From Cloeon dipterum (Eukaryota > Arthropoda > Insecta > Ephemeroptera > Baetidae): a stretch of 64,000 nt of DNA. Made by a program: the position numbers and the translations under genes. Of this stretch, positions 1-64,000 are shown piece after piece; position 1 is the first letter of the stretch; each line of letters opens with the position of its first letter. Where the stretch lies: assembly GCF_949628265.1 (NCBI RefSeq), contig NC_088786.1, positions 4,030,001-4,094,000 on the forward strand. The letters are read 5' to 3'. The notes under the pieces are model-generated. The model searched no databases and was not told where the DNA came from. It was given only the letters and a program-made list of their open reading frames with translations.

Positions 1-3000
1 CAACAACATAATACACACGCGAAAATGAAAAATCGGCGGCTGCTGGTTCGTCCGAGTGCGCGCTGGCCAACCCGCTTTCGGCCAATTATTTATCTGGATT
101 AATAGCACCGCGGGAGCATTTTTCGTTTCCAGCGGCCTTGCGCTCGTATCTTTGCATGCATGTGCATATGTGTGTGTGTTTCGGATGTTATGAAGGGGTG
201 AGATTTTTAGCCGCTCTTTAACATGTTATCAGTTTTTTACAACAATTCCCGAGGGAACGTGTGACGCAACTGGATAAAAGAATAAATATATAAAAAGGAA
301 AAATATTCAGCAATTTTTAAAAAACCATTATAGAGATGAGTGAGCGAGAGTCCCAGGTCACAGGATAGTTTCGGCTCATGTCATGAAAAATTCACGAAAA
401 TCACAAATACATGACACTTTAAGAATCCGTGATAAATTTTCAATTGAAATATTTAGCTTTAATTAGAGTTGGGCTTATTATAATGCAAACATTTTGACTC
501 AAGGAATCAAAACTGACTTGTCCTCATTGATATCAGGGTAAACAAAACACCGCATTTTTCTGAAAAATTCACTGCATTGCAAATAACTGGATTTTTTCGG
601 GGCTTCGCGCATTTTTCCGAAAGACGAATTTTTATTGAAGATCAAAAATTCTCATGATGGATGACCAAAAATAGGGATTTTTACAAAATCAGCACAAAAG
701 CCACTGGTATCCCCAAAAATTTTAACACCCGTAATTTTCCAAAATATCTGACTTTTTTGGCGCGAAAATGTGCTTATTTTCGAGGTTAAATTCGGGAAAA
801 TGTGGAAAACCCAAAAACTGGTAGTTTTTTCCTCTATAGTTAAATTTAATTGTACGAGGAATCAGCGACCTCTCGCCATTGGAATTAAAATTAGCGTTTT
901 CTTGTTTTGGTCATTCTCTCTTGCCTGGGGCGTAAATAAATAATTTAAACTGTCAACAATAATTATCATTTTAAACAGTCTCCCGTTAGGAGAGTCAACA
1001 CACATTTATAATGTTGTTGGCGAACTAATAATTAGGTGTCGTGTTGATCAGAAAAAGGTATTTAACATGCATCTCACGTATATCTCTTAATTCGTTACGT
1101 CTGGATAATTTTGGATTAAGCATGAATTATCATCGGTTCGTGGAACCAGAATTCTCTAGAAATCCTGTCCCTGCGTGAGGGAATTGTGGATGCTGCGGCT
1201 CATGAAAAATTTGCATCACAGGCAGAATGCGCAAAATGAGCCTGCTTCTCTCTCTCTCTCTCTCTTTCCCCCCTCCCCCTCGCCAGTCTCCAGAGCTCTT
1301 CCGATGGCAGTGGCTTCTTCCTCCTCGCATTCGACGGCCACGTTTTCTCTGGAGACGGAGCACGCTCCAGCGTCCACTTTAGCATCTATTTCTGGACGCT
1401 CCAGCGCTAACTGTTTATAAAATCTTCGCCTAAAAATATGACACTTTAAAATAATAGCCGCTGCGCAGCCGGCTTAAACACTCAAACAGGCACACACGCG
1501 AATGCCGCGGGCATATCTAGGCTTCGTTTTATAAACACTTCGACCGCGCGCGTGATTTATTCGCCGCGGCGCAACTTATGGAAATGCACTTTATAGGTTG
1601 AAATATCGCCCCATCGCGTTTGAAGGAGATAAATTGTCCAGCGGGGTTGGACCCTATGGCTGCGGGGTGGAGTGCATTGATGGCAACGCAAAAAATGTGC
1701 CCTTTACATTTGCACGTGGTCGCTGCTAATGGATCGGTCGGGCGGTTTTAGTCTCTATAATCAACGCTGCTATGACGGAGGGGTTGCCAATATATTTGTT
1801 CCCTTTCAAAGCCAGTTATTAAAGAGGTGGAAAATTTTGGTTTCATTTTGTTTCCAAACTTATCAATTTCATTATTATGTCACGCCTAGTTGAAAAAATG
1901 AGACGATAGAAAAATTGTTAAAGGCTTATTAAAAAAATTATGTAGTTTTTCAAAATATATACCAATTTGCACGTGTGAATAAATACATTACTAATTTCAG
2001 AGTTTTATGATAGCATTATGAGAATAATTTATTTTCATATTTAAAATGTTCCGCCAATTTTTCTTAGCTGCAAATGTTTGATTGAGCTGATCCCCTCTAA
2101 AAAGCTGACTCTGATGACTTTTCTATTGATCTCATCTTTGCAAGCAGAACGATATCTTCAAAATCATCACGATTGACATTTTTATTTTTCAAAACTTTGG
2201 TTCCATTCCGTAGCTAGATAAAAATAAATCGACTTGACAATACAAATTTAGACACGATTGAGGCGAAAAATTTGCATGTTAGTTCGGAATAACCGCGGAG
2301 TTTCCATGCGAGCCAAATTCCTATACCCTTGATTGTTTCACAGTCTAGTTTTGTTTAACTGCTGCATGAATCAGCAATTATTATTGCCTCCCTAGCTCAC
2401 ACGAATCATATGATGTGTAGATATATTTCAACTAGGTGGCACAAGATTTGCCGATACAAATAAAAGTGACACATAACTTGGCACTCCTGCATTCGGATCC
2501 CCGTAATTTATGCAATATGCAAGCCTCGTGCAAAATAAATGCTTACGGAGCAGCATGCTAGCCAAAGAGTAGCAAAAAATAAAGATTATAAACATAGGCA
2601 TCTGTTATTTCCTACCAACTTAGACCGTCGACGTGCGGGTTCGTGTGAGTGGCCGGTAATTCACCTTTTGTCCTAACAAGGAGAAAAATTATTAAATTTG
2701 TTTTCTTCGCATTACTTTGATGGCCGTCTCATTAAAAAGACGTAAACGTATGTCCTTCAGGTAAGTGCAATGGAATTTTTCTTATTCATTCCTCAAAGAC
2801 TTAAAAGGCTAAGACCACCTACTCCATACCATGAATAGTTTATTTTTTAGGAAATTGCGAGTGAATGAACCTCAAAATAGCCTGGCTTAATTTGGGGTGT
2901 AATAAAAATGTTTGAATATATTAGAATATAAAAAGTGAGCATGAAATACTTACTTGGAAAACGACGTGTTATATAATACCAGTTCACTACCAAAAAGGAT

Positions 3001-4980
3001 ACTGATAAACGTGAGTAAAACTGTAATGTGAAAACAAATTAAATATATTACTTAATTCTAGCAACGCGAACGTACAGTTTGTGACTGAGTTCTTAAATTT
3101 AGGTGTTGTGTTTCAAGCCCCTGAGGCCTCCTTTGGTAGACATTATACTGAAAAACGTATGCGCGATGTTCCAATCTTTCGATCGACAAAGCAGTTAGAA
3201 TCTTTGATTTAAAGGTTTCACATTTGGCAACACAACCATAACTGACTTTGAATATCTGTAAAAGATATAAAACACTTCTAGGTATTTAAAAGTACGTAAG
3301 ATTAAAATTTATTTGTAACCGACATATTATTTAAAATTGATCTCTACAAGAATGATGCATATTTTAAGATTTGTAACTCTAAGATTCAACTGACAATTAA
3401 TTTAAGTTGTAACGAATTTCCTGAGACTGAAAGAATGTTAAATGTGAACTGATGGGGGCTACTGATGGTGTGTGTGTATATAAGTTATTTCATATGAACC
3501 AAGCGTTAATGAAAATTATTAATTACATATGCGGCAACCGTTGTGAAAAATACAGTATTCAAAAGTGATTTGGCAAAGAAAATTGAGTCATTTTCAGCTT
3601 AAAAAACTGTGCACGGTGCAGTAATTGTACTGTTGTACGCGAAGTGTGATTAACTAATGTTCATCTATTAATTCTAGTATTTTTCTTATCTTAACGGTGT
3701 GATGCAACAAAATCTTGTTGTTCTGCGTGAAATTTCGCTCGTGCTTTTGCTCTGTTTTTGCGGTCATAAAATTATAATTTCTCCTGTTGCTTGATAAAAA
3801 TTTAACGGCGGCGAAAATTATATTTATAGCGTGGCCGCTGACGTTTTCGCCTCGGAAAGGAGCGAAGAAGGGTGGTGGTGCGCGCGCGTGTTATGTTTTA
3901 CATTGTGTCTAACAAAAGGATTTATATCAGCGCACAACACACAATAACACCACCAAATATAGTCGTAAAGCAGAAATTTGGAGCCGCCCCAAGACAAAAG
4001 GAGCAAGAGAGAATCGAGCATCCAGCGTTACACAGGAGTTAATTTACAAAGGTGAAGTAAGTAGTGCATTCCTCTCTTTGCACTTCCAAAAATGTCATTT
4101 ATTATTGCGCTGTAAGCTTCTGGACAACCAAATAGATATTAAAGCACTGAATGTAAGAAATAATAAATTCAGAGTCGTATGTTTGGAATCAGCCGTAAAA
4201 TTATATCCGCACTGCAGAGGGGAACAGACCAAAAAAGAAAATAGAGTGCTGGCCTATTAGAACCGCTTTATCTGCACCTTTATGCGTACTTTGTAAGGCA
4301 AGTTGCGCCTACCCACGAATTAAAAGGTTCTCTGAAGCCAGCGCGGCCGACCGTTCGGCTTCTAGTATTATACCTTTTGTATTATTATAAACCGTGTAAC
4401 TAAAGATTTTTTTACAACAGAATCGTATTTTGCAGGTTGCAAAATGAGTGTAATAGAGACCAGTTACGAATCTTCGTGTTTTTAACAAATCAGATCACGG
4501 AAACCAGATCAAAATCAGACAAAATTTTGACCGCCGAGTTTATATCCGTGTGCAGTTGCGCTTCTGTGCGTGCTGAAATAATTTATTTACTTGGTATTTG
4601 ATTTAAATGAAATTTTTATTTTAAAATAGAATATTAAATTTCCTCTTTTTTAATATCCATCGTTTGAGAGTACCATAAAGGTAGTTAACTACAACAGCCC
4701 TCTTGAAAAATGTCAAATTTTTAAAAATTAATGCTTGCACATACTTGGAGAGGCATTAAATTTAGAATTCTTTTGGCATTTTAAAAGTTTTAACGAAGCC
4801 GTTGGCTCGCATTTTTAGCGCATGCTTTGCGTGCACCTGCACTGTGAGAATCCGAATGATGTTTGGGGGTCGAGTGCGGGATAATTTGCGCCTACGTTTT
4901 TGACTCTCTTTAATTAAAATGACTAGTCCATTAGGGTCTGGGCTGGGAGGATCGCGAAAGCTTTTCAACTTTGCTACTTG
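1..4980. other. non-coding stretch, no gene seen
   Basis: I find no convincing exon on either strand. Base composition is AT-rich, with GC-richer patches at about 1-170 and 1130-1760. The short open frames at 1130-1420 are low-complexity translations across a CT run. The rest may be intron or intergenic DNA of a gene outside the window. Confidence 0.6.
1244..1268. repeat. CT dinucleotide microsatellite
   Basis: About twelve tandem CT units followed by a C-rich tract. It lies inside a GC-richer patch and causes several spurious open frames on both strands. Confidence 0.85.
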
Positions 4981-4984
4981 CTGG

Positions 4985-5060
4985 TTTGCACCTTTCCAAC
5001 ATTGAGTTTATTTCAAGGGACGAATATCCAGCGTTTCAATAAAAGATCTCGATGCAGGGG
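4985..5060. repeat. dispersed repeat relic (GACGAAT..CAATAAAAGA family)
   Basis: The block holding GACGAATATCC, then GCGTTTCAATAAAAGATCTCGA, is an imperfect match to segments at about 12310-12350, 25810-25850 and 32690-32730. Each of these also has a GACGAAT word followed by GGCG(C/T)T and AATAAAAGA. These are old copies of one dispersed repeat whose class I cannot assign. Confidence 0.45.
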
Positions 5061-8000
5061 CAGTATAAACATATATAGTCCATTTTAGACTGGGATGCTA
5101 TTCGTTCAAGGCTACAAATGTCTTACTAATTTGAAAGCTTTGAAATATTATTTTATTTGTGAAACATTTGCCATACCAAAGCATATGATTATCAATAAAA
5201 TATTTAAATTGTAATTATAACTTAGCATCAAACCACAAAAAATTCTAAACATACTGCCAAAAATTATGCTTTGGATGATATTTCAATTTATTTTTTTATA
5301 AGTATAAAGTATCCCGGCATCCTGAAAGCAAAATGTGTTTTATCTCGCGTTTAAAAAAATAATAACAACAGTCTGGCTCTTTTTCCTCTTTCATACAGAG
5401 GCTGTAAACATTCATTTGGCAGATTAAACGCTTAGTAGGACTCTTCTTTTGGCATTCTGCTGTATTTGCTTGCACGCTTTTGCTCTTGCCTTGTGATTTG
5501 CATTTCCAGAGGAGCAGAAAAGGCGATTTTCGCCTTTCTCATTACGCCGAGGCGCGGAAGAGGCGTGTATGCGCGTTCTATCTCTCACGAGACATTTTAT
5601 TTTATATAGCGAGTGTACAAGGGCCGTTGGGAGCGAGTGGCGCTGATTTATAATTCTTTTGGGGCACCGTCTGCGACATTTTCGCCTGATATACTTGGAG
5701 TTCATTCAAATTACGTGGGGACACTCTCTTACTGCTCTGGAAAGCAGTCAAGAAACTGGTTTGATGCTCAGAACAGTTATAAATAAATTGCATTTCAATG
5801 GCTACGTATATGAGAGACAAAAACGTTCAAAGTGATTGCCAAATTCAATTGAAGCGAAGTAGTGGTCATAACACCCATATGTTTGAACTGTTAAAAAAAT
5901 AATTTACGATCAGAACTCCACTATAGCTATGGTCTTCAAATTGAAAACTATAGCAGTCGCTAAGAATTGCAAGTTAAATATGAAATCGGAATCTCACGTT
6001 GACAGAGCAATCGATCCTATCGGTTAACAATTACTAAATTATATCATTTTTTCATGCACCAGTTATCTTCATGCGTAAAGCATTCTTTAGGCCAAGAATA
6101 TTACGGCAAAAAAGAGAATTTTAAGGAGCTATATTTGTCTCGTGAAAGGTGCACGATGCGTTAACCTTGATACGCGTGGATCTAAATTACCCGACGAAGT
6201 ATGTCTGTCTGTCTGTCTGCAGGTGTGCTTTTTAATACCCAAGATTATCATAATTAACGAGCACTCTGGCTCATGACCAAAGAAATAACGTGTGAATTTC
6301 AATTAACTTAATGATGCTAAATTACTTATTTTGATTGTACAGAATTGTTGAGAGCAAAATTCAAAACTGAATCTTCTTACTAGCATCTCGTAAATTGTGC
6401 ACACAGCACAGGACAATGGCTTTGGATGGAGAAGTGCATTAAAAAATCGCATTAACCGCAAACGACAGGGAAAAATACCGATTGATCGGCTGTAAAAGGA
6501 TTACTGATTTTGGGGCGGATCACGGCAACGCAACCTTGAGAAAAAATGGCAACGCTGGGCATAAGGCAAGCACTGTACAGTGTTTCAAGGTCGAGCTAAA
6601 AAAACGGTGCCATGATCCGCCCCAATTGCATTGAAAATGTTCGTGCATCTCGATACTCTCCCAATCAATAAATAATGATGCAGCCCCAGTCCTCCTCCTC
6701 ATATTATGAAGACCGAAATAATCCGTCAATTACTTTTGCTTCGTCTGTCTTGATCTGGGCGCGAGTCGTCTGTGCCAAAAGCGAGCAAGAGCGAAAAGTG
6801 TGCGAAGCATTATAAGCCGACGCTTGTACCGCACACAGGCAACTCGATAATTCCGGCGTTAGAGGCCGAGCACGTGGCGGCGATGATGGGAAAAGTTGAT
6901 CTTTGCCGAGCACGGAGCCAGCCACGTTCAAATTAAAGAGATTGAGCTCACGAGAGTAATGCCAAAGGACGCCAAAAAGCTCGCAATATCTGCAGTGCGA
7001 GGCCGAAAAACGGAAAACACGCTCGCACCACACCCACCGAAAAGCGGAGGTGGTTGCTAAATGCGACTACTTATGATATCCAGAAACACTTTTTAGCCAA
7101 CGCACGCAGAGAAATGATTACTCACACGCCTGGAACTGCTCATTGATCATATTTTCAGAGCGTGAACATTACAACCGACAAATAAAGTGGGGCAAAATAT
7201 GAAAAGCTAACAATTTTGATTTTGTAATCAGTTCTGAAATCTACAAACTGTATTTTTAAATTCGCACATTATCTGCAAAGAAAAATTAAAAAGATTGGGT
7301 AGCTTGCGAATCAAGGTAAATTTCTTCTTTATAATGCATCAAGCTTTTTTTGAATAAAATAAAGTTCAACATGATATAAAGGTGGTTTCTTCGGAACTAG
7401 ACCGAAATTAATTTAGGTAAAATCTTCATGATGGTTGAGAATGAAACCTAGATTATAATCTTGTCCTATGGAGCAACGAGGAGTGGGGATCATTTGTCTA
7501 GTATTCGCAAAAATAGAGAAAACGGCGAGCGCGAGTGTCATGGCATCTGGTGAACTAGAAACATCAAGTTGTTGGTGCTCCGTGGTTTTAGTTAGTCGCT
7601 CATCTCACGTTTTTGAGGTCAGAATTAAATCATTGTAACCCTGTATATTTTTAAAAAAGCCTCTAATATTTGAAGTTTAAATATTTTATTTAGTGTATCA
7701 TTGAAAACATTAAAAACAAACTGACAAAAACTGCTACTTTTTAAGACTTTATTAAATTTAAACAATTTTTCCAAATATTATATAATATTTACTTGATGCG
7801 TAAATTGTTAAGGCCAATGACCGTCAATTATTGCCGCTTAAATGCGCTATGACTGGTCGTTCATACCAAGGATAAAAGGGTAATGTTCCTCAAACTTTTT
7901 ATTGCGCAGGATTTACAAAATGTTACACAAATTGACCAGTACATAATGTTGGGCAAAACCCAGCAACTTTCAGATGGTAATTTGCAAAAGGAAGAGTAAA

Positions 8001-9300
8001 GAAACCGACATGACCAGCGTGCCGTACCTTGGGGCTGGTATGTCTTCGCGGAACCGGGGTCGCGCCGGCATTATCTTATTTTGGAGATGAGCAAATGCCA
8101 ACGGCTTCGTTTAATTTCGCGGCAGCGTCTACCACTTTGTGGACTTCCTTTTTAACTCTTTATTTATATAATTTTGGCAATCCTCTGAGACAGTTGAATC
8201 GTGACATAAACTTGTTATTTATTAGTTTATCCTGCATGAATTTCACTCTCAATTTTCGTTCGTTTTAACCTGTAAACAGATTCTTTTATCCTGCGTGAAT
8301 ATATGAATATGAAATAATCTGCATTTCTGATCTCCATATTATATTATTGCAATCACATTAATTATTTTTTGCAAGTGGAGTCTCTTTTTTGAAATCACAG
8401 TACAAACAACGTGATTGAAATAATAAGCGCCGAAACTTTTCCACTTTCTCGTGTTTAAGTGATTTTTTTATTTGTAATTTTTTTTCGCAGGTTGGGGAGT
8501 TGAAACTTAACTACTGACGTCTGTAAACTGCCTCATCTCTCTCCGCAATATCGTCAAGCACATCATAACGTTTAAACGCCGATGGCGGCGTGAAAAATCT
8601 GCTTCGTAAGGAATTCACCAGTTGTGAAAGTAGTGTTTGAAGCCGCCAATAAATGGCGCCAACGTTTACTTTCGATTTTAATGCACCTCATCCGCTGCGA
8701 TATAAAATTCAATCCAGCTGCTGTGCATTCAACCCTTCAATTGATTTCTTTTGAAATATATATATATATAGGTTCTGGACAATTTTTCTCTCCAAACTGG
8801 GGCCCTTACTAAAATGGGCAATTTAAGTGCGATTTTGGAAAACTAAATTTTTTGAATTAGCACGCCATTTGATGCCCACACATTAAATTTACAGTATTAC
8901 CAAAAATAATAGTGACTTTTTCGATTTAAATATAAGAGGCAAATTGAAATCGTAGCCGTTTTCATAAAAACGGTACCGTTCTTACGGAATTAGTCCCTGT
9001 GCTAATATTTGAGCAGCCTATACAAGGTTTTTTTATACATTTCTGAGCCAATTTTGGTGGTATAACGGTAAGAAATTCCGCACCACTATTATGAGAAGCT
9101 GCTCTGAGCAGGACATCACATTCAATCAACCCAATTTTGTAATACCATCGATGGGCCAATAACGTGTTGCTTTCCACTGCTCCTCATTATTTATCTGCTT
9201 TAAGATGCTGTCGTGGTGGGGAATCGTTTTTTAAAGCCAATATTCACTACTACAAAATATTCTAACACATTATAGTGTTAAAGAAGTTTACGGCCAGCAG
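5061..9300. other. non-coding stretch, no gene seen
   Basis: No supported gene. A short GTCT tetranucleotide run sits at about 6203-6220 and an AT run at about 8756-8771. The region 6520-7035 is GC-richer and holds an open frame of about 109 codons on the minus strand, with no start context, splice partner or recognisable domain. I do not call it. Confidence 0.55.
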
Positions 9301-9307
9301 TGACGCG

Positions 9308-10496
9308 ATGCGCTCTTCACAGCTAATCGTGCTTTTTGCCATTTTGGCTCAAGCTTTTGCAAGAGTAAGTGTGTTAGCTCCTTAAATCTTACTAGATCAT
9401 TGAAAGTTGAAGGGTGGGAATATATATTATACTGGGATCAATATTTTCAATGCAAGGTGTGTCAGGACATATTAAGTTTGAAAAGCGCAGCTTCTTAGAT
9501 TTTTCTTAAGAAATTAACGATTAATTATTTATCTTAAATTCATAAACCATTAATATTATATTTATTTTCCAATCCAAAAGGTCACAACTGAATATCCAGT
9601 CGACTATTCAAATTTAGACAAAGCTGAGGAGCAGTACACTCTGGAAAATTTGTTAAAAGATTCCGACGGTAAGTGTTAGCTCACAGTTGCTCTTCGAAAA
9701 TATTTCACGAATATTTTAACCAGCAGTTTCGCACATTGAAAAACTACTTAATGAACCACACGAAGAAGAGGAATACACCCTCGAAAAACTGCTGCAAGAT
9801 AGTGATGGTGAGCATTGACGTCGATTGCAGTTTTCTTAACTTCGTCATTTTTCAAAAGCGTCTAAGAGTGAACAAGGCGAGGAAGACCCTCAGGAGTACA
9901 CTCTTGAAATGCTCCTAGAAGATTCCGACGGTAATTAAGCTTTTGTTATTATGCTATGTCCAACTTCAATTACATGCCCGCTGGCAGTTTCCAATATTGA
10001 ATTGCTATCAAGTAAAGAAAATGAGGAAATAGGAGAGCACACCACACTTAAATTTGGAGAAAAATGACGAAGGTGTGATCAACGCTGATGCAATGATTTA
10101 TTAATTTTAACGTAAAGCTTTTTGAAATTTCAGAGGTCAAGAGGCATATAAGTGAACAAGAAGACGAAAATAGCAAAACAAGTACTGAGGAAATCGTGCT
10201 CGCCACCGAAGAGGGCCTTCAAAGATTAACACAGGATAATGATGGTATCAAGCTTTAATGGATTCAAATAATTTATCTGAGTCGCATTGTGAAATTTACT
10301 GCTTTAGATTCCGTAATAGCTACAAATAGTTCTGCCTGAAAGCATTATAAACTAGATAAAATTAGTTTCAGTTTCAGGTGTTGAGCGATCATTTAGCGAC
10401 CAAACAACAGAGATTGCTACTGAGGACACCTGCACCACAGGAGAGGTGGATGCCCTTTTAACAGAACCAAGTATCCTTGAATCTGGCAGCACATAG
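9308..10496 (+). CDS. secreted acidic repeat protein, propeptide-only relative of the SPH family
   Basis: Seven exons: 9308-9364, 9581-9668, 9724-9807, 9859-9930, 9988-10011, 10134-10244, 10378-10496, giving about 184 residues. Exon 1 is a 19-residue signal peptide ending AQAFAR, cut at phase 0 like exon 1 of the neighbouring SPH genes. The next exons are all phase 1 at both ends, and three encode variants of one unit: EEQYTLENLLKDSDG, EEEYTLEKLLQDSDG and QEYTLEMLLEDSDG. SPH-F exon 3 encodes KYSLEELLKDDNG at the same place and phase, so these look like copies of the SPH acidic propeptide exon. There is no CGG, TAAQC or DAGGP block, so no protease fold. Exon 5 reads through only if it ends at the internal donor at 10012; the longer version goes out of frame. 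The 3' UTR probably holds a further intron (about 10523-10591), and AATAAA lies at 10662. Function unknown; expression is inferred from intact splice sites. Confidence 0.7.
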
Positions 10497-10739
10497 CGTC
10501 ACTTGCATTTAACATTGACAGTAAGTAAAATTTGGAAAACATCGAGTAGCTCAGCATGTTACGAGTTTCTGACGTATTATTAAATTTTCAGGTGCAGCAA
10601 TGGCTCAAATCCATAAATGTAAATTTTAAAAATATTTGTAAATTGCTTCATTGTTTAAATTAATAAAATTTTGAAATCGCAGTTGCGATTCTGTTATTGA
10701 TTTCAATACACAAGAGATGCTTCGAGTGGGGGGACACAA

Positions 10740-12110
10740 AGCTTCCGTACCTTGGACTGATTCAATTCAAATTCAAATTAATTTTTATTCCATTAATCCG
10801 AAATATGTACAGGGTCGATTTTGGAATGCGTCGAAATATACGTCGAAATTATGCTAAAAACAATTAATGTAATTAAAGACCCAACCTATATACGTGCCAA
10901 TTTGAGCAACATTTGTAAGAGAATGCCAGTAACACCTGATACTTTTCCTCGTAACACAAAAATTTAAGTTTTGGGATGCATTCGTGAGTTTAAAAGCAAC
11001 TATTGATGAAAAATGCATGAGAATTTTAAAGGAAAAAAAAAATAAAGTGCAATTTAATGATGAAGCTACAAAAGCATCACAAAATTCGCTTTATACTTTA
11101 ATTCTCAATAAGGACTGCGTTATGAAGAAATAAGGCTAGTATATGGACGAATTTTTATGATTTGTGTGCATGTGTATGACCACTCCTAAAATGTAAAAAA
11201 CTTCTCTTGCAGATGCCATTTATTTTATCGTACAATATAGGAGTACAAAGGAAGGGAGTCTAATCGTAATTAATATATATGGACCAATAATCATCACTTT
11301 CCACCCTACTTCTCTAGGGATAGGAGTCGAAATCCGAAATATAAAGATTTTGGCTGCTGTTTGCCTAACCTAACTCGACGGAATGTGGTCTTGGCTATAT
11401 GTACCTCATCTAAATTCACGGTGATAGATGCCAGGGTGAGTAACATAAAAGGTGTGTTTAATTTGTAGGGTACCTACATTCCGTCAAACAATGACCATTC
11501 TGCAACACACAAATTCACACAACAGACTAATCACATTGTTTGACGAGCATATATAAACCGACGCGACTCAATTCAAAAGAGAGAGAATTCCTGCAGCAGC
11601 CTAGACGACCGGACCAACCCTGAGGACAAACTGGACGAGTACCCTGTAAGACGTAAAGATCGCCATCGCAGCAGGACGATGTAGCTTCCGTCCCCGATGT
11701 TGTCGATCGCCCGCCTGGGCTTAAGCGGTACCACACTTCGGATGCTGCGCCACGCTTCACCGAAGTCCCTGACGAACCCACTCGGACACGTCCCGAGTCT
11801 TTAATCCGTCCCACTCTCCGAGCCTCACTACCACTACACATTCAGCCACGCAGCCCAGTCTACACTTTTCCGATGTCGTCCCATCTACCACAAGTCGCAG
11901 TCCACACACGCAGCCCACAACTACAGCTTTAATAAAATTCATAATATAGGAAACCACTGCGCATCTTAATTCCTTCCTATAAATTTATATTCCAGGTAGC
12001 GTAATTTGAATATAAATATTTGTTACTTATTCTTGTTGATAACCAACAATGTTACAAAGTCTGTCCGAGAATTGATGTGATTTAGTTCTAAGAGTAAAAT
12101 AATTATTAAA
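10740..12110. other. non-genic stretch with a TATA-to-AATAAA unit of unknown type
   Basis: AT-rich from 10740 to about 11500, including a TTCAATTCAAATTCAAATT run at 10757 like the 3' tails of LINE relics. From TATATAA at 11550 to AATAAA at 11931 lies a C-rich, non-coding unit of about 380 bp that looks transcribed. It could be the end of a retroelement or a lone short transcript. Minus-strand frames at 11527-11957 are of odd composition and I do not accept them. Confidence 0.35.
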
Positions 12111-12114
12111 ATTA

Positions 12115-13290
12115 AAACCAGCCCGTTGACTTCGCATTATTCAAGCATTCTTTGGAGCTACAAGGCAATGGGGGCATTTCGGAGATCTATTACACGCTGC
12201 CCTATTTCAGAGATGGCAAAAGGTGGTTAGTCCAAAAGCGACTCGAAATGCTCAAATAGCTGAACGGATTGGGAGGCGCCTCGCCATTATCTGCTTTTCA
12301 TTCCTTTCCAGATACTTTGTGGACGAATTTTTGGCGCTTTAATATAAGACCGCTTTGGTCCCTTATTATCCGTCCAGTGGCTCTATTAGGACCTTATAAG
12401 CTCCGCATATATTATTTCTAATTTTTTGTATATATATAATCACATAATAGTTCGCCACTGTTGCATCTGATTCCAGAATTTCTATTTGTTTCAGCCTCTT
12501 GAATATTATTTCATTTTTGTGGAGTGGTCCGAAACTTGAGAGGCTGCGCGCAGAGCTTATATTAAAATGAATCGCCTTATCTCTCCCTCGGGAAGCCGAA
12601 ACTGCTCCACTGGACACCGGCATATTTACGGGCGCCGCTGCTTGGTTGCACGGTTTTACGCCCTCTGCAAGACGTAAGATTTAAAAGTATGTGACTTTTT
12701 GTCATATTTCGAGTTTGCATGGGCTTTGTCCATCAATACAATGTGTCAACTTGTACGCCAGAAGTGTCACCCTTCTTCACATAAAATCAAACCTGTAGCT
12801 GAGAGCTTCACAGACTGTAATTATATGCAGTGTGGCGAGATAAGTGACATATATACATTCTATAGAGTTTTATGGTTTCTATATTTTAACAAAAGGTTTT
12901 AAAACTTACTGAATTTACACCACAAGTTATCAAAAAAGAAAATTCAGGCGTAAAGCAAGGGAAGATAAATAGAAAAAAAATTAGTCATTCAAACTTTTAT
13001 TCCGGCTTATATTACTGCATATAATGAATATTATTCACTTTATTTTTGTTTAGGGTAGAAAAAAATGTATTGTGCTGACGCCCCCTCAAAGGTGTGAATT
13101 TGATGGGAGCGCAATATGTAATTATTTGTGTAAGTAGAAAAGATTTTGCATTCCTCCCTAAGCCAAATGGACTCATCATGGCGAAGCAAGGGAGCCAACC
13201 TTGAGCATCCAGCCTGCAACTGCACTCGACCCCTGAAAACTAGAACTCTTAAATAGAAATTGTGCAATGCTTACTATTTTAAGCAAACCA
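12115..13290. repeat. duplicated flank, upstream copy (pairs with 25622-26715)
   Basis: From TAAAACCAGC to the region before SPH-A, this segment matches the one before SPH-D along most of its length. Shared landmarks are the CAGAGATGGCAAAAGGTGG block (12210/25707), the GACGAATTTTTGGCGC block and the GAGGCTGCGCGCAGAGC block (12539/26038). It also carries the dispersed repeat described at 4985. It shows that SPH-A and SPH-D were copied with their upstream DNA. Confidence 0.75.
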
Positions 13291-13374
13291 AACTTGCCCA
13301 TAAATTGGATTAAGGAATACATAAGCAAATGGACGCGGATTTATGAGAATACATAAAAAGCTGCACAGGAATAT

Positions 13375-13508
13375 CATATGACATCACCAACCCGATTTTT
13401 GGTCTCCACTTTATAGTAGAAGGAAGGGGGACACGCTATATATATTTATACCCCGTGCGAATTTAAAATTTTACTTTTCAAGTAACAAGCATCTTGAGCT
13501 AATCAACA
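13375..13508 (+). promoter_or_regulatory. SPH core promoter module (A copy)
   Basis: CATATGACATCACCAAC at 13375 contains TGACATCA, a CRE-like word. It is followed by GGAAGGGGGACAC and a TATA region at 13437-13450, about 72 bp before the ATG. The same blocks in the same order precede SPH-B, C, D and E. The A copy is the most diverged and has a slightly longer TATA to ATG gap. Confidence 0.7.
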
Positions 13509-15406
13509 ATGAGCTGCTTGCAATGGCTGCTCTGTTTTGCGCTTCTCGCACAAGTTTGTGCTATGGTGAGTAGCTAAAGTCCATACTTAAATGTATGGTG
13601 GATCTCCACTGTTGTTGGTATCACATTATATGTGAGCAAACCCCTTTTTTAGACAAGTGTTGTTGCCGTTTCAGTAAATTTTTAACAGAATTTTGAGCCT
13701 TTCCAAAGCAAAAAATATTATTTTCAATTTCAATTCGTTTTTATTTCCTTAAATAAGTCCAACATTTTATAAAGAAAATCACATTCAAAATTCAAAGACA
13801 AGCTTATTTTAGATCCTTATTTGAAATTAAATGCTTGTTACATCCCTGACTCATTAAGAATTATTTAATCAATTCGATTTAATTCTCATTTCTTTATTCT
13901 ACTGATTAGAAATATTTACTAGTGGGATTTTGAAATACCCAGAGGTTTTCAAAAAATTATTTTATTCCAATTTCCGTAGGGAAAACATTTTGGAATAAGC
14001 GGGAAAATCGAATTGGTGGAACACTCTGCCGAGGAAATTAAGGAATTGTCCGCGAAAGAACAGTTCAAAGACACTAAGTGTGAGTAATTAAGCAGATAGA
14101 ATTAGAATGCTATTGACAGAAAAAAATCGATAGCACCAGATGACGGAACCGATTCTGAGGATGAATTTTCTTTCAACGAAGCTGAAACACAACGCTTTCT
14201 GGAAGAGGTATTGCGCGACGACAATGGTAAATTGAACAATAATTGAATGATTGATTTTAACCCAATGAATTCTAGACTCGGACAGAGATACTGAATTGAA
14301 GACGAGAGCTGCTAGCAAAAGTAAGATATCGTGTTCGGATGGAAACCAAAACCGTGTACACGATGAGCTGAGGTCAAACTTGAATGATACGGAACAACCC
14401 ACGAGAATATTGGGAGGACTTGATGTGCTTGCGGGGGTAAATGTGCTGTTCACTTACAACGTCTTAGTGGAAGGCCTTACTATCCTCGGCACGCAAAATA
14501 AGTACTGCGGAGGTGCTATTTTATCGAAATTATGGATTCTCACAGCCGCCCAGTGCGTTGTAGGGTGAGTATTTTTTTAAATTTTATACCCTTCCATCAT
14601 GCAAACACAATTCATAGGTTTGCCCCTATACAAGTGTATGCTGGCTCAACAAATGATCCTATAGGAAACGGAATCGTCCCAATAGCTGGAACCCCTTACG
14701 TTCACCCCAATTTCGTTCTAAATACTTTGCTTAATGATATCGCGCTGATAAAGTTGGTTAAACCCCTCACACTTGGAGGTATACATAATTATGCTAATGG
14801 TGATAACCAATATTGATTGAACTCGCATGTTTTGTGGTTGCAGCAACAATAAGTACAATCCGTATTTCGACTGTTCCTATCCATGCTTTACTTGGAATTA
14901 GTCTTCGAACCTATGGATGGGGACCTGCAGACGATAGTAAGCCACATTATTTACCTCATAAAATATATAACTGTTGAAACCTGCATTCGATTCCTGGGAC
15001 TTATATTTTTGCTTCATTTTTAGCCACAGCATTACCAGCACCACCTAACTTGAATTTTGTCGACATGTACAATTTTAAAAAAATTGAGTGCCTCCAGAAA
15101 TTACTAGGATCGTATTTGGTTTTCCAACCAAATACTGGATGTTTGAGCTCTTCAGAGGCAACGAAAGGCATTTGCTTTGTAAGTTGATGCTACGCAAAAT
15201 TTAATTTATTAATTATTTGCCGATTTCATTATTAGGCTGACGCTGGTGGACCTGTCACTTACATCGATCAAATAGGTGACTCAGAGAGAATTGTCGGGGT
15301 CAATTCTTACAGCTTTGGCTGCCCCACTCTATATCCGAGCTCGTACACAGTTGTACTACCCTATTTGGGCTGGATCAGAAGTACTACAAGGCTGATAGTC
15401 ACATAA
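13509..15406 (+). CDS. SPH-A: secreted serine protease homologue, catalytically dead
   Basis: Exons: 13509-13565, 13980-14079, 14134-14226, 14276-14564, 14618-14778, 14844-14936, 15024-15178, 15236-15406, giving 372 residues. Exon 1 is a signal peptide ending LLAQVCAM. Exons 2 to 4 give an acidic propeptide with one Cys (KISCSDG) and an N-D-T glycosylation sequon, then the activation site PTR|ILGG. The S1 domain follows: YCGGAILS, TAAQC (His57 to Gln), NDIALIKL (Asp102 kept), YGWGP, then CFADAGGP (Ser195 to Ala, Gly193 to Ala, Asp194 kept), and FGCP. Position 189 is Gly, so the trypsin specificity pocket is lost. Clip domains are absent. The product should be secreted, cleavable and proteolytically inactive. 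Its closest relative is SPH-D. Related non-catalytic homologues in arthropods act as cofactors in haemolymph cascades; a role here is not shown by the sequence. AATAAA follows at about 15433. Confidence 0.9.
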
Positions 15407-15439
15407 ATTAATGTGAACTGTTAGAGTAAAAAATAAAAT

Positions 15440-17225
15440 AAATAAAAAACATTTACAAATAACAATTAATATGTATTTGATTTTTAATAGTAACAATAAA
15501 AATCTGAATTTTAAATGAAATTGTTTTATTTAACAGGTCCTGTAAAATAACTTATGGTTGTAACGTATTATTGAATTTATTTGACTTTTGGCGTTCAGAA
15601 TTTTTTTAATTAAACTGATAAATACGCCTATAATCATATTTACATTTGTTGTGTCACTCTTTGGCCTGTTACTGACCTAAGAGGCGCCATGACCAGGCGC
15701 CAGTATCGACAATCAATAGCACCGTATAATTTACATAATTGGCATTTCTATTGAAAGCGTAAGACGAGCACTGTTTAACTTACACGTGGTTTTCGCGCCC
15801 TCAGCGCACGATTTGTTTGAACCAACCACTGACTGACGAGTACAACCGGCAGCCAGATGCACCCTCTCCCCCGAGTTACCGAGGAGGCTGCATGATTTGG
15901 GCTTTCCTCTGTGATGGTTTTCCGACCTCTGCCGAGCAACAACTAGCGTACGCGCCAGCCAGACACAGTAAGCATTTTGTCAAAGTCTCGTCTGCGTTTT
16001 AATAATTAACGTAACAGTAAATATAGCCAATATCGCGATTGAAAGCCTTTTGATAATTGTGAAAGTCACTTACGTTTCAATAAATCCCAACATTAATCAT
16101 TGTTACAAAGTTAAACCGCAGTATATAATTTATATTTTTCATTTGATAAATACAGAGAATTCAAAGAAAATAACGTAATTAATAAAAGGGAGATTAATTA
16201 TTCAATCAGTTTGCAATTTTCGTAGTTTGCTAATTTTTGGAGAAACTGAACTATTTATTAGAGTTCAGAGGTTGCTGAAAATATTTAGTCGTGCGCTCTT
16301 GCCAGGCCAGCAAGGGGCAGATTTTATTCTGAGGATTTCTGACTTCTCACAGGCAGTGAGGCAATTAATATTTCTAAAGTCTCATAATTATTCCGACTCG
16401 CTGCCGCACATGAGCAGCCGAGTTGGTAATAATTATGACCGATTGTTGGCATTATTATTTAGCCGAGTTGAATAATATATGTATTTCAGTGGATCACAGT
16501 TTAAGGAGAGTGACTTTATTGTTGGAAGCATAATTAAAGAGAGCAAAGATAATACTTAGCTAGGCAGAATTAGTAATATCGAGGAAGAGGCTTTTGAGAA
16601 TGGCTTGGACCAGCAGCAGATAGAGAGAATAAATAGTGAGAGATCGGCGGCGGCGGAGGCGGAGGTCTGCTCGGTACGTCAGACAGTTTTCCCAGCTCTC
16701 CGTAAGTTACAGGGAACAACCAGGTATGTATAACATTTTTCGTGGTGTTACAGAGAAGGTCACCACAACAATGATCCTGCGAAGTCTTGAATTTATAAGT
16801 CTCATTAGAGCTATTTTAAGTAAATAAACCCTACTTGGTATTGCTGACAACGAGACTAAAACCCGACTGGCCAGCAACATATTAAATAAAGCCTGACATT
16901 TCAACCCTGCAGTTTATTTCTCACCTATAATACATTCATAAAAAGACATCCACTAATGATAATTCAAATTTATAGATTTCACCAAGGGAAATAAATCACC
17001 GTGAAATGAATAGAGAATTTGGAATCAAGTAAGAGCACTAATTGAAAATGCACAACTTCGCTGGCGCGAACTTATATACTTTAATAAGGAGCGGAATAAT
17101 AGGTTAATTTTTCCGATCGAAATCAAGCGATAGGGAGATAAATTTAAAGTTTTGTCCAGTCTTGGGAGTTATATTCGGGTATACATGTACGATATGATGA
17201 TTAAGGTAATAATGAGGCTGCAGCA
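15440..17225. other. SPH-A to SPH-B spacer, partly duplicated between D and E
   Basis: No gene. The ends of this spacer match the D-E spacer. For example, the stretch with AAATAAACCCTA, GACTGGCCAGCAA and TAAATAAAGCCTGAC (16825-16905) recurs at 29163-29240. The middle 1.1 kb has no counterpart there and is the LTR-like insertion listed separately. The small open frames within it are not supported. Confidence 0.7.
15647..16767. mobile_element. solo-LTR-like fossil insertion, family unassigned
   Basis: A 1.12 kb block starting TGTTGTG and ending CACCACA (TG...CA ends, near-inverted), flanked by ACATT and ACAAT as a near-perfect 5-bp duplication. The paralogous spacer between SPH-D and SPH-E lacks it and reads TTTTACAATGATCTTG across the junction, a clear empty site. 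No capsid or polymerase frames are seen, so only the terminal repeat appears to remain. It entered after the A-B/D-E block duplication, or was lost cleanly from the other copy. Orientation is uncertain. A large non-autonomous DNA element is the alternative. Confidence 0.5.
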
Positions 17226-17229
17226 AATT

Positions 17230-17354
17230 CATATGACATCACCAACCTGGCTGTATCCACCTCTCCATTACAGAAGGTAGGGGGACACTATTTATATCCC
17301 GCGCGAATTCATAATTGCATTAGTCAAGTAGCGAGCATCTTGAGCAAATCCGCA
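17230..17354 (+). promoter_or_regulatory. SPH core promoter module (B copy)
   Basis: CATATGACATCACCAACC at 17230, AGAAGGTAGGGGGACAC, then TATTTATA at 17289-17296, 66 bp before the ATG. An initiator-like GCATTAGTC lies about 31 bp after the TATA start. It differs from the C copy at only about one position over roughly 125 bp. Confidence 0.75.
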
Positions 17355-19427
17355 ATGAGCTCCTTGCAATGGCTGCTCTGTTTAGCACTCCTCGCACAGT
17401 GTGCTAGGGTGAGTAACACATATTTTCCATAATAACTTTTTAAAGATGATCTCCGATATTTTTAAATAAATTACATAATTTTAGTTTTGCTTCAATCAGA
17501 AAGGATATAACACACGTGAAGAGTTATAGAAGTATGTGGATATAAGCATCGTTTTAATATTGATATTTTTCGTAAATAAATTATGTTTAGTCTTTATTGC
17601 TTTGCAATTTTCAACTTTGAGGGAACGCCTAAAATTGTCTTAAAAATAGCCTCTTGAAACAAGATTTTTTTTATCTTATTGCTGTTAGTGTTTAGTAAAA
17701 CTAAATGTAATCTGTCTGTGATAGTAAATACAACAAATAAATATATAATATAGCCAATTGTAAAAACGATAAAAATTATTACTAAAGAGCAGAGCAGCAA
17801 CTCTGAGTACCTATTTAATTGAGTATGGACAGTAAAATATTCATTTGAATACCCACTTTATTTTGTAAATTCTCAAACTTGTGGTCAAGTGAAATACACT
17901 GCTTTAAAAGTGTTTAAAATAAATGGAAATCGAAAAATTGCTATCGTATAAATGTTATCAATTATTACACTCAAATTTCCCAGGCAAAAAACTATGGAAT
18001 ACGAGGAACTATCGAATTGGTGGATTACTCTGGCAAGGAATTATTGGAATTTGCTGCAAAAGAACAGCGTGAGTAATTAAGCATGTAGAATTATAATGCT
18101 AGACAGAAAGGAATTCCGCAGCACCGGAAGACGATACCGATTTGGAGGATGATTTTTCTTACAACGAAGCTGAAACCCAACGATTTCTGGAAGAGGTATT
18201 GCGCGACGATAATGGTAAATTGATCAATGTAATTAATTGATTGATTTTCACGGAAATATCTATTCAATGAATTCTAGACTCGGATGCAGATACCGAATTG
18301 AAGAGTGGCACTGCTAGCAAAAATGAGATATCGTGTACGGCTGGAAATCTAGCCCGAGTAAACGAAGAGCAGAGATCAAATTCGAATTATACGCAACGAC
18401 GCGCAAGAATATTGGGTGGAACTGATGTGAATGGTGGGGTAAATGTGCTGTTCACTTACAACGTCTTAGTGGTAGGCGCTCCTATCCTCGGCACGCAAAA
18501 TAAGTTCTGCGGAGGTGCTATTTTATCGAAATTCTGGGTGCTTACTGCCGCCCAGTGCGTCGTAGGGTGAGTAATTTTTTAAATTTTATTCCTATTAATC
18601 ATGCAAGCACTGTTCATAGGGTCGCTCCTATTACCGTAATTGCTGGCGCATCAACTGATCCTCAGGTAACTGGACTCCCCGCAATCCCTGCTACCCCTTA
18701 CGTTCACCCCGATTTCGTTCTAAATACTTTGAAAAATGATATTGCGCTACTTAAGCTGATTAAACCCCTAGCATTTGGAGGTAAGTTTATGCCTATGATG
18801 ATTTCCCACATGATTTTCAATCGCATTTTCTGTGGTTTCAGCGGCGGTTAGTTCAATCTTACTTTCGACCATCAGTGTGGCTACCTTAAGTGGAGTTGAT
18901 TTAAGGACCTTTGGATGGGGACCTGAAGACGATTGTAAGCCATATTAACCTCATAATATATTTTATTGTTGGGAAATACGTTTAACTGCAATCTGTTGAG
19001 ACTCGCTCTCAATTCCTGTGACTAATTTTTTGTGTCATTTTCAGCCCAAGCATTACCAGCAACTCCTCCCTTGAATTTTGTCGACGTGAGAGTTGTGCCT
19101 AAAGCCACGTGCCAAACACAAACACAAGAAACGTACGTGACGTACCCAGGAAACACTGGGTGTTTGAGCACCGCCTCCGCAACCGAAGGCTTTTGTTTTG
19201 TAAGAGGACATTAACCAAAATTTAAAAAATTGATAATAATGATTGCCTTGTTTTAGGCTGATGCTGGTGGACCTGTCGTTTACATCGATGACGTAGCTGG
19301 AACTGAGAAAATTGTTGGTATTAATTCATACAATTTGCCCTGTCCCAGCCTCTATCCAAGTTCATTCACTCTCGTGTCACCTTACTTGAAATGGATCAAG
19401 TTAACGACAAAGCTGGCATTCACATAA
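17355..19427 (+). CDS. SPH-B: secreted serine protease homologue, catalytically dead
   Basis: Exons: 17355-17408, 17984-18068, 18122-18214, 18278-18566, 18620-18780, 18842-18934, 19045-19199, 19257-19427, giving 366 residues. The signal peptide MSSLQWLLCLALLAQCAR is identical in SPH-C and SPH-E. The acidic propeptide includes EAETQRFLEEVLRDDNG, a lone Cys (EISCTAG) and an N-Y-T sequon eight residues before the cut. The activation site RRAR|ILGG also fits a furin-type R-x-x-R. The S1 domain has FCGGAILS, TAAQC in place of TAAHC, NDIALLKL, FGWGP, and CFADAGGP in place of GDSGGP. Cys42, 58, 168, 182, 191 and 220 can all be assigned. SPH-E is the block-duplication partner and matches in exons 6 to 8 and in flanks. 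AATAAA at 19467. Expected to be secreted and inactive as a protease. Confidence 0.9.
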
Positions 19428-19474
19428 TTTAAACATAATGTTTTAGGTTTACAAACTGATTTTGTAAATAAAAA

Positions 19475-21590
19475 CAAAACATAATAAGAATCACAAAATA
19501 CAACAAATGTATTGTTCTTGGTTTTTGTTCAAATAAATATTAAAAACAATGTGAATAAAATTGTTTTTATCAAAACATCCCTAAACAAGATTTTTAATTT
19601 TGACATTTGAAAATGAAATCTCCTGAAATTTTAAAAATAAGTTATCAGTTATAGTGAATTTAGATAAATGTTTTGAGCTAAGTTGGTGTAATGGTATAAA
19701 TTTTATGAGTTAAGTTTTTGTGATACTTTAATGGCTGTATCGAAATTTTTGCTCTGTATTCTCTCGCAGAATAATTCAAAATGAGAATTAGATAATTTTT
19801 TAATAGGATTTAACATGGCAAAGCATTTTTGGATACCACTTTAATACACTCCAGCAAGTTTTCTGTTGAAACTAGAAATGCAGCCTTACGTTTTGTCCTG
19901 TAAACTGGTTGGGAAATACTGCCCAAGCCGTCCAAGGTATAATTTCATAGAAATTAAACAATTCAATCAAAATTTTCTGAATTACGGACGGAGTCTACGG
20001 AAAATTGACATCTGTAACTTTTAAATAAATTAGGATTTTATTTGGGCCTGTTTCTTACATTTCGTAAAAGTAATAAGGGAGCCTGTAGAAATTATTTGTC
20101 GTCTTTTTGGCAAAAGCTTTACTCAGCGTCAGTCATGGGATCAAGGGCACAGCACGGAATTCGGCGTCGCATCATCTAGAGATTTCAAATACGTGACTGT
20201 CATGGCTCAGCTTGAAAGAGATTTATGCAAGAAATTCTGTAGTGAAAAATAAGAATTATTTTATAGCTGTGCATGAAATCATCGTTTTCAATAGTCACTA
20301 GAAATCTAATTTAGAGCCGGGAGAGTTAAACTGTCGTTTTACTTCAGATGTTGATCTGTGTGAGTGATGCGGCGGTGCTAGTGTTCTCAAAATATTGAAT
20401 CTGGCTATTTTTGAGGAAGTCGCGACGAATCTCCTTTGTTGGCGAACACGGTGCGTCGGAGAGGGCACTGGACTGGGCATAACTTTATCAGGTGACGGCG
20501 TTGCATCGGCGGCAGGTGGCAGGCTGGACTGTCCAAATTTAAAATCGTATTAAATCATGAATAACAATTCAACGCAGGCTTAGAAACACATTCTAGTAAT
20601 TTTGAGAGTTGGTCGCTCGATGGTCACGGCTGAAACTACTTTTTATTAGATGTAGTTGTTGGTAAACCACCGCTTATCGAAGCAAGATGAGCATTCTATT
20701 TGCATGCAATTTGCGGTTTTCATACAACCAGTAATGAGAGCGACACTAGTGCTCTTAGATATTCATTTATTATTTTAATTACAAATTTTTACACGGGTAC
20801 AATTTGTTTAGCAGAAGAAGAACACCAGTTTTGGTTCGGGGTTTTCAAGCACATTTTATTATTGTTAGTATAAAAAACCACTCTTAGAAGCGAGATTTGT
20901 AGATTTGTTTCATATATAGCTCCAGCGTTAATCAGTTGCGCGCGGTAGACTATAATTATGTTGATTGCTTCCGCTATTTGTGTTGAGTTAGATCCATGAA
21001 ATTTTTTTAGTTAAATTGATGTGGATAGAACATTATTTTTTATTGCTCTTTTTATCCCTGTCCGAGGACCGGGATGGGTGCGCACTACACTAGCACGAAT
21101 GCTGAAACCCGGGTCCCAATAACACCGCGAACGGATAACATGGGCGCACCAGGCCGCACATTTCAGGGACCCAGCCCACTCAAGGGCCACTTGCCTCCGC
21201 ACCGAGGACTGCATTGAAACGGTGGACATTCGTCCCGTGAAACCAAATCACGCAAGTAGCCAGGGGTGAAATTTATTGTAATCCGAGGTGAATTTAACAT
21301 AACACTAAGGGTTTGCTGGATAAATTACCGCTCGAAAATTTGATCCGGACTGCTAAAAATATACGTTTCATCCATGTTTGTTATGTCAAATTTAATTAGT
21401 TAGTATGCTGCAAGGGGCGAGCAATCTCAAAAGCAGATTGGATTTTCTAACATTCGATAACTAAGCGTTGTGGGGTGAGGAGCCTGGGAAGTCCAAAATC
21501 TCAGGAGTTTTCGCTTCTCTGGCGGACCATTAAGTTTTATTATGGTATGCACATACGAATGATAATTATGGGAATAATGAAGCTGCAGAG
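19475..21590. other. SPH-B to SPH-C spacer
   Basis: No gene accepted. 19480-19960 matches the DNA after SPH-E (about 32220-32650); for instance CAAGCCGTCCAAG and TATAATTTCATAGAAA recur. Two GC-rich patches at about 20440-20530 and 21050-21290 carry minus-strand frames of 60-72 codons with no domain. The second patch could be a mobile-element remnant. Confidence 0.55.
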
Positions 21591-21594
21591 AATT

Positions 21595-21719
21595 CATATG
21601 ACATCACCAACCTGGCTGTATCCACCTCTCCATTACAGAAGGTAGGGGGACACTATTTATATCCCGCGCGAATTCTTAATTGCATTAGTCAAGTAGCGAG
21701 CATCTTGAGCAAATCCGCA
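21595..21719 (+). promoter_or_regulatory. SPH core promoter module (C copy)
   Basis: CATATGACATCACCAACC at 21595, the AGAAGGTAGGGGGACAC block, and TATTTATA at 21654-21661, 66 bp before the ATG. Nearly identical to the B copy although the coding regions of B and C have diverged strongly. Confidence 0.75.
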
Positions 21720-24301
21720 ATGAGCTCCTTGCAATGGCTGCTCTGTTTAGCACTCCTCGCACAGTGTGCTAGGGTGAGTAACACATATATTTAATTTCTT
21801 TATAAATAATCTCAACGATATTTTTGACAGCAAATCTCATTAGAATGTTTTTGTCATATTTATTTGTGATCAAAACCTTTAAATGAAACATTTCAAATAG
21901 AGAAGAAACTTTTCAAATTCCTTTCTTGAACTAAGAAATAAAACAGTTTTTCAAAGTTTTTCCTGAATGACATCAACCATAAGCGCAACAAATAATAATA
22001 ATATTATTAGTACTCGTACCAAAAGATGTGAAAAAATTACGCAGCGTTTTTTTAACTGCTAGTTTGAACAACTAAGTTAAATTCTTGTTAAGGTGCACAC
22101 ATTTTTACTTATAAATTTTAATTCAAGGCTCAAATATTATACAGTGGAATTAACTTGAAATTATTAGAAGCGTTTAATACAGTGCTTTGAAGTCTTGAAC
22201 CACCCCCAAAACCGCTGAACCATCCAACCAAACTTTCGAAAACGCCAAAATACTTTGATTGTTTTTTTTTACTGAGATCCTTAATATAACGAAATACATG
22301 GACAATAATGATATAAAAAAACTTTTGTAAAATCTTTATCCTGTATGTAAGTTAATAAAATAGCCTTGATTGCACTTCAAGTCAGATGTAAATACATATT
22401 TAACTATTTTTATCTAGAAATGAGTAACCACAAAATAAATTTTATTTTGCCAGTATATAGATTGAAGAGATTTGTAAAACCCAATTTATTTGAAATATTG
22501 ACTTTTAGATGCTTAAATGGCATTCGATTTATGAATATCTCTTGGATTGAACTTACAGAATTCCAGCCATAATTTGATGTTAAAGTGAGTTTAAGTAGTT
22601 TCATTTGATTTGTTTCTAAATATAAGACAAAAAAGGTATGTTACGCGCAAAATTAATAGTGAGTAAAAATATAAATAAATGTTTTTTGAAAATTTTTCCT
22701 TTCTTGTTCATCGCCCACAAATCGCAAACCGCACCCTCTTGGTTCGCTAAAAATTGACCACAATGCTGCAAAAACAAAAAGCACATGTATTTAAAAAAAT
22801 ATTTGCTTATGATCAAATTTCCTAGGCAAAACACTTGGGAAAAACCAGACCGATTGATGTGGCAGATTTCTCTGGCAAGTATGAGGCAAATAAAGAATTC
22901 GCTGAGGATGAACTGTTAAAAAGCACTACAATCTGTAAGTAATTTAGAAGATAATATATAGAATACAATACAAAATTGAAAGAAAATCCACAGCCCCTGT
23001 CGAATCTAAGCCTGCAGAAAATTTCTCTGTTAAGGGAGACAATACAAAATACACCCAGGCAGAACTACCGCAAGACCACCATGGTAAATGAATCAATGAT
23101 TAGTTTAATTTGACATTCATGACTGACAAAAAAATAGATTCAAGCACAGATACTGCATTAACTTCGGAAAAAATTAAAGGAGGGCCTGATAACAAGAATC
23201 AAGCCTATGAAATCGAGGATCTGAAGTCAGGCTTGAATGGTACACAACGGCGCTCGAGAATATTCGGAGGACAACTTGCTACTGTCACTTTCAACGTCTT
23301 AGTGGAAGGCACTGCTATCCTTGCCGCGACAAATAAGTTCTGCGGAGGTGCTATTTTATCAAAATTCTGGGTGCTCACTGCCGCCCAGTGCGTCGTAGGG
23401 TGAGTAATTTTTTAAAATTTATTCCTATTAATCATGCAAGCACAAATCATAGGTACGCGCCTATTACCGTGCATACTGGCGCAACAACTGATCCTCAGAC
23501 CGTAGGCCCCTCAATAGTTGCAACCCCCTACGTTCATCCCAATTTCGTACTCAATTATTTGTTGAATGACATCGCGCTGCTGAAGGTGATTACAGCCATC
23601 CCATTGGGAGGTGAGTCCATACGTTTGGTAATATCCCTAATGATTTTCATTCACATTTTTTTGTGATTTCAGCGGCGGCTAGTTCAATCCTACTTTCAAC
23701 TTCTACTGTCCACAGTTTGGGAACTATCGATTTAAGGGCCTATGGTTGGGGACCGGCAGACGACAGTAAGCCAATGCTATTAATATTAGTATTGACGAAT
23801 TTTACAATATTAAAAGTAGCGTGAGAACAAATGTTACCTTTTCGGTTGGACATCACGTTAATTTGCAATATCGTATTTAAAATTGCTGTTACTTAGATTG
23901 CTAATTCATTTTCAGCCGTGGCATTGCCAGCACCTGCTGACTTAATGTTTGTCGACTCGAGAAGTGTGAAAAGCACCACCGATTGCCCAAATCAATTATT
24001 AGGATCGTATGTGTCGTACCCACCAAACACTGGCTGTTTGAGCTCTGCCTCCGCAACGGAAGGCGTCTGTTATGTAAGTTGATACTAAACAAAATTTAAA
24101 TTTATTAACTATTGGCCATTGCATTGTTAGATTGATGCTGGTTCACCCGTCACTTACATCGATGACACAGCTGGAACTGAGAAAATTGTCGGCATAAATT
24201 CTTACAGCTTTGGCTGCCCCAGTCTCTATCCGAGCTCGTTCACTTTGGTGGCACCCTATGCTAAATGGATCAAGGCCACGACAAGGCTGACATTCACTTA
24301 A
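21720..24301 (+). CDS. SPH-C: secreted serine protease homologue, catalytically dead
   Basis: Exons: 21720-21773, 22826-22934, 22994-23083, 23138-23399, 23453-23610, 23673-23765, 23916-24073, 24131-24301, giving 364 residues. The signal peptide is identical to that of SPH-B and E. The propeptide has diverged: it lacks the EAETQ block and the lone Cys, but keeps an N-G-T sequon eight residues before the cut RRSR|IFGG. The S1 domain has FCGGAILS, TAAQC (His57 to Gln), NDIALLKV, YGWGP, and CYIDAGSP, so Ser195 is Ala, Gly193 is Ile and Gly197 is Ser. This is the most altered oxyanion region of the set. Asp102 and Asp194 remain. Intron 1 is about 1.05 kb, much longer than in the other copies. The middle of exon 4 onward is near identical to SPH-B in patches, including intron 4, which suggests conversion. 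Confidence 0.9.
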
Positions 24302-24309
24302 TATAATTT

Positions 24310-24720
24310 GAATATATGATAACACGAAATAGATACATGATGCGTTCTTGGTTTTTGGTAAAATAACAATAAAAAAACTGGAAATAACGCACTAAAATGT
24401 TTTATTAAAAATATCCTGCACCGCCAATAGTACAGTTTAGTTTATACAAAATGCTTGTCTTTTATTTTGTAGTTTTTCTAAGTCTCTAGATTGAAATAAA
24501 ACCAACTTAATATGTTTTAATCTCAATTCTGAAGCGCTTATCTAATTGGGCGATTTTATAACGCTATACTGTGAATAAAATGGTTCTGAAATTACTATTT
24601 TTTAATGGAATCAGTCGGTAAATATCCTACTTTACATATGCATCATTTGGCATTCCAAGATATTTGAGTATTTCAGGCATCTTTTATTAGCTGCTCAATG
24701 TCAGAGATGGCAAAAGGTAT
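24310..24720. repeat. left half of an interrupted repeat copy
   Basis: After SPH-C the DNA is non-coding. The segment ending GTCAGAGATGGCAAAAGGTAT (to 24720) matches the repeat at 12210 and 25707. It continues at 25276 after the fold-back element. This is a third copy of that repeat, split by the insertion. Confidence 0.6.
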
Positions 24721-25275
24721 TATGGGGATCGCCGTTCAGAGAAGGCAACCTGCAGGGCGGGTTTCTTTCGCTCCGCCCTCGTCGCTGCAGCAGGTATCAT
24801 ACACGCACTTACCCTGAGGCCGAGCAGCCACGAGTACATGAATTAATTCTCGGAGCGATCTCAAGATTCGAGGTAATTTTTATCAGCGTTATTAGTGCAG
24901 TACTTTTCTATTTGTTAAATGATTATTTATTATGTTTATTGAAAAATTGTCTTATTGTAATGAGTCAGGGCGCCTTGAGCGCGTGTGCTGAACATAAATG
25001 CGCCTTACCGCACGGCTTAACAGGAACTGGAAAATACAATAAGACAATTTCTCAATTATAATCATAATAAATTATCACTTAACAAATAGAAAGCGCTGCA
25101 ATAATAACGCTAGTAAAAATACCTATAATCTTGAGATCTCTCCGAGCATTAATTAAGTAACGCACTCGTGTCTGCTCGGCCGCTGCTGGGCATGTGAGTA
25201 CCCTGCTGCAGCGACGAGGGCGGAGCAAAAGAAACCCACCGTGCAGGTTGCCTACTCTGCCCGGCGGTCCCCATA
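24721..25275. mobile_element. fold-back / MITE-like DNA element with long inverted repeats
   Basis: 555 bp whose two halves are imperfect inverted repeats of about 245 bp around a spacer of about 65 bp. The ends are TATGGGGATCGCC and GGCGGTCCCCATA, and the element is bordered by GTAT on both sides as a 4-bp target duplication. Arms share landmarks such as GTTTCTTTCGCTCCGCCCTC (left) and its complement in the right arm. Removing the element and one GTAT restores the CAAAAGGTATGGTAAGAGACTC context, which aligns with the uninterrupted copies at 12217 and 25714. No transposase frame is present, so it is non-autonomous. The superfamily cannot be assigned from the ends alone. Confidence 0.75.
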
Positions 25276-25450
25276 GTATGGTAAGAGACTCAAAATGCTC
25301 AAAAAGCTCAACGGGCTGGGAGACTTTTAGATTTTTACTAAAATAAGTGCGAGCCAATTCCAATTTATTATGATATAAAGTTCACTCGCGAAAAATATGT
25401 CATCAACTAAAAGAAGCCTCCCATAAAAAAATAATATTAACTCGAAATAT

Positions 25451-25570
25451 TAAGGCACATTATTTGCTAGCGCTACTGACACTTTAAAGTTCTGCGGGGG
25501 TGCGATTCTGTCCGTGTCCTCGGTTGACACTACCGCCCAGTGCGTCGCAAAGTATGTTATTTTCTGCCTA
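25451..25570 (+). pseudogene. orphan exon relic of an SPH-F-type gene
   Basis: This segment matches the second half of SPH-F exon 4. It reads KFCGGAILSVSSVDTTAQC, against KFCGGAILSVSWVVTAAQC in SPH-F, then CVAK where SPH-F has CVAT. The invariant Trp is gone and no other exon lies nearby. DNA just upstream (AATATTAACTCGAAA) resembles DNA far upstream of SPH-F (33468), so the relic is a copy of an F-type gene that lost most of its body. It still shows the Gln in place of His57. Confidence 0.75.
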
Positions 25571-25621
25571 TTCACTTTGAAATTGTGTAAGTAATTTAGT
25601 GTGAAGAGAAAAATTATAAAT

Positions 25622-26715
25622 TAAAACCAGCTCCGTGGCATTCTCTGGAAATTTCAGGCAATGTGAGATATTGTAGCATTTTGGGGATCTATTTCACGCT
25701 GCCCTATTTCAGAGATGGCAAAAGGTGGTTAGTCCAAAAGCGACTCGAAATGCTCAAATAGCTGAACGGATTGGAAGGAGCCTGCCATTATCTGCTTTTC
25801 ATTCCTTTCCAGATACTTTGTGGACGAATTTTTGGCGCTTTAATAAAAGACCGCTTTGGTCCCTTATTATCCGTCCAGTGGTTTTATTAGGACCTTATAA
25901 GCTCCGCATATATTATTTCTAATTTTTTGTATATAGAATCACATAATAGTTCGCCACTGTTGCACCTGATTCCAGAATTTCTATTTGTTTCAGCCAAACG
26001 AATATTATTTCATTTATGTGGAGTGGTCCGAAACTTGAGAGGCTGCGCGCAGAGCTTATATTAAAATGAATCGCCTTATCTCTCCCTCGGGAAGCCGAAA
26101 CTGCTCCACTGGACACCGGCATATTTACGGGCACCGCTGCTTGGTTGCACGGTTTTCCTCCCTCTGCAAGACGTAAGATTTAAAAGAATGTGATTTTTTT
26201 GGTGATATTTCAAGTCTGCATGGTCTTTTTCCATCAATACAAAGTGTCAACTTGTACGCCAGAAGTGTCACCCTTCCTCACATAAAATAAAATCCGTATA
26301 TTACACAATCTGTCTTATTACACTTAATTTTTGCTGAGGGAAGAGAAATCACAGTCTTGCATTTTTGGAGGGCACCGACACACATTTTTAGTCCTCTGCG
26401 TCGAATAACATCTAGAACGAATTTCATGAGACAGCACAGGACTCAACGATGTCCAGTCCAATGTAAAATTTAGAAGTGCTGACGCCCCTCAGTGGTGTGA
26501 ATTTTATTGGTACGCAAATAAATTGCATATTAATTTGTGCAATCGAAATTCAATTCAATTTATTTGTCTTTCAGCATGGTAGTACATCTTTTCAGAACAT
26601 ACTCCATCTCATGGCGAAGCAAGGGAGCCAAACTTGGGCATTCGACCTCTTATAATACTTAAACTCTAAAATAGAAATAAAGCATCTATGCAATCCTTAA
26701 TAGTTTGAGCAAACT
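25622..26715. repeat. duplicated flank, downstream copy (pairs with 12115-13290)
   Basis: Matches the DNA upstream of SPH-A along most of its length, with small indels, including the GACGAATTTTTGGCGC repeat block and the GGAAGCCGAAACTGCTCCAC block. It contains short AT-rich additions, such as a TTCAATTCAATTTATT run at 26549, not seen in the other copy. No gene. Confidence 0.75.
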
Positions 26716-26796
26716 AACTAACCTAATATGTATTAAGGAAATACATATTATGCAAATGGATACTGATAATGAGAATATAAAGCTGCATAGTAATAC

Positions 26797-26923
26797 CATA
26801 TGACATCACCAACTCGATTTTTGGCCTCCGCGTGTGGCAGAAGGAAGGGGGGCACTATATTTATACGCCGCGCGAATTCTTAATTTTATTATTCAAGTAA
26901 CAAGCATCTTGAGAAAATCCACA
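26797..26923 (+). promoter_or_regulatory. SPH core promoter module (D copy)
   Basis: CATATGACATCACCAACTC at 26797, the AGAAGGAAGGGGGGCAC block, and TATATTTATA at 26856-26865, 68 bp before the ATG. Most like the A copy, in keeping with the A-D pairing. Confidence 0.7.
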
Positions 26924-28877
26924 ATGAGCCCCTTGCAATGGCTGCTATGTTTTGCGCTTCTCGCACAAGTTTGTGCTATGGTGAGTAGCTAAAGTACTTT
27001 AATTAATGGTGGATCTCCACTGTTGTTGGTATCACAATAAATGAAAAGTGTTGTTATCATTTCAGTAAATTTAAAATAGAATTTTGAGCCTTTCCAAGGT
27101 ACTAAATATTAATTAAATTCAAAGAAAAGCTAATTTTATATCATTATTTGGAATTAAATGATTTTTACATCCCTGACTCATTCAAAATTTATACTATTCA
27201 ATTCAATTCACAATTTTTTACTTTACTACAGTAAAAATGTTAACATGCGTAATTTTGAAATACCCAGAAAAGTTTTCAAAAAATTAATTTTGTTCTCTAG
27301 AAATTATTGCTAATTTTTGTGGTGTTCGAACAACAAATTTAAATTTTAAGCGACAATGTCATTAGTTTGTAAATATTAATAATAGATACTATACTTTAAC
27401 TGTCAACGTCAACATTTTGCAGAGAGTATACATTATGAAAAAGTGTATAGTCAGTACTCACAAAATACAAATGTATTGAAATTTTACACTCCAATTTCCT
27501 CAGGGAAAAAATTTCGGAATAAGCGGAAAACTCAAATTGGTGGACACTAAGTGTGAGTAATTAAGCAGGTTGAATTATAATGCTAGACAGAAAGGAATTC
27601 CGCAGCACCAGATGAAGAAAGAGATTCTGAGGCTAATTTTTCTTACAACGAAACTGAAACACAACCCTTTCTGAAAGAGGTATTGCGCAACCAGAATGGT
27701 AAATTGAACAGTAATTGAATGATTGATTCTAACGTCTAATCAATCAATTAATTAATTACAGACTCGGACAAAGATACTGGCATGGCTAGCAAAAATGAAA
27801 AACCGAGCTCGGATGGAAATCAAGCCCGTGTAAACGTGGAGCCGAGGTCAAATTTGAATTACACGCAACGACGCGCGAGATTATTGGGAGGAACTGACGT
27901 TGCTTTGGGGATAAATGTGCAGTTCTTTTACAACGTCTTAGTGGAAGGCGTTTCTATCCTCGGCACGCAAAATAAGTACTGCGGAGGTGCAATTTTATCG
28001 AAATCCTGGGTGCTCACTGCCGCCCAGTGCGTCGTAGGGTGAATAATTTTCTATAATTCCGTTCCCATTTATCATGTAGGCATATTTCACAGGGTGGACC
28101 CTGTAAGGGTGTATGCTGGCTCAGCAATTGATCCTCTGAACACAGTCACCCCAATAGATGCCGTCTTTAGGTACCCTCACGAGAAATTCGTTCGCAATAC
28201 TTTGCTTAATGATATCGCGCTGATAAAGTTGGTTAAACCCCTCGCACTTGGAGGTATTCATATCATGGATATTATGCTAATGATGATGGATTAAACTCGC
28301 TTTATTCTTGGTTGCAGGAACGATTAGTACAATCCGTCTTTCGACTGTTTCTATCCATACTTTAGGCGGTGTTAGTTTTCGAACCTATGGATGGGGACCT
28401 CCAGACGATTGTAAGCCATATTTACCTCATAAAATATATAACTGTTGAAACCTGCATTACATTCCTGTGACACAGATTTTCATTTCATTTTAGCCACTAC
28501 ATTACCAGTACCACCTATCTTGAAATTTATCAAGATGAAAAATTTAAAAAAAATCTGACTGCCTTGAGATATTACAAGACTCATTTTTGGTTTACCCACC
28601 ATCTGCTGGATGTTTGAGCACTTCGGAGGCAACGAAAGGCATTTGCTTTGTAAGTTGATACTACGCAAAATTCAATTTATTAATTATTTGCCGATTGCAT
28701 TATTAGGCTGACGCTGGTGGACCTGTCACTTACATTGATGAAATAGAGGACTCAGAGAGAGTCGTCGGTATCAATTCTTACAGCTTGGACTGCCCCAGTC
28801 TATATCCGGGCTCGTACACAATTGTACTACCCTATCTAAAATGGATCAAGAAAACGACAAGGCTGACATTCACATAA
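26924..28877 (+). CDS. SPH-D: serine protease homologue with a frame-breaking A-run in exon 7
   Basis: Exons: 26924-26980, 27504-27552, 27606-27698, 27762-28038, 28093-28253, 28318-28410, 28494-28649, 28707-28877. The signal peptide differs from SPH-A at residue 3 only. Exon 2 is 51 bp shorter than in SPH-A, an in-frame loss bounded by a short CACT repeat. The cut site is RRAR|LLGG with the N-Y-T sequon eight residues before it; the lone propeptide Cys is gone. TAAQC, NDIALIKL, YGWGP and ADAGGP are as in SPH-A. Exon 7 is 156 bp, against 155 in A, B and E. An A8 run (about 28545-28552) holds one extra A, after which the frame ends at once; dropping one A gives the expected DCLEILQDSF and SAGCLSTSEATKGICF. 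This is a recent pseudogene, a polymorphism or an assembly error. Without the shift it would give about 351 residues. The intron 4 donor is GTGAAT. Confidence 0.85.
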
Positions 28878-28899
28878 ATTAATGTGAATTGTTAATGTA

Positions 28900-29890
28900 A
28901 AGAATAAAAAACATTTTTACGTCTGATACTATAACATTCTTTGTTTTTTATATAACAGTAAAAACCTGAATTTTACATCAGAATGTTTTACTCAAAATTT
29001 CCTGTAAAATACTATTTTATTGAATTTATTTGACTTTTTGACAAAATGGATAAGAAAAGTATTTTTTTAATTAAACTGATAATACGCTGAACATTATCAT
29101 ATTTTACAATGATCTTGAAAAGTCTTGATTTTAGATGTCACATTATTAGAGTATTTTAAGAAAATAAACCCTATTTGATATCTGACAGTGAGACTAAATT
29201 CAGACTGGCCAGCAAGTTATTAAATAAAGCCTGACTTTTCAACTCCGTTTATTTCTCAACTATAAGAAATTTATAAAAAGGCATTCGCTGCTTATAATTC
29301 AAATTTATAGATTTAACCGAAGGAAATAAATCACAGTGAAATGAATAAAGAATTTGGAATCAAATAAGAGCACTTGAAAAATGCGCTGCCGCGAACTTTA
29401 ATACTTTTTTATAGAGCGGAATAATATCCTTGCTAAAATGCGCTGGTATTCGTTTCAAACGCCACCATGTGAATTCGTCGCTGCTCTATATCGAAGAAGC
29501 TCCAATCAAGAAAACCTCACAAATTGACATTGAAAGCTCACCTATACCACAGCAAAGAATTATATTTCTAGCTCCACGCAGAAATGGCTAATCGTAAAAC
29601 TAGCAATCGTGCTTGTCCAGATAAGTTCCAGCCGCCGCGCATAACTCCTAAAATGCTGCCTTAGATATAAAGCATTTATATGTCTGAATTTTTTAACACA
29701 AATAAAGTGTCCGATGAAGATATTTTAATTCATCAAAGCCACAGGGAGATAAATTTAGTTTTTTTCCAGTCTGGAACGTTCAAAATCGGTTCTCAAACGT
29801 TTCCATATCTCCTGCGGTTCTCTTGAAGTTTTATTTGGGTATATACACAAACATGTACAATAAGATGATTATGGTATTAATGCGGTTGCA
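28900..29890. other. SPH-D to SPH-E spacer
   Basis: No gene. 29080-29120 holds the empty site of the LTR-like insertion found between A and B. 29150-29390 matches 16815-17030. About 29420-29720 has no match in the A-B spacer and no recognisable content. Confidence 0.65.
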
Positions 29891-29897
29891 GCGAATT

Positions 29898-30022
29898 CAA
29901 ATGACATCACCAACTACGCTGTAACCACCTCCCCATCACAAAAGGTAGGGGGACACTATTTATAACAAGCGCGAATTCTTAATTGCATTAGTCAAGTAGC
30001 GAGCATCTTGAGCAAATCCGCA
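29898..30022 (+). promoter_or_regulatory. SPH core promoter module (E copy)
   Basis: CAAATGACATCACCAAC at 29898 (CATATG changed to CAAATG), the AAAGGTAGGGGGACAC block and TATTTATA at 29957-29964, 66 bp before the ATG. The leader GAGCATCTTGAGCAAATCC is identical to that of B and C. Confidence 0.75.
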
Positions 30023-32190
30023 ATGAGCTCCTTGCAATGGCTGCTCTGTTTAGCACTCCTCGCACAGTGTGCTAGGGTGAGTAATAATTATTTTACTTAA
30101 CGTCTATTTAAAGATTATCTCCATTATTTTTTTAAAAATTACTTAATTTTATTTTTGCTTCAAACAGAAATGTTTTGTCACATGATGTGAAGAGTAAGAT
30201 GTACATGGATCTAAGCACCAGTTCCATTTTGTTTTTAAATTTTAATGTTTTTCGTAGATAAATTCTATTTAGTTTTTCCTTTGCGAATTTTTACTTTCAG
30301 AAAACGCCTAAAAAGTCTTCAAAAATATGCCTCCTTAAACAAGATTTTTGTAAGCGCATTGCTGTCAGTGTTCAGTACTGATATAAATTGTAATCTACCT
30401 TCAAGGTTTTAAATTAAAGAATAAAAATATATATTAAAGTTAATTGCAAAAAGTTTTAATTTTTAATTTTAAAACATTGAGCATGGCAAATCTGTTTGGA
30501 TTTTTAATATCAGAGTAAATGAGCAGAAAATATTTGTTTGAATAACCACACGCTATATTAAAATATCGCACACTTGTGGTTAATTAAGTGATTTGCACAG
30601 CCTTAAAATCATTTGAAATAAATAGAAATCGAAAAATTACTCATGTCTACATGTTATCAATTATTAATTTCTTATTTCCAAGGCAAAAAGCTATGGAATA
30701 AGAGGAACAATTGAATTGGTGAACCACTCTGGCAAGGAAATTGTGGAATTTGCTGCGGAAGAACAGTTCAAAGACACAAAGTGTGAGTAATTAAGCAGGT
30801 AGAATTGTTATGCTAAACAGAAATTCCTTAGCACCTGACGACAATACTGATTCTAAGGATGATTTTTCTTACAACGAAGCTGAAACACAACACTTTCTGG
30901 CTGAGGCATTGCGAGACCACAATGGTAAAAATTTATCACTTGATTAATTGATTGGAAATATCTAATTATTGAATGAATTATAGTCTTGGATACAGAATTG
31001 AAGAGAGGCACTGCTAGCAAAAATGAGATATCGTGTTCGAGTGGAAATGAAACCATTGTAAACCAGGAGCCGAGGTCAAACTTGAATTATACGCAACAAC
31101 TCGAGAGGATATTGGGAGGAACTGATGTGGCTGATGGGGTAAACGTGCTGTTCACTTACAACGTCTTAGTGGAAGGCCTTTCTATCTTTGGCACGATAAA
31201 TAAGTACTGCGGAGGTGCTATTTTATCGAAATTCTGGGTGCTCACTGCCGCCCAGTGCGTCGTAGGGTGAGTAATGTTTTAAATAATATTCCTAGAAATT
31301 AATCATGCAAGCACAATTCACAGGGTGGCCCCTGTAAAAGTGTATGCTGGCTCAGCAAATAATCCTATAGGAGGAGTCGACGCAATAATTGCAACCCCTT
31401 ACATTCACCCTGATTATATTTTAAATACTTTGAAAAATGATATTGCTCTACTTAGGCTGATTAAACCCCTAGCACTTGGAGGTAAGTTTATGCCTATGAT
31501 GATTTCCCACATGATTTTCTTTCTCGTTTTCTCTGGTTTCAGCGAAGATTAGTACAATCTCACTTGCGTCTATTAGTGTCAATACCCTAAGTGGAGTTGA
31601 ATTAAGGACCTATGGATGGGGACCTGAAGATGACTGTAGGTCATAATTACCTTTGAAAAATATTTTATTATTCTTGTTTATTCTTGCAGTAGTCAATACA
31701 ATAAATACATTGAATAGAAATATTGTTTGGAAAAAATACAATTGCAATCTGTTGAGACTAGCTCTCAATTCCTGTGTGTATAATCTTTGTATGTCATTTT
31801 CAGCCACAGTATTACCAGATCCACTTATCTTGCATTATGTCGACTTGAAAAATGTACTTAAAACCACGTGCCAAACACTAACACAAGAAACTTACGTGAC
31901 GTACCCGGGAAACACTGGGTGCTTGAGCACCTCCTTTGCAACGCATGGAATCTGCCATGTACGTTGACACTAATCAAAATTTAAAACAATATTAATGATT
32001 GCTGATTTCCTTGTTTTAGGCTGATGCTGGTGGACCTGTCACTTACATCGATGAAATAGCTGAAACAGAAAAAGTTATTGGTATTGATTCTTACCACTTT
32101 GACTGTCCCAGTCTCTATCCAAGCGCCTTCACTCTTGTGCTGCCCTACTTGAATTGGATCAAGCTAACGACGAAGCTGACATTCACATAA
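30023..32190 (+). CDS. SPH-E: secreted serine protease homologue, catalytically dead
   Basis: Exons: 30023-30076, 30683-30782, 30832-30924, 30984-31266, 31324-31481, 31543-31635, 31804-31958, 32020-32190, giving 368 residues. Signal peptide as in SPH-B. The propeptide has EAETQHFLAEALRDHNG, a lone Cys (EISCSSG) and an N-Y-T sequon eight residues before QLER|ILGG, so the furin-type motif of B, C and D is absent here. The S1 domain has YCGGAILS, TAAQC, NDIALLRL, YGWGP, and CHADAGGP: Ser195 to Ala, Gly193 to Ala, and His at position 192. Partner of SPH-B by block duplication, sharing exon 5 KNDIALL, exon 6 TLSGV and exon 7 ATC/TTC-QT-TQETYVTYPGNTG. The intron 6 donor is GTAGGT. The exon set is intact. 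Confidence 0.9.
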
Positions 32191-32219
32191 TTTAGATATC
32201 ATATTTGAGGTTTGCAAAC

Positions 32220-32978
32220 TGATTGTAATTAAAACAAACCAATAATTAATTAAAATACAATAATTTTTTTCATCATTTTTGTTCAAATAAATATCGAAAA
32301 CAACATGAATTAAATTATTTTTATCAAAACCCCCCAACGGCTTCTTAGTATTTTAATTTTGACCATGAAATTTCCTGTCATTTTGAAGATGAATGGTCAA
32401 TTAGGGAATTTAAAAAAATATTTTGAGCTCAGTTGATAAAATAGTAAAAGTGTAAATTTTATAAGTCAAGTTCTTATGTCATTTGAACGAATGTATCGCA
32501 ATTTTAGCTCTGCTATTCTTATGCAGAATACAATGAAAATTAGAATTAGTTAATTTTTTAATAATATGGCAAAGTAAATTTTTGGAAAGCCCTGTACAAA
32601 CTGGCTGCAGGGATACTGTTCAAGCCGTCCAAGCTATAATTTCATAGAAACCTCCAATAGTTTGTGTTCACACCTTCCAGTGACTTTATAGACGAATGTC
32701 TGGCGTTCCAATAAAAGACATCGATTGAGGAAGGCGTAAATATAGCCAGCAATATTTGGCCCCAGCTTATTGGCGGGTGAAGGTAAAATATAATTCAATT
32801 TGTGCCATGAATTAGGGCAGCAGTCCAGCTGGAACAATAGTAGGCTAAATAAAATAAAACTTAATATTAAGTGTTTCATTCTTCTTTTATGAATATAAAT
32901 AGCACTTTCCACAGGTTGCCCCCACAGAAGAGACTAAGGGTGCCTCTTAGCTTTCAATTATTGGAGTCGATAGCCCCA
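32220..32978. other. SPH-E downstream DNA, shared with SPH-B
   Basis: 32220-32650 matches the DNA after SPH-B. 32680-32740 holds another copy of the dispersed GACGAAT..CCAATAAAAGA repeat. A 92-codon minus-strand frame at 32634-32912 has no domain or splice support and overlaps the repeat, so I leave it out. Confidence 0.6.
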
Positions 32979-32979
32979 G

Positions 32980-33395
32980 GTTCACGCCGCTGAGACCGCG
33001 TTCGCCCTGAGCGTCGCCTCCATCGCCACTGGCCGCGACTTGCATGCACCACGAGGTATATCATTATTAATGTTAAGCAGAGTAATTCTATTCAATTAAC
33101 CAATTCTAGCATTAAAAATATTTTATATCTGCACGACGCCGGACATTTCTTCATAGGCAAAGGGCTCCTTTACCACTATCAAGAAGTTCTACTTCGCTAT
33201 CGGACACACGCAGTTGCTCTTTTCAGGCCTGCAATTGAAGCGTACTATAGGAGTACAATTAAAGGGCTTCGATGTGCTCTGTCTTTACAGAAGCGCTCGG
33301 TGCGGCAGAGTCCTAACGCTGCTAACAAAAAAAAAAGAACACAGAATCCAGCACATTTTGAAGAGCCGACTGTGGAGTTCATTGAACTGAATTAA
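32980..33395 (+). other. unrecognised coding-like segment, two putative exons
   Basis: A GC-rich block (32980-33055) opens after CCCCAG and ends at a GTATAT donor in phase 1. It reads VHAAETAFALSVASIATGRD and onward, and the other two frames contain stops. A second block (33157-33395) opens after TTCATAG in phase 1 and stays open for about 78 codons to TAA. A second frame is also open across that block, so the choice is uncertain. I know no family with this sequence. There is no clear start upstream, where an in-frame TAG precedes the acceptor. It may be a relic of a gene or transposon in the array spacer. Confidence 0.3.
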
Positions 33396-33737
33396 AAGGA
33401 TATTTGTAACGTGTACTACTTTTTTATGAGTTCTTTATAGTTAAATATACATTTCAGGGATGCTGGCATTAAAAGAAAAATAGTATTAACTCGAAAGATT
33501 GAAAAAAAAACAAATAGAATTAACTCCGTGGGTCCAGAAACAATTTTTCATTATTTTTTACTGTTAATTTTTTTCCAAATTGTTTTATACGAACTTGGAT
33601 GTTGGTGCTGCGGCACACGTAATAAAATCCCGCGGTTAGCATCCACCACTCCGTTCAAGAAATACGTGGGTAGTGGGTCATAACATTGCGGCGCGATTAT
33701 CTTATTCAATCAGTCCGTTGTGTGAGCGTCTGGCAAA

Positions 33738-35620
33738 ATGTGTTCCTCTCAGTATATTGTGTGTTTAGTGCTTCTCGTCCCTGTGTGCACAAGAGTGAGA
33801 CTTACTGGTTTAAAATCTTTTAATTTTAGTCCCAGCATTTGCATTAAATTATGCTATTGCAGGAATTTAAATTCTTTGCACTGCATTAACATCTTCCCTC
33901 TCTACTAGTAAGAATTTTGATAGATCGTGAGGATTTTTCCTAATTGAATCATTTCTTTAGTAATTCTTGACAGAAGCCAGTAAAAACAAATATTTTTTTA
34001 TTGAGTCTACAAAAGTTCTACTTATCAGTGTCCGCCGTAATTTAAATATTGATATTGATTGCAAAGGTAAAAGATCGGTGCAAATTACCAGACCTTTGTA
34101 TTAAATGTATTATTTTGGCGTTATGTTAAATATGATCGACCTTCTTTTAAGAATTAATCATATTAACACGCAATAATTCATAGGCAAAAAATTTGGCAAT
34201 CACCGAAACAACTGAGTTGATGGACTACTCTGGCAGAGATGGAGTAGAAAAAGAATACAACTTAAAAGATGAAAATTGTAAGTATAATTTCAATCAGCTA
34301 ATTACATAATCTGAACCAAGAATAATTTAACAGCAACGAAGATAGATGTTAACACATCTGAGTTTGCGGATACAAAATACTCTTTAGAAGAATTATTGAA
34401 AGACGACAATGGTAACTCTATTTCACACACTTGATTCGTATCTGTAAAGTTACAAACTATTAAATACAGACACAGATATCGAGAGTCTACTGACCGCAGA
34501 GATGAATGAAAGCTTTTCTGAAAGCACAAATGGAGAATCTGTAATAATAAGCGCAAAACCAACCACTGCAAACCCTGGCTTCAATGGTACGGTACGAAGC
34601 GGAAAAATTTTGGGAGGAACGGCTGTAACAGCAGGACAGAACAGTTATAACGTCTTTGTGGAAGGCACAACTGCAAGCGCTACTGGCACTTCAAAGTTTT
34701 GCGGGGGTGCGATTCTGTCCGTGTCCTGGGTTGTCACTGCCGCCCAGTGCGTCGCAACGTAAGTTATTTTATTCGCAATTGTGGGAGTGCAATATGAATA
34801 CGACTCAAAAGGGCGGCGACCATTATCGTGTACTCTGGCGTGCTGGAAGATCCCGTGGGAACAGGCACCAAGACAAGTGCCCTCCCCTACATTCATCCAG
34901 GTTTCAAACGCAATTTTTTGCTGAATGATATCGCGCTGCTAAGGCTGCTCACACCTCTCGCAATTTCTTGTAAGTGTCTATATAATGACTGTCCACAATA
35001 TTCCATTTTTATAATATGAGCTTCTAGCAACGACTGGAGTTATCCGAATTCATAGCTCCAGCATCTCTGGGTTTGATAATGTTGCGGCTAGGACTTTTGG
35101 ATATGGTCCTTCAGATGACTGTAAGCTCCATTTCTCTATTTTTTTTTTTCAAAATATTATTGATTTTATTTCAAAATGTTCATTTTTTATTGAAAGAAAA
35201 ATACTGAATAATCTTATCCTCCTAATTTCAGCTCAAGCTTTAGCATCGACAGCGACAGATATTGTCTTGAAATTTGTTGACCTAAATATTGTAAAAAAAG
35301 CCTCATGCATATCACAAACAGATGAAACATATGTGGCTTACCCAGGGAATACTGGATGTTTAAGCACCTCTTTGGCAACAAAAGGAATTTGCTTTGTAAG
35401 ATTTTTCGCATGCAAATTTTGTAGATCTCAATGACAATTTCTTTCCCAGGCTGACGCTGGCGGACCCGTCGTTTACACAACTGATGCAGATGGCACAGAT
35501 AAACTAATTGGAATCAATTCTCTATATTTGGGCTGCCCCTCTTCATATCCAAGCTCTTTCACTCTGATTCATCCCTTCATTGGATGGATCAAATCCATAA
35601 CTAAAAAGACATTTACTTAA
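33738..35620 (+). CDS. SPH-F: secreted serine protease homologue, catalytically dead, diverged copy
   Basis: Exons: 33738-33794, 34184-34277, 34334-34411, 34470-34758, 34812-34969, 35028-35120, 35232-35395, 35450-35620, giving 367 residues. It keeps the same intron phases as A-E. The signal peptide starts MCSSQYIVCL. Exon 3 carries KYSLEELLKDDNG, the unit amplified in the gene at 9308. An N-G-T sequon lies eight residues before the cut RSGK|ILGG, so P1 is Lys. The S1 domain has FCGGAILS, TAAQC, NDIALLRL, then FGYGP where the others have GWGP, and CFADAGGP. The A-E promoter module is not recognisable upstream; the ATG follows GCGTCTGGCAAA. The orphan exon at 25451 derives from an F-type gene. 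AATAAA at about 35705. Role unknown beyond a predicted secreted pseudoprotease. Confidence 0.88.
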
Positions 35621-35649
35621 ATGATTGAATTGAGCTCAAAAATGCTTAT

Positions 35650-36570
35650 CTATATTTAATTTTTTTATTATAATTTAGATCATTTATGAGCTTTCCAAAT
35701 TTCATAAATAAAAATTGTTTTCCATGATCAGATCCGAGATATTTAATTAATGATATTTATTGGTCCAGGCACCATTCCATCAATCACCGCTTGAAGGGCA
35801 AGATTGGAATGTATTTGCTTCAATTTCACGTTCATAATTAATTTTATTCAAAATATGTTAAAAATGATTAAAGGCTAAATAGTTTTATTTTTGCTGATTT
35901 ATTTCTATGTTGATTAAGTAGTTGCAAAAAAAGTAAAGCAAAAATGAAATTTTAAAGTATCGAATTTCTAAGTTCTGCGTGAATAAATTCAGGATGGACA
36001 GCTTTACGTTAAATTTTGAAAGAAAAAATTAAATATAACACTCTTTTACTGCATATTCCGCAGGCCTTATCAGCAAAATTCATGGCATAAAAATAAAAAT
36101 GTTTTAGTTGTAACATCTATAAATGCTTTTTAGAATAAAATATATTGAAAGAGAATTATTTAAAACAATTTTATAATGCTACACTGTATAGCATAGTAAA
36201 ATTATTTAAAAAAAATTTGCAATAATTATATAAATAATACAATTTATTTACCTAATCGGATTGGTGGCTGAAGTGCACAAGTCCATCTACCTGAACCCTA
36301 TATTTAGAGATGTTCCCGTTATCATTATTGTATTATTTTTAGTTGTGGAGAGGAACAAGTTTTATTTTTAAAAGCCTGACAGGCCATCTGGACAAATAAT
36401 CCCAAAATTTATTGCTCACAAAAAAACGACGCTCTCTGACAGAGGGCACTGATCTGCCTAGAGGATAAGCGACCGCGAAACAAACTTCGAGTTTCATCGA
36501 TTGCAGAAAAAAAAAGATGTTCTATCCTGCGGCTCTTGTTCAGAGTCGTGAGCTGCTTCAAGTGTGTTTC
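35650..36570. other. SPH-F to SPH-G spacer
   Basis: Very AT-rich, no gene, no strong repeat. No copy of the SPH promoter module is seen before SPH-G. Confidence 0.65.
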
Positions 36571-36579
36571 TCGTGCAGC

Positions 36580-38384
36580 ATGCCTCCCTGCCTCGTACAA
36601 ACATCTTTCCTCATTGCAAGCCTCTTCATTGGTTGCGCAGCCGAGAATAAAATGGTCAGTAAATTTAGTGAAGCGATTCTTTTACAAATAAATCCTCTCG
36701 TTTGAAAATTTTGACAGTCGTTATCGATTTGCATGGTAAAGAGTCAGTATGCAAACTGTAGAATGAAAAAATAGCCGTTTCCTTCAGCTATGAAAGGAAA
36801 GCTGTCCAATTTTTTACTTCATTTTTTAAGCACGCATAAGAAAAAATACCGTTTTGAATTCTAATTCGAGATATTCATTAAACTCCTTAAATTGGCTATT
36901 TTTGCAAACCTGTTTCTACGATTCTAGCGAAGAGTAGCATGAATTTAAATTTTAATTGATATTTAAATTTTTGCTGCCGTCAGACTCGGGTATGCTAAAA
37001 TTGCTAAACCAAATTCACCAATTAAAAATAGTTTTAAAGTATTTTTTGAAGTCAAAAAATAATGATAATAATTATAATGAATTTGGGTTGCCTCATTTTT
37101 GCAGCGCTTGCCAACTATAACGGGGTTGCCAATTACCTGACTTAATGATTTTTAGGCCATACGCAAATCAAATCCAATAAAATTTTGGCAGTAAAAGCTA
37201 CCAATATTTTTCGTATTTTTTGTAATCCATAATTTAAAGCAGGTTACGTCCAATTCATCTTTACTGCCGCACTCGGCTCGAATTCTGGGAGGCACGACAG
37301 ATATCCTTGGTCAATTTCCTTTCTTGGTTTACATTGAATCATTGCTGAGAGACTTCGTCTCCACACAGTCCTGCGGGGGAGTGATTCTGAACGCGAATCA
37401 CGTCTTGACAGCAGCCCAATGTGTAGTATTGTAAATTATATTTTCAATATATAACCTTTTCTAGATGTTTAACTGACAGAATTTCCAATTTAGAGCGGCA
37501 TCCATAAAGATCGTTTCCGGGGTTATGGACCCTAAAGATGCAGCGGCCCAAATTTCAGTTGGTCGAGCGATTATTCACCCAAAGTACAGAAGGAATCTAC
37601 AAATACATGATGTTGCTATCGTCCGGCTGCTCCACCCAGTATTCCTTAGTACAGGTGAATCAAATTAACAGTCAATTAAAAATAAACAAAGTATTTTTTT
37701 AAACAAAATACAAAATAATCTTCTTGCTATGCTATATTAAGGGCATGCCCGTCAAATCAATTCGATATTTGATCCAATTTTTAAAACTCACTCTGATGCA
37801 AAGTAAATAAAAGCATGCACTCAGATTATGCTGAATATTAATTTAGCATTTCCAATTTTAATTAGGGCCTGTACGCTCTGTCAGGATATTGAAGAGAACA
37901 ACAGCAAAATTGGACAACTTAATTTTGACTACCGCTGGTTGGGGCCCAGCTGACGGGAGCACCACGATTCACACCACCGTTCGATCCGTGAATTTGATGC
38001 AACTACCTAAAAATATCTGCAATCAGCTAACGGCTCAGACATATATTGCGTATCCCGCAATGACTTCATGTTTAGACACCAAAGATGGCACCAAGGGATT
38101 TTGCTATGTGAGATTTTCATTTAGAAATATAAACTGCTATTTTCTGATCGCCGAGGATTAAACATTTTAAAAACAAAATAGATTTTAACTAAAATCCTTT
38201 TTCATTTTTGTTTTAGGGTGACGCTGGTGGTCCGGTAATGTATCATTTCCCTACAGAAGGCCAACCTACGTTGGTTGGAATTCTAAGCCAATATCAACAG
38301 TGCCCCGATTCTCTCCCGATGAGCTACACAAGGATTGGGCATTACTACTCATGGATTAAAAAGACAGTAAAATATCTGGATTAG
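36580..38384 (+). CDS. SPH-G: minimal serine protease homologue, no long propeptide
   Basis: Exons: 36580-36654, 37243-37430, 37494-37654, 37866-38107, 38217-38384, giving 277 residues. Exon 1 is a signal peptide (hydrophobic SFLIASLFIGCAA) ending phase 0. It joins directly to an exon that reaches the cut site HSAR|ILGG after 15 residues, so the acidic propeptide exons are absent. Here exons 6 and 7 are one exon, and the intron present in A-F is missing. SCGGVILN, TAAQC, HDVAIVRL, AGWGP and CYGDAGGP show the same His57 to Gln and Ser195 to Ala, but Gly193 is kept. An N-S-S sequon sits ten residues before the cut. An in-frame ATG at 36517 could add 21 residues, but the later ATG gives the better signal peptide. 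This is the most distant member and may resemble the ancestral form. A weak GTCAGT donor follows exon 1. Confidence 0.8.
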
Positions 38385-38399
38385 TAATAAATTGCTTGT

Positions 38400-41180
38400 T
38401 AAACCGTTGAAACCTAAGGTTCACGTAACAGTTAGATGTACGATTTTTTTATTAGATATACTGTATGTAGCGGTACAACAACGCGGTCCTGCTTTTTGTT
38501 GGAAGCCAACAATTGTCGGCGGTTTGAACTATTGTAATTTTGCATTATTGTTTAACAGCAGAAAGATGATTTTAAAATAAGAATTTAGTTTTCGTCCGTC
38601 AGCCACACGGTGCTGACGTGATTCGTTTAATTGTGCAGAACCCGATTCAAAGGGGTGAGTCCAACAGTCAGTTAGCAAAAGAATTTATCACTTATTATTG
38701 TAAACCATTTCAGTTCTTGTACTTGATTTAAGTATCCGATCGGATTTGCAACTGTAACCTAATACACCAACCAAATTTGTCAATCTGAATTCATCGGTCT
38801 TCATCATTTCAACCCTCTTCTGTCCCCCAAAGATATAAGAGATGTAAGAGTCACCCAATAATCAACATCAATTTAACACGCTGTAAATAAAAAGTCTGGC
38901 TTTCTTGTTATTGAGTTCTTTGCAATCATGTTGATCCTCCCGTTGATTTAGTTGGCACGAAAATGCTTTCGACCAATGATCAATACTTGGGCCGGGTAGG
39001 TTATTTTTCGTCATAAAGCCGCCTAAGTTCGCAGAGCCGCAGCCCTAACACGTCCCTTGTACCTTTCAAAGGAGCTTGTATGGTTGGCTCTCAGGCCAAA
39101 AGGTTTGAATAAAAATGCAAAATAATTTCGGACGCCAGTTTTGAGCGTAAATACTCCTGGTTATTTTATGTTTTGTTCATAAAATATCGTGTGCCATCTG
39201 TAGTTCCATATGAACCACCAAAATTTCGAGATTGTCTCTCCTGCCAAGAGCTATATTTTTGCCTTTTAAGTTAGTAATATGTGTAATGGAAAGATTTGCT
39301 GAGCAATTGTCCCTTTACTTTTGACTCACAGGGAAAAATATTTGATTTTTTTTAGAATTTCGGCCTTTGAAAAGCACATTCTCTCTTCTTAAGAGGCTCA
39401 TTTGACAAATATTAAAAAACCGTGCAGCTTTTCATCAAAACTTTGTTACTTCTGCAAAGAAGAGATAAATTACCGTTTTACCTTGAGTTTGGTAGGTGCA
39501 ATCGCAAATAATATAAAACTATTAAAATATGTTAGAGCATTTCATTGTGAGTTTTGATTGCTAACAAATAATATAGTCTGTTTGTCCGTTCGCTGTCTAG
39601 ATTCCCAGCAATATCTACATTATATTTCCTTTCCGCGTTAAGTTAATATTAAAAGTCACATTTTACAGTGACGTCTATGATATTGACGTTCTGTCACCCA
39701 CACTTGCTCGGAAAATGCATATTTCTGCTCGGTTTCTTATAACATTATGCTGCTTTTACTATGGAAAGATCTAAAAAAACGTTAAGCGGGATTCCAATCA
39801 TATTTCCCCGAATTTTTGTGAACAAAAAAAGAGTGTACATACGTTTTTTTGTTGTTAATTATTTCCCTCGAGGAAGGAGCGTAATAATTATATGGCTATA
39901 AACTACAGAGTTGACACCCGGCGGCTGAAAGTTGTGCGGCGAGTGCCGAGCTGGTCAGGTCTCTGACCGTCCTGTCCGGACATGCACACACGTGACTCAT
40001 ATCGGGTGGATTTATTCGGTGCGTATGCAAATTCGGCGGAATGCGCAACCACAATTCGCTCCGGCGGCATACGCGCAACTAATTCCTAACCTTCGCCCCT
40101 ATTCCCTAACACACGCAGCTTTTCGTTTTACACTCCGAAGCACACAATCAATCAGCCAAAAGCCACAAATTTAATGCAGTCGGCCCCGCCACAGATCACG
40201 GAAAATTATTTCTCAAATACGAATATGAGCGCTAGAAGAATTTAAAGGCATCCCTCGGTGTGAATATTCATGAAATGACTCTGTTAATTACGCGCTGTGA
40301 TATTGCACATTTGAATTTTAAATGCAAAAAAATAATGGATGGTGCAAAATGTTTTGTAGATTTTTACAGCATTCCTAATTAGCTGAAAATTCCCAAAGCT
40401 GGGAGTTTTTCAGATGGTTTTTTTCTGGGAGCGAATGATTTTTGTTAATAGTTTTAAAATGATCCAATCAAATTCTTAATAGTATAATGATTTTACTCTA
40501 CTGCTCCCCCTGTTTAAGTATTTGTAAGCAGTTCAAATGTAGCAGTGTGACGCGTCTATTATCAATCCACCACTCTTTTCCTATTTTCAGTTAAGGCAAA
40601 AAATGAAAAACTGCGTGGACGAGCGGCAGAGCGCTGGAGCAGCAAAATGAGGCCCTCGAAATGTAGGTCACGTAGTAGCCGCGGCAATGACCGTCCATCG
40701 GCGGACCACAAAAGGTCTGCATCTCCACCGAGTGTGAGCATTTCAGCGGTTTTCGTGTTTCATACTTCTCGCCCCTGAACGACTTTTATTGTTAATTGCA
40801 TGGCCGCTTGAGTGAAGGGATTGCAGGGGCGCCACGTTTTTTTCGCTGACTCCTGGCATCGCGAGAGATGCAAAAATATGCATACACACCCTTTTGTATT
40901 GTCTCTCTGCTTTATTGATTTATATCCAAGAGCGTTTGTGTGTTACATATAAACCACTTAAACAATAAGGATCTATTTTTAGAATTATTAATTTCTATAT
41001 ACGTTCATGTGACCTGTCGAATAGTAGCATCAATGGCCATGAAACAATACAAAATATGTTTCTTGCGATTCAACATGTAACATAATATGGCGTTCTAGAT
41101 TCATTTGAAACGAATATATCTGCCCAATAAAAGTTTAGCTATATTTATTCAATATTTTTTAAATATCGAGATATGATCCT
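38400..41180. other. non-coding stretch between the SPH array and the lectin gene
   Basis: No gene found. A GC-richer patch at about 39890-40200 holds short frames on both strands with no domain. 40590-40740 is another GC-richer patch. Neither has convincing splice structure. Confidence 0.6.
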
Positions 41181-41186
41181 AAGTTT

Positions 41187-42414
41187 TTACTTAGTTCTTT
41201 TTATTTGAGTCGGTTCATTGGAGGATGTTCCATTTTGCACTATGCAGGCCGTTGGAAAGCTGCAAACAAACCGTTTGGCAAGTGCGCAATCAGACCTCAT
41301 CCAGTCAGTGTCTTCAACATCATTTCTCTCCACGATCCTAATAATTTTTTAAGTCATTGTGCTGCTATATTTAAATGTACGGGCTAAATTAATTGACCTT
41401 AACTCTCCGCAATCACCCTTATCAGCGGCATTCACAAATTTGATGCTGGTCTTGTCAAAATCGAATCCGGCAACCACCCAGTAGAATCGGTTGTCCTGTG
41501 CCAAATCAGTAGCTCCAACCCAAAAACCTTCGCCGTCTTGACCTTTAGAAGCATTCAAATAATGATAGGAATTGTTTTTTCTCGTCAACTCATAACACGA
41601 TCACGCCGTCTACAATACTTGTTTCATTACTGTTGCAAAGTCATTAAATTATTATTGTTAGTTACAAACATTTAATTGAAAACACGTCTCCCTTTCTAAT
41701 GACTTAGTTTTTGTGGTTGTCTGCGAATCATTTAAAAAAATCCAAACCTACCTTAAGTAGAGACCCGTGTAGTGCCAATAGAGTGAGGCGTAAACACGAA
41801 CCCGTCAAAGACCAAATGCACACTGGTCTCTGAAGGGATGAAACTCTGTTCATCAAATTGGCTGTCTAATTAGAGCAGTAATTAATGGGAGGGCAGAAAA
41901 ATACACCCCATCGGCAACTTCTGGTCCAGCCAGCCAATCAACTACAGAATGGTACACAGACCTTTTCATTCTTCCTCACTAATTGGGATCGGATTTCACC
42001 TGACAATGCACAGTAATGAACCAGCCTTTGTAGACTCGCAGCAGTTCAAATACGAGAGGCAAAAAAGAGACAGTATGAATTATGATGTTATTGTCCGACC
42101 ACATTTAGAAATTGAAATTAATCAATTAAATTCTATTCGCTCACTCTCAGATTTTGAAATGTAGCGGAAATGACACGAAGAACAATTTTTACCGTGCTTA
42201 ATGATGATACGCGTTAGTGCTCCTTCAACTTGCGAGTTTAAAATCGGCACTAGATTCATGTTGTACCTCCGGCAAAAGCTGTAAGCTTGGTACCAAGACT
42301 GTAAAAACAAAGTAACAGCACCTATGTATTTGAAGCTGTTGTTATAATATATTCACACCATCGCCATTTTTGAGATATACATCCGCGTTGAGGCGACCCG
42401 CAGCAGCCGCATGT
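41187..42414 (-). CDS. C-type lectin-domain protein, 5' end unresolved
   Basis: Exons, reading on the minus strand: 42414-42359 (less sure), 42298-42193, 41542-41398, 41337-41187 (stop). Phases agree (exit 0, 1, 2). Exon 2 gives SWYQAYSFCRRYNMNLVPI, the usual start of an insect C-type lectin domain. Exon 3 gives GFWVGATDLAQDNRFYWV and DCGEL. The last exon gives DTDWMRSDCALAKRFVC and a tail of 23 residues. The four expected cysteines are present. The EPN or QPD sugar motif and the WND motif are absent, so calcium-dependent sugar binding is doubtful. The first listed exon gives MYISK before SWYQ. Signal-peptide exons should lie further upstream, perhaps in 42420-42860, but I cannot fix them. 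Likely secreted or membrane-tethered; ligand unknown. Confidence 0.7.
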
Positions 42415-42419
42415 CTTTC

Positions 42420-43950
42420 ACTAAGTAAGGTAATTATCTGAGTTAACCACGTGCCAAAAAAAGAATAGAGGAAAAATAGGTAATTGCACTACAATAATAT
42501 TACTCATTGCAGCAGTACCTTTTCTCTCGCATAATTTTGTTATCTATATCATTAGTTATTAATTATTTAAACCCTTTGTGGAAAAATAAAACTCTTTACA
42601 GTATTGTTATTTTCCTTGGTGGTTGAGCTTGGAAAAATGTTGAAGCACTTTGCGTAGCATTCAAACTCGTTTCGATTGACGTCCTCATCTATTCTCAAAA
42701 GTATGCAATTAATTGTTAAAACCAAACCTAGTTTTACCAGAATCCTCCGGCAACGACGGAATTTCCCAAGGCATTTGTGCTCTGATCTGAAGCATGTCAT
42801 ATGAAATTTGAGATTACAACCCCTCTAATATCGTGCGATTTGTTACCATTGTCAAAGAGCTAAAGAGCAAACATAGCAGAATCCTCATTTTGCCAGCAGG
42901 AGCCACGTTAGCGCATCCGCCCGCACTCTCACATTCCCGAATTTTCATATCCGCAGCGAGGAAACGGAGCTCTCGCCAGAGGGAGCCCCTCTACAATATA
43001 CCAGAGTGCCCAACACGATTGATCCCCTTGGCGCTATCGCGTATGCAACATGCGGAGCATCCAAGCATCACGGTTGCATAATTTACAGAGACTGAGGGGC
43101 CACCCTGGTCAGCTAATGCCATTGCAGTAGATTTGAAAATAATATCCAACAAATAATGTAAAGAGCTAATTTTTTAACTCTTCTCCGCTCGAACAATAGA
43201 CAATAGCAATATTTTTACTTTATATCTTTGTTTTAAAGTTTTTTTTAATGTTTCAATAATTAGTCGTTCCTTCAAAATAAATCACGACAACCTATCATCA
43301 TTGTGTGTTAATTTCAAAGCATGAACTGTCCCTTCAGATATTTCTAAAATTAAAATGAAAATCTTGAACGTTATGAAAGATTTCTATGATTTATAAGAAG
43401 CTGGTTGCCTTACTTGCTTAGTAGTAAATTAATTGGAAAAACTTAAAGAAAAAGAATAAATAAGGTTTGAAACCTTTGCTTCAATGTAAGTGGTCAGAAA
43501 TGAGAGTCATTAATAATGCACAACAAGAGTTTTATTTAATTAGTGGTACATTTCAACAGAATCAGCAGTTAACATTTGGCTAGACCATACATACACCACT
43601 TTACTAACTGGATTTCTAAATTATTTTCCACATTCCTAGACTTGTCTTTCAAAACAAAATTTCAAGAAATATATATTTGTTCAACATAGTATTAACGAAA
43701 ATAAAATTATGTATTCGCGATCACATTGCTGGAATGGTTCTCATAATCAACATTTACTCACAGTAATAGGTATTGTACAATTTATATTCAATATATTCAA
43801 CATTGGGAATCTTGATATAGTTTACAATTTATTTACAGAATTTGGCAGATGGCACCAAATTTGAATATCTGTTTTTTCCACTCAAGTACTTAGCAAGATA
43901 AAGAAATTAACATTCTACACCAAATACTGATGGATGATAGAAAACTAATT
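42420..43950. other. possible 5' part of the lectin gene, then spacer
   Basis: 42600-42800 (minus) holds a Cys-containing frame (ECYAKCFNIF) with plausible splice sites that may belong to the lectin gene, but phases do not settle it. 42880-43080 is GC-richer with an unsupported plus-strand frame. 43150-43950 is AT-rich and probably includes the 3' UTR of the V-ATPase gene. Confidence 0.45.
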
Positions 43951-43958
43951 AAGACAGT

Positions 43959-46900
43959 TTATGCCTTGACTCCGCCCGACTGTCCTTGTTCTTTCTCCAA
44001 TTGTTTGCCGAGATATTCCCTAAAAATTGTTGACTTTTAGAATTAAACTGAACAAAAAACTAATGGAATAATATTAAAATGTTCATACAATGTCAGTGGC
44101 GATGCTAATTAAATGTCTTGCTAAAATATTAAATGAGATGGTTCTAGCTACTGCAGCGAGCAAAGAAAAGGGTTTTTAAACTTACCAGTTGTGAACCATC
44201 AATTTTTGGACAGCCAGGAGGGCTTCGTAGCGAACATTGTAGTCCTCGTGGCCGAGAAGCTGCATCACAAGCTGCTTTGCACCCAGCTGCTCAATAATGC
44301 TGAAAATTAAAGCACATTATATTAGCTTGTGTTAGGTGTACAGGTAGCACCTACTTTTTGCCTCTGGGATAGTGTCTGACGTATTCGCCGATGTCAAAGC
44401 TCGCCACGCTGAGCTTCAGTGGATCGCGGCTCGTTTCGAGGATTTTGATCAAAATGTGCAGAAGCTCATAATTCTTTTCATTAAGGCGACCAGCATTCTC
44501 ACGCCAGAACTTGGCAGACTTGTGCACAGGGCTCCACTCAAGCCTTCCAGACTTGAGTTCGGTTGCGTATTCATCAAAGGAACTATAGATAAATTAAATA
44601 GTGAGATTGAATGATTTTTTGGAGGACTCAGCCGCAAGATTAAAGGCTGCGGCTGGAGGGACCGGCTAAGCCTAGCGGCGGCTGCCGTGACTAAAAATTT
44701 GCCGGCTGGCGCAGCGCAGTGCGGTTGGCTGAGACATCTACTTAAAAAAAAAAAAAATACCTGAGATCCTGAACAGAGTTATGCAGCTTCTCGTTTAGGA
44801 ACTCAATGTCGCTCTGGATGTCTTCGTCGTCGAATTTGCGCTGTTCCAGAATGCTGAGTTGCTTGAGCACTTTGCAATGCACCATAGCAACGCAGTTTTC
44901 CTTTGAGATGGCATTGTCTTCGGGCTTCTCAATCAAATTCTAAATTAAGCAGATTAAGTTTTCATGTTAGCATAAGAAATTTTGGCATTATTTTACCCTG
45001 TACACAGCAAGAATGATGCGAGTGACCTTTTCTTTCACCGAATCGCTCAGAATATCAGCCAGGATCGGGATAACATTGTATCTGTCAAACAAAAATCAAG
45101 GTTATGTGTGAAAAAAGCGAGGAAGGTTCTTGCAGACTAGAAGGTGCGTTCTTCAGGAGCAAATTTTTTTTCTCCAGAAAATATTTCCTTTTACCGGAAT
45201 GTCCTGGTGGCCCTATCAAGTATTTTTCCCGGGGATTCCCGATCCCAATTCCTTCCGTTCCCGTTATCATTATTGCTGCAAAAATTTTAAAAATCAAAAG
45301 TAGATACCGTGTGTTTTTAAATTTATTCAAAGCTCGCATATTTACAAATACAAACGTACAATACTATTATTCTGTGTTGTTGAAGTTAAACACTATATAC
45401 TTAAGGTTGAAAGATTAAATATTCACAAAGGCATTTTTACTGGGCCACGTTAACTGTTACGTAATGAAAGTCGATTTTGTATCAGTGAGATTACCAAACA
45501 AAACAACCTAAAAATTGCATTATTGCAGGAACTCTCGATTTTAAAATTGCAAGAGCCAAGAACCAGAGCGGATAACACAACATGTTAATGAAAGAAAGTT
45601 CTGTGACATTTTTAGTTAAGTGAATGATAAAAAAGATATATTATAGCATTAACTTCTCAAATTGAGGTTAACCCTGTAAATAAAGTTACCAAACCTAAAT
45701 GTCGTAAAATAGCAAAACCCTCCTCACAATTATTTTGAATTATTTCAGGAAAATTGAAAGTGAGTTGTGAATATAAAATTTGACTTTGTTCCCATGAATT
45801 CCCGCTCCCATCTCGACCATGGCTCCCTGTTAGCAATTTATCTCCTGAAAATACCGGGATTCCCGAGCAATTTGCGTCCCGGCGAACGCACCAATCATGC
45901 TTTTAAGTTTAAACAATTGTCGACTAGCTCCTAATGAATAAATGAACAAAATTAACAAGAAAATAAGATCGTATAAATATAATAATTATCAGTTTTCAGT
46001 CTTAAATTAAAAATATCAAACAGTCAAAATACATTTTTACCAGAATTTTTTTAATGACGTTGAAATTTTGTTACCTGTTCATGCGTCCGGCCATTTCAGG
46101 GTTGAAAGTCAGGACCCAGAGGCAGAAGATAAGCTGGTACTGGATCTGGAAGTTCTGCCGGGAGGAGAGGACTGAAAGCAGGGTGGTGACGCCGTCGACG
46201 GCGATGAAAGCCTTGCGGTATTCATCGTGGCGCAGCAGCATTTGCAGGCACCTGGCCACGCTCTGGATGTAATCATTGCCCTGCAAATGGAATCATGTTA
46301 GCTGCTTTTTAACGATGGGATGGAGCAATAATTAAAATTAATATCTGAAATTCTTCAATTGGACTAGCTAGGGGACTATTCTATAGCAAACCAAGGTTAT
46401 TTCATAGCCAACTGCATCATGGCTAATGTGATCGTCGCTGGAAGGAGCAAGGTTGATGTTGTCAGCAGACTCGATCAATTCCGAAACATTGTCAGTCTGG
46501 TTAAAAATAAATGGGATTAGAAAATAATGCTTGAATTTTGTAACATTTACTCCAATGTTAGTTACACCGGCACTAAATAGAAACGATTGGCATGCAAGGC
46601 GCTAATTATGATAAAAGATTTTCTGTAAAAGGTTTTTAAGGCTACAATAGAGTTCCTGCACTACGACAGCTCGAAACAACACCTAGATAGATCAGAAATA
46701 CATAACATAATATTCATCTACACCCTGAAAGTGGAAAAAACATGCAATATATAAATCCACTACCCAAGCAAGTTCCCTTAAATTTCACAGCGATTATCAA
46801 TTTACCTGTTTCTGGAGTTCATCTTTCAGCCAGGTGAGGTAGAACTGCAGGTCTGAACGCTCCATTGGCTCGACGCTCCAACAGGCCAGCTTGGCAACAA

Positions 46901-47964
46901 TCCTGGACGTCATGTTGACAATGAAGCCATCAGGCCTGTTCAGCATGTTGAGGAAAGGGCTCCACAGGGACTCCCTTTTGCGGGCAGAGTGCTCTCTGAA
47001 GATTTCGACACGGCTTCGATCCTCCTGAACATTAGAATTTAAATTGATAGGTTTCCTTTGGCGCAGCCGTTGCTTTGACTTTTAAAATAACAATTTCTAT
47101 GAAATAATCAAGAGGTGAAAGACAAAACTGTGCAGTAGACCTTGTAGTAGAAAAGTAACAGATCTGCTTCAGCCAGCCACAAGGGTAAAATATCGATTTT
47201 GAGGCGGATTTTTACTCAAGAAACATTGGCTCCAAGATGTTATGGCTTTAAATTGAGCAATATTTAAGTACTATACATTTTTAATATCTAAATTCTAAGA
47301 GAGGACAATTTTTAACTAATATTTTCAAGTACTAATTATTATTAATAATAAGAAACATGTTTGGGACAATCATCTCAAAAACTGTTTGGTTTTACCTGCA
47401 GAAGATCGTCCAGCATGACAAGAATGTACTGGATGGTAGTATCCTTGGAAACATGTCCCAGGAGGCTGAGGAAGGTCTTGGCGCACTGACCGCGCTGGCT
47501 CTTAAGAAGTTCCTCTCGGGCCCTGCCATCAGTTGCGTTGTCCAGGGCGACGATGAACGTGTAATCTTCGTTTGAAATCATCTGGGACCTGATATGCATA
47601 GATATGTAGTGATATAAGGGTGAAAAGACTGGCATACTGTTGGTAGGATTGCCAATTTACTCGCTGCTGCCGGATTTCGGATGCCTGCTGTTGCAGGACA
47701 CTCGTCGCGGCCAACATGTCTAGAAATTGGGAGAAAAAGAAAATTACAATACATACGCAGCTATTATTGCTGACTGAACTTTTGCATTTGAAATATGTGC
47801 GAAAAGATTAGAATAATACTGTTAATTGAAATATAGCACATTCTTGTGACATATGTAGCTGCTGGAGCATCAGCGTATGTTAACAGATGGACACACAATT
47901 TACCGATTTTCTCGTCGGGAAGAGACGGGATCTTGCCTCTTTCGTTTTGCTGATTAGACGACAT
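43959..47964 (-). CDS. VhaSFD: V-type proton ATPase subunit H
   Basis: Eleven exons on the minus strand: 47964-47904, 47719-47638, 47588-47396, 47024-46806, 46496-46392, 46280-46075, 45081-44997, 44939-44761, 44582-44355, 44299-44186, 44019-43959. Phases agree throughout. With exon 5 the product is 510 residues; without it 475, close to the usual 470-483. Family hallmarks are [92 protein letters not shown] and [18 protein letters not shown]. Subunit H is a cytosolic V1 part with a HEAT/ARM-like fold that bridges V1 and Vo and is needed for proton pumping and for silencing free V1. Exon 5 (35 codons, phase 0 both ends, weak GTTTGC donor) sits where vertebrate SFD alpha/beta isoforms differ, so it may be optional. 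No transposon breaks the gene. Confidence 0.95.
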
Positions 47965-47965
47965 C

Positions 47966-49160
47966 TCGACTCGTCACTCACAGCAACACACTTCACAATC
48001 ACGCTTCTAATTTTTTAGTATTGCCGAAAAACGGAATATCTCTTCTGACGATTGATTTTCTGTGGCTAGCAGCTGAAAAGGGGGCTGGGCGAAGTGTGAC
48101 TGCTGCGTGACTTTTAGCCAACATAACGCAGTCGCAGTGTGTCCCAATCTTCAAGTTACCAACATACCAAAATTTACTCCTCTGGTCCTCTGTCAAAAAC
48201 CACTGACTAAGATTCTGTGCAGTTCTGTGTTCTCTCTGTCGTGATGTTGTCTGGCGAAGTTGGATTCATCTATTATGTAACGGAATAATAATAAAATGTG
48301 ACGGTGTCTTGGTTACCAAAAATTCTTGTTTTTTTGTTTATTTTAAAATTATTCTAGTCTATTCTCTCGTCTTCTTGATAGTTCGTCAATCTATTTTAAT
48401 TCGAAAAATCCCCCTTTTGCGGTTAAAATTCTTCTTAACTTAAAAAATGTTCAAAATAGATTATGTAAAGATGAAAGCGAAATGAATATGAGAGGTCGTA
48501 ACTATTTATTAAATTTAAATTGATTTATTTTGCATTAGCTATTTTTATAAAGTAGGAAAATTATACAAAAAAATTCAGATTTATAAAATAATAATTTTTG
48601 AGATATTTATGATATTTATATTGGTTGTGAGTAGAATAAGGTTTGATGAAAATTAAGCACAATACTAATATATTATAATTAATAATTATTATTATAATTA
48701 CTATTTTTTCCAAAAATCGAAATAATTAAACTACATATATATTATATCATACATTATACGGTTTATCATTTTGTAGAAAAATCAGAATAAATAATAAGAT
48801 AAATAAATTATAAGATAAATAAATTATTTATCTTATATGTATTGCTTTTTGCTTTGCTTTTTATTTTTATAGGATTCGCGCCATGCAAAAGTAAGTTCTA
48901 GCAATTTTGTGATACAATTGGCCATCGTTGAAGAATCTCGGCCAATGAGCATCAAGAAATTTTCTCGAGACGGCTGTGTGTTTGTCTGCTTTGTGGGTCA
49001 AGAGACGACAAAGCGGTCAAATCTCGGTCCGAAAGGAGCACGCAAGCTTACGTTCACCGTTACGTTTCACCCAACGCACGGAGCTCGGTGTGAAATTTTC
49101 CTTTTGCACATCGCAAGTGTTTGCCTTCTGGGTTAGACCAAAATTCGTGTTCGCCTTGTG
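47966..49160. other. divergent intergenic region between V-ATPase H and CCDC85-like
   Basis: Holds the 5' region of the V-ATPase gene (minus) and the upstream region of the CCDC85-like gene (plus). 48300-48860 is extremely AT-rich with several short direct repeats (AAATAAATTATAAGATAAAT). No gene is supported. Confidence 0.65.
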
Positions 49161-49166
49161 CATCGC

Positions 49167-49200
49167 TATAAAATCACGACCACTGCACTGATTTGAGCTC
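49167..49200 (+). promoter_or_regulatory. TATA box and putative start of the CCDC85-like gene
   Basis: TATAAAA at 49167-49173, followed about 28 bp later by CACTGATTTGA, an acceptable initiator. The ATG lies about 115 bp beyond, after a tiny upstream frame starting at 49293 (ATGCCCGCCGCCAGGTGA) that overlaps the real start. Confidence 0.5.
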
Positions 49201-49310
49201 CAATCTGCGCCATATTGGACTACCTGTTGATGTTTGGCATTTAAAGCAGGTGCGAAAATCAGGTTTTACGCACGAGTCGCCATCGGGAGACCCATGCCCG
49301 CCGCCAGGTG

Positions 49311-52644
<3,334 letters not shown>

Positions 52645-52649
52645 ATATC

Positions 52650-53037
52650 GTACTGTTATGGAAGAAGTATCCATGACAATTTTGTAAACAGAAGTGCAAT
52701 TGTTTAAGTAAGTTATCTCAAAGCGTGCTTCCGCATTATCAGTATTACCGAGACATGCAATTACTAAGTTATTGAACTTATATTATACTTAAATACTCTT
52801 GCCCAGTATCTGATATGTTGTGATTGGTTGTGGACATATATTAGATAACACGATCAAAATATTCTTGCCTAAATTGCCTGAGAAGAACTTATTTTTTTGA
52901 ACTGTATGAAAAATGCGTAGCAGATTTAAAGAAATATTTTCATACGTATATTTGTATATTTATTTTAGCAGGGTAATATATATTTTTCAAATACAAATTT
53001 GAGTTTTTTAAATGCATAACTATCCTTTGGTGTGGTT
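52650..53037. other. 3' UTRs of convergent CCDC85-like and ribokinase genes
   Basis: Convergent gene ends about 390 bp apart. AT-rich, no gene. The two transcripts may overlap at their 3' ends. Confidence 0.6.
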
Positions 53038-54332
<1,295 letters not shown>

Positions 54333-54339
54333 TTTGCTT

Positions 54340-55760
54340 CTGACTCTTGGCATGTCTCAAGTATTATAATATCACTGCAACAGATGGCAAATTCTGACTT
54401 CTAGACGTTCCTTATCGATTTGAATCGTTCGTTCGTCTTTACCTTATCTCGGCGCCCGGAGTTCACCAGAATACAATTAAGTTGGAGCAACTCTATTTAT
54501 GAAAAATCTTTTTCACAATCACGCTGCGCAACTATATAGAAACAACAATAAAGTTGTTTATGATTTTCACTATTCGAACTGTTATAATCAACAGAGCTTG
54601 GCAACACAAAATTAAAAATATAATATATAGCTTGTAACTGCCTAAGCAGTAATATTGTGCTATTTTTATTTTAAAGGCAGAGAATTTTGCGACAAGAGGG
54701 CCCGAGATGGGATTTAAAAACCGATATTTCCAATGAGAAGATCATTGCGACCATTTATTATTTACTATGTAACCACTTGAGACGCTTTATCGAAAAGCAA
54801 AAGTGTAACCTGAGATGAATCGGTACTCTGAAAAATACCGCTCGACCCTGAAGCTCCTGTACTTGTATGACATCTAGGGAGATTTTAAAGAGTCTTCTGA
54901 GCCTGAATTCGGATGGTGTATGCAACTTGCTTAACCGTCTGGTAATGCGAGAAGCATAACTAAAATACTCATCGTCCATTTTTTTGCAGCATATATTATC
55001 AGTTTAAAAATTTATCTCAGAAAATTTTCAACATTTTCACCGGCACATAGTTAATAGCAAAACCCGTAAAAATAGCAAATTCAAAGTCGTAATGGTCTTA
55101 ATAGTTCAATTTATTAATAAAAAAACAATATTTTTAGATAAACCGGGCCTGGACAATATATTATAACATTTTTATTTATTTCAATCTTCAACCTTGAAAT
55201 GCAAAGAAATTTCACGATCCATTTTTACACCACTTCTGCCGTCACAATCAGATAGACCAACTAAATTTAGTCGTTCCCAGCATGGACCGAAAATTCTTGT
55301 AGAGAAGGGCGATCTCAGCAGGAAGGTGTGGCGTCCGTCCGTCCGTCGTGCTCTGTGTTTTGATATCGAAACTACCTGAGGAGCAGGACTAGGTGGACCT
55401 TTTTTGATGATGTTACGACTGCCCGCATTACTCGCGTCACTCCTTTGAAAAACATTTAGTCAGTGAGTCGTAAATAAAGGCGAAAGAACCGCTCCCTCGC
55501 TTCGGCTGCTGGAGTGGCTTATCGCGCGGCCCGGCTATAACTTATTAGACGTTTACGACTGCCCGAGCTGTGGTCGCCGCGCGTCCCGGAGTGAGAGGTT
55601 ATTAGCGCCGCTGATGGCTTCATTTCCATAGAGCTCACTCGCCTTCCAAATTCTGAAGAGAAAATCGCAGATGCGACCCTTTGCTTCATTATTTCATTTG
55701 AGAAACGTTACTCTAAGGAAAAGTAAAAAGGCTTGTGTTGTTGTCATTGCATTTTGTGTG
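54340..55760. other. non-coding stretch upstream of ribokinase
   Basis: 5' region of ribokinase, then AT-rich DNA. A 73-codon minus-strand frame at 54758-54979 starts MDDEYFSYASRITRRL; it is of normal composition but has no recognised domain or splice partner. 55300-55660 is GC-richer with CCGTCCGTCCGTCC microrepeats. Confidence 0.5.
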
Positions 55761-56225
55761 TATAAAAGAACTTTACAGAAAAAATTTGTGAAAAACTATT
55801 TTTTCTTCACTTGAAATGATATCTAAATATGTGAAAAAGTATTAAAATTTCCCAGGTTGCCGTTTACATTTTTAAGAAAATCGTCTCAAAAGTTTGCCTG
55901 CTAAAAATCAATCTCACTGTCTCCCAACTAAAAAATTTACTTCAAAATTTAGAGAACATTTCCTCAAAATTCGCACACTATTAGATGGATTGCGGCGAGA
56001 GGGCGGATCGAAATCAAACAAACACAGTAAATTAATTTTTCAAGCAATTAGGCAAAATCTGAAATTTAATCGGTCATGTTTTCATTATTGCACATTGTAT
56101 TGATAAACTGTTGCTAAATTTCACAAACAATAAACTCAATGAACTACTTGCTTTGGTCAATAATGCAAAATGTTCTTAATTGTTGGCCTGTACAGCAAGT
56201 AATGCATCGGATAAAATCTAAATCT
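55761..56225. repeat. dispersed repeat, copy 1 (pairs with 59070-59560)
   Basis: About 460 bp matching 59070-59560 in the same orientation. Shared words include TATAAAAG, TTACATTTTT.AGAAAATCG, CATTGGAT-like GGATTGCG.CGAGAGGG, TCTGAAATTTAA and AAACTCAATGAACTA. Identity looks moderate, with indels, so both are old. There is no coding content; the element class is unknown. Confidence 0.65.
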
Positions 56226-57330
56226 CAGCTCAAAAATCAATGTGAGCACAAACTGACTTCTCGAAGAGGAAATTTATACAGTTCTTCGAGTTCTTCAATC
56301 AAGTGAGCATAAAGAAGAGCAGAAAAAGTCGTTCCTTTGTGACCTGGAGCACTCTTAGTTACTCTCGAGAGCTATTTTAGTCACTATATTAGCAATGGGA
56401 AAGGACAATTTATTCAAACTGAGGAATGTCATTAAGGATGGAATCACGTAGAATAATTCAAACCTCAATGTTGAGCTATTATTAGAAAAATGGAGATAAA
56501 TAGGCAAAAAATTCCTTAATCCGTAATAGGGGCCCTTTAATTTAAAATAAAAAAGTACAAATACCACGACGGTATGCGAATATAAAAAAAATTAACCATT
56601 TTTAATGAGATAAAAATAAAAATATATTCCAGTAGAAGTGCCAAGGAAGCGGTTGGAACGAATAAAAAGCACACTCACGGCATGCAGACAATTTCTCTGG
56701 GTCTGTTTGGCTAAAAATATACCAGTATAATTGGACGCGCAAATTAGCGGTCAAGCTTGTGCCACTGGACGATGTGAGCGTTATTATTGTCCGGCAATCT
56801 AGTCATTGGCAATTATTCAGCGGTTCGTGGCGCACAAAGCGAGTGAAATGCGAGTGGCCCTAATTATGAACACTCGAGCAAGTCGCAATAATTAAAGCAA
56901 GCGGCATGTGACGACACTAATTCATCTGCTCGTTGGCTCGCGAGAGTGAATGTCTGCCGCTTTTCCTAATTTTAATAACATCTCCGGACCGAGAGCGGCC
57001 GAGTTTATTGCCTCCAACTTGCTTAATTCGAATTATAATTCCGAGCTGCTGCTGCTGCATGTGCTCCGTCTTCTTCACGCTCCACAAATTTTTCCTCCTT
57101 CCTTGGATGACCGCCGCCGAAAAGCACAGGCAATTACCACGCAATGTAGAATTCGAGAATACAGTATTTCGGCGCCGCTCTGCATAAAACTGGCAACGAA
57201 CACGAGATTATCATTGCCCCGCCGTCCCGGATAATCTGGCATTTCGGAGCGAAATTAAGTTGATTTTATGAGTTCAGCTCGGCAGACGATGAAATGCGCA
57301 CCGGTCAAAAATTGTTTTAACCTCTCCTGC
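56226..57330. other. non-coding, GC-richer at 56680-57300
   Basis: No gene accepted. The block 56880-57240 is GC-richer, with overlapping frames open on both strands (75-94 codons) but no domain or splice support. It could be a conserved regulatory block. Confidence 0.4.
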
Positions 57331-57335
57331 TCTGG

Positions 57336-57400
57336 TATATAAAGAGGCGCGTCTCTCGCCGCGCGTTTATGGCCGATAAATAAAAAAGTATCGCTAGTTT
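57336..57400 (+). promoter_or_regulatory. candidate TATA promoter of unknown transcript
   Basis: GGTATATAAAGAGGCGCG at about 57336 is a strong TATA box set in CG-rich DNA, with GCGCGTTTATGG about 30 bp on. No coding exon follows, so the transcript, if any, is non-coding or has a distant first coding exon. Confidence 0.25.
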
Positions 57401-57479
57401 GTTCATTAGGAGAGCTGCCGGGCCAACATAAACCTTTATCATTTCGATAAAATAGGATATTCTGCCAAAATGGGAACGA

Positions 57480-58714
57480 AACGCACGATCTTAATAATTA
57501 TATTGAATTCACGTTTATTGAAATCAAAATAGTTACCAAATAACAATATTTCCAAAGCACAATCTACTCTCTTTCGACACGAAAATGCACTCAGTGTTTC
57601 CTGAACATTCATCCTTCTTTTTAAATGTAAATAACATAAAAGCTCTTCATAGAGGTCAATAAATAAGTGTTCTCTTTACACGCAACTTCAGCTATTTAGC
57701 ACCTCCACAACAAAAGTTATAAATCTCTGTCAACTACAAAAACTCCTGTTGTTCTTTCTTCCTATTTATCTAAAGATAAATTGATCCGATTTACATATTG
57801 CACAATTTGGACACAGATAACGGCAAACACGTGTATATATCTTAAACATGCACAAATGAATTTTCAACAAACGTTTCAATGTCGTGTTACGTGTGTGGTT
57901 TTGTTATCACAGATGTGCTGATTGTTCTCTCTGCCTCGCCGTAGCAAGCATATAGGCACTATGTATAATTTAATGTATTCCAAAGGAGTGTATAATAGTG
58001 AATAATTTTTACACTTCACTGATTTCAAACTGCATACCTAACTAACTTTGCTTTACAATAAATTGTGAAATCTATGCATTTAACATCATGTCCGTATACT
58101 ATTTCAATCACTCTAGTCAGTACTTAAGCTAGGCTTAATCTTGCTGCAAATCATGCAACTCACACGCTGGAAGAAATTCCAATTTCTGCCACAGAACCTC
58201 ATCCTGTTTAGCTGATGTTTAGTTTAATCAGAATTAAAAAAAATAATATTTGCCTTTTATATCAAAAAGCGAGTGAATACTGTTCATTATTTTTTCTACG
58301 GAACTGTAACATCTTCAAATAGTTTGAAGTAGTACTCTTTTTCGAACCAGACTTACAGTCAGGTCTGTTTGAACTCATTCCTCGATACAGAAAACTCAAG
58401 ATCGCCACAGGAGCCTTTACAATCACGATTTGGCCCACAAAATCTCCCAATTTGCATCGATTTTCCTTTGGTTTAGTCCAAAACCGCATAATCGTCGTCT
58501 CATATTAAGCAAACAAACGGAGCGAAGGAATCAGCTCAAAAACTCCCTGCAGCAGTCCCGCGCGCGCAAAACAAAGATTACGCCGAATACGTGGAGGAGA
58601 TCTCACGCGGTTCCCGAGGCGCCAAAACGAACAAAACAAGCAAACAAACGCAAACACGCATTTCAGACGCAACAATATAAATTCTTGAGCAATGTACACC
58701 GCGCGGTTGGCGCC
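57480..58714 (-). other. probable 3' UTR of the SAM-domain gene
   Basis: AT-rich DNA after the stop codon of the minus-strand SAM-domain exon. No other gene is seen. A plausible minus-strand polyadenylation word (TTTATT on the plus strand) lies near 57513. Confidence 0.35.
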
Positions 58715-59023
58715 TCATGAGGCAGAACTGGGCCCGGCGCTCGGCGCCCGTGGCGTCGACGGCGCTTGCGGCGACGCCGACTGTCGTGGCGACGGGGCCG
58801 CGGCCTGCGTGATGGAGGCGGTCGGGGAGGCGGCGCCGCCGCCGGTGCTGCCGCCACCGTGGCAGTGTACGCAGTGGAGGCAGGAGGCGCAGTGGCCGAG
58901 GCGCCGCGCGATCGTCGCCCGCAGCTTCAGCGCTGGACCCAGTTTCAGACCCAGGCTGTTGGTGAGGTGTTCTTCGGTCAAGAGTGGCAACGCCGAGCCG
59001 TCGATCGACTGCTCCCTGAACAC
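58715..59023 (-). CDS. last exon of a SAMD7/SAMD11-like SAM-domain protein (partial)
   Basis: A minus-strand exon opening after GTGTTTCAG in phase 0 and ending TAG/TGA-type at 58715. It begins VFREQSIDGSALPLLTEEHL, then TNSLGLKLGPALKLRATIAR, the second half of a SAM domain. The words IDG, LPLLTEEHL and LGLKLGPALK are those of SAMD7 and SAMD11, and more broadly of Polycomb-type SAM domains (PHC, L3MBTL, SFMBT). After the domain come a Cys-rich patch (CASCLHCVHCHG) and an Ala/Ser/Pro tail. SAM domains of this type polymerise or pair, and the relatives are nuclear repressors. The first half of the domain must lie on an exon upstream (higher coordinates); I could not find it, so it may be outside the window. 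The GC-rich exon gives long open frames in other registers, which are shadows. Confidence 0.75.
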   Translation of the reverse strand: MFREQSIDGSALPLLTEEHLTNSLGLKLGPALKLRATIARRLGHCASCLHCVHCHGGGSTGGGAASPTASITQAAAPSPRQSASPQAPSTPRAPSAGPSSAS

Positions 59024-59069
59024 CTGAAACACAATCAAAATACATTTTTATTTTTCAGCGGTTGCAATT

Positions 59070-59560
59070 TATAAAAGCTTCGCTGGAAATTTGTGGAAAA
59101 ATCCTTTTTCCATTACTTGAAATACTCCCTAAAAAGGAGGAAAATGATTTCCCGGGCTGTCAATTACATTTTTGAGAAAATCGGCTCAAATTTTGCATGC
59201 TAATCTAGCGGTGAGCATTATCAATTGTCTCTTTATTGTAAAATCACAATTTATTTCACAATTGAGGACTATTTTACTCCGAATTTGCACACCATTGGAT
59301 AGATTGCGACGAGAGGGATCAAAATAAAGCCAAAGAATCATAGTCAAGCCGTAACATTTTTCGAGAAATTTGGCAAATTCTGAAATTTAACTCTCTTTGG
59401 TCCTGGTCTCATTACTGCACATCGCGGAGGACAAAATGTAGACAAATTTCACGAACAGTAAACTCAATGAACTATGTACTTTAATTGCTCTAGTCAACAA
59501 TGCAAAATTTTGTTAATTGTAGGCCTTGTCAAGCAAATACTTTAATAAAACTCAAAGAAA
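59070..59560. repeat. dispersed repeat, copy 2 (pairs with 55761-56225)
   Basis: Same orientation and order of blocks as 55761-56225. It begins at TATAAAAG just upstream of the SAM exon acceptor, so it lies inside the intron of that gene. No coding content. Confidence 0.65.
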
Positions 59561-62500
59561 TTTCTATAAAATGTGTTTGTTTTTACCGTTTTTAGATTTC
59601 GTTGCATATTTTTAAGCCTTATCTAACAAGGCTGATAACTATACTGATTGAAAACAAATTTAGAAATAGTAAAAGAGTGTCGATGTCGATACATTACATT
59701 TTACACTTCTGGGAAGTTCTCCTTTTCGGAAAAATTTGGTTCATATCTTGTTTTTCGTTAATAACGCTTAATGTCCCTCACAATCAGAAATAAATTATAG
59801 AAAAACTTTCCACTGTTACTGATTTGTTTTCACTGAATAATAAGTTTTTTAATTTTTCTGTGTTTTTGTCTAGTGCGTTGAAAGCATTGGACCTATATAG
59901 TTCTGCCAGTCAGTAATAAGCTATCAATTCTTTTATTATACTTGTCTTGTTAATTTTTGCAAAGTAAAAAAAATGCAACAGAGTTAAAAAAAATATTGAA
60001 AAAACGATTAATTACATTGAATAATCTTTTGACGCACTGATCCATAAGAGTTTTGGTTATACTTGTATTTTACGAAGTTTTATCTTGAACGATCGAAGCA
60101 GCATGTTTGATTTGGGCCCAGTGGCCTCGGAAACTAAAAAAGCTCTACATATTTTTGAAACCGTCTGTATTGTTAAGAATTCAACTTAATTGACATTAAG
60201 TGATTCAATTTGTACAAATGACAAAAGCAGAAGTCCTTGATGGTGCAGAGTTGAACAATAAAATATTACACAAAAAAAATCGCTCGTGTTTGATCGTGCT
60301 GATCTCATTTCCATTCTTTCACGTAATTCATACGTGTGTTCTCGTCTCCTCTGATTGTGAGCGCAGTGGGTTTGAAAAAATGAGCCAAAAACGCCGGCGG
60401 CTGGAGGCAGTCATGCGTCGCGAGCACGGCGCCTACCTGAAAACGAATACAAAAGCCCGACGGGGGACAGGACACTCGGCGTCAACTGCACTCCCATTCC
60501 GCCACGCTGGAAATTATCGGTCGGCGCGAGTGTAATTGTCGGTAATTCTGCTCGCATGTGCTCCGATTTCCCGGATAAACGTGTCCATAGTTGATGGACG
60601 CACGCGCGTGCAAGGAGAAGCAGTCCGATTTCACACGGCGGGATGCGCTGTCACGCGTGTCTCATTATGTACGACACACGCTGCCGCCCGAAATGAATAT
60701 CTCTCGGCGCGCAGCTAATGGCCATCGCACCTGTGGCCGTTCGTTCGTTCGTTGCCCAGTGCCATACCGGCAATTGTGACTCTTTCGGTCCGTCCATTCC
60801 ATCTTTCGGCGTGTGCTGCTCGCAGAGATGAATGCACCGCACTTCGTTAGAGCCACCTGTTGCACTTGGCCATCTGTGATTTCGCCGAGCACGGTTTCCC
60901 CAGAATTTTTAATTAGAAAATTCGCTTGCTGCTGACGTTAGAGGACATTGGCCTGCGTTTTTCAGCTCTGTTGCTGCGATCGATGGTGTCATACACGCTG
61001 GTCAGCAGTGTGTGAATGTGCATGGGGATTCATTTTAGTTTCCCAAGCCTTTGAAAAGCAAAGCTTCACATTGAAATAAATTATGCTTTACGTTTACAGA
61101 ATTACTTGATCATTGATATTGTTGAGCAATAAGAAAAATAATTGCTTGTTAAGAAAAAAGAGGACAGCTGCTGATTACCATGAAATAAACCGCATCAACA
61201 CCTCGCCAGCGAAGATGATGGAATAAACGCTCATGAATATTCAACCGAAACAAAATCAATAAGCCGACGAAAAAGGCAGTGTGGCCGACAAACAACAGTA
61301 CAAACAAAAAAACTCATCTTGCGGTCTGGCAGCAATTTTCAAAAATAATCACCACGCACGCCTTGTTTGATAAGCAGGCCGAGATTATAGCGTTTGGCGC
61401 ACTTGGTAATTTTTCCTGCCAGAAAGAAAGATGCTGAGAGGCAGATCGCGGTGGCATCATCAGTTGGAAAGAGAGAGAGAGAAAAAAATGGTAAAGGGTT
61501 CTCCAAGCGGCAGGTCAGGTGGCCGGGGGGCGCTTGTTACTTGGGCTGGTCACGACACGCGGGTCAGCTCGGCGTTTTATATGTACCACCTTTATACCTG
61601 TGTAGTGTAGTGAAGAGGAGAAGAAGTTAGCTGCATTCCCGTCTGTAATTACGATCCCGCCCTCCCGCCCGCGGTAGCAAGCGCACCAATTATGCGGCCC
61701 TCGCGATCCCAGCCGCGATAACTACTCAAACCCACTCGAATCCGTCCGCCGCGGTGTATCGGAATAATATGGGCGAGTGCGCCGTCCCATTACCGCCAAT
61801 AACTCACAGATTCATCTGCTTATTCAAATTTATTGGCTCCGGAGTCGCGCGGCGGCTCCAGCAGAAGCCGCTCTTTCGCTATATTATATATAAACTTGTC
61901 CCCGCGGGTTCTTATTTTCTTTCTCCTGCTCGCAACAATGAATTGCAAGGGCAGCTCAGTCGAGGGGAGTTGCGAAAAAAAAAACCGAAATATCTATTAG
62001 CCGATTTTGTGTGTGTGGAGAAGGTGTGAATCGCTATGTGGACGGATCTGCCTGCTCTTTTGTTGGGACTAAAATATTATTTACCCCTGGGGAAAACGCC
62101 ATAAATCAGCTTTTTAATCTTGATAACCAATAACTCAGAGCAGTGAGCAATAAAGTTTGATAGTCATTTGCATTTGAGCAAGTGAATTGGAATAAATAGT
62201 ATTAGGTAGTAATTAATTTTATTATGATTAAAAATCTAATCAAATAAATGGTAATGTATCGCATTATTAATAGAATAAAATTTTAAAAAAACACCATTTA
62301 TACGTTCAATTAAAACATTCCTAAGTCGCAGCTGCAATAAGCCCAGATTACCGTGAAAGTTTGTTGAAAAATATGGGAAAATCTGCTCTTATTGAGTTAG
62401 CATGCGTTTAAAATGTTAGGCACAGGTTTCATTCTGAAAACTATGATTTCTCTACTAAAAGGAGGATGCACTGCACACCGTTGGGTAGACCGCGTGAAAT

Positions 62501-63130
62501 GAATCTAAAAATGCAACAATTTTGTTATAAAACTGCTATCCATATATATGTATATGGATATATATATATATTTTGCAGAGGTAAAATTGTTTTTTGATTC
62601 CACTAAAAATTGATTAAATCGGCCACTTGCTCTTGCTACAAACAACAAAGCACAAGCTCTTCTTTAAACGACTCGACTTTTTAAGAAGACGCAAAACATT
62701 GTTTCTTCGACTGGAACGCATTGAATTAGAGTTGGCATAATTCTTGATCAAGTGACGAAACAAAACATAATTAAAATAAAGAAAAACATAAATTTACGAA
62801 ATGCAGCCGCAAACTGGTTCCTGATGGAACTTTATCACTTGTTAGCGCGATTGCATTACAATGAGCATGGCGCAATTTCTTATTCCCAGAACGGCGGCGC
62901 TCTGTTTTTGATATTGTATAATTACCGCACTGCCCTTCTTGTCTCACGAGCGCGCATAATAACCGATGCAGTTAGTCATTTAACGCGAGCGAATGAGCGA
63001 GCCGGCCCGATGTATGCATTCATTAAATCGCGCCGAGAAAGAAAGAAACACGAGAAAAGTGAGAGAATTGAACGCGCGGCGCGCGAGCGTGTTTCATTTG
63101 CTCTCGCTACCGTGGCCTCTCTGCTGTCTT

Positions 63131-63172
<42 letters not shown>

Positions 63173-64000
63173 GCGGTGGCACGCAGCCGCGCGGGAATTA
63201 ATTAAATTGAGCAAGATGATCGCTCAAGCTGCCGCCGTTCGCGTGTTGTACACATTATTCCGAATAAATAAACAAACAGAGAAAGAAAGGTACAGTTGCT
63301 TCCGAGGCAATTAATCGCAGCATCCAGCACACATCAGTTTGACGGATGAGCGGCTAAATTTCGCTCGATGCACGAAACTGCCTTTTTTATTGGCCTTTGA
63401 ATTTCATTAATGATCGCATCTCTTATAGGGAGCCAGTTTGTGCGCTGGAATTAATGGGCCCGATCGCAGATCACCGCCGATATGAATTCTCTATTAACAT
63501 GTCAACTGTGCATGTCCGCACATTGATGGATGAAATAATTACTGCAAGTGCGTGTAATGGTTTGTAAGAGTTTGATTTTCTCCTGCGATACCGATGTAAT
63601 TTGAGTTGGAGCAAGGTTAGCAGAAGAAATTTGAGAAGTATATCGTCCGCGCAAAGTGTTCGTAATATCTTTCTTGCGCTCGAAATTTGTTCACAACATT
63701 GCCATAGGGGTCGATATTATAGCTAATTATATTTAATGGGACAACATTTCACTACAATGTGCAAGAGTTTAGAAAGTGGTTGATTAGGGTGTAGCTAACT
63801 GTAATGAAAATTTAGAATTTAAAAATTTTTGGGAAATTTTCATGCCGTGATTGGTAGCAAAACTTGTAAGATTTAACTAGACACTTAATTGTAAGTTCTC
63901 CAGAGTTGACAATGATATCAAAAACCGTTACGGCCGGAGCTAATGCAGCAGTCAACTGAACAAACACGAAAACAATAACTCGGCCGAAAAGCGGGCAAAA
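59561..64000. other. probable intron/regulatory DNA of the SAM-domain gene
   Basis: No exon found on either strand. GC-rich islands occur at about 60360-60960, 61500-61960 and 62860-63320, spaced in AT-rich DNA. A TATATATAAAC word at about 61886, followed by a pyrimidine-rich tract and an ATG at 61938, is a weak promoter candidate. The 149-codon frame at 62752-63201 runs through a CT repeat and is not accepted. A palindromic AT tract lies at 62540-62575. Confidence 0.45.
63131..63169. repeat. CT dinucleotide microsatellite
   Basis: About 19 CT units next to TCTTCTCTTCTC, inside a GC-richer island. It gives RERERE or SLSLSL runs in the spurious frames across it. Confidence 0.9.

Follow-up and report, generated by a model that had tools for sequence, protein, structure and literature searches.

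Can a protein that does nothing but bind retain zymogen cleavage as its switch? This question is posed by seven S1-family genes lying head to tail on the + strand at positions 13509-38384 of the 64,000-nucleotide stretch of Cloeon dipterum DNA analyzed here (the window). The job of most insect serine protease homologues (SPHs) is not known, and an array combining the same double loss of catalytic residues with kept activation machinery provides a compact test case.

An unspliced six-frame motif scan identified TAAQC in 7/7 copies (at 14542, 18544, 23377, 28016, 31244, 34736, and 37408), DAGGP in six copies, and DAGSP in copy C, all on the + strand between 14.5 and 38.2 kb. This matches what the original prediction had claimed for every copy, the diverged G included. 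The same scan gave neither TAAHC nor DSGGP anywhere in the window. Gene models were predicted from the DNA alone by spliced alignment of copy A to each region with GT/AG introns; their outer limits are the start codon of A at 13509 and the stop codon of G, which ends at 38384. Open frames were obtained for A, B, C, E, F, and G. The earlier count of seven genes thus holds for the copies located, but D is frameshifted, leaving six intact, and an orphan F-like exon had been overlooked. A-F comprise eight exons, with intron phases (0,1,1,2,1,1,0) identical in A, B, C, E, and F, and the intact copies among them encode proteins of 364-372 amino acids; G has five exons (phases 0,2,1,0). For exon 3 of SPH-B, two starts five codons apart come into question (the model uses 18107, whereas 18122 would leave an intron of typical length); the choice affects the propeptide only. 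Exon 1 of SPH-G with its GTCAGT donor was picked by eye. The features of the array are as follows.

13509..15406, + strand: SPH-A, eight exons (13509-13565, 13980-14079, 14134-14226, 14276-14564, 14618-14778, 14844-14936, 15024-15178, 15236-15403; stop 15404-15406)
17355..19427, + strand: SPH-B, eight exons
21720..24301, + strand: SPH-C, eight exons; Ile193, DAGSP
25465..25563, + strand: orphan F-like exon 4, a relic with TTAQC, between C and D
26924..28877, + strand: SPH-D, frameshifted; exons 1-6 open, exon 7 (28494-28649) shifted, TGA at 28556-28558
30023..32190, + strand: SPH-E, eight exons
33738..35620, + strand: SPH-F, eight exons; Lys at P1
36580..38384, + strand: SPH-G, diverged; five exons (36580-36654, 37243-37430, 37494-37654, 37866-38107, 38217-38384 including the stop); short propeptide, Gly193 kept

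The mature domains of A, B, C, E, and F share 49-73% identity with each other (62 and 63% for B and E versus A) and 32-40% with G. Pfam scans of four of the seven copies gave matches to the Trypsin family (PF00089) far above the cut-off (E-values of 5.7e-27 for A, 4.9e-22 for C, 1.3e-26 for F, and 1.7e-26 for G), values that rule out a chance match; no other Pfam family reached its cut-off in these four. With residue numbers assigned by motif anchors, Gln57, Asp102, Asp194, and Ala195 are encoded in 7/7 copies. The predicted replacement of His57 by Gln and of Ser195 by Ala in all seven was thereby recovered, though DAGGP with Ala195 lies downstream of the stop codon in D. A protein counts as an SPH when at least one of His57, Asp102, and Ser195 is replaced; here two are, and Asp102 is retained. 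Residue 189 is Gly in 6/6 intact copies, and residue 193 is Ala in A, B, D, E, and F, Ile in C, and Gly in G, in line with the Gly189 and the A-F-wide replacement of Gly193 described earlier. Likewise, the Ile16-type N-terminus (Ile in six copies, Leu in D), both aspartates, and the six cysteines of the mature domain (6/6 intact copies) are retained as had been proposed. As the base (H57Q), the nucleophile (S195A), and in A-F also the oxyanion residue (G193A/I) are gone, the array proteins are predicted to be non-catalytic. Since G still has Gly193, the changes to Gln57 and Ala195 appear to have preceded the loss of Gly193, in a comparison that contains no outgroup.

The first exon is hydrophobic in all seven copies and was judged by eye to encode a putative secretion signal, for which a length of 19 residues (21 in G) was assumed. 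It is followed in A-F by a propeptide of about 90-110 residues. In A, B, C, E, and F, this segment has 103-108 residues (about 102 in B if exon 3 begins later) and is acidic (pI 4.2-5.6); in D, it has 87 residues and is near neutral, and in G, it is as short as 17 residues. The P1 residue of the activation site is basic in 7/7 copies (Arg in six, Lys in F). A-F carry an N-x-T sequon with Asn at P8 and Thr at P6, the middle residue of which varies (D, Y, G, Y, Y, and G, respectively); G has NSS at P10 in its place. Taken with the fold, these features indicate that the array probably represents a locally duplicated family of secreted, zymogen-like, non-catalytic S1A SPHs.

Cleavage between propeptide and protease-like domain is known for the non-catalytic clip-domain SPHs (CLIPA group, PPAF-II, Manduca SPH1/2). 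These need cleavage to function, according to the available part of PMC6901238, which makes a cleavage step plausible here without proving it. Their precedent raises the alternative that the array proteins are immune cofactors, cleaved during infection and steering prophenoloxidase or complement-like reactions. However, a clip domain was not found in the array: the propeptide contains one cysteine in A, B, and E and none in C, D, F, and G, so that no intact copy (0-1 cysteine in 6/6) has a cysteine-rich propeptide, and no clip family appeared in the Pfam scan of A, C, F, and G. A weak C-type lectin match nearby (41352-41600, - strand, E 0.0089) might be added in favor of an immune role, but it lies below the Pfam cut-off, and nearness on a contig is weak evidence. 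We consider an immune cofactor function unlikely.

Further along the window, exons of V-ATPase subunit H (PF03224; 46074-47656, - strand) and of a CCDC85-family gene (PF10226; 49245-50967, + strand) were identified, and on the strand opposite to the latter, pfkB-kinase exons (53139-54363, - strand). An open frame at 51193-51678 (- strand), which we take to resemble the end of a non-LTR reverse transcriptase, had no Pfam match, and a weak SAM-domain match (58718-59047, - strand, E 0.00025) fell just below the cut-off. ARAGORN found no tRNA and Rfam matching no family in the window.

The products of the array are best described as secreted, non-catalytic binders, a role that appears likely, and maturation triggered by cleavage is probable. 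The pro-form would be secreted and glycosylated, and a trypsin-like protease would cut it at the Arg/Lys bond before Ile or Leu. The new N-terminus would then insert against Asp194 and complete the mature fold, which would work by binding. A comparable combination is known from the protease-like domains of HGF and MSP, in which His57 is replaced by Gln, Ser195 is lost, and maturation is driven by cleavage. The array resembles these domains in Gln57 and the loss of Ser195, and differs in having no kringle domains, Trypsin being the only family at the Pfam cut-off in 4/4 copies scanned.

Selection was analyzed with custom maximum-likelihood codon code, the M0 likelihoods of which equaled those of IQ-TREE (-3520.21 and -4044.52). 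G was left out of the A-F sets, and D of the G-containing sets and the separate-tree test; gap-flanking codons were removed in the gap-filtered and separate-tree tests, where 199-200 codons remained. An omega of 0.659 was obtained for the mature domains of A-F (242 codons) as well as for their propeptides (97 codons), and 0.515 for A, B, C, E, F, and G (240 codons); omega = 1 was rejected in each case (2dlnL of 19.1, 6.1, and 52.1, respectively). The dN/dS test of relaxed decay named in the original prediction has thus been run, and with omega below 1, neutral decay of the whole array is ruled out. The two-class model M1a fitted the A-F mature domains far better than M0 (lnL -3465.75 versus -3520.21), which rules out uniform conservation. 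Strongly constrained mature sites (omega 0.11-0.13) made up 43% in A-F (omega 0.11) and 49% with G included, and more than half of the A-F mature sites fell into the omega = 1 class. Constraint across the array is patchy, with about half of the mature sites strongly constrained.

The constrained class comprised residues 16, 18, 19, 57, 102, 189, 194, and 195 and the six cysteines with probabilities of 0.97-1.00 (0.99-1.00 for residues 16, 18, 19, and 194), and the Asp194 codon showed synonymous variation only. Residues 193 (0.25), 215 (0.08), and 216 (0.16) lay outside this class. The neutral probability of retention in all six intact copies was 0.017 for Ala195, 0.008 for an Asp such as 102, and 0.11 for Gln57; conservation of Gln57 alone is therefore not significant, and shared descent could suffice. 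It had been claimed that a cleavage-triggered shape change is still selected while catalysis is not. The loss of catalysis, as judged from the encoded residues, and the retention of the maturation parts (a basic P1 in 7/7 copies and constraint on residues 16, 18, 19, and 194) agree with this claim, but selection on the shape change itself is something we infer.

The opposite reading is that of a decaying cluster, in which repeated duplication of a long-inactive protease gene yields copies that drift and retain little function. Copy D fits this reading. Its exon 7 has 156 nt, compared with 155 in A, B, and E or 158 in C and F, and the resulting +1 frameshift creates the TGA at 28556-28558. D is either a pseudogene or the product of a base error in the assembly, the latter being possible because the shift adjoins a run of eight A. 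The orphan exon beside D (25465-25563), 91% identical to exon 4 of F over 99 nt, is a further relic of the family as judged by this match. Pairwise NG86 dN/dS values for the mature domain were 0.24-0.86 in the 16 computable of 21 pairs, the other five, all with G, being saturated; the A-D pair was near neutral (0.86 for the mature domain, 1.03 for signal plus propeptide). Since D is also broken, part of the array appears to be decaying. In the closest pairs, exon and intron divergence were nearly equal (0.193 versus 0.210 for A-D, 0.204 versus 0.209 for B-E), and the large omega = 1 class of A-F points in the same direction. Against decay of the array as such, omega = 1 was rejected, the reading frame is open and the splice sites are conserved in six of the seven copies, residues 16, 102, 194, and 195 and the cysteines are constrained, and exons 4-8 evolved more slowly than introns 4-7 in 8/8 pairs compared. 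A cluster with little function left is accordingly improbable, and a family of zymogen-like, non-catalytic SPHs under patchy constraint remains the preferred reading.

Two repeats were observed in this part of the window. An inverted repeat near the orphan exon (24718-25278) has 77-nt arms that are 90% complementary and 407 nt apart. A direct repeat of 620 bp (94.7% identical), located left of A (12174-12791) and between C and D (25676-26292), is perhaps a mobile element.

Some mature sites appear to have evolved faster than neutral. M2a was superior to M1a for the pooled A-F mature sites (2dlnL 20.6), and after gap-flanking columns had been dropped, three tests on each of four gene sets gave p values of 0.0006-0.015 for sites with omega > 1. 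No positive selection was detected in the A-F propeptide (2dlnL 0.5). Exons 4-5 and exons 6-8 favor different trees (by 8.1 and 20.2 lnL, respectively), a conflict that speaks for unequal exchange or gene conversion. When each exon group was given its own tree, the omega > 1 signal stayed in exons 4-5 (p = 2.7e-4) and was absent in exons 6-8 (p = 0.25). B, C, and E do not differ in exon 1, a sign that gene conversion may have acted at the 5' end. A-E have in common an upstream block that includes ATGACATCACCAAC and TATTTATA (about 13380-13508 in A, with matching sites before B, C, D, and E); by eye, F and G, both left out of the alignment, show no such block. Diversifying selection at a few sites in exons 4-5 is therefore a tentative suggestion, with gene conversion as a confounder.

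Fast, possibly diversifying evolution would also be expected of reproductive proteins, here male-gland SPHs evolving rapidly by conflict. Nilaparvata lugens expresses the SPHs trypsin 28 and 31 in the male reproductive system and nowhere else (PMC4085338, in the portion available); however, the array most similar to ours in that study is midgut-only, and a reproductive role seems quite improbable. The tentative diversifying signal would equally suit secreted anti-host decoys of the kind formed by scabies mite inactivated protease paralogues (SMIPPs), if the species lived as a parasite or fed on blood or plants. The SMIPP-S, likened here by description, are likewise a multigene family of inactive S1 proteins, and SMIPPs bind complement proteins according to the accessible text of PMC5427104. 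Among the 497 PDB sequences matched, however, Der p 3 was not the top hit, and we regard a decoy function as highly improbable. For the preferred non-catalytic binders, the signal permits a more specific, speculative scenario to which we give little credence as a whole: an S1 protease lineage would have turned into a cleavage-switched binding module, losing catalysis first at Gln57/Ala195 (G and A-F) and later through G193A/I (A-F) while keeping the maturation parts and the P8 glycan site, after which exposed positions in the first half of the domain would have diverged between copies to form a repertoire for ligand recognition. Concrete positions for tests are provided by the P8 sequon and by the retained Gln57 and Ala195.

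Comparison with other sequences places the array among known kinds. Pattern searches of viral contigs (12 matches) revealed no relative, and those of genome contigs (26 matches, two of them bacterial S1 proteins with 28% identity) were uninformative. The array-wide double loss had been considered unusual, a view contradicted by the open-access literature. Tenebrio molitor has 125 SPHs, with His57 kept in 42 and lost in 83, and Ser195 kept in 24 and replaced in 101 (PMC11172050, excerpted). From these losses we derive that at least 59 of them are without both residues. Trypsin 23-27 of Nilaparvata lugens are five genes arrayed in one orientation on a single scaffold, all scored inactive and midgut-only, with signal peptides and 5-7 exons (PMC4085338, same portion). 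Bombyx mori has 92 SPH genes with tandem family expansions (PMC2996933, in part). Double loss and tandem array are therefore known kinds, though the number of putative digestive SPHs in Rhyzopertha dominica, no more than two (PMC8956072, in part), speaks against a general rule. The combination of array-wide Gln57-Asp102-Ala195, Gly193 loss, acidic propeptide, and P8 sequon was not found in the open-access literature, in searches that were not aimed at this combination as such.

By likeness to the Nilaparvata array and the Tenebrio SPHs, the gut is a possible, though rather doubtful, setting, where the mature fold could bind dietary protease inhibitors or substrates or aid digestive proteases. 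In the excerpted text of PMC11172050, 102 Tenebrio SPHs are without regulatory domains, and most of these are expressed in feeding stages. The Tenebrio SPHs resemble the mayfly proteins in their S1 fold, mostly present signal peptide, presumed trypsin processing, many duplicates, and mostly anionic character; Ser195 is mostly replaced, and Gln is the commonest substitute for His57 (55 SPHs; printed as H195Q, evidently H57Q). Unlike them, the mayfly array keeps one Gln-Asp-Ala state throughout, Ala195 being rare in Tenebrio (residues seen 1-4 times), has a propeptide of about 90-110 residues with the P8 sequon, and has lost Gly193 in A-F. The Nilaparvata proteins, likened by description, are shorter (260-300 amino acids) than the intact A-F copies. 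Compared with these systems, the array is ordinary but informative, and some of its conserved details are unusual.
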